A stretch of 64,000 nt of DNA from an uncultured Halieaceae bacterium (GTDB lineage: Bacteria > Pseudomonadota > Gammaproteobacteria > Pseudomonadales > Halieaceae), in NCBI GenBank assembly GCA_913056165.1, contig CAJXMD010000003.1:1-64000 (forward strand), read 5' to 3'. The translations under genes and the position numbers were made by a program. The notes beneath the pieces were generated by a model. The model was not told the DNA's origin. It was given only the letters and a program-made list of their open reading frames with translations, and ran no database searches. Below are positions 1-64,000 of this stretch, one piece after another; position 1 is the first letter of the stretch, and every line of letters begins with the position of its first letter.

Positions 1-94
1 GTCCGCCTCTGGACAGAAAGGACGCTACCTGACGGTCCAGAGCCTGTCTCAATTCCTCTTTGGACGGAGGTTTTTTGAAGAAAGTTGCTCCCAT
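1..94 (-). CDS. N-terminus of a small unknown protein (partial)
   Basis: An open frame reads leftward from an ATG at 94 and runs off the window edge. The visible 31 residues (MGATFFKKPPSKEELRQALD, then RQVASFLSRGG) are basic and helical and resemble the start of a small regulatory or nucleic-acid-binding protein, but I do not recognise a family. A TATACT hexamer on the minus strand (108-103) ends only eight bases before the ATG, and no Shine-Dalgarno is visible, so the mRNA may be almost leaderless. The gene is divergent from the esterase gene at 199. Only the clean open frame and the divergent position support it. Confidence 0.4.
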   Translation of the reverse strand, partial: MGATFFKKPPSKEELRQALDRQVASFLSRGG

Positions 95-198
95 GGCCGA
101 CGAGTATAACCTGTCGTGAGGCCGCTTGATGGGGTCACAGCACCACTTTTTGAGTCAAATTCTGGTTTAATGGCCGGTCGATTGATTAAGGATCAGTT

Positions 199-1329
199 AT
201 GTCCACGCTGTGGCTTTTGGGCGGACTATGCGCGACTTGGCTTACCTGGTGGTGGCTAAGGGGGGAAGACCTGGCTCGGTTTGACCTTGGTCATCCCACC
301 CCACGTCCGATGACATCCACTGAGGAACAACGGTCAGCCACGCTGGCGCGCATCAACGGATTCATTCGCGCTACCAACAGCGGGTCCGTCAGTCTCAAGC
401 GGGTCAGTAGGCTGCGAGAGGTGATGGACAGCATGGGGGAGGGGGCTCAGTTGACCTCTCGTTTTGAGCCGGTATCTGATGGCGATATTCGCGGCGAGTG
501 GGTGCTGGCGCCCAACGCCGACCCAGACAAGCGGTTGCTGTATATTCATGGCGGTGGCTTCTTTGCGGGTAGCCCGAAGAGCCATCGTTTGCTTACGGAT
601 GCACTGGCAGTGAACACCGGGATGAGTGTGTTTGCGCTCGATTATCGCCTTCTTCCAGAGGCAAACCAGAAAGCTGCTATTGACGATGCCCGGCACGGGC
701 TGGCGTGGCTTGCCAAGAATGCTCCCGATAGGTCAAGCAGTGTGGCGTCGCATTTGGTTGTCGCCGGAGATTCCGCTGGTGGCAATCTCACCCTATCCTG
801 CTTGCAGTGGGCCAGAGACGAGTCCTCAGTCAACGTAGATGCGGGGATAGCGTTTTGTCCCTCTACGGACATAACTATGAGCTCTCCCTCGTTTCGTTAC
901 AACCTCGAGTCTGATCTAATCCTTGGCAAGTCGCTTCGACCCGTTCTCATGATTCCCTCGTTTCTTCGTCTGTTGGTGTTCTGGCTAATAAATCGACGAC
1001 GACCGTCTCATCCAGCCTTCTCTCCTGTCATGGGTGACCTCTCTAATTTGCCGCCTACACTGCTACAGGCCAGCACTACCGAGATGCTATTAGACGACTC
1101 CGCTCGTTATTACCACAAGGCGTGCGCTAGCGGTTCGATAGCCGAGTTTGAGCTGTACCCCGATATGGTCCACGTGTGGCATCTCTTTAGCGCTGAAATC
1201 AGCGAGGGGCGCGATGCCATTATCAGCGTCGTTCAGTTTCTGGAGCGCGTCGGCGTCCTGACGCCATCGATAACGACAGCTGACGTCTCCGCGGAGATCC
1301 CGCGCCATCACGGTGTTAATCAGGGCTAG
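199..1329 (+). CDS. alpha/beta hydrolase, HSL-type esterase
   Basis: Predicted carboxylesterase/lipase of the hormone-sensitive-lipase (bacterial family IV) type, 376 residues. The oxyanion-hole motif HGGG is at 117-120 and the nucleophile elbow GDSAGG puts the serine at 192. The acid and His of the triad lie near the C-terminus around the DMVHVWH stretch. An N-terminal hydrophobic, Trp-rich segment (about 1-20) suggests membrane attachment. AAGGA is spaced six bases before the ATG. It is followed after three bases by a PlsC-type acyltransferase, so the two are probably co-transcribed in lipid turnover. The natural substrate cannot be read from sequence. Confidence 0.85.
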   Translation: MSTLWLLGGLCATWLTWWWLRGEDLARFDLGHPTPRPMTSTEEQRSATLARINGFIRATNSGSVSLKRVSRLREVMDSMGEGAQLTSRFEPVSDGDIRGEWVLAPNADPDKRLLYIHGGGFFAGSPKSHRLLTDALAVNTGMSVFALDYRLLPEANQKAAIDDARHGLAWLAKNAPDRSSSVASHLVVAGDSAGGNLTLSCLQWARDESSVNVDAGIAFCPSTDITMSSPSFRYNLESDLILGKSLRPVLMIPSFLRLLVFWLINRRRPSHPAFSPVMGDLSNLPPTLLQASTTEMLLDDSARYYHKACASGSIAEFELYPDMVHVWHLFSAEISEGRDAIISVVQFLERVGVLTPSITTADVSAEIPRHHGVNQG

Positions 1330-1332
1330 CAC

Positions 1333-2091
1333 ATGAGAACGCTGCGTTCACTGCTGGTTTTCTCCTGGATGGTAGTAACGGTCATCCCGACCGCCACCCT
1401 GCTCATTTTTGCGGCACTTATTTTTGGCTCCGATCGTGCCTGGTGGTGGTTCGCCCAGCCCTGGCTGAGCGCGGCTATTACAGTGGTGCGTTTGATCGGT
1501 GGTGTCGATTACCGGGTAAGAGGCCTGGAAAATCTGCCTGACAGGGAGGCGCAACAGCGAGTTATTCTCTGTCCAAAGCATCAGTCGACCTGGGAAACAT
1601 TTTATTTTCCCAGCATGACTCCCTATCCGCTTGCCTATGTGTTTAAACGAGAGCTTCTTTACATCCCTTTCTTCGGCTGGGCGCTCGCCTGTCTCGATAT
1701 GGTGCACATAGATCGCAGTGCCCGGGGAGAGGCATGGGATAAGGTGGCGCGGTTGGGTACCAAACTAATGGATGCGGGGAAATGGGTCATTATGTTTCCC
1801 GAGGGAACAAGGACTCCCAGAGGCTCGCAGGAAGGCTATAAAAGCGGTGCCGCACGACTGGCTCTGGCCACTGGAGCCTGTATTATTCCAATAGCCGTCG
1901 CCTCGGGCCGGTGCTGGCCCCGAAAGTCGTTCAAGTTCATTCCGGGTGTGATTGATGTCTCGATTGGCCCGGCCCTGCATGCGTTGCCCGATGAGTCCGC
2001 GGGGGAGCTTATTGCCCGGGCCGAGGACTGGATCGAGCGCGAGATGCGCCGCATTGATCCGGATGTCTACGAGGACCATGAAATTTACTGA
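1333..2091 (+). CDS. PlsC-family 1-acylglycerol-3-phosphate acyltransferase
   Basis: A 252-residue membrane-associated acyltransferase of the PlsC/LPLAT family, expected to transfer an acyl chain to lysophosphatidate or a similar acceptor. A hydrophobic N-terminal segment (about 8-32) anchors it. The catalytic block is HQSTWE at 83-88, an HX4E version of the usual HX4D, and the substrate-binding block FPEGTR is at 155-160. Both the spacing and the second motif are normal for the family. It sits three bases behind the esterase gene. The HX4E form is known in a YihG/LCLAT-like subset, so the exact acceptor is uncertain. Confidence 0.85.
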   Translation: MRTLRSLLVFSWMVVTVIPTATLLIFAALIFGSDRAWWWFAQPWLSAAITVVRLIGGVDYRVRGLENLPDREAQQRVILCPKHQSTWETFYFPSMTPYPLAYVFKRELLYIPFFGWALACLDMVHIDRSARGEAWDKVARLGTKLMDAGKWVIMFPEGTRTPRGSQEGYKSGAARLALATGACIIPIAVASGRCWPRKSFKFIPGVIDVSIGPALHALPDESAGELIARAEDWIEREMRRIDPDVYEDHEIY

Positions 2092-2151
2092 TATGGCGCA
2101 GGGCAGAACACTGCGTCCCTTATTCACACATCGCAAAACAGGAGTTAGATC

Positions 2152-2865
2152 ATGAGCATTCAACGTCGGGAGATTCGTTACCAGCACGGGGACGTGAGCC
2201 TAAAAGGGGTAATGGTTTACGATGACTCAAGGGATGCGTCGCCGGCCGTTCTGGTCGCGCCCACCTGGGCTGGGTGCACGGCTTTTGAGGTCGAACAGGC
2301 CGAGCGATTGGCGGGTCTCGGTTATGTTGGATTTGCCATCGATATGTACGGGGATGGTGCTACCGGAGGGGACAAGGAAGAGTGCACAGCGCTGATGACG
2401 CCCGTTGTGTCAGACCGATCGCTGCTACAGGCCCGTATTGGGGCTGCGGTTGACGCCATCCGAGCAGAGCCCGAAGTTACCGGACCTACCGCCGCCATCG
2501 GTTACTGCTTTGGCGGTCTCTGCGTTCTTGATCTTGCGCGGACGCGAGACGATATCGCTGGCGTCGTCTCGTTACATGGATTGCTATCGGCGGCCGATAA
2601 CGAGACGCTGTCGAATATCACGGCGAAAGTCTTGGTGCTACACGGCTACGATGATCCTATGGTGCCGCCCGAGCAGGTGGTCGCCTTCGCAACAGAGATG
2701 AGCGCTGCGCGATGCGATTGGCAAATCCACGCGTATGGTGGGGTGTTGCACGCCTTTACAAATCCTGAAGCGAACGATCCGGATTTCGGCACTGTATACA
2801 GTGCAGCAGCAACACGGCGAGCGAATTACGCCATGGATGATTTCTTAAATGAGGTCCTGATCTGA
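2152..2865 (+). CDS. dienelactone hydrolase family protein
   Basis: A 237-residue cytosolic alpha/beta hydrolase with the dienelactone-hydrolase nucleophile motif GYCFGG, placing the catalytic cysteine at 119. An Asp in GYDDPMVPP (about 165) and a His in LHAFTNP (about 201) complete the triad. Family members hydrolyse lactones or act as general carboxymethylenebutenolidase-like esterases. No catechol-cleavage genes are nearby, so a role in chlorocatechol breakdown is not implied. Its TGA overlaps the ATG of the methyltransferase gene (TGATG at 2862-2866), which indicates translational coupling. Confidence 0.8.
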   Translation: MSIQRREIRYQHGDVSLKGVMVYDDSRDASPAVLVAPTWAGCTAFEVEQAERLAGLGYVGFAIDMYGDGATGGDKEECTALMTPVVSDRSLLQARIGAAVDAIRAEPEVTGPTAAIGYCFGGLCVLDLARTRDDIAGVVSLHGLLSAADNETLSNITAKVLVLHGYDDPMVPPEQVVAFATEMSAARCDWQIHAYGGVLHAFTNPEANDPDFGTVYSAAATRRANYAMDDFLNEVLI

Positions 2866-3485
2866 TGGGGTTCTATGATCGTCACATATTGCCGCGCTTG
2901 GTAACCTGCTGTTGCGGCACCAAGCCGGTTTTAAAACAGCGGGCGAAGGTAGTGCCGAAGGTAAAGGGGCGCGTTCTGGAGATTGGTATGGGCGCTGGCC
3001 ATAATCTGCCTTACTACGATTTTAATCAGGTCGACAGCGTCATCGGTCTCGATCCCTGTGAGACATCGTGGGAGCTGGCTCAGCCCCGGGTTCGAGCAGT
3101 GCCCTTCGAGGTCGAGTTTATGCCCGGTTCAGCAGAAGATGTTCCCCTTGAGGCAAACAGCGTTGACTCTGTCCTGCTAACGTTCTCTTTGTGCACGATC
3201 CCTCACCCCGATCGCGCTCTGGCAGAGGCTCGACGGGTTTTGAAGCCGGAGGGTAAGCTGGTCTTTTGCGAGCACGCACAGGCACCGGATGAGAATGTTG
3301 CCCGCTGGCAGGAGCGGATTAATCCGATCTGGAAGCGTCTGTTTGGCGGCTGTCACCTCAACCGAGACATAGCGGGCCTGATTGAAAGCGGGGGCTTTAT
3401 TATGGACGAGGTCGATCGCATGTATTTGCCGAACACCCCGCGTATTGCCGCCTTTAATATTTGGGGTTGCGCCAGTGCGAGCTAA
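2865..3485 (+). CDS. class I SAM-dependent methyltransferase
   Basis: A 206-residue SAM-dependent methyltransferase. Motif I appears as VLEIGMGAGHNL near residues 37-48, followed by the acidic GLDP strand and a post-motif LLTFSLCTIPHP segment. It resembles the METTL7/UbiE-like group that methylates lipids or small thiols. A conserved Cys pair (CCCGT) near the N-terminus is unusual but seen in this subgroup. It is translationally coupled to the preceding hydrolase. The substrate is unknown. Confidence 0.75.
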   Translation: MGFYDRHILPRLVTCCCGTKPVLKQRAKVVPKVKGRVLEIGMGAGHNLPYYDFNQVDSVIGLDPCETSWELAQPRVRAVPFEVEFMPGSAEDVPLEANSVDSVLLTFSLCTIPHPDRALAEARRVLKPEGKLVFCEHAQAPDENVARWQERINPIWKRLFGGCHLNRDIAGLIESGGFIMDEVDRMYLPNTPRIAAFNIWGCASAS

Positions 3486-3533
3486 AAGCCACTGACGCCT
3501 TTCTAACCACGAATCAGTCCAGCAGGGAGAAAC

Positions 3534-5066
3534 ATGCACCGACCAGAACCTGACATGAACCTGGCCGCGATGATTCTGCGGCAGGCAGATTTAAGTCACG
3601 ACAGACTCGCTTTCGCTTTTGAGGGGGAGACCTACAACTACGGGGAGTTTGCTCGCCGCGCACGAACCCGTGCAGCATTGTTCAGGAAGCAGGGGGTTTG
3701 CGTCGGCGATCGGGTCGGCTTTCTCGGTTTCAATCAGCCGGGCTTCTTTGAGACGATGATCGCTGCGAACGCACTTGGAGCGGTATTTGTCCCGCTCAAT
3801 TTCAGGCTCACCGGTGAAGAGCTGGCATTTATTATCGGTGATGCCGGCATTCACTCTCTGGTAATCGATCCCGAGTTGGTGGACGTCATCGCTTCGGTGC
3901 GAGATCGTCTACCTTGCAATGCTTACTACAGCAGTGCACATGCCGTTGATGGTTATCCAGCTTTATCGGAGCTTGCAGACACCATCGATCCGCTGCTGGA
4001 CACCGTGCCCCTGGGTGCTCATGACACCCTGCTTATTATGTACACCTCGGGCACCACTGGCTTGCCCAAGGGTGCAATGCTTACCCACGGGAATTTTCTC
4101 TGGAACAATTTCAACGCCTCCCTTGCCTTTGGCAGCACACGGGATGATGTGATGTTGAGTGCTGCCCCTCTGTTCCACATTGGAGGCCTCAATACAGGGG
4201 TGTTTAGCTCACTTCAGCAGGGCAACCCGATAATTATGACCCGGCATTTTGATCCTGGCTTGACTCTCGAGCTGATAGAAAAGCATCGGGTCACTCATAT
4301 GTTTGGCGCACCCGCTATGTTTCTGTTTATGAGCCAGCATCCAACGTTTGCCTCCACGGATCTCAGCTCGATCAACTTTTTTATGGTGGGGGGAGCCCCC
4401 GTCCCCGAGCCACTGATTCACCTGTATGGTGAACGGGGTGTGCGCTTTTGTCAGGGTTACGGTTTGACTGAAACTGCACCGTTTTCGGCATTTCTGGGTC
4501 CGGATAAAGCTCTTTCAAAAATTGGTTCTGCGGGTCTACCACCAGTGTTATCAGATGTGCGTATCGTCAATGCGGATAACAAGCCTCTTGCAGCAAATGA
4601 ACGTGGTGAGATTTGTCTGCGAGGTCCCAACATTATGAAGGGCTACTGGAATCGTCCCGAAGCCACCGCTGAGGCGATCGATTCTGAGGGTTGGTTCCAC
4701 TCGGGAGATATCGGGTACTTGGATGAAGAGGGTTTTCTCTACATCTGCGATAGGGTGAAAGATATGGTTATCTCGGGCGGGGAGAATGTGTACCCCGCCG
4801 AAGTCGAGAGCGTGCTGTTTGCCCATGAAGCGATTGCTGAAGTGGCGATTATCGGATTGCCCGATGAGAAGTGGGGCGAGGCAGTGACGGCGGTGGTTGC
4901 CCTCAATGAGGGTCAAACACTTACCCTTGAAGCCATAAGAGAGTTCGCTTCAGATAAGCTGGCTAAATACAAGCTTCCCATTCGCTTACACCTGATCGAT
5001 GCGCTGCCACGTAACCCTGCGGGCAAGATCTTGAAGTTCAAACTTCGGGAAGATCTCCAGTCATAA
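3534..5066 (+). CDS. acyl-CoA synthetase (AMP-forming)
   Basis: A 510-residue ANL-superfamily ligase that activates a carboxylic acid to its acyl-CoA through an acyl-adenylate. It has the P-loop-like signature YTSGTTGLPKG (about 170-180), the GYGLTE adenine-binding motif, GWFHSGDIG with the ribose-binding Asp, the hinge DRVKDMVISGGENVYP, and the C-terminal catalytic Lys in NPAGKIL. Start 3534 is preceded by GGGAG at a good distance; an ATG at 3555 is an alternative. Family resemblance is to medium/long-chain fatty-acid ligases. It is part of the same + strand lipid-related run. Confidence 0.85.
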   Translation: MHRPEPDMNLAAMILRQADLSHDRLAFAFEGETYNYGEFARRARTRAALFRKQGVCVGDRVGFLGFNQPGFFETMIAANALGAVFVPLNFRLTGEELAFIIGDAGIHSLVIDPELVDVIASVRDRLPCNAYYSSAHAVDGYPALSELADTIDPLLDTVPLGAHDTLLIMYTSGTTGLPKGAMLTHGNFLWNNFNASLAFGSTRDDVMLSAAPLFHIGGLNTGVFSSLQQGNPIIMTRHFDPGLTLELIEKHRVTHMFGAPAMFLFMSQHPTFASTDLSSINFFMVGGAPVPEPLIHLYGERGVRFCQGYGLTETAPFSAFLGPDKALSKIGSAGLPPVLSDVRIVNADNKPLAANERGEICLRGPNIMKGYWNRPEATAEAIDSEGWFHSGDIGYLDEEGFLYICDRVKDMVISGGENVYPAEVESVLFAHEAIAEVAIIGLPDEKWGEAVTAVVALNEGQTLTLEAIREFASDKLAKYKLPIRLHLIDALPRNPAGKILKFKLREDLQS

Positions 5067-5103
5067 TGAATTCGCGATCAACCCGGACAAATACGGGAGT
5101 CCT

Positions 5104-5799
5104 ATGATGGGCCCTCTTGATGTCCGCGTGGCCGGACTCGCCTTGGTCTTATTTGTCGCTGGGTGCCAGTCATCAGGCCCGCCGCCAGCACGTTATGCCG
5201 CTGCCAAACCGGTCGATATGACCGGAGATTGGGAGGTTGATCATGGGCGCAGTGATAATGTTCAACGCCAACTCAACAGTCTTTTTCGCCAGCTTCAGCA
5301 GGAAATTGAACGTCGCAACCGGGCAGCCGAACGAGGACAAACCTATTCAGGTCCGCCACTTTCCTCGGGGCGAGACCTTATCGCGCTGGCTGAGATGGCC
5401 GACATCATCACCGCCCCGGAATTGCTCGAGGTTATTCAAACCGAGAATGAGATTCGTCTTAAACGGGAAAATAGCTTTGCTCTGATATGCGTGGTCGATC
5501 GACCGGCGCCAATCGTTACCAGCACGCCTTTTGGCGTTGAGCAATGCGGATGGGATGGCCATCAGCTGTTCTTCGACATCGCACTCCCTGATGGGCTGCA
5601 AATAAGACACCGGATTACCCGATCCTCTCTGGCAGATTCCCTTGTTATGCAGACGGCGGTGTACTCTCCCACGGTGAGTCAGCCGTTTACAGTAAGTAAG
5701 GTTTATAATCGTTATGACCCTTCAAAAGCTGGCTATCGCTGCACTCAAACACTCACGCGCGGCACGGTGTGCACCACCGAAGCTGCGGAATCGCAGTGA
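5104..5799 (+). CDS. putative lipoprotein of unknown function
   Basis: A 231-residue predicted outer-membrane lipoprotein. The N-terminus is a short hydrophobic signal ending in a lipobox (FVAGC, Cys about 21) followed by SSGPPP. The mature part has a Glu/Gln/Arg-rich stretch (about 55-80) and two beta-rich segments but no motif I recognise. GGGAG precedes the ATG at 5104. The last codon is followed directly by a 14-bp tandem repeat that leads to the next lipoprotein gene, so the two are likely co-translated partners. Confidence 0.6.
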   Translation: MMGPLDVRVAGLALVLFVAGCQSSGPPPARYAAAKPVDMTGDWEVDHGRSDNVQRQLNSLFRQLQQEIERRNRAAERGQTYSGPPLSSGRDLIALAEMADIITAPELLEVIQTENEIRLKRENSFALICVVDRPAPIVTSTPFGVEQCGWDGHQLFFDIALPDGLQIRHRITRSSLADSLVMQTAVYSPTVSQPFTVSKVYNRYDPSKAGYRCTQTLTRGTVCTTEAAESQ

Positions 5800-5841
5800 C
5801 TGAACCGCAATGACAGAACTGCAATGACACAACTGCAATGA
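5793..5841 (+). repeat. 14-bp tandem repeat forming a start/stop ladder
   Basis: Three and a half copies of a 14-bp unit (type GCAATGACAGAACT) begin at 5793, 5807, 5821 and 5835. Each copy carries an NTGA start/stop overlap. The stop TGA of the upstream lipoprotein (5797-5799) overlaps a GTG at 5796. Reading from there gives three linked five-codon ORFs (5796-5813, 5810-5827, 5824-5841), each stop overlapping the next start, and the last stop overlaps the ATG (5838) of the next gene. Confidence 0.85.
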
Positions 5842-6965
5842 AAAGCGGCGCGATCTTTCCAGCATTGATGCTCATCGGTCTTTTCGGCTGCGGTGGTCCA
5901 AGGCAGGTTACCTCTACCGATACGTTGCCCCCTGGACACCAGCAAGCTGTGGTAGATCGGGGAGGTTGGCCGGCGGAGAATGCAGAGGAGCGCCTCATTA
6001 CCGAGAGGGTGCCCTTCGATCTGGAAATTGGCGTCGTTGTGTTCGATGACGGCCTACAGAATCCGGACAGTCGCGATGCTCGGGATAAACTCCGTTCAGT
6101 CGAGAGTCGTCTGGCGGCGGTTTTGCTGAGGGATACATTGACCAATTCAGGTCTTTGGGGACCTGTTCGTGTCCTGCCTAGCGAGACCCAGTTCGCTGAG
6201 TTGACCATAACCGGCGAGATAGGCCATTCCGACGGAAGAGACTTGCTGGTTCACATAAGCGCGGTCGATGCGACCGGACGATCATGGGTTGATCAAACGT
6301 TCCGTGCGGTCGCTACCAGTGAGCATTATATGGAATCGGATCCAATGCCCTTTCGCGGGCTGTTCGTCGCGATTTCCAATCAGCTGCGTCGAGCGGCCGA
6401 ACAACTTTCCCCTGATGACATGCTCGGGCTCAAGGAGCTAGCGGGAATTCGCTATGCCGCAGAGTTGGCGCCTGAGCTGTACAGCGATTACGTGGAGGAT
6501 GTTGACGGTCGGTGGGCCTTGCAGCGCCTGCCTGCGTCCGACGATCCCATGCTGATGCGCATCGCGCGTATTCGAAATCAGGAGGCGTTGTTTATTGACA
6601 CGGTTGATGAGCAGTACGTGGATTTATGGGATGCGCTGGGACCCACTTACAGAATGTGGCAGCGATCAGGATATGAGCAGGCTCAGTATTTGGATGAATA
6701 CACCGCTCGCGCCTCGGCTCGGGAACTTGAGGCATCCCGGGGCAGTTTTGCTGCCATGCAACAGGTCTATTCCACGTACCGTTCTGTTCGCATACAGGAG
6801 CAGGATCTGTTTGAGTTGGCGACCGGCTTCGACAATGAAACTGCCCCAACGGTGCTGTCGGCGGGGGATCGGGTGGTTCGTTTATCAGGCACGCTGGATC
6901 AGCAGTATCAGGAGTGGCGCCAGCTCCTCGGGCAGATTTTTGTTTTGGAATACGGCCTGAAATGA
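5838..6965 (+). CDS. putative lipoprotein of unknown function
   Basis: A 375-residue predicted lipoprotein with a short signal and lipobox (LFGC, Cys about 18). The rest is a mostly helical, acidic protein with no catalytic motif I can name. It contains a beta-strand-rich part about 55-140 (GVVVFDDGL, TITGEIGHSDGRDLL) and a long helical C-terminal half. There is no Shine-Dalgarno in front of ATG 5838; initiation probably depends on re-initiation through the repeat ladder upstream. The stop overlaps the start of rlmKL (ATGA at 6962-6965). Confidence 0.6.
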   Translation: MKSGAIFPALMLIGLFGCGGPRQVTSTDTLPPGHQQAVVDRGGWPAENAEERLITERVPFDLEIGVVVFDDGLQNPDSRDARDKLRSVESRLAAVLLRDTLTNSGLWGPVRVLPSETQFAELTITGEIGHSDGRDLLVHISAVDATGRSWVDQTFRAVATSEHYMESDPMPFRGLFVAISNQLRRAAEQLSPDDMLGLKELAGIRYAAELAPELYSDYVEDVDGRWALQRLPASDDPMLMRIARIRNQEALFIDTVDEQYVDLWDALGPTYRMWQRSGYEQAQYLDEYTARASARELEASRGSFAAMQQVYSTYRSVRIQEQDLFELATGFDNETAPTVLSAGDRVVRLSGTLDQQYQEWRQLLGQIFVLEYGLK

Positions 6966-9160
6966 GCGAGCTTAAGCTCATGGCAACATGCCCAAAGGGT
7001 GTCGGCTCCTTGCTGGTACCGGAGCTTGAAGCTCTGGGGGCTACCCGGGTGCGGGAAGGTGTGGCCGGCGTCGCATTCGAGGGAAGCTTAGCTACTGCCT
7101 ATCGTGCCTGTCTGCACAGTCGATTGGCAAACAGAATATTGCTGGTGGTTTCTGAATTTGCCGCGGCCAACGCAGAAGATCTCTATCAGGGCATTGCTCA
7201 CATTTCCTGGTCCGATCATCTGGCATCCGGCAGCACTTTGAGCATCGATTTTTCCGGACGTAGCGCGGACATCCGAAACACGCAATTTGGGGCGCAAAGG
7301 TGTAAGGACGCCATTGTCGATCAGTTTCGCGCCCGGGGTTTATCGCGACCCAGCGTCGATACAAAGACGCCAGAGGTGCGCATTAATGTGCGTCTTTATC
7401 GGAGCAAGGTAACCGTATCCATTGATCTGGCAGGCGAGAGTCTTCATCGGCGCGGCTACCGCACCGATCCGGGCAAGGCTCCCCTGAAGGAAAATCTCGC
7501 GGCGGCTGTTCTGCTCCGGGCGAGCTGGCCCGATGTGATGGCGCGGGGTTTGCCTCTTATTGATCCTATGTGTGGATCGGGCACCTTGCTAATCGAGGCA
7601 GCGATGATGGCGCAGTCGGTTGCTCCCGGCCTTGGCAGAAAACGTTGGGGCTTTTTGGGTTGGGGCGGTCACAACGCCAATCAGTGGCGGGCGATTGAGA
7701 GTGATGCCAAAGATAGTATTAGCAGCGCGCCTTCTGGTCTGGAAATTCGGGGCTATGACGGGGATATTCGGGCGGTGAGGCGAGCAGAGGCTATCATTCA
7801 GGAGCTGCAACTAGGACAGCTCGTTCGGGTGAGAGCAAAAGCCCTTAATGAGCTAACGCGTCCGACTCACCGCGCCATGCCGGAAGGACTGTTGGTGTGT
7901 AATCCTCCGTGGGGGGAGCGTCTCGGTGAGGAATCAAGTCTGCGTTATCTCTATCGAGAGCTGGGTGAGTCACTTCACCGGGAGTTCCAAGGATGGCACG
8001 CTGCCATCGTCACCTCAAACATGTCTTTAGGAAAGGCGGTCGGTCTCAGGAGTCACAAACAATACGCGCTGAATAACGGAGCGTTGGATATTCAGGTCCT
8101 GCTCTTTGAGTTGAGTGAAGGTAATCGATTTCGCCACGAGCTCGATCACGCAGAGCAGGGAGCCTCGAAGGTAAGTGTCCCTAATCAGCTCCCGCCTGCA
8201 CTCTCGAATGGCGCTCAAATGTTGGCCAACCGGCTGAAGAAAAATCAGCGACGGCTGGCGCCCTGGCTCAAGAAGACCGGTGTGAGCTGTTATCGGCTGT
8301 ATGACGCAGATATGCCTGAGTATGCAGCCGCGATTGATGTCTATGAGGGTCGGGTTCATGTCGCTGAGTACGCGCCGCCCAAGTCCATCGATGCCGCTGC
8401 GGCGGAGAAACGGTTTGCCGAGGTGCTAGACGCGGTGCGCCATGTGTTTGACTTGGAGGAATCGGTGCCAGTGGCTGCCAAGCGGCGCCAGCGGCAGCGC
8501 GGTAAAGAGCAATACGAAAAATTATCGAATCGGGGAGAGCTGATTACGGTCAGGGAGGGCAGAGCCCGGCTTCTGGTGAACCTGTTTGATTATCTCGATA
8601 CTGGCTTGTTCCTTGATCATCGTCCCTTACGCTTGCGACTGGCCGAAGAAGCTGAGGGTAAGCATTTCCTGAATTTATTCTGTTATACGGGGGCCGCTAC
8701 CATTCATGCGGCGTTGGGTGGTGCGACCACATCGACCAGTGTTGATCTATCGAACACTTACCTTAGATGGCTAACTGAAAATCTGGCGCTGAATGGCTTG
8801 TCCGACCGTCAGCACAGGGTGGAGCGAGCAGATTGCCTGGAGTGGTTAAAGAGCTGCAGTCGCCAATTTGATTTGATCATGTTGGACCCACCCTCGTTTT
8901 CTAACTCAAAATCGATGGAAACCAGCTTCGATGTGGAGCGAGATCAGGAGGTTCTTCTTAATGCCGCCATGTCGGTGCTAGCGCCCGACGGAGTTCTGTA
9001 TTTTTCTACCAACCGTCGCGGCTTTCGCCTGAGCCCGGATGTTGAGCAGCGTTATGAGGTTGGGAACATCAGTCGGGACACCATCCCGATGGATTTTGAG
9101 CGCAACCGGGATATTCATCAGTGCTGGCGAATCACCCACGGAACCACACGGAATGATTAG
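6962..9160 (+). CDS. rlmKL: fused 23S rRNA G2445/G2069 methyltransferase RlmKL
   Basis: A 732-residue two-domain RNA methyltransferase. The N-terminal half has a THUMP region and the RlmL-type methyltransferase with DPMCGSG (201-207) and NPPWGER (314-320), which makes m2G2445. The C-terminal half is the RlmK-type Rossmann fold with FCYTGAA (573-579) and DPPSF (642-646), which makes m7G2069. The start at 6962 (MSELKLMATCPKG) matches family N-termini and overlaps the previous stop; the frame stays open 48 bases further upstream but that part is not family-like. Length is normal for the fused gammaproteobacterial form. Confidence 0.95.
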   Translation: MSELKLMATCPKGVGSLLVPELEALGATRVREGVAGVAFEGSLATAYRACLHSRLANRILLVVSEFAAANAEDLYQGIAHISWSDHLASGSTLSIDFSGRSADIRNTQFGAQRCKDAIVDQFRARGLSRPSVDTKTPEVRINVRLYRSKVTVSIDLAGESLHRRGYRTDPGKAPLKENLAAAVLLRASWPDVMARGLPLIDPMCGSGTLLIEAAMMAQSVAPGLGRKRWGFLGWGGHNANQWRAIESDAKDSISSAPSGLEIRGYDGDIRAVRRAEAIIQELQLGQLVRVRAKALNELTRPTHRAMPEGLLVCNPPWGERLGEESSLRYLYRELGESLHREFQGWHAAIVTSNMSLGKAVGLRSHKQYALNNGALDIQVLLFELSEGNRFRHELDHAEQGASKVSVPNQLPPALSNGAQMLANRLKKNQRRLAPWLKKTGVSCYRLYDADMPEYAAAIDVYEGRVHVAEYAPPKSIDAAAAEKRFAEVLDAVRHVFDLEESVPVAAKRRQRQRGKEQYEKLSNRGELITVREGRARLLVNLFDYLDTGLFLDHRPLRLRLAEEAEGKHFLNLFCYTGAATIHAALGGATTSTSVDLSNTYLRWLTENLALNGLSDRQHRVERADCLEWLKSCSRQFDLIMLDPPSFSNSKSMETSFDVERDQEVLLNAAMSVLAPDGVLYFSTNRRGFRLSPDVEQRYEVGNISRDTIPMDFERNRDIHQCWRITHGTTRND

Positions 9161-9355
9161 CTTCGTGGTGACTACAGAGGGCTCCAAACGACGGTGGGGG
9201 AGCCTCGTCCGTACGCCTTTTCCTTAATGAGTTGCGTAGAATTAAGTGCTATCATCCGCGGCCGAATTTTCAAACCTTCTTACTAGCGCCCCCAAAGAGC
9301 TCATGGCTCGCGATATGAGGTTGGGGCGTACGTTGGATTTTGCGGAGAGCCATTC

Positions 9356-10783
9356 ATGGGTCAAACCCTTTACGACAAGCTGTGGAGCAGTCATTTAGTA
9401 GAGGAACGTGAGGACGGTACAGCGCTGATTTACATCGATCGCCAGTTACTGCACGAGGTTACCTCTCCACAGGCGTTCGAGGGACTGCGCTTGGCGGGTC
9501 GTCAGCCTTGGCGTATCAGCGCCAATGTCGCGGTGCCTGATCACAATGTGTCCACCCTTGCGTCGGAGCGATCCCAAGGTCTTGCGGGCGTACAGGACTC
9601 GGTTTCTCGAATTCAACTTCAGACACTGGATGATAATTGCGCAGACTTCGGTATCCCCGAGATTCCTCTCGATGACAAGCGCCAGGGCATTGTCCACGTG
9701 ATGGGGCCAGAGCAGGGTGCGACCTTACCGGGTATGACAATTGTGTGCGGCGATTCCCATACCTCAACGCATGGTGCCCTTGGTGCCCTAGCGCATGGCA
9801 TAGGTACGTCAGAGGTAGAGCATGTGCTTGCTACCGGCTGTCTGATCCAGCGTAAGATGAAAAATTTTCGAATCACCGTAGAGGGATCTGTTGGACAAGG
9901 CGTGACCGCGAAGGACATCGCCTTGGCTATTATTGGTGAAATCGGTACCGCGGGCGGTACAGGTCACGCAATCGAATTTGCCGGCAGTGCGATCACCGGG
10001 CTTTCGATGGAGGGTCGAATGACGCTCTGCAACATGGCCATTGAGGCCGGTGCCCGTGCGGGGATGGTTGCGGTCGACGACACAACCCTCGATTACGTGA
10101 AAAAGACCCCTTGGGCCCCAAAGGGAGAGCTATGGGAGCGAGCTGAGCGTTACTGGCGCACTCTCAAAAGCGACCATAACGCGATTTTTGATCGAGACAT
10201 CACGCTGAAAGCCGAAGACATCGTACCTCAAGTTACCTGGGGTACCTCTCCGGAAATGGTTGTGGGAATTGATGGGCGGGTCCCCAACTTTGAAGACATG
10301 CCTTCGGACACGGCCCGCGCGGGCCTGCAGCGAGCGCTGGAGTACATGGGGCTAGAGGCGGGTATGGCGATCACGGACATTCGCCCCGACGTCATCTTTA
10401 TTGGATCCTGCACCAATTCCCGTATTGAAGATATGCGAGCAGCCGCTGCGGTGCTTAAGGGAAGAAAGGTAGCGCCCTCTATCAAGCAAGCGTTGGTGGT
10501 TCCCGGCTCGGGTGTCGTTAAGGCTCAGGCTGAAGCTGAAGGCCTTGACGAGATTTTTATAAGTGCAGGCATGGAGTGGCGTGAGCCCGGCTGCTCGATG
10601 TGCCTCGCGATGAACGCCGATAAGCTGGAGCCTGAACAGCGATGTGCCAGCACCTCGAATCGCAACTTTGAGGGCCGGCAAGGGTCGGGTGGAAGAACCC
10701 ATCTTGTGAGCCCCGCCATGGCGGCGGCTGCAGCGGTAGCAGGCCATTTTGTGAACGTCGAGCATCTGGAGGAGGCTGTTTGA
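9356..10783 (+). CDS. leuC: 3-isopropylmalate dehydratase large subunit
   Basis: Large subunit of isopropylmalate isomerase (475 residues), an aconitase-family enzyme in leucine synthesis. Three cysteines that hold the 4Fe-4S cluster are visible: Cys352 in GSCTNSR and Cys413/Cys416 in CSMC. GGAG sits nine bases before the ATG. The 195-bp gap after rlmKL should contain the promoter for the leu operon; I see no leucine-rich leader peptide. The stop overlaps the leuD start (TGATG). Confidence 0.97.
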
Positions 10784-11433
10784 TGGAGCCGTTTATCGTT
10801 CATGAAGGTCTCGTCGCGCCTATGGATCGCGCTAACGTAGACACCGATCTCATCATGCCGAAACAGTTTTTGAAATCTATCCGTCGGAGCGGTTTCGGGC
10901 CCAATTTATTCGACGATTTACGATACCTTGATGAGGGTGTCCCTGATGCGGACAATAGCAAGCGTCCTCTCAATCCTGAGTTTCCTTTAAATTTTCCTCG
11001 GTACCAGGGTGCGTCCATCCTGCTCGCCAGAGAAAATTTTGGCTGTGGTTCCAGTCGCGAACATGCACCTTGGGCACTGGTTGACTATGGATTTCGTGCG
11101 GTCATTGCACCCAGTTTTGCGGATATTTTTCGGTCCAACTGTTTTAAAAACGGGTTGCTGCCGATTGAATTGGATGAGGCTGTTGTTGAGCAATTGTTCC
11201 GAGCGATGTATGAACAGGATGGCTTCAGGCTAAAAATTGATCTGTCAGAGCAGCGTATCGAGGGTTTTGGCAGTGAGAGCCTGAGATTTGACGTGGACGA
11301 ATTCCGAAAGGATTGTCTTCTGAAAGGACTGGATGATATTGGGATTACTTTGCAGCGAGAAAGTGCAATACGGCAGTTTGAGGAGACGCATCGGCATCAG
11401 TTTCCCTGGGTGTTCGATGTCGTGGAAATCTGA
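10783..11433 (+). CDS. leuD: 3-isopropylmalate dehydratase small subunit
   Basis: Small (swivel) subunit of isopropylmalate isomerase, 216 residues, partner of LeuC. The N-terminal [16 protein letters not shown] and the [14 protein letters not shown] motif are diagnostic. I place the start at ATG 10783 rather than the TTG one codon upstream because it overlaps the leuC stop as TGATG. Its own stop overlaps the leuB start in the same way, so leuCDB is translationally coupled. Confidence 0.97.
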
Positions 11434-12524
11434 TGACCCAAAACATACTCCTATTACCCGGTGATGGAATCGGGCCCGAGGTAGTGGCTCAAGCCGAACG
11501 GGTTCTTGCAGAGGTCGCGGGATCGTTTAGTCTCTCGCTGGAGCTTGATACCGCCAATTTGGGTGGCGTCGCCATTGATAGGGAGGGAGCAGCTTTTCCC
11601 GCGTCGACCCGCGAGAAGGCCATGGCGGCAGACGCCATTTTGCTCGGTGCAGTTGGGGGTCCCAAGTGGGACACCCTGCCCGCAGCGGAGCGTCCAGAAA
11701 GAGGATTGCTTGCGATTCGCGCAGCTCTCGACCTTTTTGCCAACCTCAGGCCCGCAATATTGTTTCCCCAACTTGCGTCGGCATCCAGCCTAAAGCCAGA
11801 TCTGGTGGCGGGTCTGGACATTCTTATCGTACGCGAATTGACCGGCGGGATTTACTTTGGCGAGCCGAGAGGCATTGATGTCCGGGCAGATGGTCAGCGT
11901 GAAGGTTACAACACCTACCGTTACAGTGAGGGCGAGATTGCTCGGATTGCCCGCCTTGCTTTTGAGCTTGCGGTCAAACGGGGCGGCAGGCTGACCTCTG
12001 TTGACAAGGCCAATGTCCTCGAGGTGACCCAGCTTTGGCGGGAAGTGGTGACGGGCCTGGCTGAGGAGTATCCGAATGTTGCGCTCGAGCACATGTATGT
12101 AGATAACGCCGCCATGCAACTGGTGCGGGCACCAAAGCAATTTGACGTGCTGGTAACGGGTAATATTTTTGGTGACATTCTGTCGGACACTGCCGCAATG
12201 CTAACCGGTTCCATCGGTATGCTGCCCTCAGCATCGCTGAACGAACATGCCAGAGGCCTGTACGAGCCGGTTCATGGTTCCGCCCCCGATATCGCGGGCC
12301 AGGACAAGGCTAATCCTTTGGCAACTATTTTATCTTTAGCCATGATGCTTCGCTACTCACTTAACGCGCCCGAAGCAGCACTTGCCATCGAGGAAGCAGT
12401 TTCTCGGGTACTGGATGCTGGTCTGCGGACTGGGGACATTGCGGAACACGGTCAGGTAAGTGTTGGTACCTCTGCCATGGGTGACGCAGTTATTGAGGCG
12501 CTTCGCTCAGGTCGACGCGATTAA
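11433..12524 (+). CDS. leuB: 3-isopropylmalate dehydrogenase
   Basis: NAD-dependent 3-isopropylmalate dehydrogenase, 363 residues, third enzyme of the leucine branch. The N-terminal [11 protein letters not shown], the [10 protein letters not shown] block and the NIFGDILSD metal/substrate motif followed by [10 protein letters not shown] are all present. It is coupled to leuD by a TGATG overlap and followed after 14 bases by asd, as in Pseudomonas. Confidence 0.97.
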
Positions 12525-12538
12525 CAGGAGAGCGATAA

Positions 12539-13561
12539 ATGACAGCCAAAATTGATATCGCGCTGGTTGGTGCTACCGGAGCGGTAGGCGAGGCGATGAT
12601 AGACATCCTTGAGCAGCGCGATTTCCCTGTCGGGACCCTGTACCCCCTTGCCTCCGCGCGGTCTGCTGGCAAAACCATTCGCTTCCGCGGGAAGAGCGTG
12701 ACCGTTCAGGATCTGGCCGAATTCGATTTCGCAAAAGCACAGATCGGGCTTTTTTCTGCTGGCGGTGACATTTCCGCAACCTATGCTCCCGTTGCGGCGG
12801 CTGCAGGCTGCGTGGTGGTTGATAACACCTCCCATTTTCGGCGGGACGAGGACATTCCCCTGATCGTACCTGAGGTAAATCCCCACGCCGTCGCCGGATA
12901 CACGACGCGTAACATCATTGCCAATCCGAACTGCTCCACCATTCAAATGCTGGTTGCCCTGAAGCCTATCTACGATGCGGTAGGTATCTCTCGCATCAAC
13001 GTCGCGACCTATCAGGCCGTCAGTGGTACGGGTAAAGAGGGGATCGAGGAGCTCGCAACCCAGACGGCGAAATTACTGAATGGCCAGGCCATAGAATGTA
13101 ATGTGTATCCAAAGCAGATTGCGTTCAATCTACTTCCTCACATCGATACCTTCCAAGACAATGGTTACACGCGAGAAGAGATGAAAATGGTCTGGGAGAC
13201 TCGGAAGATTTTTGAGGATGAGTCTATAGAGATTAATCCCACCTGCGTCCGCGTTCCTGTTTTCTATGGACACAGCGAGGCTGTTCACATCGAGACTGGT
13301 TCAAAATTGACGGCAGAGGATGCCCGACAGCTGCTGTCTGCCGCCCCCGGCGTGACGGTGATTGATGAGCAACGGGATGGTGGTTATTCGACCCCTGTTG
13401 GTGATGCGGCGGGAACGGATCCTGTATTTATCAGCCGAATACGCGAGGATATCTCACACCCTCTTGGTCTCAATCTGTGGGTTGTATCAGACAACGTTAG
13501 AAAGGGCGCGGCGCTCAACAGTGTGCAAATCGCCGAGTTACTGGCACAGAGCTACCTGTAA
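12539..13561 (+). CDS. asd: aspartate-semialdehyde dehydrogenase
   Basis: NADPH-dependent aspartate-semialdehyde dehydrogenase, 340 residues, which reduces aspartyl phosphate and feeds lysine/DAP, threonine and methionine. The NADP motif GATGAVGEAM lies at 11-20, the catalytic cysteine is Cys132 in NPNCSTIQ, and the substrate-binding FYGHSEAVH segment carries the active-site His. AGGAG precedes the ATG. It belongs to the short asd form usual next to fimV. Confidence 0.96.
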   Translation: MTAKIDIALVGATGAVGEAMIDILEQRDFPVGTLYPLASARSAGKTIRFRGKSVTVQDLAEFDFAKAQIGLFSAGGDISATYAPVAAAAGCVVVDNTSHFRRDEDIPLIVPEVNPHAVAGYTTRNIIANPNCSTIQMLVALKPIYDAVGISRINVATYQAVSGTGKEGIEELATQTAKLLNGQAIECNVYPKQIAFNLLPHIDTFQDNGYTREEMKMVWETRKIFEDESIEINPTCVRVPVFYGHSEAVHIETGSKLTAEDARQLLSAAPGVTVIDEQRDGGYSTPVGDAAGTDPVFISRIREDISHPLGLNLWVVSDNVRKGAALNSVQIAELLAQSYL

Positions 13562-13760
13562 CGTGCGCTCACGGAGCCATGACGATTTGTCGTCCTTGGT
13601 GCTACACCCTGAGCTAGATAATCGGGGTAAACTGCAGATCCAGCGGTGCCAAGCCAGATCGCGGGCTCACATAAACTGGACATAAGAGCTCCGTAGCGTC
13701 TTTTTCTTTGGTGGTAGCGAGCATGGAATGCCTGCACGGATGATCGGGGGATGTGGACAT

Positions 13761-15707
13761 ATGAAGACCTGCCAGAGGCTCTGTTTGTTTGCCGGACTCG
13801 TTTTGATAGCCCGTTCGGTGTTTGCCCTCGGGCCGGGAGAGCTAACCCTCAACTCCAGTGTCGACGAACATGGGCTTAAACCCGAGGACATCAGGATTGG
13901 ATTGGCGACGCAGGCAGGTTTTGATCGCCTGAGCGTTGAGCGCGATTACTATTTAACCAAATTACAATATGCGGTGGTTGTTAATACCGCGGGAGCAGGG
14001 TTTCGTCTGACTGCCGATGAGCCACTGGTCGAGCCGGCCTCCCCAGAAACCCCCAGCGTAACCAGCAGTTATTCCGGGGGCGATGGCTCTGCAGCGCTTG
14101 CCAAGACCAGTAGCCCCATTAACAAGCAAAACGATCGCGATGTTCAGCCAGTTCCTGTCGCGGGGGGTAAGTATCTGGTTACCCCTGAGGACACTCTGTG
14201 GAATATAGGGTCATCAGCCGCGCTTCCCGGAATCTCTGTTCAGCAGACGATGCTCGCGATCTTTGCGATGAACCCCAGAGCCTTTGCTGGCGATAATATA
14301 AACGGATTGATGGCGGGCTATGTTCTAACTCTTCCCACTGAGGCCGACCTTGCTATGGGGGTTTCTGAAGCGATTCGTGCAGTTAAATCCCAAGATGGCG
14401 ATTGGACGAGAGAAACCCGGAATCAGTCCGCCTCGAGAGTCGGCACGGATAGTGATCTCAATCCTGACAGTGCTACCGACCTCTCATCGGATGCGGACGC
14501 CGATATTCTTGGGTCGTCAGATGCCCATTTAGCGGCTGACGTGGGTGAAGCTGCGCGTGTATTGATACCCTCGGATGCAAGCGATGACTCGCCACAGATC
14601 CAAGACGCGTTCGGGACATCCGCGGCTACAAATGCTGCTGAAACGATGGACAGCGAGGAAGGGAACCGAGCCTCCCTTGCGGGGATCGAAGCACAGCTCG
14701 CTGACTTGTCGGGAGAGATTAGTAATTTACATGAGCTGGTTGCCATCAGAGACAGACAGATAGCCGAGCTTCAAACCTCTATGGCTGCGCGGCAAAAACC
14801 CACGAATGCCTCAGATCAGACCAAATGGTTGCGTTGGCTTATGTTTTGTATGGCGGCGATCTGTCTTGGAGCGTTGGCGCTTCTTCTCAGCCGGTGGCGA
14901 CGTTTGAAGGGTCAATCTGAAGAACCGGCGGAGGTTGAAGGGTCGATTGAGCAACCGCCAAGCTCGGCTTCCGATACAGTCTCTCGAGGGGCTGGCTCCG
15001 CTGCCTCAGACGGGACTCCAATGGTCCTCGACGCTGCCGCGAGTGAGGCGCTTGCAGAAGCGGAGATCTATGTCTCCTACGGGCGTCACCAGCAGGCGAT
15101 TAACGTTCTGTCTGCTGTTGCAGACGAGGGTGCTGGGCACTCAGCGGCAGAACTTTACTGCAAAATGATAGACATCGCGCTTGATAACGATCGTTTTGAA
15201 GAGGCGCTTGAGTGGCTTGAAAAAGTTGAGGCAACGGGGTCGGAAGAACAGGTTGCTCGCGCCACTAAGGCCGTGAAAAAAAATGAGATTGAATTATCTG
15301 CTCTTGCCTCTCACTTACCCGAGTCCAGCGATGAAGAGCCGCTCGCTCCTCAAGCGGACCGGCCAATCGACAGCATGGAATCGGCTAGCCAAGCATTTGA
15401 TCCGGACGCCGTCGGAGTCTTATCGGTAGATGCGGAAACGTCCTCGGATTCAACATCGCAATCCGAGTTGGCGGCGGAATTAGGAACCGATGCGGCGCTT
15501 CTTCCTGAGCAACCCGCTCAGCCGGAGGCCGAGGGTTTGGTATATGCCACCGAGACTGATCCAATGGATGCCAAGCTCGATTTGGCTCGTGCTTACATCG
15601 ACATGGGTGACGAGGAAGGTGCGCGTCCCATATTAGAAGACGTGGTGACCAACGGTGATTTAAGACAACAGGCAGAAGCGCGGGATCTGCTAATTCACCT
15701 TGATTGA
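13761..15707 (+). CDS. fimV: FimV-like pilus/polarity assembly protein
   Basis: A 648-residue inner-membrane protein of the FimV/HubP family, involved in type IV pilus assembly and cell-pole organisation. A signal peptide (about 1-22, cleaved after VFA) precedes the typical LGPGELTLNS start of the mature protein. A LysM-like domain (YLVTPEDTLWNIG) follows near 150-200, then an acidic low-complexity stretch, a coiled coil (about 300-345), a transmembrane helix (about 355-380), a TPR-like part and the conserved C-terminal FimV domain (KLDLARAYIDMGD). I prefer ATG 13761 because the signal peptide starts there; an upstream ATG at 13728 adds 11 unlikely residues. Shorter than Pseudomonas FimV. Gene order asd-fimV-truA supports the call. 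Confidence 0.88.
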   Translation: MKTCQRLCLFAGLVLIARSVFALGPGELTLNSSVDEHGLKPEDIRIGLATQAGFDRLSVERDYYLTKLQYAVVVNTAGAGFRLTADEPLVEPASPETPSVTSSYSGGDGSAALAKTSSPINKQNDRDVQPVPVAGGKYLVTPEDTLWNIGSSAALPGISVQQTMLAIFAMNPRAFAGDNINGLMAGYVLTLPTEADLAMGVSEAIRAVKSQDGDWTRETRNQSASRVGTDSDLNPDSATDLSSDADADILGSSDAHLAADVGEAARVLIPSDASDDSPQIQDAFGTSAATNAAETMDSEEGNRASLAGIEAQLADLSGEISNLHELVAIRDRQIAELQTSMAARQKPTNASDQTKWLRWLMFCMAAICLGALALLLSRWRRLKGQSEEPAEVEGSIEQPPSSASDTVSRGAGSAASDGTPMVLDAAASEALAEAEIYVSYGRHQQAINVLSAVADEGAGHSAAELYCKMIDIALDNDRFEEALEWLEKVEATGSEEQVARATKAVKKNEIELSALASHLPESSDEEPLAPQADRPIDSMESASQAFDPDAVGVLSVDAETSSDSTSQSELAAELGTDAALLPEQPAQPEAEGLVYATETDPMDAKLDLARAYIDMGDEEGARPILEDVVTNGDLRQQAEARDLLIHLD

Positions 15708-16545
15708 TACCGAACATACCTTCGACCCTACCCCCTGGACGGCGGGTACCCGAGCAGCCCTGAGAATTGAATACCATGGGTCGGCCTACAGCGGGTGGCA
15801 AGCCCAACCGCACCTCTCTGTGGTAACCGTGCAAGAGCGTCTCGAGGAAGCCTTAAGCGCGGTGGCGAATCAGCCGATTAGAACTCACTGCGCGGGGCGA
15901 ACCGATGCGGGAGTCCATGGGGTTGGCCAGATCGTTCATTTTGATGACCCAGTCGGCAGGAGTGCGAAGGCGTGGGTTATGGGTTCGAACAGTTATTTGC
16001 CCAGTGACATCCGCGTCCATTGGGTGACTTCGGTGGCCCCATCATTCCACGCTCGCCACAGCGCTCTTTGGCGGCGGTATCGGTATGTAATCGCCAATAC
16101 TGCCGTGCGACCGGCACAGCTCGCTGAGCTGGTGGCCTGGCAGCGGCGACATCTTGATGTCAATAAAATGCAGGCTGCCGCTGAAGCCTTGCTCGGAGAG
16201 CACGATTTTTCTGCCTTTCGTGCGGCGCAGTGTCAGGCCAACAGTCCTATTCGCCACATTCATGCACTTGACCTAGTGCGCTGGCGGGACTTTGTTCTCC
16301 TCGATATCACCGCAAACGCATTCCTTCACCACATGGTGCGCAATATCGCCGGTGCTTTGATGCTCGTGGGTGCTGGTCATCGGCCTGTTTCATGGCTAAA
16401 AGAACTGCTGGAGGGCCGCGACAGAACCCTTGGGGCCGATACAGCCTCAGGCGCTGGCCTTTATCTCACCGGGGTCGGGTACCCCGCAGAATATGCGCTT
16501 CCCGAGCCCCCCGATGGCCCGTCTTGGCTGACCGGTTGTCTCTAG
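15700..16545 (+). CDS. truA: tRNA pseudouridine(38-40) synthase
   Basis: TruA, 281 residues, isomerises uridines 38-40 in the anticodon arm. The catalytic Asp69 lies in GRTDAGVHG, and the IEYHGSAYSGWQ start and FLHHMVRNIAGAL motif are typical. The start is a TTG at 15700 that overlaps the fimV stop by eight bases; no ATG or GTG exists before the conserved part, so translation is probably coupled. Confidence 0.95.
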   Translation: MIDTEHTFDPTPWTAGTRAALRIEYHGSAYSGWQAQPHLSVVTVQERLEEALSAVANQPIRTHCAGRTDAGVHGVGQIVHFDDPVGRSAKAWVMGSNSYLPSDIRVHWVTSVAPSFHARHSALWRRYRYVIANTAVRPAQLAELVAWQRRHLDVNKMQAAAEALLGEHDFSAFRAAQCQANSPIRHIHALDLVRWRDFVLLDITANAFLHHMVRNIAGALMLVGAGHRPVSWLKELLEGRDRTLGADTASGAGLYLTGVGYPAEYALPEPPDGPSWLTGCL

Positions 16546-16604
16546 TCTTCGCCCAGATCTGCTACACTCTCGCCGCGTCTTGAATTGCCTCCATGAGGAA
16601 CCCG

Positions 16605-17240
16605 GTGACAGTGCAGGTCAAAGTTTGTGGAATCACACGCCCGGAGGACGCATTGGTAGCGGTTCGCTATGGTGTGCATGCCATCGGGTTACTGTTCTGG
16701 TCGGGCAGCAAACGCGCGGTCTCCCTGGAGCAGGCGAGAGCCATCTGTGAGGTGATTCCTCCGTTCGTGGCGGTAGTGGGTCTCTTCGTTGACCCGAAAG
16801 AGGAAGAGGTGGCGTCCGCACTTTCCGCGGTACCGATCAATCTGTTGCAGATGCACGGTAGCGAGTCCCCGGCTTTTTGCCGCCAGTGGCAGATCCCTTA
16901 TATCAAGGCGCTGAAAGTGGAGCCGGGTTCAGATTTGACGGAGCAGGCAGCTCAATACAAGGAGGCCAGAGGCTTTCTTTTGGATTCTGTTCACGATGGG
17001 CAGTTTGGGGGGACAGGGCAGCAATTCGACTGGACGCTTATACCTGACAATTTTGCCCGACCGATCATTTTGGCGGGCGGTCTCAACCCCGCTACTGTTG
17101 GGGAGGCAATAACCAGTTTGCAGCCGTCGGCGGTAGACGTCAGTTCCGGGGTCGAAATTTCTCCCGGGAACAAGGACCCTGAGAAGATCAGGCAATTTAT
17201 GAAAGCCGTCAAAGCGGCCGAGAAGGTGGTAACAACATGA
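16605..17240 (+). CDS. trpF: phosphoribosylanthranilate isomerase
   Basis: TrpF, about 211 residues, a TIM-barrel enzyme in tryptophan synthesis. [11 protein letters not shown] carries the general-base cysteine, and FLLDS, LAGGLNP and VDVSSGVE bind the phosphate and product. I favour GTG 16605 because GAGGA (16595-16599) is correctly spaced; ATG 16593 in the same frame has no visible ribosome site. The stop overlaps the trpB start (ATGA). Confidence 0.95.
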
Positions 17241-18457
17241 CAGAAATGCGCAGCCCGGAGTTCTTTGCTTCCGTTCCTGATCCTCAGGGACGATTCGGTC
17301 CCTATGGCGGCAAATTCGTTGCGGAGACGCTAATGACGGCGCTGGCCGATCTTGAGGCGCTGTACAGGGATCTCTCCAAAGATCCAGATTTTCAGCGGGA
17401 GTTCGATACGGACCTCGCTCACTATGTGGGACGGCCTTCACCTCTCTACGAAGCGGCACGGATATCTGATGAAATCGGCGGTGCTCGTATCTTTTTGAAG
17501 CGGGAAGATCTGAACCATACCGGCGCTCACAAGGTGAACAACACAATTGGTCAGGCGTTGCTAGCCAAGCATATGGGTAAAAAGCGGGTGATTGCGGAGA
17601 CCGGTGCTGGTCAGCACGGAGTCGCCAGTGCCACGGTTGCGGCCCGACTCGGCCTGGAGTGCCACGTGTTTATGGGCGCTGAAGACGTCAAGCGTCAGGC
17701 GCTCAATGTCTACCGGATGAAGCTTCTTGGTGCCGAGGTTGTCCCGGTTACCTCGGGCTCAAGAACCCTCAAGGACGCTATGAATGAGGCGCTTCGGGAT
17801 TGGGTTACTTATGTCGATAGTACTTTTTATATCATTGGAACGGTCGCCGGTCCCCATCCTTATCCTATGTTGGTTCGTGACTTCCAGAGCGTGATAGGAC
17901 GCGAGGCTCGTCGGCAGTGTCTGGAGCGCAATGGGCGATTGCCCGACGCGCTGGTCGCCTGTGTCGGTGGTGGTTCAAACGCCATCGGGCTCTTTCATCC
18001 ATTTTTACCCGATGAGGGTGTTGCCATGTACGGCGTAGAAGCGGGCGGTCATGGAGTTGAAACCGGGGAACACGCGGCTCCCCTGTCAGCGGGTACTCCC
18101 GGCGTTCTGCACGGCAATCGAACTTACCTGATGCAGGATGAAAACGGCCAGATACTCCATACACATTCGGTGTCGGCGGGTTTGGATTACCCCGGTGTTG
18201 GTCCCGAGCACGCTTGGCTCAAGGACATAGGGCGAGTTCAATACGTGTCCGCAAATGACGATGAGGCACTTGCAGCCTTTCACCGATGGACGCGGATGGA
18301 GGGTATTATGCCGGCTCTCGAGACGGCCCATGCTCTCGCGTACGCGGAAAGGCTAGCCGCTGACATGTCACCAGAGCAGCACATCGTCGTAAACCTCTCC
18401 GGTCGAGGCGACAAGGACATTCTCACGGTCGCGGCCATTGACGGTATAGAACTTTAA
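17237..18457 (+). CDS. trpB: tryptophan synthase beta chain
   Basis: PLP-dependent beta subunit of tryptophan synthase, 406 residues. The PLP lysine is Lys99 in HTGAHKVNN; the glutamate in ETGAGQHG and the phosphate-binding GGGSNAIG loop are present. It is coupled to trpF by a 4-bp overlap. In Pseudomonas trpBA sits elsewhere, whereas here trpF-trpB-trpA are together, as in several other gammaproteobacteria. Confidence 0.97.
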
Positions 18458-18476
18458 GACTTTTTCAGGACGATTT

Positions 18477-19304
18477 GTGACCAGACTGACTTCATGTTTC
18501 GAGCGGCTCAAAAATGAAGGCCGCAAAGCGGTAATTCCCTACATAGTGGCGGGCGATCCCTCGAGGTTTGGCACGGTCCCGCTCATGCATCGGCTGGTTG
18601 ACGCGGGGGCCGATATCGTCGAACTAGGTGTTCCTTTCTCGGATCCCATGTCAGAAGGGCCCGTGATTCAGAAAGGCCATGAGCGGGCGCTTGATAACGG
18701 CATTAGCCTACGTGACGTGCTGGGCATGGTGGCTGATTTCCGACAACATGATTCGTCGACCCCTGTGGTTGTGATGGGCTATGCCAATCCGGTGGAACGC
18801 ATGGGCTACGCGAGTTTTGCGACTGCTTGTGCAGAGGTTGGCGTGGACGGCCTGATCACTGTGGACCTCCCGCCTGAGGAGGTTGATTCTCTCAGGGATC
18901 AGTTGGAGCTCGTCGGTATCGACAATATTTTCCTTATTTCTCCCACCACCCCCGAGCCGCGAATCAAGACCATCGTGCAAAGTGCATCGGGCTTCATTTA
19001 TTACGTCGCGGTCAAGGGTGTCACTGGCGCAGGGCATCTGGACACCGCCGACGTTGCGTCCTACATGACGAAGATCAAAGAGGCGACGACTCTGCCTGTA
19101 TGCGTGGGCTTCGGGATCAAGGATGCTGCCTCCGCTGGGGCTGTCGCTGGGGTGGCAGATGGTGCGGTGGTTGGCAGCGCGCTCATCGACACTATGGCCC
19201 AAACCATTGCTAATGGGGGTAGTGAAGAGCTGGCGACTGATAACGCCATTAGTTTGCTCAAAAGCATCCGGAATGGCGTTGATAACGTACCTACCGGGGT
19301 CTAA
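18477..19304 (+). CDS. trpA: tryptophan synthase alpha chain
   Basis: Alpha subunit of tryptophan synthase, 275 residues, which cleaves indole-3-glycerol phosphate and channels indole to TrpB. Catalytic Glu49 is present in ELGVPFSD. The position of the second catalytic acid, normally Asp60 (ADG), is Glu60 here (SEG), a variant seen in some other bacteria. GVTGAGH and the GFGIKDA phosphate loop are intact. The start is GTG 18477, 19 bases after trpB. Confidence 0.95.
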
Positions 19305-19305
19305 T

Positions 19306-19322
19306 ACCCCGAGGGTATAATG
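19306..19322 (+). promoter_or_regulatory. small inverted repeat and TATAAT before accD
   Basis: The gap between trpA and accD contains a perfect 5-bp-arm inverted repeat (TACCC-CGA-GGGTA, 19306-19318) running into a consensus TATAAT (19317-19322). No good -35 box lies 16-18 bases upstream, so this is a weak promoter candidate for accD-folC rather than an established one. Confidence 0.3.
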
Positions 19323-19348
19323 CACGGTTACGCCGTCCGGAGTTTGCT

Positions 19349-20230
19349 ATGAGCTGGATCGATAAGATACTTCCGTCTGGGGTCCGCAAGGACGAAACAC
19401 CCTCCCGTCGAGCGAGTGTTCCCGAGGGACTCTGGAAGAAGTGCGTTAATTGCGATGCCGCTTTGTATCGACCCGATCTTGAGCGTAATCAGGAAGTATG
19501 TCCCAAGTGTGATCACCACATGCGTATTGGGGCGCGGCAGCGACTCGATATTTTTCTGGATGCCAACGGCAGGCAGGAGCTCTTTGCGGACCTGGAGCCT
19601 GTAGACCGCCTCAAGTTTAAGGACAAAAGAAAATACAAGGAGCGGTTGAGCGCTGCGCAGAAAAGTACCGGAGAGAAAGACGCGCTGATTGCCATGGCTG
19701 GAAAGCTCAACGGGCTCCAGTTGGTGGCGGTCGCTTTCGAGTTCAACTTTCACGGTGGATCCATGGGCTATGCGGTGGGAGAGAAATTTACTCGAGCCGC
19801 CACTCACGCCCTTGAGCACAGGCTGCCGCTGGTATGTTTCGCTGCTTCCGGAGGCGCTCGCATGCAGGAGGCCCTGATCTCACTGATGCAGATGGCCAAG
19901 ACCTCTGCTGTTCTGGAGCGAATGAAAGTCGCTGGGGTTCCGTTTATTTCGGTGCTTACCGACCCGATTTACGGAGGCGTGTCCGCTTCCCTTGCTTTGC
20001 TGGGTGATATTAACGTCGCAGAGCCAGGAGCCAGAGCGGGTTTCGCGGGCCCAAACATTATCGAGCAGACAATTCGTCAGAAGTTGCCGAAGGGCTTTCA
20101 GCGAAGTGAGTTTCTTCTAGAGCACGGCGCGATCGATATGATCGTCCACCGTAGCGACATGCGCGACACCCTTGCTCGCCTGTTGGAAAAAATGACGGGT
20201 GTTGTTGTGGCCGCGGAGGCAGAAGCGTAG
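19349..20230 (+). CDS. accD: acetyl-CoA carboxylase carboxyltransferase beta subunit
   Basis: AccD, 293 residues, beta subunit of the carboxyltransferase that makes malonyl-CoA. The N-terminal zinc ribbon uses Cys32, Cys35, Cys51 and Cys54 (CVNC and CPKC). The crotonase-like body has the [13 protein letters not shown] oxyanion motif and the [10 protein letters not shown] block. GGAG precedes the ATG. The accD-folC-dedD-cvpA-purF order is the classic gammaproteobacterial one. Confidence 0.97.
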
Positions 20231-20277
20231 CGAGATGCGCCCCCGGGTAGGATTTCATACCCTTGGAGGCTGGTACC

Positions 20278-21531
20278 GTGAAGTCATTTGAGGACTTAGC
20301 CGACTGGTTGTCCCATTTAGAGACTTTGCATCCAAAATCGATTGATTTGGGTCTCACCCGGATAACGACCGTAGCGGAGCGGCTCGGCTTGCGGCAGGGA
20401 AAACCGCTGACAATCACCGTGGCGGGAACCAACGGCAAAGGATCGACGGTAGCAACCCTTCAGCATTTCCTGAAACGACAGGGAGCATCCGTCGGCGCCT
20501 ACACGTCGCCTCATCTCATTGATTTTAACGAACGGATTGTTGTCCGCGGTGTGCCCGCCTCGGATACGCAGATTCTGGCTGCCTTTGCCGAGATTGAGGC
20601 AGCCAGAGCCAGCATCACCCTGAGTTATTTTGAGTTCGCAACGCTGGCAGCGTTACTGATCTTCAAGCAGGAGGCGGTTGACTGGCAAATTTTGGAGGTG
20701 GGTCTCGGAGGGCGGTTGGATGCCGTTAACTGCGTCGATACAGATTTGGCTATTGTAACCAGTATCGGCCTTGACCATACCGAATGGCTGGGTGAAACCC
20801 GTGAAGAGATTGCGCCAGAGAAAGCCGGCGTGGCCCGCCAGGACAAGCCGGTCATTGTTGCGGAATCGGCACTGCCCTCAACCCTGTTACCCGCGCTTGA
20901 TGCCATCGGCGCCCGGCCTTATGTGCTGGGCCGGGATTGGCGGCTTGAGGATTGGCGGCTTGAACTCCCGACGGGTCGATGTATTGATTTGCCCGCTTCC
21001 TACTCTTTGCAGGCCACTAATATCGCCGCGGCGGTGGTTGCCCTTGAGGTTCTGGGTTTAGGACCGAGTCAGGAGGAGGTTAATCTGGCTCTGGCGGGGT
21101 TTTCTGTGCCCGGTCGGCAGTTCCGGTTTACCCACCAAAATCGAGAGTGGTGGTTAGACGTATCCCATAACCGTGAATCCGTTGCCGCGCTGCTTGAAGC
21201 GCTTGATGCCAGTCCCTGCGAGGGGGCGACTCATTTGCTCTTCGGTGCCATGGCCGACAAGCCGCTCCATGATATGATTAGTCTGGCGTCTGCGGCTGGC
21301 AGTGTATGGCATCTGCCAGATAACCACGCGGGGGATCGAGCGGCAACACCTGTGGCTTTGGCGGATTTGATCAACACTCTCGATCCACAAGCACACACGC
21401 GGCTTTATGAGTCGCCAGAGGGGGCGCATGAGGGAGCACTCGAGATGACCGAGCCCGGAGATCGTATCGTTGTCTTTGGATCCTTCGTGACGATAGGCGA
21501 GCAAATGAAGCTGATGCAGCAACACGGATAA
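20278..21531 (+). CDS. folC: bifunctional dihydrofolate/folylpolyglutamate synthase
   Basis: FolC, 417 residues, adds glutamates to (dihydro)folates with ATP. The P-loop GTNGKGS is near 52-58, followed by SPHLIDFNERI (Omega loop) and the LDHTEWLG metal-binding stretch. I place the start at GTG 20278 since GGAGG (20265-20269) is spaced eight bases before it; a TTG at 20263 is in frame but includes the ribosome site itself. A short duplicated stretch near residue 223 (WRLEDWRLE) is visible as a 12-bp direct repeat in the DNA. Confidence 0.93.
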   Translation: MKSFEDLADWLSHLETLHPKSIDLGLTRITTVAERLGLRQGKPLTITVAGTNGKGSTVATLQHFLKRQGASVGAYTSPHLIDFNERIVVRGVPASDTQILAAFAEIEAARASITLSYFEFATLAALLIFKQEAVDWQILEVGLGGRLDAVNCVDTDLAIVTSIGLDHTEWLGETREEIAPEKAGVARQDKPVIVAESALPSTLLPALDAIGARPYVLGRDWRLEDWRLELPTGRCIDLPASYSLQATNIAAAVVALEVLGLGPSQEEVNLALAGFSVPGRQFRFTHQNREWWLDVSHNRESVAALLEALDASPCEGATHLLFGAMADKPLHDMISLASAAGSVWHLPDNHAGDRAATPVALADLINTLDPQAHTRLYESPEGAHEGALEMTEPGDRIVVFGSFVTIGEQMKLMQQHG

Positions 21532-21550
21532 TCGGGAGTCTGAGCAGACT

Positions 21551-22162
21551 GTGAACCCCGTAGTTAGACAGCGATTGGTTGGGACACTGGTTCTTTTGGC
21601 GATGGCTGTTGTCTTCTGGCCCATTATTTTTGTGAGCCCTGAAATGAAGACATCAATTGTTATTGACGAACCGCCGCCAGTGCCTGTCATTGATACTGAA
21701 CCGCTTCCCGATCTGATATCGCCCAAGGAAAAAATCAGTAGCACTGTCGTGGCGCCGAGCTACGATGAGGAGGCTCAGGCCCTGGCCGATCAAAAGACAC
21801 TCATCAATGCCGAGCAAGATGTTGCCCAGACCGCTGTAAATTTGGCGCCCGCTGACACGCTTGAAACGACTGACCTGTCTCGAAAAGCACCGTCCCCCAT
21901 TGTCCCCGATAGTTCGGGCTTCCCCATCACCTGGGTGTTGCAGGTTGCCACGGTCAGTACTCAGGAGAGGGCAGCGAGCCTGGTGGATCAATTGGTTAGC
22001 AAGGGCTATGAGGCATTTGCCAGTAGCTTCGCATCAAACGATAAGATTCTCTGGCGGGTCCAGATAGGGCCAAAAGCAGACCTGGCGCGATTTGAACCTA
22101 TCAAGTTGGAAGTCGATAAAGCACTCCGAGTAGAGTCGGTCATCGTCAGGTACAGGCAGTAA
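21551..22162 (+). CDS. dedD: SPOR-domain cell division protein (DedD-like)
   Basis: A 203-residue bitopic inner-membrane protein: short cytoplasmic start, one transmembrane helix (about 9-28), a Pro/Asp-rich periplasmic linker and a C-terminal SPOR domain (about 125-200, VLQVATVSTQERA to WRVQIGP). SPOR domains bind denuded peptidoglycan at the septum. The start is GTG 21551. Position between folC and cvpA matches the DedD locus of other gammaproteobacteria. Confidence 0.85.
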   Translation: MNPVVRQRLVGTLVLLAMAVVFWPIIFVSPEMKTSIVIDEPPPVPVIDTEPLPDLISPKEKISSTVVAPSYDEEAQALADQKTLINAEQDVAQTAVNLAPADTLETTDLSRKAPSPIVPDSSGFPITWVLQVATVSTQERAASLVDQLVSKGYEAFASSFASNDKILWRVQIGPKADLARFEPIKLEVDKALRVESVIVRYRQ

Positions 22163-22164
22163 CC

Positions 22165-22734
22165 GTGGGGGATATTGAACAGCAAATGGTTGCAGCTACC
22201 GGTGGCTTTAACGAACTTGACTGGCTGGCGGTGGTGGTAGTTTTAATATCAGTGTTGGTAGGGCTCTATCGTGGATTTGGTAGGGAGGCGCTTGCGCTAA
22301 TCGGGTGGATTGCAGCCTTTGTACTCGCAAATGTTCTGGCTGAGCCATTGGCAAACGCCTTACGAGCAATCAGCGACAGCGAGACGGTGAGATATCTGGC
22401 GGGTTGGATTTTGGTTTTTATCGGAGTTCTGGCGATATTCAAAATACTGGCTGGACTGTTCGCCCAGCAAATGCGGCAACCCGGTCTAAATATAGGTAAT
22501 CGTCTCTTGGGGGGAGTATTCGGTCTATCGAGGGGCTTGGTCATTATGTTGGCTTTGACCTTCGTGCTTCGATCGGTTGTGCCGAGTTCACAAGACGACC
22601 TGCTTGATGATGCGGAGATCACCCCGCTGCTTAAAACGCTGGCAGAGTGGTTGGGGGAAAACATGGAAACGGTCCTTGAGGCTGCCCCTGCCGAGCAACT
22701 GGAACAGGAGCTAGAGTCGGTTGAAATGCTTTAG
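22165..22734 (+). CDS. cvpA: CvpA family membrane protein
   Basis: A 189-residue inner-membrane protein with four predicted transmembrane helices (about 20-37, 42-60, 78-100, 115-140) and the CvpA-type LDWLAVVVV...GLYRGFGREAL start. Known in E. coli for colicin V production and membrane stress; biochemical role unclear. The start is GTG 22165, two bases after dedD. It is followed by purF, as almost everywhere in this class. Confidence 0.9.
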   Translation: MGDIEQQMVAATGGFNELDWLAVVVVLISVLVGLYRGFGREALALIGWIAAFVLANVLAEPLANALRAISDSETVRYLAGWILVFIGVLAIFKILAGLFAQQMRQPGLNIGNRLLGGVFGLSRGLVIMLALTFVLRSVVPSSQDDLLDDAEITPLLKTLAEWLGENMETVLEAAPAEQLEQELESVEML

Positions 22735-22749
22735 TAGGGAGACAGCCTC

Positions 22750-24267
22750 ATGTGCGGTTTAGTCGGGATCGTGGGCAATACAGACGTGGCTGCTGATATC
22801 TATGATGCGCTCACGATGTTGCAGCATCGAGGACAGGATGCTGCGGGCATTATGACCTGCAGGGGCGGAAAGTTTTTACAGCGCAAGGGAGAGGGCTTAG
22901 TCAGGGATGTATTTCGTCCTCATCACATGACTCAGCTATTGGGCTCCTTTGGGGTGGGACACGTTAGATACCCCACTCAGGGAAGCTCGGGAACCGCCCT
23001 GGCTCAACCGTTCTATGTCAATTCACCCTATGGCATTGCGCTGGCGCACAACGGTAATTTGACCAACTCGGAGTCGCTAAGTGCTGGTTTATTCCAAAGT
23101 GATCTGCGTCATCTGAATACCGATTCTGATTCAGAAGTCCTTCTGAATGTTTTTGCTCATGAGCTTCAGCGCCTCGGCAAGCTTGTCCCGGGCGCCGAGG
23201 ATATTTTTACTGCCATCAGGGCGCTGCATCGCCGATGTGAAGGTGGCTATGCGGCGGTAGCGATGATTGCAAAATTAGGGTTGGTCGCATTCAGAGATCC
23301 AAATGGAATTCGACCACTGGTTGTTGGAAAGCGTCAGCAGGAGGACGCCAAGCCCGAGTATATGGTGGCCTCAGAGAGCGTGGCCCTTGATGTCTTGGGG
23401 TTTGAATTGGTGGGAGATGTGGCGCCTGGCGAGGCCATTTTTATTGACTCTTCCGGCGACCTTCATCGCGCGGCCTGCGCTGACAATCCTCGGCTCACTC
23501 CCTGTATCTTCGAACATGTCTATTTTGCCCGCCCGGATTCCTTGATCGACGGGATCTCTGTTTATAAAACCCGCATGCGACAGGGTGAGCGGTTGGCGAA
23601 AAAGGTTTTGTCCCTTCGGCCGGATCACGACATTGACGTGGTGATTCCGATTCCCGATACCAGCCGCGTGGCGGGGCAGTCGCTGGCTTATGAGCTGGGC
23701 GTCAAATTTCGTGAGGGCTTCATGAAGAATCGATACATAGGTCGAACCTTCATTATGCCGGGTCAAAGCCAGCGCCAGAAGTCCGTGCGTCAGAAGTTGA
23801 ACCCTATACCCCTCGAGTTTGGTGGAAAGAATGTCTTGCTGGTAGATGACTCGATTGTCCGGGGCACCACCTGCGGCCAAATTATTCAGATGGCCCGAGA
23901 TGCAGGTGCTAACAAGGTTTATTTTGCTTCGGCAGCGCCTCCGGTTCGCTATCCCAACGTGTATGGCATCGATATGCCCGCGGCTAATGAACTCATTGCT
24001 CATGGGCGTACTGTTGGAGAGATATGTGATTTGATCGGCGCAGACTGGCTCGTTTATCAGGATTTAGAGGATTTGTTTGCGAGCTCTTTTGAAGGGAATG
24101 AGGCGATAGAAGATTTTGAGTCATCGGTATTTGACGGTCGTTACCTTGCGGGTACGGTGGATGAGGCCTATCTGAGTAGCGTTGAGGCAGCTCGTGCAGA
24201 GGGTTCTGCCTTGCGGATTGCAGCGAGTCAGGAAGGAGCCGTCGTCGGGCTTCACAACGACAGTTGA
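22750..24267 (+). CDS. purF: amidophosphoribosyltransferase
   Basis: PurF, 505 residues, first committed enzyme of purine synthesis. After Met removal the catalytic Cys of the glutaminase domain (CGLVGIVG) is N-terminal. The PRPP-binding site [14 protein letters not shown] lies near 363-376 in the phosphoribosyltransferase domain. GGGAGA precedes the ATG. Length is standard. Confidence 0.97.
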
Positions 24268-24301
24268 TGACATCTTCACTAGGGTTTGGGCAGAACGAGT
24301 A

Positions 24302-25498
24302 GTGACTAAAGAACGGGGAAATTGGCTAGACACCGCGCATCCTGAAACTCGAGCGATTAGATCGGGGGTGAAGCGGACGCCGGAGGGTGAGCATAGTGAA
24401 CCCATCTTTACCACCTCCAGTTTTGTCTTTGAGAGCGCTGAGGATGCTGCCGCGAAATTCATGGGGCAGGACGGTGCCAACGTTTACTCGCGCTATACCA
24501 ACCCCACCGTCAGAATGTTGGAGCAACGCCTGGCTGCACTGGAGCAGGCGGATGCAGCAGTTGCTACTGCCTCAGGTATGGCAGCGATACTCTCTGTGTG
24601 CATGGCGTTTTTACAGGCTGGCGACAGGGTTGTGTGTTCCCGAGACGTTTTCGGCAGCACAACTGGGTTGTTTCAAAATTACATGAGCAAATTCGGTGTT
24701 GATGTTTGTTTTGTACCGCTGACTGACTTTGAGGCATGGGAGCGTGAGGTGACTTCGAGCACCAAGCTTGTCTTCTGTGAGAGTCCCTCAAATCCCCTGT
24801 GTGAAGTTGCTGATCTGAAAAGACTGGCCGACTTGACACATCGCGTCGGCGCTAAGTTTGTTGTCGACAACTGTTTTTGTACCCCTGCGTTACAAACACC
24901 GCTTGCATTGGGTGCAGACATCATTATCCATTCTGCGACCAAGTATCTTGATGGGCAGGGCAGGGTGCTCGGCGGCGCCGCAGTAGGATCGGCTCAAGAC
25001 ATGGCGGCGGTCACTGCCTTCGTCCGAACCTGTGGTCCCGCAATGAGCCCCTTTAACGCCTGGGTGGTACTGAAAGGCCTGGAAACCTTATTTCTAAGGA
25101 TGGAAGCCCACTCGCACAATGCCCAGAAGCTTGCCGAGTGGCTGGTATCAAATCCTCAGGTGCTGAAGGTTCACTACGCCGGACTCGCCGATCATCAAGG
25201 ACACTCGCTGGCAAGTATGCAGCAGAGTCATTACGGCGGCGTTCTTTCTTTCGAGATAAAGGGCGGACGTGATGCGGCCTGGCGTTTCATCAATGCCACT
25301 GAACTGATGTCTTTAACCGCAAACCTCGGGGATGTGAGAACAACGATCGTACATCCGGCGACAACAACTCATGGACGACTTTCTGACCAACAGCGCTCAG
25401 AAGCAGGAATTGCTGAGGGACTTATCAGGATTGCGGTTGGTCTTGAACATATCGATGATCTTCGCAAGGATTGCGATCGAGGGTTCGACGCCCTTTAG
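24302..25498 (+). CDS. metZ: O-succinylhomoserine sulfhydrylase
   Basis: PLP enzyme of the Cys/Met metabolism family, 398 residues, that makes homocysteine directly from O-succinylhomoserine and sulfide. The PLP lysine is Lys214 in HSATKYLDGQGR, and SRYTNPTV, VESPSNP-like CESPSNPLC and HPATTTHGRL blocks match Pseudomonas MetZ. I choose GTG 24302, which gives a family-like length; the frame is open back to 24182 inside purF but those residues are not conserved. purF-metZ adjacency is also found in Pseudomonas. Confidence 0.93.
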   Translation: MTKERGNWLDTAHPETRAIRSGVKRTPEGEHSEPIFTTSSFVFESAEDAAAKFMGQDGANVYSRYTNPTVRMLEQRLAALEQADAAVATASGMAAILSVCMAFLQAGDRVVCSRDVFGSTTGLFQNYMSKFGVDVCFVPLTDFEAWEREVTSSTKLVFCESPSNPLCEVADLKRLADLTHRVGAKFVVDNCFCTPALQTPLALGADIIIHSATKYLDGQGRVLGGAAVGSAQDMAAVTAFVRTCGPAMSPFNAWVVLKGLETLFLRMEAHSHNAQKLAEWLVSNPQVLKVHYAGLADHQGHSLASMQQSHYGGVLSFEIKGGRDAAWRFINATELMSLTANLGDVRTTIVHPATTTHGRLSDQQRSEAGIAEGLIRIAVGLEHIDDLRKDCDRGFDAL

Positions 25499-25855
25499 AC
25501 AATGGCGAATCATTGGAAGGTATTCGCATGAAACCCATCACCGATGATGTCGTCGCTACAGTCGAAGAGTCATCGCTTGGCAAAACAAATGAGGTACGGA
25601 CTGCGGTTGTAGCCGGTCTCAGCGCAAGACTCCGCAGATTTTTTTGCAATGGTAGATTGCGATTTCGGAAGCTCGATATCGAGACCTGAAGCCCAAGCAA
25701 ATATCAGTATAGAAGCTGTATCAGCTTGAGGACTCATGGTTTTCAGGCCCACTATAAATCCCTTACCATAGGATCAACGCAGGCGAGAGGTTCGTCTAAT
25801 TTGGCCGCTTCATATTCTCGATTTGCATCTCGTAAAAGACACCGGAGATTCCATA
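25499..25855 (+). other. intergenic stretch before the PQQ dehydrogenase
   Basis: This 357-bp stretch holds little. It has one short candidate ORF (25528-25689) and a perfect 15-bp palindrome AAGCTG-TAT-CAGCTT (25713-25727) that could be an operator or the stem of a weak terminator; no T-run follows it. The promoter of the PQQ dehydrogenase should lie in its last 150 bases, which are AT-richer than the surroundings, but I cannot point to clear -35/-10 boxes. Confidence 0.5.
25528..25689 (+). CDS. possible small protein, 53 residues
   Basis: An ATG at 25528 has GGAAGG seven bases upstream and opens a 53-codon frame just after metZ. The product has an acidic first half and a basic second half (SARLRRFF, RLRFRKLD) and no family I know. 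It is supported only by the ribosome site and the position, so it may be chance. Confidence 0.25.
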   Translation: MKPITDDVVATVEESSLGKTNEVRTAVVAGLSARLRRFFCNGRLRFRKLDIET

Positions 25856-28090
25856 ATGATAACGAAATTGCTCTCGCTGACATCCCTATGTGTGGCGCTG
25901 GTTGTGTCAGGTTGTGGCGGAAATTCTTCGCCCGATACAGTTGAAGGCGAGACCACTAGTAGCAGCTCCGGCGTGCAAGGTGGAGCGGAGCCGGCCAAAT
26001 CTCTCGCAGCGGTGAGCGATGCTCGTTTGGCAGCTGCCCTTGATGAGCCACAACAATGGATGACTTATGGCGGTTCCTATGATGAAACCCGCCATTCGCC
26101 GCTGAGCAAAATCAATCGGGACACCCTTCAGGACTTGGGTATTGGGTGGGTGTATGACATGAAAAAACCACGAGGTGTCGAAGCGACACCCATAGTCGTT
26201 GATGGGGTGATGTATGTCACCGGCTCATGGTCAGTTGTTTACGCGCTTGATGCGCGCACCGGCGAAGAGCTTTGGGTGTATGACCCAGAAGTTTCGGGGG
26301 AAGATGCGGCAAAAGGCTGCTGCGATGTAGTGAACCGTGGCGTCGCGGTTTACGAGGGCAAGGTATTCGTGGGGATCTTTGACGGCAGATTGGAAGCGCT
26401 CGACGCCAAAACGGGCGAGGTAGTGTGGAGTCAGGTGACCGTCGATCAATCGAAGCCCTACACGATTACCGGTGCACCGCGGGTATTTAAAGACAAAGTC
26501 ATTATCGGCAATGGTGGAGCCGAACTGGGTGTGCGTGGTTATGTGACGGCCTACGATACGGCGAGCGGCGATCTTGTCTGGCGCTTTTATACGGTGCCTA
26601 ATCCAAACAAGAAGCCTGATGGCGCCGCCTCCGACGACATTCTCGCCAAGCTGGCCAACGAGACCTGGGGTGATACAGGGGCATGGACCACCGATGGCGG
26701 TGGTGGCACCGTGTGGGATGCCATCGTGTATGACAGCGTAAATGATCAGGTGCTACTTGGGGTCGGCAACGGCTCTCCGTGGAATGCTTCCATCCGTGAT
26801 CCAGAGGGCGACGGTGACAATCTGTTTCTATCGTCGATTGTTGCAGTCGATGCCGATACCGGCAGCTATCGCTGGCACTACCAGACAACACCTCGAGATA
26901 TGTGGGATTACACCGCGACACAACCGATTTTGCTTGCAGACTTACCGTTAGGGGAGGCGGGAGCGCCTCGGCGGGTTGTGATGCAGGCCCCCAAGAACGG
27001 GTTCTTTTATGTGATCGATGCAAAGTCCGGGGATCTTATTTCTGCCGACGCCTTTACCGACATGACCTGGGCCACGGGGGTTGATGAAAACGGTCGTCCA
27101 ATCGAAGTTCCCGAGGCGCGCAGTTTGTCCGAGGACTTTGCGGTTCTTCCGGGGCCGACGGGCGCGCACAATTGGCATCCCATGTCCTACAGCCCAGATA
27201 CTGGTCTCGTGTACATTCCGACCAACATCTGGCCCTTCCTCTACAGCCGACCTGACCCCAATGATCCTGTGAAGAGCAACTGGAATGTGGGCTACCGTGA
27301 AGACGCAGGGTGGCCCCTGGAGATCCCCGCGGGTGGCATCGAGGGGATGCGTGGTATGGGCGGCGGATCGCTGCTGGCCTGGGATCCTGTCAAAGGACAG
27401 GCGCGCTGGGCGGTACCCTTTCCTGTGCCTTTCAACGGCGGCACCCTGTCGGTGGCTAGCGGACTGGTATTCCAGGCTAACAAAGGCGGCGAGTTGGTCG
27501 CCTATGATGCGGAGACAGGAGAGCGAGTCTGGTCCCATGGGTTGGTTGGTGGGCCTGGTGCAGCGCCAATGACCTATGAGGTCGATGGCGAGCAATATCT
27601 CTCGATTCTCTCAGGATGGGGTAGCACCATCGCGATGGTTTATGGTGTGGTGTTTGAGGACGCCGTGGGTCCGGAGACGGGTCGGGTGATCACCTTTAAG
27701 TTGGGCGGACAGGGAGAGCTGCCAAAGCCCCTTGAGACCGGCATTGCACGCAGCCCGAAAAGCCAGCCTCTTGGCGATGAGGCGCTTCAAGCAAAGGGAT
27801 TGCGTCTCTTCGCGGCGAATTGCCAGTGGTGCCACGGTGCCTTTGCCATCAGCTCTGGCGTCCTGCCTGATCTGCGCTGGTCGGCGATTACCTCGACTGA
27901 AGCGTCTTGGGATGCGGTTTTAAGAGACGGTGCGCTGAGCGCTAACGGGATGGTGTCCTTCGGCGACCGATTGGATAAAGAGGAAACTGATGCCATTCGC
28001 GCTTACGTGGTGAAGCAAGCCTGGGATGCAGTAGCTCGCGGTGAGGCAGACGCCCCCGCCGGCACCGGAGCGGATGTAGGGGCGCATTAA
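25856..28090 (+). CDS. PQQ-dependent quinohemoprotein dehydrogenase, lipoprotein
   Basis: A 744-residue periplasmic type II quinohemoprotein alcohol dehydrogenase. The signal peptide ends in a lipobox (VSGC, Cys20), so it is probably membrane-tethered. The eight-bladed PQQ propeller covers about 50-600, with the vicinal Cys155-Cys156 that stacks on PQQ. A fused C-terminal cytochrome c domain has CQWCH (Cys656, Cys659, His660) and a distal Met candidate in GMVSF. GGAG precedes ATG 25856; an upstream ATG at 25823 would break the signal peptide. It oxidises a primary or secondary alcohol; the substrate is unknown. It lies convergent to gcdH, at the edge of the indole island, and has no island-type operator. 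Confidence 0.9.
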   Translation: MITKLLSLTSLCVALVVSGCGGNSSPDTVEGETTSSSSGVQGGAEPAKSLAAVSDARLAAALDEPQQWMTYGGSYDETRHSPLSKINRDTLQDLGIGWVYDMKKPRGVEATPIVVDGVMYVTGSWSVVYALDARTGEELWVYDPEVSGEDAAKGCCDVVNRGVAVYEGKVFVGIFDGRLEALDAKTGEVVWSQVTVDQSKPYTITGAPRVFKDKVIIGNGGAELGVRGYVTAYDTASGDLVWRFYTVPNPNKKPDGAASDDILAKLANETWGDTGAWTTDGGGGTVWDAIVYDSVNDQVLLGVGNGSPWNASIRDPEGDGDNLFLSSIVAVDADTGSYRWHYQTTPRDMWDYTATQPILLADLPLGEAGAPRRVVMQAPKNGFFYVIDAKSGDLISADAFTDMTWATGVDENGRPIEVPEARSLSEDFAVLPGPTGAHNWHPMSYSPDTGLVYIPTNIWPFLYSRPDPNDPVKSNWNVGYREDAGWPLEIPAGGIEGMRGMGGGSLLAWDPVKGQARWAVPFPVPFNGGTLSVASGLVFQANKGGELVAYDAETGERVWSHGLVGGPGAAPMTYEVDGEQYLSILSGWGSTIAMVYGVVFEDAVGPETGRVITFKLGGQGELPKPLETGIARSPKSQPLGDEALQAKGLRLFAANCQWCHGAFAISSGVLPDLRWSAITSTEASWDAVLRDGALSANGMVSFGDRLDKEETDAIRAYVVKQAWDAVARGEADAPAGTGADVGAH

Positions 28091-28105
28091 GTTAAGACTG
28101 GGTGT

Positions 28106-28124
28106 CCCCGCTCAGAAGGCGGGG
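28106..28124. terminator. hairpin between convergent genes
   Basis: CCCCGC (28106-28111) and GCGGGG (28119-28124) form a 6-bp GC stem with a 7-base loop, between the convergent PQQ dehydrogenase and gcdH genes and overlapping the gcdH stop codon. No T-run follows on either strand, so terminator function is only suggested by position. Confidence 0.35.
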
Positions 28125-29293
28125 ATATCTGTCTGGCTTCTACCAAGAATCAGGGCGTGAATATCGTGGGTGCCCTCGTAGGTGTTCACCACTTCCAGGT
28201 TCATCATATGGCGCATGATGGGATATTCATCGGAAATGCCGTTCCCGCCCAGCATATCTCGTGCCTTCCTTGCGATATCAAGTGCTTTGCCGCAGGAATT
28301 TCTTTTGATCAGGCTGATCAAGTCCGGCGAAATTTCGCCTGCGGAGAGCATCTGTCCGGCTCGAAGACAGGCCTGAAGCCCCAAAGCAATTTCTGTCTGC
28401 ATATCGGCGAGCTTAAGCTGAATCAGCTGCGTGGCCGCAAGAGGGCGACCAAATTGCTGGCGATCAAGGGTGTACTGTCGCGCGCTGTGCCAGCAGGTTT
28501 CAGCAGCACCCAGGGTGCCCCAGGCGATACCGTAGCGGGCGTTGTTTAGGCAGCCAAAAGGTCCTTTTAGTCCATGAACGTTGGGAAGCAGGTTCTCCTC
28601 GGGGACGAAGACATCCTCCATCACGATTTCGCCGGTTATTGACGCTCGCAGAGCGAGCTTGCCTTCTATTTTAGGGGCGCTTAGCCCCTTCATTCCCTTT
28701 TCAAGAATGAACCCGCGGATAACATCATCGTCCGTTTTGGCCCAGACGATAAACACGTCTGCAATCGGGCTGTTGGAGATCCACATTTTTGCCCCGGTGA
28801 GAGCGTAACCACCATCCACGGAACGGGCCCGGGTTACCATGCCGCCCGGGTCAGATCCGTGATCGGGTTCTGTGAGGCCGAAGCAGCCGATCCACTCGCC
28901 GGTGGCGAGTTTGGGCAGATACTTCTCTTTCTGGGCGTCGGAGCCGTACGCGTAGATGGGATACATCACCAGCGACGACTGGACGCTCAGCATGGAACGA
29001 TAGCCGGAGTCGACCCGTTCTACCTCTCTCGCTACGAGGCCATAGCAAACGTAGTCGACGCCAGGGCACCCGTATCCATCGATCGTGGAGCCCAGTAGCC
29101 CCATTTCCCCCATCTCCCGGAAAATAGCGGGGTCAGTTTCTTCGTGACGAAATGCCTCTTTGACCCGGGGCAAGAGCTGCCCTTGGGCATATTGCCTTGC
29201 GCTGTCACGAACCATTCGCTGTTCGTCGCTGAGCTGGCTGTCAAGTTCGAAGGGGTCTTCCCAGTTCAGTTTGCTCCAGCGTGTGCTGCCCAT
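28112..29293 (-). CDS. gcdH: glutaryl-CoA dehydrogenase-type acyl-CoA dehydrogenase
   Basis: A 393-residue FAD acyl-CoA dehydrogenase of the GcdH type, which oxidises and decarboxylates glutaryl-CoA to crotonyl-CoA. The motifs [38 protein letters not shown] and the C-terminal catalytic-Glu segment [16 protein letters not shown] are GcdH-like. I choose ATG 29293 because GGAG sits six bases upstream; ATG 29305 has no ribosome site. An island operator (29320-29335) lies just upstream, so gcdH is probably induced with the catabolic genes and handles the ring-cleavage product after it has been shortened to glutaryl-CoA. That link is inference. Confidence 0.85.
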
Positions 29294-29319
29294 GAGTTTC
29301 TCCATGTCGATAGGTAGAA

Positions 29320-29335
29320 GCTTTAAGTTTAAAAT
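29320..29335. promoter_or_regulatory. island palindrome, copy 1 (gcdH)
   Basis: GCTTTAAGTTTAAAAT matches the island consensus ATTTTA-N4-TAAAAT in the right arm fully and in four of six bases of the left arm. It lies 27 bases upstream of the gcdH start and inside the gap after the dioxygenase beta gene, giving gcdH its own controlled promoter. Confidence 0.7.
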
Positions 29336-29410
29336 ATCTGTGATCTCCAGCCAAGAAGACCGCTCTGGGGCCTACCCTCTTGGGGAAGGGTATCGGTCAG
29401 CGGGCGTTGG

Positions 29411-29881
29411 TCACAGGTAGATGATCAGGGATTGCTGTGGCGCCTCTGGGTTAATGAGATCGACCTGTTTTTCCAGAATTTTAAAGTCTTCGCCATCGAT
29501 CTGAAGGCGATGGGTAACTCTGCAGGCGTAAAGGCGTTGCTCGTCTCGATACCACACGACCACGTGCTGATTCGACGTTACTGTTATAACGTCTTCTGCC
29601 ACCTCTGGCAGGAGGCGTATATTGCCTATGACATGAGAGCAGCGAACCTCCCACTCTTTGGATGATGCTCTCGGGTGAATGAAATTTCGGCGGCGAATTT
29701 CCATCATGACCCGGTCGTCATAGATGTGGGAGATATGGTTGATGGGATCCTGCTGATCTTCTGTCGCAGGCATCCAGTAGGTACCGCTTTCGGCAAACAG
29801 ATTCATCCAGGAATCCAGATCGGGTCGATCCAGCAGATCGGCTTCCCGGTAAAGAAATTCCTCGATACGTTCCCGATTCAC
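29411..29881 (-). CDS. ring-hydroxylating dioxygenase beta subunit
   Basis: Small subunit (156 residues) of a Rieske non-heme-iron dioxygenase, a cone-shaped NTF2-like fold that packs the catalytic alpha trimer. The pattern READLLDRPDLDSWMNLF, then YWMPATED and the HP...EVRCSHVIGNIRL stretch are typical of the benzoate/anthranilate-type beta family. The start is GTG 29881, which overlaps the alpha stop (GTGA) and has GAGGTG upstream; an in-frame ATG at 29929 lies inside the alpha gene. In this context it probably helps oxygenate an indole ring. Confidence 0.85.
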   Translation of the reverse strand: MNRERIEEFLYREADLLDRPDLDSWMNLFAESGTYWMPATEDQQDPINHISHIYDDRVMMEIRRRNFIHPRASSKEWEVRCSHVIGNIRLLPEVAEDVITVTSNQHVVVWYRDEQRLYACRVTHRLQIDGEDFKILEKQVDLINPEAPQQSLIIYL

Positions 29882-31212
29882 GCGTTTTTCACCTCGTTGA
29901 ATATTGTGCCTTCCATATAGGCCTGCCATGCCTGGTACTGAGTGCGCATATCAAGGTCAGAAGTGCCGCCACCGACAGTGCGATCTACACGTTGCTCGTC
30001 TTTGCCATACTGGCGATGGAACTCGACCCATTCATTACTGGGTGAGGCGAGTCCTTCCTGAGCGCGCCGATAGACCTCAAGGTCGTCGGGTCCAACCATG
30101 CCCATAGCCGAGTTGATCAATCGGCTGTAGAGGAGGGTGCGCTGCAGCATGCTGTCGGGCGCGCCTTTGAGCCGGAAGGACCAGGTTTCGACAATGAACC
30201 GATCAACGCTGATAGGACGGATCACCCGGATGTTCTGCACGGCACACTTAATGGTGAGCGAGGGGTAAAAAAGGACGTTGTGGGTGTTAAAGGAGTAGAT
30301 TTCCCGGGTGCGTTCCTCACCATAGGCCGCCACCATTGCCGAGTGATAGTCGGGGTCAACTGAGTAATCCGCATGGATGCTGGTTTTGCCCCCGTCGTAA
30401 TGATGGCCGAAGGGGAAGCCAGTAATACCACTGGCCTCAAATTTTTCGTAACTGGCGCCGAAAGGCGGAATGATTTCTGCTTCTTTCCGCTGTTCCACGG
30501 CATCTTCGGGCAAAGAGTCTAGATAGGATTCGGCAGCTTTTACTATCGATTCATGAACGACCATCGGGTGCATGGTGTCGTTCAGATTTTCTAGGATAAA
30601 TTTCCAGTTGCACTGATGCTCGTACCGCAGCACACCGCCTGCGACCTCGACCTCTCCTTCAGGTGCGCGATCGCAAAGATTGTCAAAGCAGTCTCGTGCC
30701 CCTCCCATCCATGTTTTTAGATCGGGCGCGTCGGGTGACAGGGTGGCAAAAACAAAGCCTCGATAAGACTCAACTTGCGCCAGTGGCTGCATGCTATAGC
30801 AGGGATTGGAGCTATCAAACCCGGTGCCCTCGTAGCCCGCTTCGTTAGGCACTTTGAGCAAGCTCCCATCGTGGCGGTAGCTCCAGCCATGATAAGAGCA
30901 GCGAAACGCGCCCCGCGCATTTCCCGAGCGCGCTTCAACGACTTTCGCGCCCTTGTGCCCGCAGCGGTTATGAAGTACCTGAACCGTGCCTGATTTATCC
31001 CGTACCATGACGACAGGAATATTGTGATTGATGTTGGTGGTGAAGTAGTCGCCGGTATTGGGAACCTGAGACTCGTGGCCAATAAAAATCCAGGCTTGTC
31101 CCCAGATGCGCGTCATCTCGAGCTCGAATAAATCGGGATCGGTGTAGAGACTGCGGTGAACCCGTGTGGGTGTGACAACCTGACTAAAATCACCTGTTGG
31201 TATCGAAGTCAT
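29878..31212 (-). CDS. Rieske dioxygenase alpha subunit
   Basis: Catalytic subunit of a ring-hydroxylating dioxygenase, 444 residues. The Rieske 2Fe-2S ligands are CGH and CSYH (about 83-105). The mononuclear iron site is given by ENLNDTMHPMVVH (His, His) and a later Asp. The pair with the beta gene resembles the IadD/IadE dioxygenase that Variovorax uses to make dioxindole-3-acetate from indoleacetate, but that assignment rests on context. No ferredoxin or reductase gene accompanies it in the window, so electrons must come from a partner encoded elsewhere. It sits downstream in the operon that starts at the fadJ-like gene. Confidence 0.87.
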   Translation of the reverse strand: MTSIPTGDFSQVVTPTRVHRSLYTDPDLFELEMTRIWGQAWIFIGHESQVPNTGDYFTTNINHNIPVVMVRDKSGTVQVLHNRCGHKGAKVVEARSGNARGAFRCSYHGWSYRHDGSLLKVPNEAGYEGTGFDSSNPCYSMQPLAQVESYRGFVFATLSPDAPDLKTWMGGARDCFDNLCDRAPEGEVEVAGGVLRYEHQCNWKFILENLNDTMHPMVVHESIVKAAESYLDSLPEDAVEQRKEAEIIPPFGASYEKFEASGITGFPFGHHYDGGKTSIHADYSVDPDYHSAMVAAYGEERTREIYSFNTHNVLFYPSLTIKCAVQNIRVIRPISVDRFIVETWSFRLKGAPDSMLQRTLLYSRLINSAMGMVGPDDLEVYRRAQEGLASPSNEWVEFHRQYGKDEQRVDRTVGGGTSDLDMRTQYQAWQAYMEGTIFNEVKNA

Positions 31213-31221
31213 TGATCTACC

Positions 31222-31950
31222 TTACAGCGCCAGCGACCCAAGGCTTGCTCCACCGCAAACCATGAGGGTCTGGCCTGTGATAAAGCCCGAGTCTTCACTG
31301 GACAGAAACTGTACCGCGTGGGCAACGTCTTTGGAACGACCCAGACGTTGTACGGGGATGCCTTTGGCAATCTGCTCGGCCTTGTCGCTGTCGGCAGGCA
31401 CCACGGATTCGAACATCTCGGTATCTGCAATGGGGCCGGGGGCCACGGTGTTGACCGTAATGCCTTCCGGGGCGAGTTCCAGTGCCCATGTTCTTGCCAG
31501 CCCAATCATGCCCGACTTGGTTGCCGAGTAGCTGGTCCGGGTTTGTAGCCCCAGCGCAGCTCGGGAGGTTATTAGAACAATGCGTCCGAACTGTCTCTCC
31601 CTCATGCCGGGGAGAATAGCTTGAGTAAGCGTGATCGCAGCACCGATGTGGACTTGGCTGAGGTAGTCGTAGTCATCGAGTGATACGGCAGAGAGCAGTG
31701 CCGGTCGGATGAGTCCTGCATTGTGGACGAAGCCGGTAATGGAGTGGTTTTTGGCAATATCCGCCGCCACTCGTTCTGTACTATTCCGGTCACTGAGGTC
31801 GAGTTGGATGTTAATCAATGGCATTTCAGGCCGCTCGAGAGGCCGCCTAGAGAGGTTCACCACCTGTTTGCCCTGCTTGAGGAAGGAGTCGCAAATTGCG
31901 GCCCCGATACCGGTGCTGCCGCCAGTGACGAGAACGGTGTCATGGGCCAT
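31222..31950 (-). CDS. short-chain dehydrogenase/reductase
   Basis: A 242-residue classical SDR. The nucleotide motif TGGSTGIG is at 9-16, NAG in VHNAGLI, and the catalytic Ser (ITSRAAL) and YSATK (Tyr, Lys) are in the usual order. It is close to 3-oxoacyl-ACP/CoA reductases. In the operon it lies between the DUF35 gene and the Rieske alpha gene (9 bases). It could oxidise a cis-diol made by the dioxygenase or a 3-hydroxyacyl-CoA of the lower pathway; sequence alone does not decide. Confidence 0.8.
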   Translation of the reverse strand: MAHDTVLVTGGSTGIGAAICDSFLKQGKQVVNLSRRPLERPEMPLINIQLDLSDRNSTERVAADIAKNHSITGFVHNAGLIRPALLSAVSLDDYDYLSQVHIGAAITLTQAILPGMRERQFGRIVLITSRAALGLQTRTSYSATKSGMIGLARTWALELAPEGITVNTVAPGPIADTEMFESVVPADSDKAEQIAKGIPVQRLGRSKDVAHAVQFLSSEDSGFITGQTLMVCGGASLGSLAL

Positions 31951-31984
31951 CTGAAAAACCTCGATTGTTCTGTTTATTCATGGG

Positions 31985-32512
31985 TTAAATACCACCCTGT
32001 TTCTCTGCCGGTTGTTTCAGGTTGAGAGCGGCAACAATGTGCTCACGCTGCTCCGGTGTCGCGATAGGGGTGCCCGCGCTCACGATGATTAACACCGAGG
32101 CCTGTGACGCGTCAGAGTGACTAAACACCGCAACATCGTCGCCAGTCTGCAAGGTATCCTCCCCAAGATGACCGATGACGACAGGGCCGTTACGGAGCTT
32201 CACTGAGCCTATTGGCCAGGGCTTGGTGCGAATACGCCGCTTGAAGAATTCCCAAAGGCTGTGATGCAACTCGCTGCGGCTTAAAAGTTGCCCCGCAGTA
32301 TCAACCTCTTGGTAGCGTAGCGTGTCTCCAAGACAGTGCCCACACAATTCGGCAGGTGGGTATTGATGATGCTCACAGGCGGTGCACACCTGCATTGAGA
32401 GAGAGACAGGTAGATTGGCGGCAGTGAACTGTTGGCCCAACGCTGTTCTTTGTTTCGGAGGACGTGCTCTGGCGCGAAGACTGGGTCTGTTAAGCTTCAG
32501 CCGCCGCTTCAT
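31985..32512 (-). CDS. DUF35/OB-fold zinc-ribbon protein, partner of thiolase-like protein
   Basis: A 175-residue protein with a rubredoxin-like zinc ribbon (CTAC and CGHC) followed by the OB fold of the DUF35/ChsH2-C family. Such proteins bind acyl-CoA and form complexes with thiolase-like enzymes; in steroid breakdown the pair Ltp2-ChsH2 is a retro-aldolase. I place the start at ATG 32512 with AAGGA upstream; GTG 32530 overlapping the thiolase stop is possible. A basic N-terminal tail (KRRLKLNRPSLRARARP) precedes the ribbon. It directly follows its likely partner gene. Confidence 0.8.
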   Translation of the reverse strand: MKRRLKLNRPSLRARARPPKQRTALGQQFTAANLPVSLSMQVCTACEHHQYPPAELCGHCLGDTLRYQEVDTAGQLLSRSELHHSLWEFFKRRIRTKPWPIGSVKLRNGPVVIGHLGEDTLQTGDDVAVFSHSDASQASVLIIVSAGTPIATPEQREHIVAALNLKQPAEKQGGI

Positions 32513-32526
32513 TTTTTCCTTCAGGT

Positions 32527-33711
32527 TCACGAGTCGGCCTCCTGCAATATGGCGGCCGCACTGCACAAGCCCCGGTCGTAGTTGACCATGCCATAGCCGC
32601 TGACCAGACAGGTACGTGCTGTGGCAATCTGATTACTCTGAGCACTGTGAGTGAGTTGACGAAGCGCTTCCGTCAGTCCGAGATAGCCTGCGGCCGAGCC
32701 AGCTTGCCCGCAGGATAGCTGACCTCCACAGGTGTTGTGGGGGAGCTTGTTTGCCGGCTTGCCGGAGCCATCGAAGCGCATGTCTGTCTCTTGTACGAAG
32801 CGAGCGCCGTCGCCCTTGTCGCAGAACCCCAAATCTTCGATTTGCATCATGCTGATGACAGGGTAGTCGTCGTAGGTCTGCAGCATATCGATGTCTTCCG
32901 GCCCGAGACCGGCGCGTTGGTAGAGGGCGTCGCGATAGCACGCCCAGCCAGCGCGCTGCTGTACGGGATCCTCAGAAAAGCTGTTATGTAGCTCATCGGT
33001 CGCCAATATCTGGACATAGGGGAGGCCGAGGTGTCTCGCTCGATCCTCAGTCATCAATAAAAACCCCTCGCCGCCAGCACAGGGCATCACACAGTCAAAA
33101 AGATGCACGGGCCCTGCGATAGGTCTTGCATTTAAATAGTCATCGAGACTTAGGGTCTTGTGACCTAAAAGCGCCTGCGCGTAGTGGTTGGCGTTATAAC
33201 GCTGGTCAAGGCATATGCGCGCGAAATCTTCTCTGGTGGCGCCGAACTCTTCCATATAGCGAGCCGTGATCAAACTAAAAACGGCGTTTGGTCCCCCAGC
33301 GCCATAGGGAAATGCAGCATCGATACTCCAGCTCGAGAAGTTCGCTGCCGTGTGTTCAAAGGACCGATGCGCGGCGCCATCACCACCGATGCAGGCAATC
33401 ATCTCCGCCTCACCGGCCTGTACAGCTCTTGCGGCACGCCGCAAGGCAACAATGCCAGACACGCCGCCCATATCCGCCTGCTCTATCCAACGCGGTGAAA
33501 GTCCAAATTGTTGCGTCAGTGAAACAACTGAGTCCACGCCAAGGGAGAAACTTGAGACGGCAAGCCCCTCAACATCGGTCTTGCTCACGCCTGAGCGGAG
33601 GATAAGTTCCCGTAAGACCATACCGATAAACCAGGATGCTCCATGGGGGCTTTGCCGTTGATAGCCGAGGCTCACCGGCGTGGTCATCACGACGCCCTGA
33701 TAATCTTTCAT
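32527..33711 (-). CDS. thiolase-like protein, probable acyl-CoA retro-aldolase
   Basis: A 394-residue thiolase-fold protein of the SCP-x/Ltp2 group. The usual nucleophile motif (CASG-type) reads GGVSG at 82-86, with Gly83 in the Cys position. The usual NEAFA is YDDYP, and the GHPxGATG loop is GQAGSAAG, so this is not a normal thiolase. Loss of that Cys together with a DUF35 gene next door is the pattern of Ltp2-type aldolases, which split a tertiary beta-hydroxyacyl-CoA into a ketone and a short acyl-CoA. Here the natural candidate is dioxindole-3-acetyl-CoA to isatin and acetyl-CoA (inference). It overlaps the ligase stop by ATGA. Confidence 0.8.
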   Translation of the reverse strand: MKDYQGVVMTTPVSLGYQRQSPHGASWFIGMVLRELILRSGVSKTDVEGLAVSSFSLGVDSVVSLTQQFGLSPRWIEQADMGGVSGIVALRRAARAVQAGEAEMIACIGGDGAAHRSFEHTAANFSSWSIDAAFPYGAGGPNAVFSLITARYMEEFGATREDFARICLDQRYNANHYAQALLGHKTLSLDDYLNARPIAGPVHLFDCVMPCAGGEGFLLMTEDRARHLGLPYVQILATDELHNSFSEDPVQQRAGWACYRDALYQRAGLGPEDIDMLQTYDDYPVISMMQIEDLGFCDKGDGARFVQETDMRFDGSGKPANKLPHNTCGGQLSCGQAGSAAGYLGLTEALRQLTHSAQSNQIATARTCLVSGYGMVNYDRGLCSAAAILQEADS

Positions 33712-35336
33712 ACGGACTTGGTCCGTTTTTTCAAATGGCGTAGGTCGATAGCCCTTTCCTCCTCAATCGCCTTGAGAGCGAGTGTCTTCACGTCGGCGCG
33801 CTTGGGTTTGTTAGAAGCGGTCACGGGAAGTGATGAGGAGAATATCACCCAGGCGGGGGCTTTGAAGTACGCCAGTTTCTCGAGCACATGTGCCTGAATC
33901 GATTCTGCGGTTGTCTTGGGATCAACAGTATCCGCCTTAAGGATTACGCACAGCGCCACTTCGTCACCTCGCAACTCATCGGGCACGGCGGTAGCAACCG
34001 CCATCTGAATGTCCTGATGATCTGACACCGCGGCCTCGACTTCTAGCGCTGAAATATTCTCCCCCGAACGCCGGATGATATTTTTGCGTCGGTCAACAAA
34101 AATCAGGTTCCCGTCCGGTAGTTCTTGGACAACGTCTCCGGTATTTAACCAGCCATCCAGCCACGCTTCCTCGGTTGCCTCCGGGTTTTTGAGGTAACCC
34201 GAAAAGTATCCCTTTTTGGGGTTGGGTCCTCTAGCCCGTACTCTTAGTTCGCCCGGCATGCCCTTGGCAACAGGCTTCTTATTCTCATCGACCAGCTGCC
34301 ATTCGATGGGCTCTCCGGGTCGTCCAAAGCAGCAGGTACCCACATGCCGCGGCTCATGGCTGGCAATGATCGCGCCTCCAGCACCGCACTCGGTCATTGC
34401 CCATGCTTCAACTAGTGGAAATCCAAACCGTTGCTCGAAGCGTTCATGGTGTGCGGGATTCACGCCCGCACCAAACCCAAAACGTATCTGGCCTGAAAAA
34501 TCATCGCTGTCTGACTCGGGTAGGGCTAACAGTATCGCCGGTAGCACGCCCAGATAATGAAGCGCTGTTGCCTCGGAGTCTCGCACGGTCTGCCACCAAG
34601 TCGCGGGGTGGAACCGGTCGAGCTGTATCAAACAGCCTCCCGTGGAAAACATGGCCATCGTGGACACGGACATGGCATTCATGTGACTCAGGGGGAGGGG
34701 GGTTAAGAGCCTCTCTCTGCCGTCGCGAAGTTCGATGTGGCCGCCTTGTGCGCGATACCAGTGTCCCTGCTCCAAGAAATAATCGTTGCTCAGGATGCAG
34801 CCCTTTGGTTTGCCCGTGCTACCGGAGGTGTACAGAAGAGCACATTCGGCGTCGGCGTTGGGAGCCGGTTGCTTGATAGGTTTACCAAGATTAAGGGAGC
34901 TAATGGAATCACAGCTCACGACCGGAATATCAAGCTCGTTGCTGCCACAGATGTCGGTAAATCGCTTCAGGTGCTTTGCAAGTGTGCAAACCGCGACAGC
35001 TTCCCCATGTTCCAAATAGTAGGGTATTTCCTGATCGGGCATTTCATGGTTGATTGGAATGACGGACAGCCCAAGCGCATTCAGGGCGAGCCAATGGATT
35101 AAAAATTCGGCACGGTTTTCGCAAACCAAGGCAACCCGCCCGGCAATACCGGTACCCTGCCAAAGCGTGGTTGCTTCGTTAATGGCTCGGTCCAGCTCGC
35201 GGTAAGTCAGTGAGACCGGCTCGTGCGAGTAGTGCGCACATGCCTGAAGAGGGATGTGAAGGGCTTCATTGTCTGGAAACCGCTGTGCGCTAAAGGCAAC
35301 GGTTTCCCTGGGACTTTTGGCAGAGAGTAGGCTCAC
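33708..35336 (-). CDS. acyl-CoA synthetase of the indole island
   Basis: A 542-residue AMP-forming ligase with the YTSGSTGKPKG loop (about 169-179), AWAMTECG, WLNTGDVV and DRRKNIIRRSGENIS motifs, and the C-terminal catalytic Lys in SNKPKR. It resembles the CaiC/crotonobetaine ligase group. The start is GTG 35336 with AAGG upstream, nine bases after the fadJ-like gene. It most likely activates the side-chain carboxylate of the aromatic substrate (indoleacetate or dioxindole-3-acetate) before the retro-aldol step. Confidence 0.85.
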   Translation of the reverse strand: MSLLSAKSPRETVAFSAQRFPDNEALHIPLQACAHYSHEPVSLTYRELDRAINEATTLWQGTGIAGRVALVCENRAEFLIHWLALNALGLSVIPINHEMPDQEIPYYLEHGEAVAVCTLAKHLKRFTDICGSNELDIPVVSCDSISSLNLGKPIKQPAPNADAECALLYTSGSTGKPKGCILSNDYFLEQGHWYRAQGGHIELRDGRERLLTPLPLSHMNAMSVSTMAMFSTGGCLIQLDRFHPATWWQTVRDSEATALHYLGVLPAILLALPESDSDDFSGQIRFGFGAGVNPAHHERFEQRFGFPLVEAWAMTECGAGGAIIASHEPRHVGTCCFGRPGEPIEWQLVDENKKPVAKGMPGELRVRARGPNPKKGYFSGYLKNPEATEEAWLDGWLNTGDVVQELPDGNLIFVDRRKNIIRRSGENISALEVEAAVSDHQDIQMAVATAVPDELRGDEVALCVILKADTVDPKTTAESIQAHVLEKLAYFKAPAWVIFSSSLPVTASNKPKRADVKTLALKAIEEERAIDLRHLKKRTKSV

Positions 35337-35345
35337 GATAGGGCC

Positions 35346-37427
35346 TTAAAGAGCTTCGCCTCTTTCAGCGCTGTCCGCTATGAGGGAGGCAATGGGCCAG
35401 TTATCCTGATGAAGGTTTTGTTGGAACTCCGTCATTCTTTGCACCGCCCAGGTCAGGCCTCGTGCCTGTACGAAGTGCATGGGCCCGCCCCGGTGTCGAG
35501 GGAAGCCGTACCCGTAACAATAGACTACGTCGATGTCGCTCGCGCGCTGTGCGATGCCCTCATCAAGAATTCGCGCGCCTTCGTTTGCCAGAGCGAGGAT
35601 CAGTCGGTCGACGATCTCTTCGTCAGAAACAGTGCGTGCAACAATGCCCAGCTCATCTCTGCAAGTGTCGATGATGGCGTCAACCTCTGGATCGGCCATT
35701 CGCTGTCGCGTCTCAGGGTCATATCGATAGTACCCAGCACCGGATTTTTGTCCCAAACGACCCGCTTCAACCAAGCGGTCTGCAACCCGATAGCTTGCTG
35801 GATCGCCTTTCTGCTCGTCACTGAGTTGCTCTCGGGCCTTGTAGCCAATGTCCAATCCTGCGAGATCGCCTACCGCAAGCGGCCCCATGGCCATGCCCCA
35901 ATTTTCCATCGCGGCATCAATCTGGGATGGACTAGCGCCCTCCATCATGCAGAGGGCTGCCTCGCGGGCGTAGGGTCTGAGCATGCGGTTACCAATAAAG
36001 CCGTAACACATGCCCGAGAGTACGGAAGTCTTGCCAATACGTTTACCAACGGCCATCGCAGTCGCTATCACCCGGTCGCTGCTTTTGTCGCCTTTGACGA
36101 CTTCGAGTAATTTCATGACGTTAGCAGGACTGAAAAAGTGCATGCCAAGTACCGATTCTGGCCGACTTGTGGCCGCAGCGATATCATCGATGCTCTGATA
36201 GGAGGTGTTGCTGGCGAGAACGGCATCCTGTTTACAGATGGTGTCGAGCCGGGCAAACACCTCTTTTTTAACGGCGAGATTTTCGAACACTGCCTCGATC
36301 ACCATGTCCGCATCCGCAAGATCTTCGAAATGGGTCGAGGGCTTTATCTGCGACATTATCGCCTCGACCTGATCCAGCGACAGGCGCCCACGCTTGACGC
36401 TGATATCGTAGTTTGTCTTTATTTTTGAGATACCTGCCGCCACCGCCTCATCGGACATATCGATTAGCGTGACCTGAACACCCGCTTGGGCAAAGCACAT
36501 GGCGATACCGCCCCCCATGGTGCCGGCGCCGATAATGCCGACTCGCTTGACCTCCGTCGGCTCGGCGCTGGTATCGATACCGTCAATCTTGGCGGCGGCG
36601 CGTTCGGCAAAAAACATGTGCCGGAGTGCGGCCGACTGAGGATCTTCCATGCAGGCCATGAACAGCTCGCGCTCGCGTTTTAATCCCGCGTCAAAATCCA
36701 ATTCGGCCGAGGCCTCAATGCAGTCGATGATTCGCTGGGGTGCGCTTTCTCCCCGGGTTTTCTTCGCGAGGGTTGAGCGCGCTTTACTAATGAGTTCCCT
36801 GTCAGCTTCATCAAGGGCAAGGGTTATTGCACTCGCTTGTCGCTGGGGAGCTTGATCGGCAACAAGCCGCTTGGCATAGGCTATCGCTTCTTCAGCAAGA
36901 TTATCCGTGGCGATGTGATCAATAAGACCTTTCTGTAAGGCGGCTTCTGCAGAGATCGGATTACCCGATGTCATTAGCTCGATAGAAGTCGCCACACCGG
37001 CAAGTCGCGGCGTCCGTTGTGTGCCACCTGCGCCTGGCAGCAAGCCCAACTTCACCTCTGGCAGACCCACTTTGGCTGATGCCAAAGCCACTCTGTAATT
37101 GCAGCTCAGCGCTGTCTCGAAACCACCTCCTAACGCTGTCCCGTGGATCGCCGCGACCGTGAGCTTTGGATGGTTGTCGAGTTGATTCAGGAGATCCGGT
37201 AAATAGGGTGCTTTGGGGGGCTTTCCAAATTCCGTGATGTCAGCGCCGGCGATAAAGGTGCGGCCCTCACAGAGAATAACAACAGCCTCACTGCCATCTT
37301 GAGCGGCTGTCGTGAGGGCGTTCGCAATGCCAGATCTGACCCCGTGGGAGAGGGCGTTGACCGGCGGATTATTTACTCTAATAACTCCGACGGTGCCCTC
37401 GAGGGCATAAGAAACGACATCAGTCAT
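35346..37427 (-). CDS. enoyl-CoA hydratase/3-hydroxyacyl-CoA dehydrogenase fusion
   Basis: A 693-residue bifunctional beta-oxidation enzyme of the FadJ/peroxisomal multifunctional type. The crotonase part (about 1-190) keeps both catalytic glutamates in [16 protein letters not shown] and its surroundings. The NAD domain starts near 290 with [14 protein letters not shown] and has the dehydrogenase motif [15 protein letters not shown]; the C-terminal dehydrogenase domain is duplicated as usual. It is the first gene of the operon running to the dioxygenase, about 80 bases behind an island operator. It would convert crotonyl-CoA (from GcdH) to acetoacetyl-CoA. Confidence 0.9.
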
Positions 37428-37507
37428 AGTTTTTATTCCTGTTTCCTGAAAGGGGGGTTAGTACCCCGTATTCGCTATGGGCCCAAGCTTACCAGATGGG
37501 CAAAAAC

Positions 37508-37523
37508 ATTTTAAGCTTAAAGT
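37508..37523. promoter_or_regulatory. island palindrome, copy 2 (fadJ operon / DUF1330)
   Basis: ATTTTAAGCTTAAAGT, one mismatch from the consensus ATTTTA-N4-TAAAAT, lies in the 201-bp divergent gap between the fadJ-like operon and the DUF1330 gene. It is 81 bases from the former start and 106 from the latter, so it could control both. Confidence 0.75.
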
Positions 37524-37628
37524 ATCTATGCCGCATCGAGTTTGAGAAACAAGCCCAAATGGCGTTAGGGAACCCGAGGGGACATGGGTTACCCTGACGA
37601 GACTTAAGTTCCGCAGGAATCGCCAACC

Positions 37629-38060
37629 ATGATCGCACCGTCAGAGTCCCAAATTGCAACACTGATGTCATTGCCTGCGGAGTCACCTTTGGCTGTTCTG
37701 AACCTCTTCCAATTTAAGGTGAGAGCATGCTACTCCAACGTCGATCCCGAGTTTGGTACCCCAGCGGGCGAGGTGACAGGAGCAGAAGCTTTTGCCCGCT
37801 ATGGCGAGGTCGCTGGTAAGTTATTGGAGGAATGTGGCGGTAGAGTTGTCTTCAGTGAGCCGGTGGCGCAAGTCATGATTGGTGCTGAAGATGTTGCCTG
37901 GGATGTCGCCGCGATCATGTTCTTTCCGACCCGTCGTGACTTTACCCTGATGCTTGGTAACCCGGACTTTGAGGCGGCGTCGCGGCATCGAAAGGCGGCA
38001 CTCGCCAACCACTATATGCTTCACTTGGCGGGTGACAGCTTTATCGATACGGATGGCTAA
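37629..38060 (+). CDS. DUF1330-like small protein
   Basis: A 143-residue protein of the DUF1330 type (dimeric ferredoxin-like alpha/beta barrel). The PLAVLNLFQFK start, the GAEAFARYGEVAGKLLEECGGRVVF block and FPTRRDFTLMLGNPDFEAASRHRKAAL near the end are characteristic. Members often accompany aromatic catabolic genes; no activity is settled. It is transcribed away from the fadJ-like operon across an island operator, and its stop overlaps the stop of the convergent GMC gene by three bases. Confidence 0.7.
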   Translation: MIAPSESQIATLMSLPAESPLAVLNLFQFKVRACYSNVDPEFGTPAGEVTGAEAFARYGEVAGKLLEECGGRVVFSEPVAQVMIGAEDVAWDVAAIMFFPTRRDFTLMLGNPDFEAASRHRKAALANHYMLHLAGDSFIDTDG

Positions 38061-39595
38061 CCGATGAGGTGATCTGCCTGTCGATCTGCCAAGGCAGTGA
38101 GAGTAAAGGTGGGATTGACCGCACCGGTGCTGGGAAACAGACTCGGTCCCGCGACGAACAGGTTGTCTGTGTCATGCACCCGACCAAAACTATCGGTCAC
38201 TGACTGTTTTTCATCTCGACCCATCACTGTCCCCCCCATAATGTGCATGGGGACCCGTGGACCTTGCCATACGTCAGTGGCCCCCGCGGCCCGGAAAATA
38301 GCCTGTCCCTCGGCCATTCGCTGATCCCACCGGCTAATGAGATCTGCTGAAAGATCGTGATAGGTATGGGCGAGCGGTATGCCATCCTGGTCAGCGTTTT
38401 TACTGAGGGTAATGCGGTTGTCAGGTCGCGCGATATCCTCTGCAACCAGCGTCATATTGCCGATATGCTTCGCGGCCTTTGCCAGCCATGGTTTCAGCTG
38501 TGGACCAATAATATCGGGTCGGCTAGTGCCATAGCCGAGTAAATCATGAGGCTTTATGGCATTGGCAATAAGCCATTGAGAGGAGCCAAAGCCGCCTGGC
38601 GCGCTTTTGTCGTCGTAGTCATCGTGGCTCAACAGTTGCCCACCGGTGACGCCCAAGTGAGGCTGGGTTTCCTTTTCAAACAGGCCGAAAACGGTTCCAG
38701 CTGGGTGACTGGTTAGATACCGCCCAAGCTGGTCGAATCTATTACCCGGAGCAGGGCGATCATCATCGGCGGAGCTAAGCAGAATTCTCGCGGTTTGCAC
38801 GGTGAACGCAGCGATGATGAATCGGTTCGCCTTCAGGGTGTTCACCTGTCCGTCTTTCAGATATCGAACCTGATCAATTTGCTGCGGGTTATTTGCGTTG
38901 CGCTCCACCCGAATGACCCGGGCATCGTGAACTAGCTTCACGCCGGCGGCCGTTGCTCGCGGCAACCAAGTAACCAAAGGATTAGCGAGCGCGCCGATGG
39001 GGCACCCTGCGTCGCACCAGCCGTCATAGAGACAAGAGGCGCGACCCTTGTAAGGTCTGCTGTTGATAGCGAGGGGAAGCGGGGCGGTGCGCTTTCCTTT
39101 GGCGTTGAAGCCTTCCTGAATGACCTTTCCCTGAGAGAAGATGGGCAGAGAAGGCATGGGGTAGTCGGCTCCTTTTGGGCGCCAAATCTCTTGCTCTTCG
39201 TCTCCGCTGATTCCCACCTCCGTTTGGATGCGATCGTAGTGGGGCCGCAGTTCCTCGTAGCTAAGCGGCCAGTCCAGCCCGACGCCGTGGTCTGTCGCCA
39301 CCGTGAAATCAGACTCATGAAGGCGCAGCCAGACGCCGTAATGGTGCACCGCGGAACCGCCAGTGCCGCTTCCTGCGTTAAAGGCATGGCCCACGGGGTG
39401 ATTGCCCGCTTCCTCGACAGCTGGTCCGCTCCACTTCAGTTTCCGGGCCCAGATCTGTGAGCTGATGAGGTCTTGGGTGGATCTCTCCGGCCCCGCCTCA
39501 AGCACGGTGACCTTCTCCCCTGCTTCAGCAAGCCGCGCGGCTAACAGGAGTCCCGCAGCGCCCGCACCCACGATGACTGTATCGGCTCCTGACAT
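38057..39595 (-). CDS. GMC-family FAD oxidoreductase
   Basis: A 512-residue flavoprotein of the glucose-methanol-choline family. The FAD motif VIVGAGAAGLLLA is at the N-terminus (about 6-18), GSGTGGSAVHHYGVW follows near 98, and the C-terminal MHIMGGTVMGR and FPSTGAVNPTFTLTALADR carry the catalytic His and Asn. The start ATG 39595 overlaps the stop of the preceding gene (TAATG). Pairing with a gluconate-2-dehydrogenase-subunit-3-like gene suggests a membrane or periplasmic dehydrogenase that is exported with its Tat-signal partner. The usual cytochrome c subunit gene is absent here. Confidence 0.85.
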   Translation of the reverse strand: MSGADTVIVGAGAAGLLLAARLAEAGEKVTVLEAGPERSTQDLISSQIWARKLKWSGPAVEEAGNHPVGHAFNAGSGTGGSAVHHYGVWLRLHESDFTVATDHGVGLDWPLSYEELRPHYDRIQTEVGISGDEEQEIWRPKGADYPMPSLPIFSQGKVIQEGFNAKGKRTAPLPLAINSRPYKGRASCLYDGWCDAGCPIGALANPLVTWLPRATAAGVKLVHDARVIRVERNANNPQQIDQVRYLKDGQVNTLKANRFIIAAFTVQTARILLSSADDDRPAPGNRFDQLGRYLTSHPAGTVFGLFEKETQPHLGVTGGQLLSHDDYDDKSAPGGFGSSQWLIANAIKPHDLLGYGTSRPDIIGPQLKPWLAKAAKHIGNMTLVAEDIARPDNRITLSKNADQDGIPLAHTYHDLSADLISRWDQRMAEGQAIFRAAGATDVWQGPRVPMHIMGGTVMGRDEKQSVTDSFGRVHDTDNLFVAGPSLFPSTGAVNPTFTLTALADRQADHLIG

Positions 39596-40125
39596 TACCA
39601 ACTCGTCTCGGGCTGAATGTGCGCGCTGTAGGGTATGTTGAGCGCAGCGAAACCCTCAGGAGTCCCATAGGTGACGTCGAGGGCGTCAGCCCGCAGAACG
39701 AAAAAAGCATAACTGGCGGGCGGCCCCGCCCATTCAGAGACAGAATCAGACGCCATGCTGCCTGTCAGCTGTTCGGCAGTGGTGTCAGGATGCGCGAGAT
39801 TGATGATGAGATTATCGGCTATCGCACGATAAAAGCCTTTTTGACCGAGTGGATCAACGCCTAGGTATTTAGCGATCAGTTTGGACCCCGACCCCAGCGC
39901 CAACTGGCTGTCGATATAAGGGGCGAGGCCTGCCTTTAGTGCGCCGGGGACAAGGGCATCTCCGGTCACTTCCAGTGCCTCGCACTCAGCCGCGGTCAAA
40001 ACTTGAGGTGTGAAACCTAGCTCGCGGGCAGTCTTGGGTGATGCATCAACCCAACGTCCCCCGATAAGAAAGGTGCCGAGGGCGGTGCCGCCCCCGGCGA
40101 GGACCTTGCGTCGGGATAATCCCAC
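39595..40125 (-). CDS. Tat-exported gluconate dehydrogenase subunit 3-like protein
   Basis: A 176-residue protein with a twin-arginine signal (SRRKVLAGGGTALG near 4-17) and a body resembling the gluconate 2-dehydrogenase gamma (subunit 3) family, with LTAAECEALEVTGDALVPGA. Such subunits lack FAD and carry the GMC partner across the membrane through Tat (hitchhiking). It sits between the TonB receptor gene (5-base gap) and the GMC gene (overlap), so the three form one operon. Confidence 0.75.
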   Translation of the reverse strand: MGLSRRKVLAGGGTALGTFLIGGRWVDASPKTARELGFTPQVLTAAECEALEVTGDALVPGALKAGLAPYIDSQLALGSGSKLIAKYLGVDPLGQKGFYRAIADNLIINLAHPDTTAEQLTGSMASDSVSEWAGPPASYAFFVLRADALDVTYGTPEGFAALNIPYSAHIQPETSW

Positions 40126-40130
40126 CCGGA

Positions 40131-42608
40131 TTAGAACTCCTTGCGGATGCTGAAGGAGAAGTAGCGAGGCGCTTTATAGGCCACCTCGTTACAGCCACAC
40201 AGAGTCGCGAGATCAAAACCCTGTATTCCGGGTCTTTCGTCGGTGATGTTTCGTGCTGCCAACGTAGCTAGCCAGCCGTCGGTTTCGAAGCTGATCTGCG
40301 CATTCACTACGGTGTAGCTGTCGAAAACATCGGCATCGAAATTACGCAGGTTGTAGAAGTACTCATCGGAGTAGCTGACGTCGCCTTGCAACGCCATGCG
40401 TCCACCTAGAGCGTCAAAGCCATAGCGCACGAGACCGGTTGCTTGGAACTCCGGTGCATAAGTTGGATCTACGTCCCGCGGGGCCAGCGGGGACCCGTTG
40501 CGTAGTGAGACGTCTTTCACGGTCGCATCGAAGTAAGAGCCACTCAGGATAATGTCGAGGCCTGGAATTGGATTGGTTTGCACTTCGAGCTCGACGCCGT
40601 AGTTGTCAGCATCCTTATTGATAACAACACCGCCCACCCCGACGAACAGGAAGGCCTGATAGTCGCTGTAATCGTAGTAAAACGCCGTACCGTTGATACG
40701 GGTAGTACCGCCGCCGAGGGTCGCCTTGAAGCCGCCCTCGTAAGAGGTGAGCTCTTCAGAGTCGTAGGGCAGGCCGGCATCGCCACCTGAGCCGAAGTAC
40801 GCGCCCAACAAGGGTGCGTTGTAGCTACCGGCCTTGACGCCTCTGTTGACGCCGCCATAGATCATCAGGTCGTCGCTAACATTGTAGGAGAGCTGGAGTT
40901 TTCCAGCCCACAGGGTCTCTCCGTTTTCGTCCTCGCTGGCGATACCTACGAAGCATTGATCAAGTTGACCTTCAAAGCAGGGGGAGGTATTGACTACGTA
41001 GGAGGATTCCGAGGGCGCCACGCCGAGAACGAGTCCGAAATCCTTCTCTTCACGCATGACCCGCAAGCCTGCGATCAAGGCGAGGTTGGATGTGATGTCA
41101 TATTCATACTGTCCAAACAGGCTATAGGAGTCTGTCTCCAGTTGGGCAACAGTACCAATATCGAGGGGTACACCCCCAAACACGTCGGCAAAGGAGCCGA
41201 CAGGGCCTTTGAGGCCGTTGTCTGACTCAGAGTCGATATTCAGGTAATAGAAACCTGCCACCCATCGACTGCGATCGGTCTCGCCATTGAAGCGCAATTC
41301 CTGTGTAAAACTATCCGCGTCCACGCCAGCGTAGTTGGCCAGCTGGTTGACGGGTGCAGAATCCACGTCGATAAACAGAAGCTTTTCGTACTGCTTGAAG
41401 TCGGTAATGCTGGTGAACGTGATGTCGTTTGCCAGTTCATAACTCAGCTTGAAGTTAACGCCACTGTTCTCGGTGCTACCTTGATCGGCGAAGGCGAAGT
41501 CGCCCGAGAAGGTGAAGTCATCCCCATCCGGATCGAGATAGCCAAAAAAATCGGCACCGGGAGCGAGGCGGCCGGGCAAGTTACCGCCACCCCCCGGTAG
41601 CCATTGGTCACCGTCTTCTATATCCGCGCCAGCATCGAGTCCCGTATCATTACCGTTGGCATCGACCAGCACCGAGAGGCGACTCTCATTGCTGGGCGTG
41701 TTGATCACATTAACAAGCTCAGGATCGGTCGCGGGATTACCGTCGTGGTCCATCGCAATGGCCAATGTGGACTTGCTCTGATAAGGACCCGTTGCGACCT
41801 CGCTCTCCGAGTAATTGAAGCTCAAATCCATACTGAGCCGATCGCTGGGTTGGAACGCAAACCGAAGGCGGGCAGCGAGTGTGTCGTCATCGCCGAGGTC
41901 AGCGCCAGCCCCGGGACCTGGGTCTCCCAGAAACGGGAGCTGATCAGCGTTGGTGTACAGGTTTTTTAAATACGGGTCTTGCTTGCTATAGCGGATAGAT
42001 CCCCGCGCGGCGACGGTATCGCTCAAGGGGCCACCGACGGCGGCCTCCACCACGTAGCGATTAGCGTTGTTCTCAACGTCGTATTGACCCACCTCAAAAT
42101 CAACGTAACCAGAGGTCTCCTCGAAGGAGGGCGCGTTAGAAATGAAATGGACCAAGCCGCCCGTGGCGTTCCGGCCAAAGAGTGTGCCCTGAGGTCCCTT
42201 CAGGATTTCCACCCGATCGATATCAAAGACCGCAAAGGTCTGCGCCTGCGCTACCGCGATATAACCCTCATCCAGATATACCGCATTGGGTGCTTCGATG
42301 ATGTCGTTAAAGTCATTCTGGGTGACACCGCGGATGGAGAACTGGGTGTTTTGCCCGGCGAGGTTCCCCGAGATGTGTACGCCCGGTGCAAAACTGGCGA
42401 TGTCGAAGCTCTCGCTCACCCCCAGCGCGTCCATTTGCGCCCCGGTAAAGGCGGTGATGGCAATTGGCACGTCCTGAAGGTTCTGCTCGCGCTTCTGTGC
42501 GACAACAACTACTTCCTCGAGTACGCTTTGGGCTTGCGCAGTGGTACTGAGAAGGGCGGCAGCGACTGCTGCGGTAACGGCGGATAGCGGGAAATGCAAA
42601 CGACTCAT
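40131..42608 (-). CDS. TonB-dependent outer-membrane receptor
   Basis: An 825-residue outer-membrane transporter. A signal peptide (cleaved near AQA, about 25) is followed by a TonB-box-like EEVVVVAQKRE, a plug domain (VPIAITAF to GPQGTLFGRNATGG) and a 22-strand barrel ending in the typical aromatic terminus (FSFSIRKEF). I choose ATG 42608 because GAGGAG is six bases upstream and the signal peptide begins there. It heads the operon with the Tat-GMC pair and may import an aromatic or indolic substrate or a hydrophobic alcohol oxidised by the GMC enzyme. Substrate not readable. Confidence 0.9.
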   Translation of the reverse strand: MSRLHFPLSAVTAAVAAALLSTTAQAQSVLEEVVVVAQKREQNLQDVPIAITAFTGAQMDALGVSESFDIASFAPGVHISGNLAGQNTQFSIRGVTQNDFNDIIEAPNAVYLDEGYIAVAQAQTFAVFDIDRVEILKGPQGTLFGRNATGGLVHFISNAPSFEETSGYVDFEVGQYDVENNANRYVVEAAVGGPLSDTVAARGSIRYSKQDPYLKNLYTNADQLPFLGDPGPGAGADLGDDDTLAARLRFAFQPSDRLSMDLSFNYSESEVATGPYQSKSTLAIAMDHDGNPATDPELVNVINTPSNESRLSVLVDANGNDTGLDAGADIEDGDQWLPGGGGNLPGRLAPGADFFGYLDPDGDDFTFSGDFAFADQGSTENSGVNFKLSYELANDITFTSITDFKQYEKLLFIDVDSAPVNQLANYAGVDADSFTQELRFNGETDRSRWVAGFYYLNIDSESDNGLKGPVGSFADVFGGVPLDIGTVAQLETDSYSLFGQYEYDITSNLALIAGLRVMREEKDFGLVLGVAPSESSYVVNTSPCFEGQLDQCFVGIASEDENGETLWAGKLQLSYNVSDDLMIYGGVNRGVKAGSYNAPLLGAYFGSGGDAGLPYDSEELTSYEGGFKATLGGGTTRINGTAFYYDYSDYQAFLFVGVGGVVINKDADNYGVELEVQTNPIPGLDIILSGSYFDATVKDVSLRNGSPLAPRDVDPTYAPEFQATGLVRYGFDALGGRMALQGDVSYSDEYFYNLRNFDADVFDSYTVVNAQISFETDGWLATLAARNITDERPGIQGFDLATLCGCNEVAYKAPRYFSFSIRKEF

Positions 42609-42656
42609 AGTAGGCTCCTCGGCGCTTTGCGACTTTGTGATCAACTCTTCCTAGTA

Positions 42657-42668
42657 ATGTACGTACAT
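42657..42668. promoter_or_regulatory. 12-bp perfect palindrome upstream of the TonB operon
   Basis: ATGTACGTACAT is a perfect palindrome about 50 bases upstream of the receptor start. It differs from the island palindrome and could be the site of a TetR- or GntR-like regulator. A half-match to the island operator (GTTTTA, near 42688) follows further upstream but lacks the second arm. Confidence 0.35.
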
Positions 42669-42724
42669 CTAAGCAACTTGACTAGTGTTTTAACTTATTC
42701 AGACTTCTGTTAACAACAAGGACT

Positions 42725-43825
42725 TCACTGAATGGTCTGCCTGAGTCCCTTTGCCTCCAGCCTCGGAAGCACTTCCTGCCTGAAGTAGGGAAACTCCTTC
42801 GCATAATCTACAAAGGCCAGCGTTGTGCCTGAGATGCCAGTGTCGCTCAGCTGCTCCAGTAAGTCGGCGATCTGATCTGGCGTGCCAACAAGTGGAAAGC
42901 CACCGTGCCCCGCAGCAAAGCGATCCCTAAACATGCCGAGGGCCTCCTTCGTGAATGACTGGGCATGCAGGCCTTGTAAAGTCATGAGATTGTCAACGGC
43001 GTCCCAGTCAGCATTTTCGCTCGCATACCAGTGGAGGTAATCCTCGGCTTCCTGTTGGGTTGGGCGGCAGACAACAGTACAGAAGGTGAGGACGTTGACG
43101 GTGCGATTAACCGAGGCTGCGCGGGATGAGATGTCTGCAACAGTGTCACGCGCCTGATCAAAATCGAATACCGGAGTAAAAAGGAAGTCGGCATTTTTCA
43201 TCGCGAACTCCCTGCCCTCCTGAGAGGCTGCGGCATTGATGATGGGTATCCGTGATTGAACGGGGTGGGGCAGACTGTAAATACCCTTGCCGTTATAAAA
43301 GGTGCCCTCCCAATCAAAGGCGGTGTCTTCCCGCCACAATTTTTGCACGTAATCAAACCACTCCTGAGCCATGGCGTAGCGATCGCTATGGTCGCCCGGC
43401 AAGTCCATACCAAAGGCGTCATACTCAGGTTTATTCCATCCCGCGACCACATTAAGGCCGATGCGGCCTTGAGAGAGTTGATCCAAGGTGGCGAGCTGTT
43501 TGGCTACCACAACGGGGTGGTTGAAGGCTGTGTGAACGGTAGCGAAGACCTGAATGTTTCTTGAGTGGGCTGCGAGGCCGGCAGCCCAGGTCACGGTCTC
43601 GAGAACATCTCCATGAAAGTCGGTTTCACCGCCGTAACCAATCCAGCGGGCAATCGGCAGCATGAACTCGATTCCCGCCTCGTCGCACTGCTTTACCAGA
43701 TCGATATTGTTATGCCAGTCGTTGTTCCAGCGCTCCTCTACCTTCGTGACAGCCATGCCGCTCGAGCAGTTTGCAGAAAAAGTTCCCAACTTAAGCTTGT
43801 TATCGTTGAACATCGGTGCTGTCAT
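42725..43825 (-). CDS. LLM-class flavin monooxygenase (RutA-like)
   Basis: A 366-residue FMN-dependent monooxygenase of the bacterial luciferase family. The N-terminal LKLGTFSANC, the GGETDFHGDVLETVTWAAGLAAHS stretch and GRIGLNVVAGWNKPEYDAFG resemble RutA, which opens the uracil ring with a flavin peroxide. GAGGAA precedes the ATG. It is divergent from a MaoC gene across an island operator, so it belongs to the regulon. Possible roles are oxygenation of the indole or oxindole ring, or cleavage of an amide-like bond; a separate flavin reductase must supply FMNH2. Confidence 0.85.
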   Translation of the reverse strand: MTAPMFNDNKLKLGTFSANCSSGMAVTKVEERWNNDWHNNIDLVKQCDEAGIEFMLPIARWIGYGGETDFHGDVLETVTWAAGLAAHSRNIQVFATVHTAFNHPVVVAKQLATLDQLSQGRIGLNVVAGWNKPEYDAFGMDLPGDHSDRYAMAQEWFDYVQKLWREDTAFDWEGTFYNGKGIYSLPHPVQSRIPIINAAASQEGREFAMKNADFLFTPVFDFDQARDTVADISSRAASVNRTVNVLTFCTVVCRPTQQEAEDYLHWYASENADWDAVDNLMTLQGLHAQSFTKEALGMFRDRFAAGHGGFPLVGTPDQIADLLEQLSDTGISGTTLAFVDYAKEFPYFRQEVLPRLEAKGLRQTIQ

Positions 43826-43912
43826 AGGAATTCCTCAAGGGTCGGTTGCATACGGAGTGTGTCCCTCGCTCGCCAGCTCATTGACCGGCGTCGCAGAGAT
43901 GACCCAGCAAAC

Positions 43913-43928
43913 ATTTTAAATATAAAAT
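43913..43928. promoter_or_regulatory. island palindrome, copy 3 (LLM / MaoC)
   Basis: ATTTTAAATATAAAAT is a perfect match to both arms of ATTTTA-N4-TAAAAT. It lies in the 207-bp divergent gap between the LLM oxidoreductase and the MaoC gene, 88 bases from the first and 105 from the second start. Confidence 0.8.
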
Positions 43929-44032
43929 ATTATCTCGGAATCGATTTGACAACCCTTTTTTCGGCCTCTCGGTTACTGGCTTCGTACGAAGGAATCCCGC
44001 GGAAAATTCAGAGAAATTAGGAGGAGGCTGAT

Positions 44033-44491
44033 TTGACACGTTATCTGGAGGATTTTGAGGTTGGGCAGCACATACCCCTGTCCTCATACCTTGTGCCTGA
44101 GTCAGAAATCGTTGAATTTGCCCGGCAGTTTGATCCTCAGACTTTCCATACCGACCCCGAACACACCACCACGCAAGCCCTGGGCGGGCTCATGGCGAGT
44201 GGTTGGCATACCGCCGCTATCTTCATGCGAATGATCGTCGATGCCTATCTGGCCGACAGTGCGGTATTGACGTCACCCGGGGTGGACGAGTTGCGCTGGC
44301 TCAGCCCAGTGCGCCCTGGGGATGTCCTGTCAGGTGATGCCACGGTGGAAGAGGTTAGGCCCAGTAAATCAAAACCAGACCGAGGGCTTCTGATGACCCG
44401 AGTGCGGCTTCATAATCAAAAGGGGGAATCGGTGTTCAGTGTTAAAGCGATGGCCTTCGTCCTGCGTCGGCCAATTATCGAATCGCCGTGA
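44033..44491 (+). CDS. MaoC-family (R)-hydratase
   Basis: A 152-residue hot-dog-fold hydratase. The hydratase-2 motif is intact: Asp34 and His39 in FDPQTFH, followed by GGLMASGWHTAA. Family members hydrate enoyl-CoA. The start is TTG 44033 with a strong AGGAGG upstream. Its 3' end overlaps the convergent Rid gene by 17 bases. Position next to an island operator suggests it acts on an unsaturated cyclic or ring-opened CoA ester of the pathway. Confidence 0.82.
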   Translation: MTRYLEDFEVGQHIPLSSYLVPESEIVEFARQFDPQTFHTDPEHTTTQALGGLMASGWHTAAIFMRMIVDAYLADSAVLTSPGVDELRWLSPVRPGDVLSGDATVEEVRPSKSKPDRGLLMTRVRLHNQKGESVFSVKAMAFVLRRPIIESP

Positions 44492-44867
44492 CCTCAACTT
44501 CAACCAGCGCTTTGTCTTCGATCAGTGCCGATACCTCGACAACGCTCATCGCCGGGAAGTTTTTACCCATGATGTCGCGGTAGACCGCGCCGATCTCTCT
44601 CAGATTATCCAGATAGGCCTTTTTGTCGGTGATGTACCACGTCATTCTAGCCATGTGCTCGGGACCCGCCTCAGCAGAGGCGAGAATCGCTTTTACGTTT
44701 AACAGGGCCTGACGCAATTGACCCACGAACTCCTCGGACTCAAAAATTTCATCGCTGTTCCAGCCGATTTGGCCGCCACAAAAGATGTAGTCGCTGCCCT
44801 TGGCACGAACTCCGTTGGCGTACCCTTTTGGTCTCGGCCATCCCTCGGGAAGGAGAGTGGTGTGCAT
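44475..44867 (-). CDS. Rid-family protein lacking the canonical Arg
   Basis: A 130-residue YjgF/YER057c/UK114 (Rid) family protein, normally a trimer that hydrolyses enamines/imines to ketones plus ammonia. The catalytic Arg of archetypal RidA (Arg105, in the PARS motif) is Met107 here (FPAMSVVEV), so this is one of the other Rid subfamilies. In this cluster it might remove the amino group from 2-amino-5-oxocyclohexenecarboxyl-CoA, which is an enamine; that is inference. It is divergent from the isatin-hydrolase-like gene across an island operator. Confidence 0.8.
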   Translation of the reverse strand: MHTTLLPEGWPRPKGYANGVRAKGSDYIFCGGQIGWNSDEIFESEEFVGQLRQALLNVKAILASAEAGPEHMARMTWYITDKKAYLDNLREIGAVYRDIMGKNFPAMSVVEVSALIEDKALVEVEVTAIR

Positions 44868-44903
44868 ATCGAATCCGTTTGCAATTTAGACGTGCTCCAG
44901 TAT

Positions 44904-44919
44904 ATTTTAGGTCTAAAAT
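44904..44919. promoter_or_regulatory. island palindrome, copy 4 (Rid / isatin hydrolase operon)
   Basis: ATTTTAGGTCTAAAAT has perfect arms, and the symmetry extends to TATTTTAG-GT-CTAAAATA (44903-44920). It lies 37 bases from the Rid start and 89 from the isatin-hydrolase-like start, in a divergent gap. Confidence 0.8.
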
Positions 44920-45007
44920 ATTCGCCAGTGTTTCAGAGAAACCCAAAGCGATAAACTATTGTCATTGGGCGTCAGTCGAGTCGCCCCACCGTAGGAGGGC
45001 TCGTGCC

Positions 45008-45799
45008 ATGAGTAACCCGCTGTTAGAAGTAGCTGCCGATTTGTTGTCCGGTGCCATCAAGGTGGTTGATTTGAGTGTGACCCTCAAATCCGATACCCCC
45101 ATCCTTCAGCTTCCAGAAGAGTTTGGTTGGAAGAATGCGTGGCCCTTTAGCATGGAGGAGATCTCTCGGTATGACGAACGTGGGCCCGCGTGGTACTGGA
45201 ATAACATTAAGTGTGGGGAGCACACGGGAACCCACTTCGACGCCCCTATTCACTGGGTTACGGGCAAGGACCATGAGAATCACGCGACTGATACCTTGCC
45301 TCCGGCAACCTTCGTCGCACCCTGTGTCGTGATTGATGCGACCGCTGATGCCGCAGCTGATGAAGACTTTCTGTTGACCCGCGAGTATCTGGAAAATTGG
45401 GAAGCGACACATGGACAGATACCCCAGCGATCCTGGGTACTTTACCGGACCGATTGGTCCAAGCGCTCGGATCCTGAGTCTTTCCTCAACCGGCGGGAAG
45501 ATGGCAATCACAATCCGGGCTGGGATCCAGCGGCAATCACGTTTCTTGCCGAGGAGCGCGATGTAACAGGAGTGGGTACCGAGACGGTCGGAACCGATGC
45601 TGGTCAAGCAGCGGCTCAGGATCCAATGTTCCCTTGCCACAACCTCATGCATGGCGCTAACAAGTGCGGCCTCGCCAGTCTCTGTAACCTGGATCAGTTA
45701 CCCCCCACGGGCGCTATCCTCATCGCTGCACCGCTGAAGATCCAGAATGGTTCTGGCAGTCCTTGCCGGGTGATTGCTCTTGTTCCTACGGCACAGTAA
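45008..45799 (+). CDS. isatin hydrolase-like metal-dependent cyclase
   Basis: A 263-residue enzyme of the cyclase / kynurenine formamidase fold. The metal motif is HTGTHFDAPIH with His72, His76 and Asp78 as ligands and His82 as general base, close to the numbering I recall for Labrenzia isatin hydrolase. The DERGPAWYWNNIKCGEH and TDAGQAA segments fit that clade better than KynB. Isatin hydrolase opens isatin to isatinate. The start at ATG 45008 gives a family-like length; the open frame back to 44828 is not conserved. It leads an operon with the two oxidoreductase genes, which would use isatinate. Kynurenine formamidase remains an alternative. Confidence 0.8.
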   Translation: MSNPLLEVAADLLSGAIKVVDLSVTLKSDTPILQLPEEFGWKNAWPFSMEEISRYDERGPAWYWNNIKCGEHTGTHFDAPIHWVTGKDHENHATDTLPPATFVAPCVVIDATADAAADEDFLLTREYLENWEATHGQIPQRSWVLYRTDWSKRSDPESFLNRREDGNHNPGWDPAAITFLAEERDVTGVGTETVGTDAGQAAAQDPMFPCHNLMHGANKCGLASLCNLDQLPPTGAILIAAPLKIQNGSGSPCRVIALVPTAQ

Positions 45800-45842
45800 C
45801 TAGCCGACACGAGCAAGCGAACCTTGGGGGAATAAAAGGTTT

Positions 45843-48029
45843 ATGGCGGAACGCTCCTTTGTTGAGGAAGTAAAAAAGCTACGTTCGGCGCAGGGCGAGC
45901 TCTTCAAGGGTGAGGGCATTCTCGCCATCACCAAAGCGCTTCTGCAGTCAGGAGTGTCCTACGTCGGCGGATATCAGGGTTCGCCTATTAGTCATTTGAT
46001 GGACGTACTCAATGACGCTCAGGATATCCTGGGGGAGTTGGGCGTTCATTTTGAGGCTAGTGGCTCCGAAGCGACTGCAGCGGCCATGCTGTCTGCCTCG
46101 ATCAACTACCCCCTGCGAGGAGCCGTTACCTGGAAGTCGACAGTTGGCACCAATGTCGCATCAGATGCCCTGTCGAATTTAGCCTCCGCCGGTGTGACGG
46201 GCGGTGCCATGGTGATTGTTGGAGAAGATTATGGCGAAGGCTCAAGCATCATGCAGGAGCGCAGCTATGCCTTTGCGATGAAGGCGCAAATGTGGCTCCT
46301 CGATCCCCGGCCGAATCTCACCAGTATCGTCGATATGGTAGAAAAGGGGTTTGAGCTCTCCGAGGCGTCGAACACCCCTATTTTCTACATGATGCGGATA
46401 CGGGGTTGCCACGTTACCGGAGAATTTGAGGCGCGAGATAATGTCCCGCCTGCCTACAGCAATAAGGCACCAGTCTCGCCTTATCGTGAACCAGAAAAAA
46501 TAATCCTGCCTCCTTTTGTTTACGCGCAGGAACGAGAAAAAATTGCAGAGCGACTGCCCGCTGCAATCAATTTCATCAAGCAGCAAAAGCTAAATGAGTT
46601 TTTTGCCGGTCGTTACGAGCAAGTGGGGATTATTACCTGCGGAGGGTCTTACAACACGGTCATCCGCGCCCTTGAGCGGCAGGGATTGGCAGATGTCTAC
46701 GGCAATTCCGATATTCCCATCTACTGTCTCAACGTCGCTTACCCTTTGATCCCTGATGAATTGGTTGAGTTTTGCGTCGGGAAGCAGCAGGTGCTCGTGC
46801 TCGAGGAAGGGCAGCCTGAGTATATCGAGCAGGGCGTTCAGACAATCCTGCGCCGGCAGGATGTGCAAACTCGGGTATTCGGGAAAGACATCATGCCCAT
46901 GGCCGGCGAATATACCGGGCAGGTGATGCTCGAGGGTATAACCCGGTTTCTGGAAGCGTGCTCGGGGGCGGCGATTCCCCTCCAGCTCGACTCTGATGCA
47001 GTAAAGGCGCTGGAGACTCCCGTAAGTGAGGAGGATATCGCCGAGCTTATGTCCTCACTGCCTCCACGGCCTGCGGGTTTGTGCACGGGATGTCCAGAGC
47101 GGCCTCTTTTTTCCGCCATCAAACAGTTGCAGGCCGAGTTGGGGCCGTTTCACATTTCTTCCGATATTGGCTGTCACTCCTTCGCCACGGCGGCGCCTTT
47201 TAATCTTGGTAACACCATTATGGGCTACGGTCTGTCTTTGGCGAGTTCCTCGGGAGTTCGTCACACGTTGCCGCACAAGGCAATTAGCATCATGGGGGAC
47301 GGCGGATTTTGGCACAACGGCCTCAGCAGCGGCGTGACCAGCGCGGTTTTTAATGGGCACGATGGGCTACTGATCATCATTGACAATGGTTACTCGGCGG
47401 CGACCGGAGGACAGGATATCCCTTCACTGGTTGAGCCCAATCTTATCGCGACCACGCTAGATGCTGATCGCCCGAAACGGGACCAGTGGCAGCCGATCGA
47501 AGACGCTTGCCGCGGTGCGGGGGTGAAGTGGTTGCGAACGGTGAGCACCTACAATATTGAAGCGATGAAGGACACCCTCAGAAGTGCGCTCACATCCGCC
47601 GAGCCCGGGTTGAAGGTGGTTATCGCCGAGGGTGAGTGCATGCTCAATCGCCAGCGACGTGTAAAGCCAATGATTAAGCAGGCAATAAGTAGTGGGAAGC
47701 GAGTCGAGAAAGCGCGCTTCTACATCGATCCCGAGACCTGTACTGGCGACCACGGTTGCATTCGAATCTCGGGATGCCCGTCACTGACCATAAAAGAAAA
47801 TCCGGATCCTCTCAGGCTCGATCCCGTTTCCCATGTGGATAACAGCTGTGTGGGCTGCGGCGTGTGCGGTACCAATGCTCACTCTGCGGTATTGTGTCCA
47901 TCCTTCGCGAGAGTAAATGTAGTACACAATCCCACCGCCTTAGATCGCGTTCTTGACGGATTTCGGCGGCGGGTTCGCGGCTGGTTAAGGAATCGAGATC
48001 GCCAGCGACTGGAGCGGTACAGCCTGTGA
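45843..48029 (+). CDS. indolepyruvate ferredoxin oxidoreductase-like alpha subunit
   Basis: A 728-residue ThDP enzyme subunit of the IorA type. It has the pyrimidine-binding N-terminal domain (KGEGILAITKALLQSGVSYVGGYQGSP), the ThDP/Mg motif GDGGFWHNG...NGYSAATGGQ, and a C-terminal two-cluster ferredoxin domain (CTGDHGC...GCP and CVGCGVC...CP). Family members decarboxylate aryl-2-oxo acids to acyl-CoA with ferredoxin. In this operon the substrate may be isatinate (2-aminophenylglyoxylate), giving 2-aminobenzoyl-CoA, much as phenylglyoxylate gives benzoyl-CoA. Indolepyruvate to indoleacetyl-CoA is the classical alternative. The stop overlaps the next start (GTGA). Confidence 0.87.
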   Translation: MAERSFVEEVKKLRSAQGELFKGEGILAITKALLQSGVSYVGGYQGSPISHLMDVLNDAQDILGELGVHFEASGSEATAAAMLSASINYPLRGAVTWKSTVGTNVASDALSNLASAGVTGGAMVIVGEDYGEGSSIMQERSYAFAMKAQMWLLDPRPNLTSIVDMVEKGFELSEASNTPIFYMMRIRGCHVTGEFEARDNVPPAYSNKAPVSPYREPEKIILPPFVYAQEREKIAERLPAAINFIKQQKLNEFFAGRYEQVGIITCGGSYNTVIRALERQGLADVYGNSDIPIYCLNVAYPLIPDELVEFCVGKQQVLVLEEGQPEYIEQGVQTILRRQDVQTRVFGKDIMPMAGEYTGQVMLEGITRFLEACSGAAIPLQLDSDAVKALETPVSEEDIAELMSSLPPRPAGLCTGCPERPLFSAIKQLQAELGPFHISSDIGCHSFATAAPFNLGNTIMGYGLSLASSSGVRHTLPHKAISIMGDGGFWHNGLSSGVTSAVFNGHDGLLIIIDNGYSAATGGQDIPSLVEPNLIATTLDADRPKRDQWQPIEDACRGAGVKWLRTVSTYNIEAMKDTLRSALTSAEPGLKVVIAEGECMLNRQRRVKPMIKQAISSGKRVEKARFYIDPETCTGDHGCIRISGCPSLTIKENPDPLRLDPVSHVDNSCVGCGVCGTNAHSAVLCPSFARVNVVHNPTALDRVLDGFRRRVRGWLRNRDRQRLERYSL

Positions 48030-49516
48030 GTCAAGGCGGTCAAACCCTCAATTTATTGATTGCCGCTCTCGGTGGAGAGGGCGGAGGGGTGCTGACTAAC
48101 TGGCTGATAGAAATTGCTGATCGCAGCGGTTGGCATTGCCAGAGTACATCGCTTGCCGGGGTTGCCCAGCGCACCGGTGCGACAATTTACTATCTGGAAT
48201 TTATGGAACGCATAGCAGGCAAATCTCAGCCCGTGATGTCGTTGTTTCCAGCGCAGGGTGACATAGACGTTGCGCTCACCTCTGAAATCGCCGAGGCGGG
48301 GCGTATGGTCAGTCGGGGATTTATCTCACCAGATAAGACCACGCTCATATCATCTGATCATCGTGTGTTTGGTATCACAGAGAAAACCCACACCGGTGAT
48401 GGCACGGCGGACCGAGATCTGATTCTTTCGATGAGTGGTCGTTATGCAAAACGCTTTGTCCACTTCGATATGGCGGAGATGGTGAAGCGCCACGGAACGG
48501 TTATCTCGGCGGGTATGTTGGGAGCTGTTGCGGGGGCAGGTGTTCTGCCTTTCAGTCGGGAAGCATTCGAGCAAGCGCTCGCGAACGGTAAAGGCGCCGC
48601 GGCCAACCTGAGTGCATTCTCCGAAGCGTTCGACTGTGCCGCCAACGGGGGGGTGGGTGTGGTAAATCCCGGCGCCTCTGCCGAGGGACCTGCCTTCGTA
48701 CTGCCCCAGCCCACGACGGCAATAGGCGAGGAACTCTTGCCTCGAATCGAAGTTTTGCCCCCGGCTGTGCATGAGGTCACCTTTCAGGGGGTGCTCAAGC
48801 TGGTTGAGTATCAGGACGCGGCCTACGCAAAAACCTATCTTGGGCACGTCGAGCAATTCGTTGCAATGGATAGCGAGGCATCAGGCTTTCAATTGACCCG
48901 GGAAGGGGCTCGCTGGCTGGCGCTCTGGATGGCGTTCGAGGATATTCCCCGTGTGGCACAGCTCAAGCTGCGTCCAACCCGTGATGAGATGTTGCGCCAA
49001 GAGATTGGTGTTACCGAGGCCGAACCCTTAAAAGTCAGTGAGTATTTTCATCCGAGAGTAGAGGAAGTGGCGTCTCTGTTACCAAGACGGCTTGGTGGCG
49101 CCTTGCTGAAATCATCCTTGTGGCGAAAGGCAGTCAACAACACGCTTGGCGCTCGACAGCTCCGCACCGATACGATTGCGGTGACATTGGCGCTGCGCTT
49201 TTTGGCATCTTTGCGCCATGTAAGACGGCACATGCTGGGTTTTCACCACGAGTGGCGCATGATCAATGCATGGTTGGATGCAATCCTAACGGCAGGTGAC
49301 CCGGTGCTCGCTCGAGAGCTGGTGGAATGCGGTCGAATGGTTAAAGGATACGGATCAACACGACACAGGACCACAACTCGCTTGATGAGAATTGTTGATG
49401 GCGTTAAATCGTCCGAGATTGTCTCGGCAGAGACGGTGAGCCAGCTTCGATCCGCTGCGATGCAGGGTGAAGAAGAGGAACCTTTCCAAGCCGCGCTGAC
49501 AGCACTGAGCCACTGA
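48026..49516 (+). CDS. indolepyruvate ferredoxin oxidoreductase-like beta subunit, extended
   Basis: A 496-residue partner of the preceding gene. The first about 200 residues are the gamma-type 2-oxoacid:acceptor oxidoreductase domain (LIAALGGEGGGVLTNWL...AGVAQRTGATIYYLE). The remaining 300 residues are an alpha-helical extension found in long IorB proteins (DUF6537-like). The start is GTG 48026, coupled by overlap. It should complete the CoA-dependent oxidative decarboxylase. Confidence 0.85.
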   Translation: MSQGGQTLNLLIAALGGEGGGVLTNWLIEIADRSGWHCQSTSLAGVAQRTGATIYYLEFMERIAGKSQPVMSLFPAQGDIDVALTSEIAEAGRMVSRGFISPDKTTLISSDHRVFGITEKTHTGDGTADRDLILSMSGRYAKRFVHFDMAEMVKRHGTVISAGMLGAVAGAGVLPFSREAFEQALANGKGAAANLSAFSEAFDCAANGGVGVVNPGASAEGPAFVLPQPTTAIGEELLPRIEVLPPAVHEVTFQGVLKLVEYQDAAYAKTYLGHVEQFVAMDSEASGFQLTREGARWLALWMAFEDIPRVAQLKLRPTRDEMLRQEIGVTEAEPLKVSEYFHPRVEEVASLLPRRLGGALLKSSLWRKAVNNTLGARQLRTDTIAVTLALRFLASLRHVRRHMLGFHHEWRMINAWLDAILTAGDPVLARELVECGRMVKGYGSTRHRTTTRLMRIVDGVKSSEIVSAETVSQLRSAAMQGEEEEPFQAALTALSH

Positions 49517-49518
49517 TT

Positions 49519-50520
49519 ATGATTCCTGCTGTTATCGAGCGCTGGCAACGGTTTTCGCCTGGTGTTGGCGTGGCCGCTGTCGTTGCTCTGGCGGCATCGT
49601 TTCTCGCTAATCGGTATGGGGCCCCGGCGATGCTCCTTGGCCTCCTTCTTGGCATGGCGTTCAATTTTCTTGCTGAGGTCCCAAAACTTCTGCCAGGCAT
49701 TGATTTTTCTGCGACTCAGATCTTGCGACTTGGCGTGGCGCTACTGGGGTTGCGATTGACGATGGATGACCTTACGGCCTTGGGCTGGGGCCCGATAGTC
49801 ATGGTTTTTACGGCAGTCATTGCCACGATGCTGGTGGGAGTCCTTTTGGCGCGTGTATTGAACGTTGACTCAAAAGTAGGAATCTTGACGGGCGGTGCAG
49901 TGGGTATCTGCGGGGCCTCCGCCGCTATGGCAATCAGTAGCGCTTTGCCCCAAGGACCGGAGACCAAGCGCTACACGCTGTTTACGGTGATTGGCGTGAC
50001 TGCTTTGAGCACTATTGCGATGGTGTTGTACCCCGTTATTGGCGGATTGCTTCAGTTCAGTGATGCCGACATGGGGTTGTTTATTGGAGCGACCATCCAT
50101 GATGTGGCACAAGTGGTTGGTGCGGGCTACTCGGTGTCGACCGAAGCGGGCGATCTGGGAACCTTCGTAAAACTGCTTCGGGTGGCGATGCTGGTGCCCG
50201 TCGTTCTAGTTATCGGTATTGTCATTCGATCTGGCGCCCAGGGGACATCTACGAGGGGAATATCGGCACCGGTGCCGTGGTTCCTCGTGATGTTTGTGTT
50301 GCTTTTCGTGTTGAATAGCGCGGGTTACATGCCCCCCGCGGTGGCCCGACCGCTCGCTGACTCAGCCTCGCTGTTGTTGTTATTGGCTATCGCAGCGCTC
50401 GGTATCCGTACTTCGTTGAAAGAGGTGATGACTATTGGCTTCAGACCCGTGATCTTGCTGCTGGGTGAGACCTTATTTTTAGCGGCAGTGGTTGTTGCCT
50501 ATCTCATGTGGTTAACATAA
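49519..50520 (+). CDS. YeiH/UPF0324 family membrane protein
   Basis: A 333-residue integral membrane protein with about ten transmembrane helices, of the YeiH family (often labelled putative sulfate exporter). The motifs RLGVALLGLRLT, GICGASAAMAISS and IGATIHDVAQVVGAGYSVS are typical. It starts two bases after the IOR beta stop, so it is in the same operon and under the same operator. No substrate is proven for the family; here it may move an anionic pathway compound or an inorganic anion. Confidence 0.85.
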   Translation: MIPAVIERWQRFSPGVGVAAVVALAASFLANRYGAPAMLLGLLLGMAFNFLAEVPKLLPGIDFSATQILRLGVALLGLRLTMDDLTALGWGPIVMVFTAVIATMLVGVLLARVLNVDSKVGILTGGAVGICGASAAMAISSALPQGPETKRYTLFTVIGVTALSTIAMVLYPVIGGLLQFSDADMGLFIGATIHDVAQVVGAGYSVSTEAGDLGTFVKLLRVAMLVPVVLVIGIVIRSGAQGTSTRGISAPVPWFLVMFVLLFVLNSAGYMPPAVARPLADSASLLLLLAIAALGIRTSLKEVMTIGFRPVILLLGETLFLAAVVVAYLMWLT

Positions 50521-50566
50521 TTAGCCTATAGAGAGCCTCGATGCGGAAAACACTGGTAGAGCAGCC

Positions 50567-50611
50567 TGCGATCTCAGGTGCCACGATCTCAAACGTCATG
50601 ATCTAAACGGT
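50567..50611 (+). repeat. three 15-bp direct repeats
   Basis: Three contiguous imperfect 15-bp units (50567, 50582, 50597) share the core GATCTMA with exact 15-base spacing (core at 50570, 50585, 50600). They lie immediately upstream of a candidate promoter for the next gene and could be repeated regulator contacts. Confidence 0.55.
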
Positions 50612-50615
50612 CGCT

Positions 50616-50645
50616 TTGGTTAGTCGATGTGGTGCCGTCTACTAA
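50616..50645 (+). promoter_or_regulatory. candidate sigma70 promoter
   Basis: TTGGTT (50616-50621) and TACTAA (50640-50645) are separated by 18 bases, 30 bases before the GTG of the quinone-oxidoreductase-like gene. Spacing is acceptable and both hexamers are only partial matches. Confidence 0.4.
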
Positions 50646-50674
50646 AATGCCTGACTACCGAGAAGGAGTGAGAA

Positions 50675-51640
50675 GTGAGAGCCATCTATTATTCAAACCA
50701 CGGTGATGCCGCTGTACTTACCGAAGGCGACCTGCCTGTTCCAGCCTGCGCGCCACATCAGGTGCTCGTGCGGGTGTCGGCCGCGGGCGTTAATCCTATT
50801 GATCGGCGACTGCGAGCAGGCGAACTTCAGGAGTACATCAGTCGGACTTTCCCTGTGGTCCCTGGCTGGGATTTTTCGGGTGTTATCGAGACAGTAGGTA
50901 GTGACGTCGATGGCTGGCGTGTTGGTGATGAGGTGGTGGGACTGGCCTTCACCTGGTCAGTGCAACACGGCACTTATGCCGAGTACGTTCCTGTCGATGC
51001 GACGGCGATCGCCCGAAAGCCCCCATCGATCTCCTTTACCGATGCCGCAGCGCTCCCTTTGGTCTCGCTCACTGCATGGCAATCGCTGTCAGAGTTTGGT
51101 GCTTTGCAGGCGGGTCAATCGGCTTTTATTCAGGCTGGTGCGGGCGGCATCGGTAGCGTGGCGATTCCAATGGCCAAGCATCTGGGTTGTTGGGTCTATA
51201 CAACCTGTAGTGCTGCCAATGCCGAATATGTGGCAGAGCTTGGTGCCGATGTCGTTATTGATTACACCCGACAGAGCTATGTTGATGTGATTAAACAGGA
51301 GCGACCGACGGGAGTCGATGCAGTGCTCGAGACTCTTTACGGCGATGATATTTCTAGAAGTGCCATCAGTCTCGCAGCGGACGGTGGCGCGGTTGTCTTT
51401 ATGAACAATGAGCCTCCGGAACTGGCAGAGATCGAGGAGCGCGAACTGAGGAGTATCTTTCTACATCATCGTCCGGATGGGAAGATGCTCGACGAGTTGA
51501 TGAAAAAGTATGAGGCAGGGCAGTTACCAATACCTCCAGTCGAGGTGATGCCCCTCTCCGAAGCCGCCGAAGCCCACAGGCGGTCCGAAACCGGTCGGAC
51601 TCGAGGCAAGCTTGTCTTACAGGTGCAAGCTACTGAGTAA
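50675..51640 (+). CDS. zinc-free MDR-family NADPH:quinone reductase-like protein
   Basis: A 321-residue medium-chain reductase of the quinone-oxidoreductase/zeta-crystallin group. The GroES-like N-terminal domain (about 1-115) lacks the structural-zinc cysteines, and the Rossmann motif is AGAGGIGSVAIPMAK near 149-163. The start is GTG 50675. It has its own gap and a possible promoter but no island operator, so it may not be co-regulated. Substrate unknown; quinones or enones are usual. Confidence 0.82.
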   Translation: MRAIYYSNHGDAAVLTEGDLPVPACAPHQVLVRVSAAGVNPIDRRLRAGELQEYISRTFPVVPGWDFSGVIETVGSDVDGWRVGDEVVGLAFTWSVQHGTYAEYVPVDATAIARKPPSISFTDAAALPLVSLTAWQSLSEFGALQAGQSAFIQAGAGGIGSVAIPMAKHLGCWVYTTCSAANAEYVAELGADVVIDYTRQSYVDVIKQERPTGVDAVLETLYGDDISRSAISLAADGGAVVFMNNEPPELAEIEERELRSIFLHHRPDGKMLDELMKKYEAGQLPIPPVEVMPLSEAAEAHRRSETGRTRGKLVLQVQATE

Positions 51641-51674
51641 CGGGGTGGAAGACTCTGTGGTATCCTCCGGCGGT

Positions 51675-52160
51675 CTAGTCTGTGCCCCTCTCAGCCAGGA
51701 TGTCGATTTCAAAGGATAGGACTTTGGCACCATTCTGATTGAATGCCTCGTTACGGCTGCGGATCACTCCCCACTTATCCCGAATAACCTTGTCTGATTT
51801 TGCGATTATTTCGTATGTATAGGTCAGGGTGTGTCCTGGCCGGACTGGTTCAAGCCAGGTCATCGACTGAACTGAGATCCCTGCGCCATTTCGGCGCCCG
51901 TCATTAACCCCCTGAGCGTAGACCTCCATGTAATCGACCATCTTGCGCATCCACATAGCGCATATATGCCAAGGGGCCGCTACTAAGCCGCCCCAACGCA
52001 GGGCTCGAGCTGCTTCCGGATCGGTGTACTCGGGAGCCTTGGAATACAGTCGGGCGAACTCAATCATTTCGAGCTCTGAAAACGTGTGGCTTCCAAAAAC
52101 ATGAAACTCTCCAACTGGAAGATCTTCAAACCACCGATTGCGAAGGTAGAGATTGCTCAT
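51675..52160 (-). CDS. MaoC-like protein without catalytic Asp-His
   Basis: A 161-residue hot-dog protein of the MaoC family. The catalytic Asp and His of the hydratase motif are replaced (Ser40 and Tyr45 in YSKAPEYTD), while GGLVAAPWHICAMW is retained. This pattern is known for the structural half of heteromeric hydratases such as mycobacterial HadAB/ChsH. The start ATG 52160 overlaps the stop of the intact MaoC gene (ATGA), and the open frame further upstream lies inside that gene. The two probably form one enzyme. Confidence 0.78.
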   Translation of the reverse strand: MSNLYLRNRWFEDLPVGEFHVFGSHTFSELEMIEFARLYSKAPEYTDPEAARALRWGGLVAAPWHICAMWMRKMVDYMEVYAQGVNDGRRNGAGISVQSMTWLEPVRPGHTLTYTYEIIAKSDKVIRDKWGVIRSRNEAFNQNGAKVLSFEIDILAERGTD

Positions 52161-52564
52161 TGACTCGTGTCCACAGCGAAGATCGCGGAAATTTCGGCCA
52201 CTAGGACCGCTTCCGGTCCAAAGACAGAAATCTCGACTCCCTGACTTTCGCATCCCGGTACCATAGAGCTCGGTTGACGCTCGCCCAGCTGGAGTTCAGT
52301 GGTTAGTGATTGATCGACAAACGTGGGTTTGCGCCACTTCATCTCGCTAACCGCGGTTAGCATGACGGGGTTATAACCCTCCGCTGCGAGTGTGTCACTG
52401 GCGAGTTGGGTCGCCACAGCGGCAACTTGCCAGCCGCTGGCACATAGGCCGCCGAATATTGAAGCGTCGCCCGCGGCGGCGTCCATATGATAGGGCTGCG
52501 GATCAAAGGCTTGGGCGAAGTCAATGATCTCCTCCTGAGATAGAGACCGTTGATGGCTTTTCAT
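52157..52564 (-). CDS. MaoC-family hydratase, catalytic partner
   Basis: A 135-residue MaoC-type hydratase with the intact motif FDPQPYH (Asp21, His26) and GGLCASGWQVAA. It precedes and overlaps a paralogue lacking these residues. As a likely heterodimer they would hydrate a bulky or cyclic enoyl-CoA. The gene has no island operator upstream. Confidence 0.8.
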   Translation of the reverse strand: MKSHQRSLSQEEIIDFAQAFDPQPYHMDAAAGDASIFGGLCASGWQVAAVATQLASDTLAAEGYNPVMLTAVSEMKWRKPTFVDQSLTTELQLGERQPSSMVPGCESQGVEISVFGPEAVLVAEISAIFAVDTSQ

Positions 52565-52739
52565 AGGGCGTTAACTCGTCTTTTGTTGCAGCCATTGGGT
52601 GAACAGGGATAGTGTACCTCGAATTAACAATCATCGCGGATTCACCCTCGATGTGTCTTCTGGCCGGGAGAAGGATGCGGGTCGGCGGTAGCCAGCACCC
52701 GTCGACCATAAATATATAAACCAGTATTGGGAGAGCAAC

Positions 52740-53261
52740 ATGAGTCTGAGTTTTTACGATTGTAGCGTTGCAAGTTTTTTACAAACCTTGGGCGGCGTTA
52801 AAAACGCGATGGAGCGGGGCGCGGCTACTGCTGCGGACTCAGCTCTTGATTTGGAGGCGCTGGTTAACTTTCGCCTGCACGAGGATATGCTGCCCTTCTC
52901 CTTTCAGGTGGTATCGGTATGGCACCATTCGCTGGGCGCGATGAAGGGTTTATCTGCTGGCCTGTTTGAACCTCCACCGAAGCTTGGAGAGCTGAGCTAT
53001 AGCGATTTGCTGGGGCTGGTCGACGAGGCCATCGCCTACTGCGCTGAATTGGAGGAAACCACGGTAAACGAACTGGGCGGGCGGCCCATGCTGTTTAAAA
53101 TGGGCAAAATAGAACTACCCTTTACAACCGAGAGCTTCCTGCTGTCGTTTTCACTCCCGAATTTTTACTTTCACGCCACAACGACCTACAGCATGTTGCG
53201 ACACCACGGAGTACCGCTAGGCAAGATGGATTACCTGGGAAGCCTGAGAATGACGTCCTGA
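52740..53261 (+). CDS. DUF1993 family protein
   Basis: A 173-residue helical protein of the DUF1993 family (DinB-like four-helix bundle). The FYDCSVASFLQTLGGVKNAMERG start and the LPNFYFHATTTYSMLRHHGVPLGKMDYLG end are characteristic. GGGAG precedes the ATG. No activity is known. It lies between the MaoC pair and the convergent acyl-CoA dehydrogenase gene, and is not obviously part of the catabolic pathway. Confidence 0.75.
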   Translation: MSLSFYDCSVASFLQTLGGVKNAMERGAATAADSALDLEALVNFRLHEDMLPFSFQVVSVWHHSLGAMKGLSAGLFEPPPKLGELSYSDLLGLVDEAIAYCAELEETTVNELGGRPMLFKMGKIELPFTTESFLLSFSLPNFYFHATTTYSMLRHHGVPLGKMDYLGSLRMTS

Positions 53262-53279
53262 TTTATTGTCGATCCGTGT

Positions 53280-54458
53280 TCAGGCGCCTGTATGATTTAG
53301 GCGGGTCTGCCGCGCAATGATGGTGGTTTGTACCTCGCTGGCACCCTCGTAGATCCGTAGCGCGCGAACGTCGCGGTATAGAGATTCAACGATATAACCC
53401 TTGGTCACGCCTTTGCCGCCATGCAGTTGAACCGCGGTGTCAACTACCTGCTGGGCAGTTTCTGTGGCGTGATATTTGGCCATAGCCGCTTCACGGGTGA
53501 CTCGGTCTGCGGCGCAGTCTTTGGTCCAGGCGGCGCGGTAAACAAGGAGGGCGCTGGCGTCAACACCCAGCGCCATTTCACCAATTTTGGCCTGCACGAG
53601 CTGCAGGTCGTCTAATTTACCGCCAAAAATCTCTCGCGAAGCGGTGTAGTCCAGGGTTTCGTCTAGGGCTCTGCGAGCCATCCCCAAAGCCGCGGCTGCC
53701 ACGGTTGAGCGGAAAACATCCAAAGTAGCCATGGCAATGCCAAAGCCCCGACCTTCGTCCCCAACTCGCTGAGCATCGCTTATGCGGCAGTCGTTAAACT
53801 CGAGGGTGCCAAGAGGGTGGGGGGCGACGAGATCGATGCGTTCGGTAACCTCCAGTCCAGCTGTGTCGGCGTCCACAATGAAGCAGCTGATGCCCTTGGC
53901 GCCGCCACTGGCATCGGTGCGCGCGAACACCGTGTAAAAATCCGCTATGCCCGCATTCGAAATCCAGGTCTTGCACCCATTCAGAATCCAGTCATCACCG
54001 TCTCGAACGGCGCTACATTTCATAGCCGCCACATCCGATCCCGCATTTGGTTCAGAAAGCCCGAAGGCGCTCATCTTTTCACCCGCCGCGACAGCCTGCA
54101 GATACTTTTCCTGTTGTTGTGCTGTTCCAAAGAGCGATATCGGCCCGCTACCCAGCCCTTGCATGGCAAACGCAAAGTCAGCAAGCGCATTATGCCGCGC
54201 TAGCGTCTCTCGAATGATACAAAGACTTCGCACATCGAGCTTTTCGAGATTCCCGCCGCCGCTTGCAGGCACTGCATAGCCGGCGAAACCCGAGCTCCCT
54301 AACGCCCTGACTAGTTTGACGCAGGTGCCGTCGAGATCCTCATGTTCATGCTCTGTGAGAACCTCCATGTGCTCCTGAGCCCACTGATCAAGGGTTTCAG
54401 CCAAGTGGCGGTGGTGGTCCTCAAAGAATGGCCACCCTAAAAAGCTCTTATCACTCAC
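53280..54458 (-). CDS. acyl-CoA dehydrogenase of the 2-aminobenzoyl-CoA operon
   Basis: A 392-residue FAD acyl-CoA dehydrogenase. [15 protein letters not shown] and [18 protein letters not shown] bind FAD, and the catalytic-Glu segment is [18 protein letters not shown] near the C-terminus. It is the last gene of the minus-strand operon that starts with the monooxygenase/reductase fusion, and probably oxidises an alicyclic or ring-opened acyl-CoA. It differs from the GcdH-type enzyme of the same island in lacking the glutaryl-specific motifs. Confidence 0.87.
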
Positions 54459-54500
54459 CGTTGTCGTTTCCTCAAGATAGCGCTTGGTTTACCTGACCCG

Positions 54501-55313
54501 TTAATTACCCTCGAAGACGGGAGATTTTTTGCTGACGAAGGCTTCATAAGCTCTGTTGAAGTCTTCAGTTTGCATGCAAATCGCCTGCGCCTGTGCCTCA
54601 CACTCGATGGCCTGATCGACCGACATATTCCACTGTTGATGGAGCTGGGTTTTGGTGATCCCGTTGGCAAAAGTGGGTCCGGCTACTATCCGATCAGCCG
54701 CACCCTTAGCGTCGCTGAGGGGGTCTTCGCTGACACCATTAAAAAACCCCCAGTGTTCGCCCTCATCGGCCGACATGGATCGCCCAAAATACAAGAGCTC
54801 ACTCGCTCGACCTTGGCCAATAATCCTGGGAAGAATAGAGCAAGCCCCCATGTCGCAGCCGGCAAGACCCACGCGATTAAAAAGAAAAGCCACCTTGGCG
54901 GATGGGGCCCCATAGCGAAGGTCGCTGGCCATGGCGATGATGGCGCCGGCGCCGGCGCAAATTCCTTCCACAGCAGACACCACAGGCTGCGGGCAAGCCC
55001 GCATGGCTTTGACGAGGTCACCGGTCATGCGGGTGAAATCGAGTAGCTCGCTCATGGACATTTTAGTCAGCGGGCCGATGATTTCATGGACATCACCGCC
55101 CGAGCAAAAGTTTCCTCCCGCACCGGTGATGACAACAGCGTGGATGTCATCTGCGTAAGTCAGCGCACGAAATAAATCCCGCAATTCAGCATAAGATTCA
55201 AAGGTCAGGGGATTTTTTCTATCGGGTCGATTGAGCGTGATCAGCGCAACGCCGTCGGTCGCTTCCCAAAGAAAATGGGTAGCCTCGTAATTTGCCAGCT
55301 TGGTTTTTTGCAT
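54501..55313 (-). CDS. enoyl-CoA hydratase/isomerase family protein
   Basis: A 270-residue crotonase-fold protein. The oxyanion-hole segments [11 protein letters not shown] and [19 protein letters not shown] are present. The first catalytic Glu of true hydratases (PEI/PEV motif) is not conserved ([10 protein letters not shown]), while an Asp in GCDMGA and the Glu in RASELL remain. It may therefore act as an isomerase or ring hydrolase rather than a standard hydratase. It lies 12 bases behind the SDR gene in the operon. Confidence 0.82.
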
Positions 55314-55325
55314 AAGCCTTCCTTA

Positions 55326-56081
55326 TTAAGACGTTTCTCCGCCGTCGAGTGCGATCGCCTGTCCGTTGACAGCGCCTCCGGCGTCGCTCGCGAGCCATTG
55401 TACCGCGGCCGCGACTTCTGCGGGTTCAATCAGCCGTCCCATGGGATTGCAATCGGTAAAGTGTGTAAGCGCCTCAGCCTCAGTACGGCCGGTCTTACTG
55501 GCGATAGTCTTAATCGATTGCTGAATGATGTCCGTGTTGGTATAGCCCGGACACACGGCGTTTACGGTAATGCCAGTATCCGCGACTTCAAGCGCAAGGG
55601 ATCGAGTGAGTCCCAACACCGCATGTTTTGATGCGACATAGGCCGCGACGTACTTGTAGCCTTTAAGGGAGCCTGTGCTGGCAATATTGATGATGCGGCC
55701 CCATCCTCGCTCCCGCATTCCCGCCAATACATGCTGCGTGCAGTGGAAAACCCCGTTGAGGTTTAAATCCAGAGTGGCCTGCCACTCCGGGAACTCAATT
55801 TTGTGAAAGGGAGCAGTGGGTGCCATGCCGGCGCAGTTAACCAAAATATCGACGGGACCATGACTGTCGCAGGCGACCTCGAAGGAAGAAGTCACCTGAT
55901 CTCGGTCAGTCACATCCGTGGGTTGCGCCAGGCAGTGGTCCCCAAGCGACTCTGCCAGAGCCTGCAGCGGTTCCTTTCTTCGACCCACCAAGGTCAGATT
56001 GCACCCCGAGGCATGCAGGGTGGACGCGATAGCGGCGCCGATACCTGTCCCGGCGCCGGTCACCAACGCGTGGCGCGGCAT
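55326..56081 (-). CDS. SDR-family dehydrogenase
   Basis: A 251-residue classical SDR: TGAGTGIG at 8-15, NCAG in VNCAGMAP, catalytic Ser in NIASTGS and YVASK (Tyr, Lys). It resembles 3-hydroxybutyrate dehydrogenase and 3-oxoacyl reductases. The start overlaps the stop of the fusion gene (TGATG). In context it could oxidise or reduce the 5-oxo/hydroxy group of the alicyclic CoA ester made by the fusion enzyme. Confidence 0.83.
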   Translation of the reverse strand: MPRHALVTGAGTGIGAAIASTLHASGCNLTLVGRRKEPLQALAESLGDHCLAQPTDVTDRDQVTSSFEVACDSHGPVDILVNCAGMAPTAPFHKIEFPEWQATLDLNLNGVFHCTQHVLAGMRERGWGRIINIASTGSLKGYKYVAAYVASKHAVLGLTRSLALEVADTGITVNAVCPGYTNTDIIQQSIKTIASKTGRTEAEALTHFTDCNPMGRLIEPAEVAAAVQWLASDAGGAVNGQAIALDGGETS

Positions 56082-58399
56082 CAGCCTGTCTCTCTCTCTC
56101 GCTCGGCGAGGACGTGAGCCTGACGGTAACCCAAGAAATATTGATGGGGTTCATTCACCCCGGGTCCGCTGTAACCGAGCTGTGCCGCTGCATGAAGCGT
56201 CCAGTTGGGATCCGCGAGATGGGGTCGCGCCAGACATACCAGATCTGCTCGCCCAGCTGCGATGATACTGTTGACATGATCTATTTCATAGATATTGCCA
56301 ACGGCTATAGTGGGTATGTTGCCCTCGTTACGGATGAGATCAGACAGAGGGGTTTGAAACATCCTGCCCGGTTGTGGCTTTGCCTTGTGCGTCGTTTGCC
56401 CGGTGGAGACGTTGATGATGTCAGCGCCGGCATCTGAGAACGCTTGTGCAATGAGCAGAGCTTCTTCTTCGGTAACGCCATCGCTACCCACCCAGTCATG
56501 AGCCGAGATTCTGACCGACATGGGTTTGTCCTCAGGCCAGGCTGCGCGCATCGCGCGGCACACTTCCAGCGGATAACGCAATCGGTTGTCGAGACTGCCG
56601 CCGTAGTCATCGTCACGGTGATTAAGCACAGGGGTGATAAATGATGACAGTAAGTAACCATGGGCCGCATGCATCTCGATCATGTCAAAGCCGGCTTCTT
56701 CGGCCCGGTGGACGGCATCCACATGAAGTTGCTTGATGTGATCCATGTCGTCTCGGGTCATCGCTTTGGGCACGGGACTGTAGCTGTCGAAGGGGACGGC
56801 GCTAGCGGAGAGGAGGGGCCACTGCTGGTCCTCTGGAAGGGGTTCATCCAATATCTTGGGATCCCATTTCCAAGGCTCAAGCGTGGCCCCTTTGGGCCCT
56901 GCGTGGCCTATCTGGATGGCCATTTTCGCTTTGGTGTGCCCGTGGATGAAGGAGACAACGCGCTTCCAGGCCTGGGTATGTTCTTCACTCCAGATGCCAG
57001 TACACCCGGGCGTAATGCGTCCTTCAGCGCTCACGTTGGTCATTTCCGTGTAGATGAGACCGGCGCCACCCTTGGCAAGGGCGCCGTAGTGAACGAGATG
57101 CCAGTCATCGGGAAGTCCATCGGTTGCGCTATACATGCACATGGGAGAGACGCAAACACGATTTGCCAGCTCCATGTTGCCCAACTGATATGGGAGGAAT
57201 AGTGGGGGGATAGGATCGTTCGCTGCCTCACCAAGAGACTGCGTTGTCAGGTGTGCCTCCATGGTTGCTAGCCAAACGGGGTCACGCAGACGCAGGTTTT
57301 CGTGGCTCACCCGTTGGCTCCGGGTGAGCATGGAGTAGTTAAACTGCTTCAAATCAAACGCGTTGATGTATCTCGGGACGTTCTCGAACCAGACCATTGC
57401 ATTGCGAGCACTGTTCTGAAGTCTAAGCACGTCGATCTTCCGCTCTTCCTGATAGGCTCTCAACGCCTCAGGGACCGGCATGCCGCTGTTCAGGTGTCCG
57501 GCAAGCGAGATAGCGTCCTCAAGACCGAGCTTGGTTCCCGAGCCAATAGAAAAGTGCGCGGTGTGGGCAGCGTCACCGATCAGGACAATGCGATCGTCTT
57601 TGATCCAGTTATCGCAGTACACCGCCGGGAAGTTGATCCAGGCTGATCCCCTGATATGCGCGGAGTTGGTGAGCAGTTCGTGGCCCCCGAGGTAGTTTTC
57701 AAATATTTTCCGGCAGGTCTCGGCACTCTCTGCGTGTGTCATGTGCTCAAAGCCGATAGCGTCGTAAACCTCTGGGGTTGTTTCTACAATGAACGTCGAG
57801 GTTGAGTCATCGAATTGGTAGGCGTGCGCCCATATCCAGCCGTGTTCAGTTTTCTCAAAAATAAAGGTGAATGCATCTCGAAAGGTTTGATGAGTGCCGA
57901 GCCATACAAATTTGTTGGGGCGCGTCTCGATGGTGCACTCAAAGGTTTCTTTGTGGGCGTTGCGAATCTTTGAATTGAGACCATCACTAGCGACGATAAG
58001 ATCCGCATCGGCGAAGCGTTCGTCGATGTCGGATAACTCAAATTCTTGCTCGAAAAAGAGCTCGACTCCCACCTCGCGCGCGCGGGCATGGAGAAGCTGA
58101 AGAAAACGCTTGCGCCCCAAGCCGATGAATCCATGCCCACCCGACCGCTCGACTTCCCCATTAACGTGACAGTCAATCAGATCCCAATGAATGAATTCAT
58201 CTACGATAGTTTTGGCACTGACAGGATCATTGGCGGTGATGTTTTCAACGGTTTGATCCGAGAACACGATCCCCCATCCAAAGGTATCGTCTGGCTTATT
58301 CCTCTCGTAGACCTCGATTTGGTGTTCGGGATTTCTCAGCTTCATGCTGATGCCCAGGTAGAGTCCTGCGGGACCACCGCCAATACAAACCACTTTCAT
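56081..58399 (-). CDS. 2-aminobenzoyl-CoA monooxygenase/reductase fusion
   Basis: A 772-residue flavoprotein fusing two families. Residues about 1-375 are a salicylyl-CoA 5-hydroxylase-like FAD monooxygenase with GGGPAG (7-12) and VLIGDAAHTAHFSIGSGTKLG. Residues about 395-765 are a YqjM-like Old Yellow Enzyme with HLVHYGALAKGGAGL and the active-site HAAHGYLLSSF. This architecture and length match 2-aminobenzoyl-CoA monooxygenase/reductase of Azoarcus evansii, which hydroxylates and dearomatises 2-aminobenzoyl-CoA. I place the start at ATG 58399 (MKVVCIGGGPAG); the open frame beyond it is the regulatory gap. It leads the operon divergent from marR. Confidence 0.9.
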   Translation of the reverse strand: MKVVCIGGGPAGLYLGISMKLRNPEHQIEVYERNKPDDTFGWGIVFSDQTVENITANDPVSAKTIVDEFIHWDLIDCHVNGEVERSGGHGFIGLGRKRFLQLLHARAREVGVELFFEQEFELSDIDERFADADLIVASDGLNSKIRNAHKETFECTIETRPNKFVWLGTHQTFRDAFTFIFEKTEHGWIWAHAYQFDDSTSTFIVETTPEVYDAIGFEHMTHAESAETCRKIFENYLGGHELLTNSAHIRGSAWINFPAVYCDNWIKDDRIVLIGDAAHTAHFSIGSGTKLGLEDAISLAGHLNSGMPVPEALRAYQEERKIDVLRLQNSARNAMVWFENVPRYINAFDLKQFNYSMLTRSQRVSHENLRLRDPVWLATMEAHLTTQSLGEAANDPIPPLFLPYQLGNMELANRVCVSPMCMYSATDGLPDDWHLVHYGALAKGGAGLIYTEMTNVSAEGRITPGCTGIWSEEHTQAWKRVVSFIHGHTKAKMAIQIGHAGPKGATLEPWKWDPKILDEPLPEDQQWPLLSASAVPFDSYSPVPKAMTRDDMDHIKQLHVDAVHRAEEAGFDMIEMHAAHGYLLSSFITPVLNHRDDDYGGSLDNRLRYPLEVCRAMRAAWPEDKPMSVRISAHDWVGSDGVTEEEALLIAQAFSDAGADIINVSTGQTTHKAKPQPGRMFQTPLSDLIRNEGNIPTIAVGNIYEIDHVNSIIAAGRADLVCLARPHLADPNWTLHAAAQLGYSGPGVNEPHQYFLGYRQAHVLAERERETG

Positions 58400-58506
58400 G
58401 TCAGTCTGACCTTTGTTAACCGTTTGTCGTGTTGCGCCCGTTCGCCTTTCGTCGGTGCCATTCGGCAAAGGGACAAGGCCTCGCCTCGGTTGGATCCGTA
58501 GCAAAC

Positions 58507-58522
58507 GTTTTAAGTTTAAAAT
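58507..58522. promoter_or_regulatory. island palindrome, copy 5 (marR / fusion operon)
   Basis: GTTTTAAGTTTAAAAT, one mismatch from the consensus, lies in the 245-bp divergent gap between the fusion operon and marR. It is 37 bases from copy 6, about three and a half helical turns centre to centre. Confidence 0.8.
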
Positions 58523-58543
58523 ATTGAGGGTGGCTGTTCAAAC

Positions 58544-58559
58544 ATTTTAGATATAAAAT
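58544..58559. promoter_or_regulatory. island palindrome, copy 6 (marR / fusion operon)
   Basis: ATTTTAGATATAAAAT has two perfect arms and lies 85 bases before the marR start. Two copies in front of the regulator gene suggest autoregulation together with control of the divergent operon. Confidence 0.8.
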
Positions 58560-58644
58560 GTTTGTAGCACGCCGTACGTTGTGGGCGTTAGTTACGATGG
58601 ACCGACATCTCTTAATAGGTCGGTTAGGTGGGGAGTGCTTGTAA

Positions 58645-59139
58645 TTGAAAAGTAACGAGAAAATCCTCCCGTTGGATCACGAGTCCCGACTGGTTGAGGA
58701 CGATCATCACAGCATTCGGCTCTGGTTGCGGCTGCTAACTTGCACCAACATGATCGAGGCTGCACTGAGAACTCGTCTGAGAGAGGAGTTCGGCACCACA
58801 CTGCCACGTTTCGACTTTATGGCGCAGCTTGCCAAGGTGTCAGAGGGCCTAACGATGGGCGAGCTGTCCAAGCAAATGATGGTTTCCGGGGGCAATGTTT
58901 CCGGTATCGCCAGTCAGCTGGAGAGCGAGGGATTGATTGATCGCGCGCCGGTGCCAAATAACCGCCGGACCTTTTGCGTCAAATTGACCGAGGAGGGAAA
59001 GCAGCGTTTTTCAGAGATGGCTGAGGCCCATGAGCAATGGGTCATTGAATTGCTGGGCCATTTATCCAGTGACGATCAGCAGCGGCTGATGGCGACCCTC
59101 AAACGCGTCAAGTTAGGCATCGCGGATTCACTTGATTAA
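58645..59139 (+). CDS. MarR-family transcriptional regulator
   Basis: A 164-residue winged-helix regulator. The HTH and wing cover about 68-125 (LTMGELSKQMMVSGGNVSGIASQLESEG, then a basic RAPVPNNRRTF wing and VKLTEEGKQRF). Helices at both ends form the dimer interface. The start is TTG 58645, with a GGTGGGG purine run upstream. MarR proteins of aromatic pathways are usually repressors released by the substrate or its CoA ester; Variovorax auxin loci are also controlled by a MarR protein. It is the obvious candidate to bind the six ATTTTA-N4-TAAAAT sites. It is followed after 17 bases by an OYE gene. Confidence 0.9.
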   Translation: MKSNEKILPLDHESRLVEDDHHSIRLWLRLLTCTNMIEAALRTRLREEFGTTLPRFDFMAQLAKVSEGLTMGELSKQMMVSGGNVSGIASQLESEGLIDRAPVPNNRRTFCVKLTEEGKQRFSEMAEAHEQWVIELLGHLSSDDQQRLMATLKRVKLGIADSLD

Positions 59140-59156
59140 CCAGTGGGAAGATAGCC

Positions 59157-60617
59157 ATGTGGAAGCCTGCCGAGCGCATTAAGTATCAAACTGAGGTAGA
59201 GACCTGGCCAAACGTCGAGCGGGCCGCCTCAAGTCGTCTTTTTTCGCCGATCGGTATCGGCGGCGTGACCCTTGAACAGCGGACTTGGATCCCTGCGATG
59301 GTCCCATGGCGGTCCAATGAAGAGGGTGAGGTGACACAGGATGTCATCGATTGGTATAGCCGTTTTGCCGAGGGTAAGCCCGGCGCGATCGTCATCGAGG
59401 CGACTGGTATTCGAGATATACCGAGTGGCCCTTTGCTGCGTATCTCCAACGACAGCTATGTGCCGGGTCTGAAGCGTCTTGTTGACGCGATTCGCGAGGC
59501 GAGCGGAGGCCATACCCGCTTGTTGATTCAACTTATCGATTTCTTGGGTATCCGTCGAAGGCCAGACCCTCAAAAGTACTTTGACCGGTTCCTCGTGGTG
59601 ACCGATCAGCACCGGTCCTTGCTCGGAATGGAGAGTGAGGATGAGCTAACAATCCGCGCCAAGCTGAGCCAACTGAGCGACGATGAACTTGAATCCGTGT
59701 TGTCCCCAACGGAGCTAGAGGCGCTCAGGTTTGGCTACCGTGAGCGGGTGACCGACATGCACATTCCTGCGATCGCGCAGCTTCCGCAAACCCTTCCCGG
59801 GCTATTCGCGCAAGCTGGCGTTCGTGCGAAACAGGCGGGGTTTGACGGCATCGAGCTGCACTATGCCCACGCTTACACCATGTCTTCTTTTTTATCTGCC
59901 ACGAACACCCGGACTGACGGGTACGGTGGTAGTGCAGAGGAACGGCTTCGTCTGCCCCTTGAGGTGTTTGCGCGGGTCAGAGATAGCGTTGGCTCTGATT
60001 TTCCCGTGGGCTGCCGGTTCCTGAGCGATGAAATTATCGAGGGGGGTAGTGGCCTGGATGATGCCCGCTTTTTCGCGACAGAATTTGCCCGAGCGGGGAT
60101 GGATTTTTTGAGTCTCTCTCGGGGGGGGAAATTTGATGATGCCAAGCAGCCCAAGGTCGGCTGGGCGGCCTACCCCTATACCGGACGCAGTGGCTACGAG
60201 TGTATGCCATCTTATATCTCCGATGCGCAGGGACCATGGGAGCGAAATGTCGAGCCCGTGGCAGCGATTAGAACGTCGATTAGAAAAGCAGGCTGTTCGA
60301 CTCCAATTATTACTGCTGGCGGGATTTACAGTTTTGAGCAGGCGGAACGACTTCTGGCCGAGGAGAAGGCGGATGTTGTTGGATTTGCGCGCCAGGCTCT
60401 CGCGGATCCCGATTGGTTTGAAAAGGTCAGGCAGGGCAGAGGGGATGAAGTGATGCTGTGTCGTTACAGCAATTACTGTGAAGGCCTTGATCAAAAACAC
60501 AAGCAAGTGACCTGCGAGCTCTGGGATCGAGAAGAGTTGGAGCAACCGGACACGGTTCTGGCGACCGACGGCAAGCGTCGTTTGACCGCGCCTCGCTGGC
60601 GCCCCGATTTGCGATAG
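59157..60617 (+). CDS. Old Yellow Enzyme-family NADH:flavin oxidoreductase
   Basis: A 486-residue FMN TIM-barrel enzyme of the OYE/2,4-dienoyl-CoA reductase family, without the Fe-S and FAD domains of the long form. FDGIELHYAHAYTMSSFLS carries the active-site His region, GYGGSAEERLRLPLEV follows, and a phosphate-binding ITAGGIYS and VVGFARQALADP close the barrel. A Cys-rich C-terminal tail (LCRYSNYC) is present but no full cluster motif. It is co-transcribed with marR and probably reduces an unsaturated alicyclic intermediate. Confidence 0.85.
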   Translation: MWKPAERIKYQTEVETWPNVERAASSRLFSPIGIGGVTLEQRTWIPAMVPWRSNEEGEVTQDVIDWYSRFAEGKPGAIVIEATGIRDIPSGPLLRISNDSYVPGLKRLVDAIREASGGHTRLLIQLIDFLGIRRRPDPQKYFDRFLVVTDQHRSLLGMESEDELTIRAKLSQLSDDELESVLSPTELEALRFGYRERVTDMHIPAIAQLPQTLPGLFAQAGVRAKQAGFDGIELHYAHAYTMSSFLSATNTRTDGYGGSAEERLRLPLEVFARVRDSVGSDFPVGCRFLSDEIIEGGSGLDDARFFATEFARAGMDFLSLSRGGKFDDAKQPKVGWAAYPYTGRSGYECMPSYISDAQGPWERNVEPVAAIRTSIRKAGCSTPIITAGGIYSFEQAERLLAEEKADVVGFARQALADPDWFEKVRQGRGDEVMLCRYSNYCEGLDQKHKQVTCELWDREELEQPDTVLATDGKRRLTAPRWRPDLR

Positions 60618-60861
60618 ACGAAGCGAGTCGGCAGGAGCAGTATGATGAGCAGCTCATTGATTCAACGTAGAACCTTCATATTCTGGGATCCAGGTGTCGT
60701 TTAGAGCTCAAGGGGGGCGAAAAAGCGCGCCCGTTGCTTGGGTTAAGGCCTATGTCGGTCCGCAAATCGGGTACAATGCTCGGGAACGCCGCGGCTATTG
60801 CATCGGGGCGGAAGGTAACTCGCGGTGATCACACTGAATCCCCCAATGCTAAGGTGACTTC
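60618..60861 (+). other. intergenic gap before the S41 peptidase
   Basis: This 244-bp gap holds a GGGCG...CGCCC hairpin (about 60715-60735, no T-run), and a TACAAT (60776-60781) that could be a -10 box, with no clear -35. No gene is visible. Confidence 0.4.
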
Positions 60862-62349
60862 TTGTTAGGTTCTTCTCTCTCTGTCTGCATTGTTGTCTGT
60901 CTGCTCCTCGGCATGTCGGAACAGGTGATGGCGGACCCCTCCTCGAGATTCAACAGCCTTCTCAGCGAGACAGAAAAAGTCCGTGGACAAAATAATGAGA
61001 CTGAACCCGAACCCGAACCCGAACCCGAACCCGAGCCTGCGGCTTGTGGTGAAGAGGGTAAAAAGGATTTCGTCCGTTTGGTCGCCGACCTATACTATCT
61101 TTGGTATCGGGAGCTGGCCCCAGTTTCCCCCAACGATTATGCGACCGCGCAGGCATATCTCGACGCGTTAACAGCTCCCCTTGCCGCAGACCGCCGGGAC
61201 CCCGGTTTTTCTTATCTGACAACCAAAGCTGCAGACGATTCCCGCGGTGCAACTGGCGCCTATGTTGGGTTTGGGTTCAGGTATCGATGTGACAACACCG
61301 CCTGTTTCTTCTTTTCCGATGTGTTGCAGGAGGGCCCGGCGGGTGATGCCGGGTTTCTCCGTGGCGACGAAGTGATTGCCATTGATACAGGCAATGGCTT
61401 CGAGACAATTAGGCAGCTAGCTGACCGCAATGCCAGCACCTTAGAGTTGTTTGGGCCCTCTGAGGCCGGGGTGTCCAGGGGCTTCCGCGTCCGCAAGCGT
61501 ACCGGCGAGATTGTGGAGGCCGATCTTGTTAAGCGAGAGCTGGATACGCCTCCGCTCGCGGTTGAGCCAATCCTGTTGAATCGCGCGGGCCTGTCTCCAA
61601 TCGGTTATTTAAACCTTCGATCTTTTATTACCTCAGCTAACGACGCGCTTGATGACGCGGTTTCCTATTTCCGTGACAATAACGTAACGGATCTTGTTAT
61701 TGATCTCCGCTATAACGGCGGAGGATATCTGAGTGTTGCTGATCGTATGCTGGATCTCTTGGGGGGGTTGGCGGCTGAGGGGGAGCGCAGCTTCTGGATT
61801 AGCCACAATGACAAACAAGCCGATCTTGATCAGGGCGCCATATTCGCGCCTTTGCCACAGAGCATGTCGCCACTTCGCATTGCTTTTATTACGACAGGCG
61901 GCACCGCATCGGCGAGTGAGCTTGTGATCAACGGATTGTCGCCATATATCGACGTCGTCCTCATTGGCGAGGATACGCTCGGCAAGGCTGTAGGACAGTA
62001 TGCCTTTGATCAGAGTCAGCTGAGTGCTTATGCCGAATGCGACACTCGCTTGAGGCTGGTGGCTTTTGAAATCGTCAATGGGGAAGGAAACGGTGGCTAT
62101 TACACCGGCCTCGTTGATTCAGGGCGCTTCACATTATGCCCCGCGGAGGATGACGTAACCCGTAATTGGGGCGACCCTCTTGAGGCATCACTCACCACTG
62201 CTCTCGGTTGGCTCAATCAGGGTATATGTAGTGCAACGACATCTGCCCAACATCGGGAAGTCACCCGCCAGCGCCGTTTAATTCCCTCTGAATGGAAATT
62301 GATGACCCTCCCCGACGCACCTTTCGGTCGCTCTCCCTTTATCCAGTGA
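60862..62349 (+). CDS. S41 family (C-terminal processing) peptidase
   Basis: A 495-residue exported peptidase. A signal peptide (about 1-24, cleaved after VMA) is followed by a Glu-Pro repeat (about 48-59), a PDZ-like domain (about 135-215, GPAGDAGFLRGDEVI) and the S41 core. The Ser/Lys dyad fits Ser350 in GTASASEL and Lys375 in GEDTLGKAVG, with the 25-residue spacing of Tsp. The start is TTG 60862 with AAGGTGA upstream. Substrate unknown; probably periplasmic. It is not linked to the indole genes. Confidence 0.85.
   Translation: MLGSSLSVCIVVCLLLGMSEQVMADPSSRFNSLLSETEKVRGQNNETEPEPEPEPEPEPAACGEEGKKDFVRLVADLYYLWYRELAPVSPNDYATAQAYLDALTAPLAADRRDPGFSYLTTKAADDSRGATGAYVGFGFRYRCDNTACFFFSDVLQEGPAGDAGFLRGDEVIAIDTGNGFETIRQLADRNASTLELFGPSEAGVSRGFRVRKRTGEIVEADLVKRELDTPPLAVEPILLNRAGLSPIGYLNLRSFITSANDALDDAVSYFRDNNVTDLVIDLRYNGGGYLSVADRMLDLLGGLAAEGERSFWISHNDKQADLDQGAIFAPLPQSMSPLRIAFITTGGTASASELVINGLSPYIDVVLIGEDTLGKAVGQYAFDQSQLSAYAECDTRLRLVAFEIVNGEGNGGYYTGLVDSGRFTLCPAEDDVTRNWGDPLEASLTTALGWLNQGICSATTSAQHREVTRQRRLIPSEWKLMTLPDAPFGRSPFIQ
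61003..61038 (+). repeat. hexanucleotide repeat encoding Glu-Pro
   Basis: Five perfect GAACCC copies (61003-61032) and a degenerate GAGCCT follow in frame and encode six Glu-Pro dipeptides between the signal peptide and the PDZ domain. Because the unit is six bases, copy-number changes would lengthen or shorten the linker without shifting the frame. Confidence 0.9.
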
Positions 62350-62483
62350 AGCACGCTATTGGTAACAAGTAGCCGAGTTCGTTGACAGAACTACCGGATG
62401 CCTATTTATCCATACCTATCATTGCTGTTGGATCAGCGAGGCGAAGCGTAGACAGCATCTATGAGGGCAAGGCAACTTCTCTT

Positions 62484-63335
62484 TCACTTCAACTTTAAAT
62501 GTTTGGCGTGAAAATTGAGGTGGTCGTCCATGAAGCTGGCAATGAAAAAGTAGCTGTGGTCGTAGCCCGGCTGCATTCTGAGCTCTAACGGATAGCCTGT
62601 TTCTTCTGCGACTCGAACCAGCTTTTCTGGCGTGAGTTGCTCTTCCAGAAAATTATCGGCGTCCCCTTGGTCAACAAGCATGGGGGTTCTGTCAGTGCTG
62701 TGTCGCATTAAATGGCAGCTGTCATGAGCGAGCCATGTTTCCCGATCTGGACCGAGGTAGTGACCAAAGGCTTTCTCCCCCCAGGGGCACTCACTGGGAG
62801 CAACAATAGGCGAAAACGCAGAGACTGAGCAAAATCGCCCGGGATGCCTGAGGGCGATGGTCAGCGCACCGTGACCTCCCATAGAGTGTCCCATGATGCT
62901 TGTTCGCTCCGCTGAGACTGGTAGCTCTTGATTCACCACATTTGGCAGCTCATCCACCACATAGTCGTACATGTGGTAATGCTGGCTCCAAGGGGCTTGA
63001 GTAGCGTTTATGTAAAAACCCGCTCCCAAGCCAAAATCCCAAGCTCCCTCTGGGTCATCGGGAACTCCGTCACCGCGAGGGCTGGTGTCGGGGGCGACAA
63101 TCGCGAGTCCCAGCTCCGCGGCGCGGCGTTGGGCACCCGCTTTGGAGACAAAATTTTCGTCGGTGCAGGTTAGTCCCGAGAGATAATAGACAACGGGGAC
63201 ATCGGTTTCACTGGCTTGAGGGGGCAGGAAGACCGAGAAGACCATGTCGCAGCCTAGGCTCTGAGCATGATGTTTGTAGCGGCGTTGCTCTCCGCCGAAG
63301 CATCGCTGTGTGCTTAACAGCTCGAGCATTGTCAA
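62484..63335 (-). CDS. fghA: S-formylglutathione hydrolase
   Basis: A 283-residue esterase-D family enzyme that releases formate from S-formylglutathione. GLTCTDENFVSKAGAQR near 53-69 and the nucleophile motif GHSMGGHGALT (Ser about 150) are diagnostic, with Asp and His near the C-terminus (GDADNF, GYDHSYFF). Its start overlaps the stop of frmA (ATGA), so the two work as a formaldehyde-detoxification operon. Confidence 0.95.
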   Translation of the reverse strand: MTMLELLSTQRCFGGEQRRYKHHAQSLGCDMVFSVFLPPQASETDVPVVYYLSGLTCTDENFVSKAGAQRRAAELGLAIVAPDTSPRGDGVPDDPEGAWDFGLGAGFYINATQAPWSQHYHMYDYVVDELPNVVNQELPVSAERTSIMGHSMGGHGALTIALRHPGRFCSVSAFSPIVAPSECPWGEKAFGHYLGPDRETWLAHDSCHLMRHSTDRTPMLVDQGDADNFLEEQLTPEKLVRVAEETGYPLELRMQPGYDHSYFFIASFMDDHLNFHAKHLKLK

Positions 63336-64000
63336 AATACCACCACCGAGCGAATACTCTCGCCCTTGTGCATCAGATCAAACGCATTGTTGATGTCATC
63401 GAGCGGCATTGTGTGGGTAATCATATCGTCGATATTGATCTTCCCCTCCATGTACCAGTCCACAATCTTTGGTACATCAGTGCGACCACGAGCCCCCCCA
63501 AACGCCGTGCCACGCCATGACCTGCCGGTGACGAGCTGGAAGGGGCGGGTGGATATTTCCTGGCCTGCCCCTGCCACGCCGATAATGCAGCTTTGCCCCC
63601 AGCCCTTATGGCAGCATTCCAGCGCCTGGCGCATGACATTAACGTTGCCAATGCATTCAAAGCTGTAATCGACACCACCGCCGGTCATTTGAATCAGATG
63701 ATCCACGACATTCTCGACTTCGCTTGGGTTGACGAAATCAGTCATACCAAAATGCTTGCCCAGCTTCGCTTTCTCAGGGTTGAGATCGACACCAATGATA
63801 CGGGTCGCGCCAACCATGCGCGCGCCTTGAATGACATTCAGGCCAATGCCTCCCAGGCCAAACACGGCGACCGTCGAGCCCGCCTCAACCTTCATGGTGA
63901 AGGCAACCGCGCCAATGCCGGTTGTGACGCCGCAGCCGATATAGCAAATCTTATCGAAGGGTGCATCCTCGCGTACCTTGGCGACAGCTATTTCGGGCAG
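63332..64000 (-). CDS. frmA: S-(hydroxymethyl)glutathione dehydrogenase, C-terminal part
   Basis: The last 222 residues of class III alcohol dehydrogenase; the N-terminal part lies beyond the right window edge. The frame reads through the boundary (CYIGCGVTTGIGAV at the edge). The NAD motif VFGLGGIGLNVIQGA, DLNPEKAKLGKHFG and GAGQEISTRPFQLVTGRSW are typical of glutathione-dependent formaldehyde dehydrogenase. An internal ATG at 63895 is not the start. Confidence 0.95.
   Translation of the reverse strand: MPEIAVAKVREDAPFDKICYIGCGVTTGIGAVAFTMKVEAGSTVAVFGLGGIGLNVIQGARMVGATRIIGVDLNPEKAKLGKHFGMTDFVNPSEVENVVDHLIQMTGGGVDYSFECIGNVNVMRQALECCHKGWGQSCIIGVAGAGQEISTRPFQLVTGRSWRGTAFGGARGRTDVPKIVDWYMEGKINIDDMITHTMPLDDINNAFDLMHKGESIRSVVVF

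Follow-up and report, generated by a model that had tools for sequence, protein, structure and literature searches.

A putative MarR-type regulon for indole-3-acetate degradation through 2-aminobenzoyl-CoA in a marine Halieaceae bacterium

The window analysed here, 64,000 nucleotides from a draft genome (86.7% complete) of a Luminiphilus relative in the Halieaceae, carries an island at positions 28112-60617 that is, in our judgement, quite likely to be one MarR-type regulon degrading indole-3-acetate (IAA) in a marine bacterium, by seven steps. It appears to combine an upper, iad-type half (IadD-, E-, F-, G-, I- and J-like genes and a DUF35 gene) with a lower 2-aminobenzoyl-CoA monooxygenase/reductase module, and auxin should be taken down to ordinary central metabolites by this jointly controlled gene block. 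A sequence-only reading of the same DNA had proposed a complete auxin island, joining an iad-type IAA pathway to a 2-aminobenzoyl-CoA pathway that ends in glutaryl-CoA and acetyl-CoA. All the genes it named lie within the island, and the joined route is well supported by the sequence, given an IadD pocket identical at 9/9 positions, the conservation and co-occurrence of the island, a palindrome common to both halves and a glutaryl-CoA dehydrogenase gene that also has the palindrome; completeness was not borne out, and the MarR gene is no evidence of an iad locus. Observed in this analysis were the gene content, the identity of the IAA pocket, synteny and co-occurrence, the common palindrome and an anticorrelation between an IOR-like enzyme and a ligase.

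Results

In step 1, a Rieske oxygenase would attack the indole C2-C3 bond. The alpha subunit (IadD-like, the proposed IAA oxygenase; 29878-31212, minus strand) has Variovorax IadD as its top solved relative (9O71, 437 bits), matches 7yls with 436 bits and is identical at 9/9 published IAA-pocket, 4/4 Rieske-ligand and 3/3 iron-ligand residues, and the beta subunit (IadE-like; 29411-29929, minus) matches PF00866 with 88 bits. The full pocket is also found in 5 of the 12 homologues compared; the score is 8 in Azospirillum, Labrenzia, Sulfitobacter and the second Rieske of genome G054. Three homologues that have no iad neighbours score 7, 7 and 6 and carry N and H at the positions of F251 and K322. 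We read the pair as an IadD/IadE oxygenase with an IAA pocket, predicted to turn over IAA. A short-chain dehydrogenase (SDR; 31222-31950, minus), IadJ-like by gene order and matching the SDRs of the Labrenzia, Sulfitobacter and Azospirillum loci at 49-54%, would oxidise the product to dioxindole-3-acetate. In step 2, the IadF-like acyl-CoA ligase (33708-35336, minus; PF00501; 44-46% to the ligases of the same three) would form dioxindole-3-acetyl-CoA, a tertiary 3-hydroxyacyl-CoA that thiolase could not split. In the available text of a 2025 preprint, step 1 has a basis in mutants and isotope tracing in relatives, and step 2 is assigned from mutants and annotation. The upper gene order matches two plasmid iad-type loci. 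The IadF, IadG, IadI and IadJ homologues match Labrenzia and Sulfitobacter genes at 44-45, 54, 57-59 and 49-50%, percentages that refer to those two loci, with names assigned by gene order, and not to the Variovorax genes.

Completeness in the sense first proposed is not shown: neither the island nor the 86.7%-complete genome yielded an IadC reductase. Three IadC proteins (tblastn, E 1e-5) gave no match in the window or the Halieaceae loci, and the best matches in the bacterium's own genome, from one of the three queries, were only fragments of 29-34% at E 1e-4. According to the available parts of the studies concerned, iadDE of Variovorax sufficed for IAA degradation in E. coli (PMC9613470), iadC was found to be required in another study (PMC10374108), and IadDE has been recast as a monooxygenase by the 2025 preprint.

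The next gene product, the IadG-like thiolase-like protein (32527-33711, minus; 54% to the Labrenzia and Sulfitobacter thiolase-like genes), adjoins a stand-alone DUF35 gene (ChsH2-type; 31985-32566, minus). Measured against what we take to be the canonical thiolase motifs, the three catalytic positions Cys/His/Cys are replaced, so that the protein described earlier as Cys-less has neither of the catalytic cysteines and no catalytic histidine either; its relatives are of the lipid-transfer/Ltp2 type. The DUF35 protein matches PF12172 above its cut-off (31 bits) and PF01796 at 19.5 bits, under the cut-off of 27.1. It aligns at 33-38% with the N-terminal half of the plasmid iad DUF35-SDR fusions (IadH), of which only the DUF35 half is present here, as a separate gene. 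Given the absent catalytic residues, the Ltp2-type relatives, the DUF35 neighbour and the precedent of Sal, for which a retro-aldol release of acetyl-CoA together with DUF35 is described (PMC11321319, available text), the two proteins are probably a retro-aldolase that releases isatin and acetyl-CoA (step 3, proposed in this analysis). The 2025 preprint, as far as its available text goes, instead treats IadG, from annotation, as a ketothiolase that removes the side chain reductively with IadF and IadH, and C8H7NO2 builds up without iadI. We consider this improbable: a beta carbon that bears a tertiary alcohol cannot be converted to the 3-ketone required by thiolase, and the Halieaceae proteins aligned are without the SDR half of IadH. 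The three replaced positions also speak against a ketothiolase.

Isatin would then be hydrolysed to isatinate (2-aminophenylglyoxylate; step 4), for which a basis in relatives has been published, again in sources available in part. The isatin-hydrolase-like cyclase (45008-45799, plus; 327 bits to 5nmp) very probably starts at ATG 45008 and has 263 aa, in an ORF (44828-45799) that opens at 44828. It retains the Mn-ligand His/His/Asp motif HTGTHFD and a GLAS motif, and is a predicted isatin hydrolase. The IOR-like pair follows. The alpha subunit (45843-48029, plus) has a GDG...N TPP-type motif and reaches 280 bits to TIGR03336, below the equivalog cut-off of 650.9 bits. The beta subunit, with DUF6537 (48026-49516, plus), scores 534 bits to NF006179 (cut-off 348), and a YeiH-type membrane protein (49519-50520, plus; PF03601, 221 bits) is encoded immediately 3' of it.

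Of 80 proteobacterial genomes that carry the monooxygenase/reductase fusion, the IOR occurs in 28, isatin hydrolase in 26 and both in 25 (Fisher 2e-16; by genus 5e-9). In 20 of these 25 genomes the two are at most 20 kb apart, and an IadD-like Rieske (E 1e-90) is missing from 19 of the 25. In clusters sampled from IOR-negative genomes, an acyl-CoA ligase is encoded no more than 5 kb from the fusion in 20/20, compared with 3/15 clusters that have the IOR within 20 kb (5/15 at up to 10 kb); the absent ligase of genome G190 means little, because the fusion is close to a contig end. The fusion operon of the island holds no 2-aminobenzoate-CoA ligase. The IadF type is the sole ligase found within the island, another AMP-ligase lying outside it at 3534-5066. 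TIGR02262 is above its cut-off in 0/19 fusion-positive Halieaceae, with weaker matches in 18/19, and the control is above cut-off in 1/14. Benzoate-CoA-ligase-like proteins occur elsewhere in L. syltensis (326 bits) and one Haliea genome (299 bits), only slightly under the 354-430 bits of nine cluster ligases.

Since the IOR tracks isatin hydrolase and the ligase is mostly absent from IOR-linked clusters, we infer that the IOR converts isatinate directly to 2-aminobenzoyl-CoA, by oxidative decarboxylation with CoA and no free anthranilate (step 5, our own assignment). With some reservation, we favour the wider view that the IOR-like pair, both in iad loci and in many stand-alone isatin clusters, represents a new isatinate:CoA oxidoreductase, bypassing free anthranilate and its ATP-consuming ligase. 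The name iadC-K2 of a Variovorax region is understood by us to exclude the IOR genes. That region already yields anthranilate, according to the available text, which counts against this role, as do the ligase kept in 3/15 IOR-linked clusters, the benzoate-CoA-ligase-like proteins of L. syltensis and Haliea and the sub-cut-off score of the alpha subunit. The Variovorax anthranilate, the family name and the NF006179 match would suit an IOR that keeps its named role, converting indolepyruvate from tryptophan to indoleacetyl-CoA upstream of the oxygenase, while isatinate becomes anthranilate, either spontaneously or through another enzyme, and is then activated by the island ligase. We find this unlikely, as the IOR tracks isatin hydrolase also in the 19 genomes without an IadD-like Rieske, most IOR-linked clusters are without a ligase, no aminotransferase was named among the island genes and the sole island ligase found is of the IadF type.

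The putative isatinate:CoA oxidoreductase would feed the lower half, where a flavin-monooxygenase/OYE fusion (56081-58399, minus; NF006101, 1169.9 bits, cut-off 1078) would dearomatise 2-aminobenzoyl-CoA (step 6). Its start is very probably 58399 (ORF 56081-58504). NF006101 is named bifunctional salicylyl-CoA 5-hydroxylase/oxidoreductase, which leaves the substrate to be judged from architecture and context. The amine would be removed and the ring opened, giving glutaryl-CoA and acetyl-CoA, by a Rid enamine/imine deaminase (44475-44867, minus; PF01042, 66 bits), whose counterparts in related loci adjoin either the ligase or the isatin hydrolase, an SDR of the aminobenzoyl-CoA module (55326-56081, minus; PF00106, 205 bits), a crotonase (enoyl-CoA hydratase family, NF006107; 54501-55313, minus; 479 bits, cut-off 330), two MaoC-type hydratases (44033-44491, plus, PF01575; and the FAS1-DH/MaoC type, 51675-52253, minus, PF13452), an acyl-CoA dehydrogenase of the aminobenzoyl-CoA module (53280-54458, minus; PF00441; 463 bits to 5idu) and a FadJ-type hydratase/3-hydroxyacyl-CoA dehydrogenase (35346-37427, minus). 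The first reaction of this step has a published basis in Azoarcus, in the text available; the order within it is suggested here. The acyl-CoA dehydrogenase at 28112-29305 (minus), previously called GcdH, matches 3gnc (672 bits) and 1siq/1sir (568 bits), all named glutaryl-CoA dehydrogenase, and would process glutaryl-CoA onward (step 7).

The block, with FadJ and YeiH, also contains genes for a TonB receptor (40131-42644, minus), a luciferase-like monooxygenase (LLM; 42725-43825, minus; PF00296, 216 bits) and a GMC oxidoreductase (38057-39601, minus) with a Tat-type small protein (39595-40125, minus), the GMC/Tat/TonB order being the same in Luminiphilus relatives. Further members are a zinc-type ADH, DUF1330, DUF1993 and a second OYE-family reductase (59157-60617, plus; PF00724, 153 bits).

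The palindrome ATTTTA-N4-TAAAAT is found in five promoter gaps of the island. The window has 6 palindromes against 0.86 expected, a number reached in 0/100 shuffles. Predicted operators lie between the LLM and MaoC genes (43913-43928, exact), between rid and isatin hydrolase (44904-44919, exact) and in the fusion/MarR gap (58507-58522, one mismatch; 58544-58559, exact); operator-like copies precede the FadJ-to-Rieske operon (37508-37523, one mismatch) and gcdH (29320-29335, 23 bp upstream, two mismatches and hence left out of the genome count at one mismatch). Two-mismatch palindromes also occur off these promoters in several relatives, a point against the overall reading. Genome-wide, with at most one mismatch, 5 of the 6 sites are in the island; a reversed control pattern gives 3. 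With the same palindrome at both halves and 5/6 genome sites in the island, the two halves appear to belong to a single MarR-type regulon, with glutaryl-CoA dehydrogenase as a further member. We infer that the palindrome is bound by the MarR regulator (58645-59139, plus; PF12802/PF01047), whose best solved relative is 3boq (91.5 bits). Its match to chain 7kfo, presumably Variovorax IadR, is weak (32 bits), and in genomes that have no IadD-like gene it is again found next to the aminobenzoyl-CoA module, so it is not taken as evidence for an iad locus.

The core gene order recurs in other genera of Halieaceae and the presence of island parts is correlated (50-genome test, Fisher 7e-9 to 9e-10); the gene grouping thus exceeds chance. 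Both halves are contiguous in six relatives. Genome G062 keeps the lower half, with the FadJ-to-Rieske block absent between GMC and GcdH and no close IadD gene; G036, G010 and G033 have an IadD gene without fusion, IOR or close isatin hydrolase, and the halves are found apart in other Proteobacteria too. Such separations would suit two unrelated catabolic clusters that are neighbours by accident, which we regard as highly improbable in view of the palindrome before both halves, with 5/6 genome sites in the island, and the six contiguous relatives. The joining of both halves, as first read, is well supported by the sequence, yet it is not unique: Azospirillum thermophilum and genome G250 each carry both parts. 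In G062, the TonB, LLM and GMC genes remain with the lower half, so other inputs are likely. This, together with the salicylyl-CoA name of NF006101, leaves some room for an upper half that acts on another indole (indole, oxindole or a halogenated or conjugated indole-acetate), with IAA incidental, or for a fusion that takes salicylyl-CoA, the lower half having another input. We think either rather unlikely, as the IadD pocket is identical at all nine positions, the ligase, aldolase and SDR suit an acetate side chain, and isatin hydrolase adjoining the IOR suits an amino-aryl product.

Discussion

The available portions of the literature on aerobic IAA and isatin breakdown give no enzyme for the onward conversion of isatinate, and the literature searched gave no oxidoreductase linking isatinate to 2-aminobenzoyl-CoA. 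The gene patterns yield a specific, testable candidate for this step, and several carriers are named strains, which makes the proposal testable. If the IOR is an isatinate:CoA oxidoreductase, indole-acetate and isatin catabolism would run nearly all on CoA esters in a wide set of Proteobacteria, an almost end-to-end CoA route, as free anthranilate and its ligase are bypassed. IadG and the DUF35 part of IadH are reassigned as a predicted retro-aldolase. The predicted occurrence of iad-type IAA breakdown in marine Halieaceae, an extension of its range, is relevant to auxin signalling in algae and to the turnover of marine organic matter. The joint regulon defined by the palindrome, the IOR/ligase anticorrelation with the suggested isatinate role, and the retro-aldolase reading are new here.

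Compared with the iad locus of Variovorax paradoxus CL14/CL014, as given in the available text (PMC9613470, PMC10374108, PMC12633357), the island has an IadD-like oxygenase with an identical pocket and IadF-, IadG-, IadI- and IadJ-like genes; iad loci are likewise listed with IorA/IorB genes. The island differs in that no ABC transporter is among its annotated genes, IadC was not found, its MarR is not close to 7kfo and its DUF35 is without the SDR half, and in its link to the aminobenzoyl-CoA module and to GcdH. Like the Sal/Shy and Ltp2/ChsH2 steroid side-chain aldolases (PMC11321319, available text), it pairs a thiolase-like protein with a DUF35 partner, and Sal forms acetyl-CoA from a 3-hydroxyacyl-CoA by retro-aldol cleavage, as proposed here; the island pair is instead expected to act on a dioxindole and to yield a ketone (isatin), and the DUF35 protein is without a MaoC domain.

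With the 2-aminobenzoyl-CoA pathway of Azoarcus evansii, as far as its description is available (PMC4539516), the island shares the monooxygenase/reductase fusion followed by beta-oxidation-type enzymes, whereas it has the IOR, as proposed, in place of a 2-aminobenzoate-CoA ligase in the cluster. Isatin chemistry has already been linked to a 2-aminobenzoyl-CoA cluster in Cupriavidus sp. SHE, where indole goes via isatin, isatic acid and anthranilate; that scheme, in the text available, differs in its free anthranilate and ligase and in its substrate, indole rather than IAA (PMC6221969). The Azospirillum thermophilum plasmid cluster NZ_CP029358, which has the IOR and the fusion, differs from the island in having IadC and in the absence of thiolase, DUF35 and isatin hydrolase within the 37 kb examined, an absence that counts against the overall reading, yet it presents in a single run, as the island does, MarR, IOR, oxygenase, ligase, SDR, fusion, SDR, hydratase, dehydrogenase and Rid.

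Genomic setting and gene content

The window corresponds to bases 1-64000 of contig C3 in a draft genome of 2.43 Mb (114 contigs, 86.7% complete). The Rieske gene in it shares 97% identity with one from an uncultured Luminiphilus MAG. A contig search returned 23 related loci, all under gammaproteobacterial titles, including Luminiphilus, Haliea, Kineobactrum, Parahaliea, Halieaceae, Porticoccaceae, LSUCC0057 and a Woeseiaceae MAG. Every gene that the sequence-only reading had named was found in the island (28112-60617) by gene calls and Pfam/NCBIfam scans. The most likely start is 45008 for the isatin hydrolase and near 58399 for the flavin-monooxygenase/OYE protein (the fusion, 56081-58399), because longer ORFs enter promoter gaps and add N-terminal residues without a match in solved or related proteins. 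For high-GC relatives, ORF-based annotation yielded antisense ORFs and tblastn was used in its place.

Of six genes scanned at 9356-25498, one had no match and the others have domains of the aconitase, PALP, carboxyl-transferase, amidotransferase and Cys/Met PLP types. We read this stretch as leuC...trpB-accD...purF-metZ housekeeping genes. It is followed by a PQQ-type alcohol dehydrogenase (25823-28090), and the island starts beyond both. Elsewhere in the genome, L079 (G000:C21) holds another GcdH-like gene, with 81% identity to the GcdH of the island.

Putative IAA oxygenase and proposed side-chain removal

For the Rieske alpha subunit, the solved structure 9O71, which is IadDE of Variovorax paradoxus CL014 (PMC12633357), gives 437 bits and 7yls gives 436 bits. 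Nine residues of the IAA pocket are given in PMC10374108. With the IadD positions transferred by hand from the alignment, the window protein is identical to IadD at 9/9 pocket residues, 3/3 iron ligands and 4/4 cluster ligands. All nine pocket residues recur in five of the 12 homologues compared (G024, G052, G112, G042 and L023), and eight in those of Azospirillum, Labrenzia and Sulfitobacter, as well as in a second Rieske protein of G054, which has Q at K322. The Variovorax plasmid, pCAR1 and Agrobacterium homologues, all without iad neighbours, retain 7, 7 and 6 of the nine, with N at F251 and H at K322; in the latter two an isochorismatase gene adjoins the Rieske gene. The Variovorax plasmid match (H2, L030) was rejected as an iad locus, given its 7/9 pocket and 37 kb without a ligase or thiolase match. 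Ligase, thiolase-like protein, isatin hydrolase and SDR of the window have matches in plasmid loci from Labrenzia and Sulfitobacter, loci that we read as iad-type from gene order and pocket.

With three IadC proteins as queries, neither the window nor the Halieaceae loci gave a counterpart of this reductase, and one of the three matched only weak fragments (29-34%) in the source genome, which is 86.7% complete. IadDE is reported to depend on IadC both in vitro and in E. coli (PMC10374108); elsewhere, iadDE is described as sufficient in E. coli, with iadC accelerating the reaction (PMC9613470). The oxygenase may be served by a general reductase; otherwise its reductase gene would lie within the missing 13% of the genome.

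Compared with the canonical catalytic motifs of thiolases, the thiolase-like protein lacks all three catalytic residues. Its best solved relatives are 9myr (153 bits), 4u4e (123 bits) and 6ok1 (114 bits), the last named a lipid-transfer protein and presumably Ltp2. The gene that follows it encodes a DUF35-SDR fusion in Labrenzia and Sulfitobacter, with a separate DUF35 protein instead in the window and three aligned Halieaceae relatives. The same combination of thiolase-like protein and DUF35 occurs in Sal, for which release of acetyl-CoA by retro-aldol cleavage has been demonstrated (PMC11321319). Since dioxindole-3-acetyl-CoA is a tertiary 3-hydroxyacyl-CoA, Sal-type chemistry in the island pair would cleave it to isatin and acetyl-CoA. 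A 2025 preprint proposes, from annotation, a ketothiolase and reductive removal of the side chain (PMC12633357). Under retro-aldol cleavage, the C8H7NO2 of that preprint would be isatin reduced by the SDR half.

A proposed route from isatin to 2-aminobenzoyl-CoA

The fusion scores above the cut-off of NF006101, by name a bifunctional salicylyl-CoA 5-hydroxylase/oxidoreductase; because that family is named for salicylyl-CoA, 2-aminobenzoyl-CoA is proposed as the substrate from domain make-up and context. In Azoarcus, the route begins with a ligase, followed by a monooxygenase/reductase that forms 2-amino-5-oxocyclohex-1-ene-1-carbonyl-CoA, and ends with beta-oxidation enzymes (PMC4539516). In the window, fusion, SDR, crotonase and dehydrogenase genes are consecutive, Rid, MaoC proteins and FadJ lie in the block and GcdH is present, but, unlike in the Azoarcus pathway with its ligase first, the fusion-SDR-crotonase-dehydrogenase run contains no ligase. 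An indole-degrading Cupriavidus has been reported with isatin, isatic acid, anthranilate and a 2-aminobenzoyl-CoA cluster (PMC6221969), so the link from isatin to this pathway was already known. We propose that the IOR-like alpha/beta pair (IOR, 45843-49516) would turn isatinate directly into 2-aminobenzoyl-CoA, without free anthranilate.

The fusion occurs in 83 of 397 proteobacterial genomes, the source genome included, and co-occurrence was tested in 80 of the 82 others, with IOR and isatin hydrolase called at E 1e-60. IOR was found in 28, isatin hydrolase in 26 and both in 25 (Fisher 2e-16); counted by genus, the figures are 18, 16 and 15 (p 5e-9). The two lie less than 20 kb apart in 20 of the 25 genomes with both, and fusion and IOR do so in 15 of the 28 with IOR. 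An IadD-like Rieske protein (E 1e-90) is present in 6/80. Four stretches (L080 of G461, L081 of G261, L084 of G311 and L092 of G434) hold isatin hydrolase and IOR clusters, three of them with the fusion and none with an IadD-like Rieske match; from gene content, these are likely stand-alone isatin or indole catabolic clusters.

If IOR supplies 2-aminobenzoyl-CoA, a ligase should be dispensable, and this prediction was put to the test. The fusion has an acyl-CoA ligase no more than 5 kb away in 20/20 IOR-negative clusters, hand-picked as one for each of 20 genera from 52 genomes, versus 3/15 IOR-linked clusters, comprising all genomes with fusion and IOR at most 20 kb apart (Fisher 5e-7; by genus p = 6e-4). 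Because the 5-kb limit was set after the distances had been seen, we also give the count at 10 kb, which is 5/15 (Fisher 2e-5). Two of the stretches, 11.9 kb in G190 and 13.6 kb in G501, are shortened by contig ends, and G190 is uninformative because its contig stops soon past the fusion; for G329 and G238, which have a second fusion copy, the analysis covered the first. Nine of the 20 IOR-negative ligases were typed, and all best match TIGR02262, the benzoate-CoA ligase family (354-430 bits), four of them above cut-off. Among 19 fusion-positive Halieaceae none exceeds that cut-off and 18 have weaker matches, the best being 326 bits in L. syltensis, with 261 in the source genome. In G412, where isatin hydrolase is present and IOR absent, the fusion lies about 2 kb away from a ligase-like match, which fits the prediction. 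Against the replacement of the ligase by IOR stand the three IOR-linked clusters that retain one, and the report that Variovorax iadC-K2 yields anthranilate (PMC12633357). IorA and IorB are listed among the genes of iad loci, their function not being given in the accessible part of PMC9613470. Literature searches found no link between isatinate and 2-aminobenzoyl-CoA through a thiamine oxidoreductase, and, among the papers listed, none on IAA breakdown in Luminiphilus or Halieaceae. The island varies known pathways, with one likely new enzyme role.

Conservation and modularity

A contiguous core is shared by six genomes, namely G024 and G021 (both probably Haliea), G052, G054, G055 (Kineobactrum sediminis) and G135 (Parahaliea mediterranea DSM 21924), in the order MarR, fusion, SDR, crotonase, dehydrogenase, IOR beta/alpha, isatin hydrolase, Rid, ligase, thiolase, DUF35, SDR and Rieske alpha/beta; MaoC proteins occur in five of the six, and G135 has FadJ between Rid and ligase. 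The Rieske gene is present at 71% identity or more in 22 of 140 family genomes, the source genome counted. These carriers were compared with 28 others, comprising 27 genomes hand-picked for completeness and G042 with its 54% homologue; a fragmentary match in G089 was left out. Carriers have the fusion in 18/22 versus 1/28, IOR in 19/22 versus 1/28 and isatin hydrolase, called here at 50% identity or more, in 18/22 versus 1/28.

The one exception among the 28 is G062 (C31; L072, L073). It retains GcdH, the TonB/LLM/GMC genes and the lower half, but GMC and GcdH are not separated by a block of FadJ, ligase, thiolase, DUF35, SDR and Rieske genes, which makes it a natural comparison between modules. 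In G036 (P. mediterranea TN14-10), G010 and G033 the upper genes occur without fusion, IOR or a close isatin hydrolase, and G085 has IOR and isatin hydrolase with no fusion match. From these patterns, the halves are modules. Among ten proteins scanned in the flanks of the upper half of G036 and G010, no replacement pathway was recognised. Both parts occur together in Azospirillum thermophilum and on one contig of G250, so their joining is not a Halieaceae invention.

At 38057-43825, genes for a luciferase-like monooxygenase (LLM), a TonB receptor, a small Tat-type protein and a GMC oxidoreductase form one run behind an operator at 43913, and the run persists in G062 without the IAA oxygenase; it may feed another indolic substrate into the isatin route. 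An AlphaFold model of the 176-aa Tat-type protein was set aside (pLDDT 43.9). In G112 (probably Luminiphilus syltensis), the fusion (C1:3046153-3048515) matches in two pieces with a stop, which may reflect a broken gene or a sequencing error.

Proposed operator and regulon

When the gap between MarR and fusion was aligned across ten genomes, a conserved palindrome, ATTTTA-N4-TAAAAT, stood out; it is the proposed target of the island MarR (58645-59139). Allowing up to two mismatches, the window has six sites against 0.86 expected, a number reached in 0/100 shuffles, and the 20-bp form occurs five times against 0.09 expected. The sites precede GcdH, FadJ-to-Rieske, LLM/MaoC, Rid/isatin hydrolase and fusion/MarR at distances of 23-153 bp, and are absent from three other gaps longer than 60 bp (TonB/LLM, YeiH/ADH and MaoC/DUF1993). 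Genome-wide, with at most one mismatch, which excludes the GcdH site with its two, there are six sites, five of them inside the island; a reversed control pattern gave three. The sole site beyond the island is G000:C62:1616-1631.

Corresponding promoters in relatives carry matching sites, and the palindrome precedes the upper operon even in the fusion-lacking G036 (one mismatch) and G010 (exact). Other relatives have fewer sites, such as one in 40 kb of G112, together with scattered two-mismatch matches elsewhere. The accessible text of PMC9613470 offered no operator or palindrome sequence for comparison. The MarR gene had been counted as an iad hallmark, a view we abandon; MarR proteins (36-55%) also accompany the fusion module where a genome has no IadD-like gene, and for that reason the regulator would belong with the fusion module. 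In L021 (a Porticoccaceae MAG) and L022 (LSUCC0057), the upper half has other ligases at its flanks and comes with two MarR-like matches, so regulation may be arranged in a second way there.
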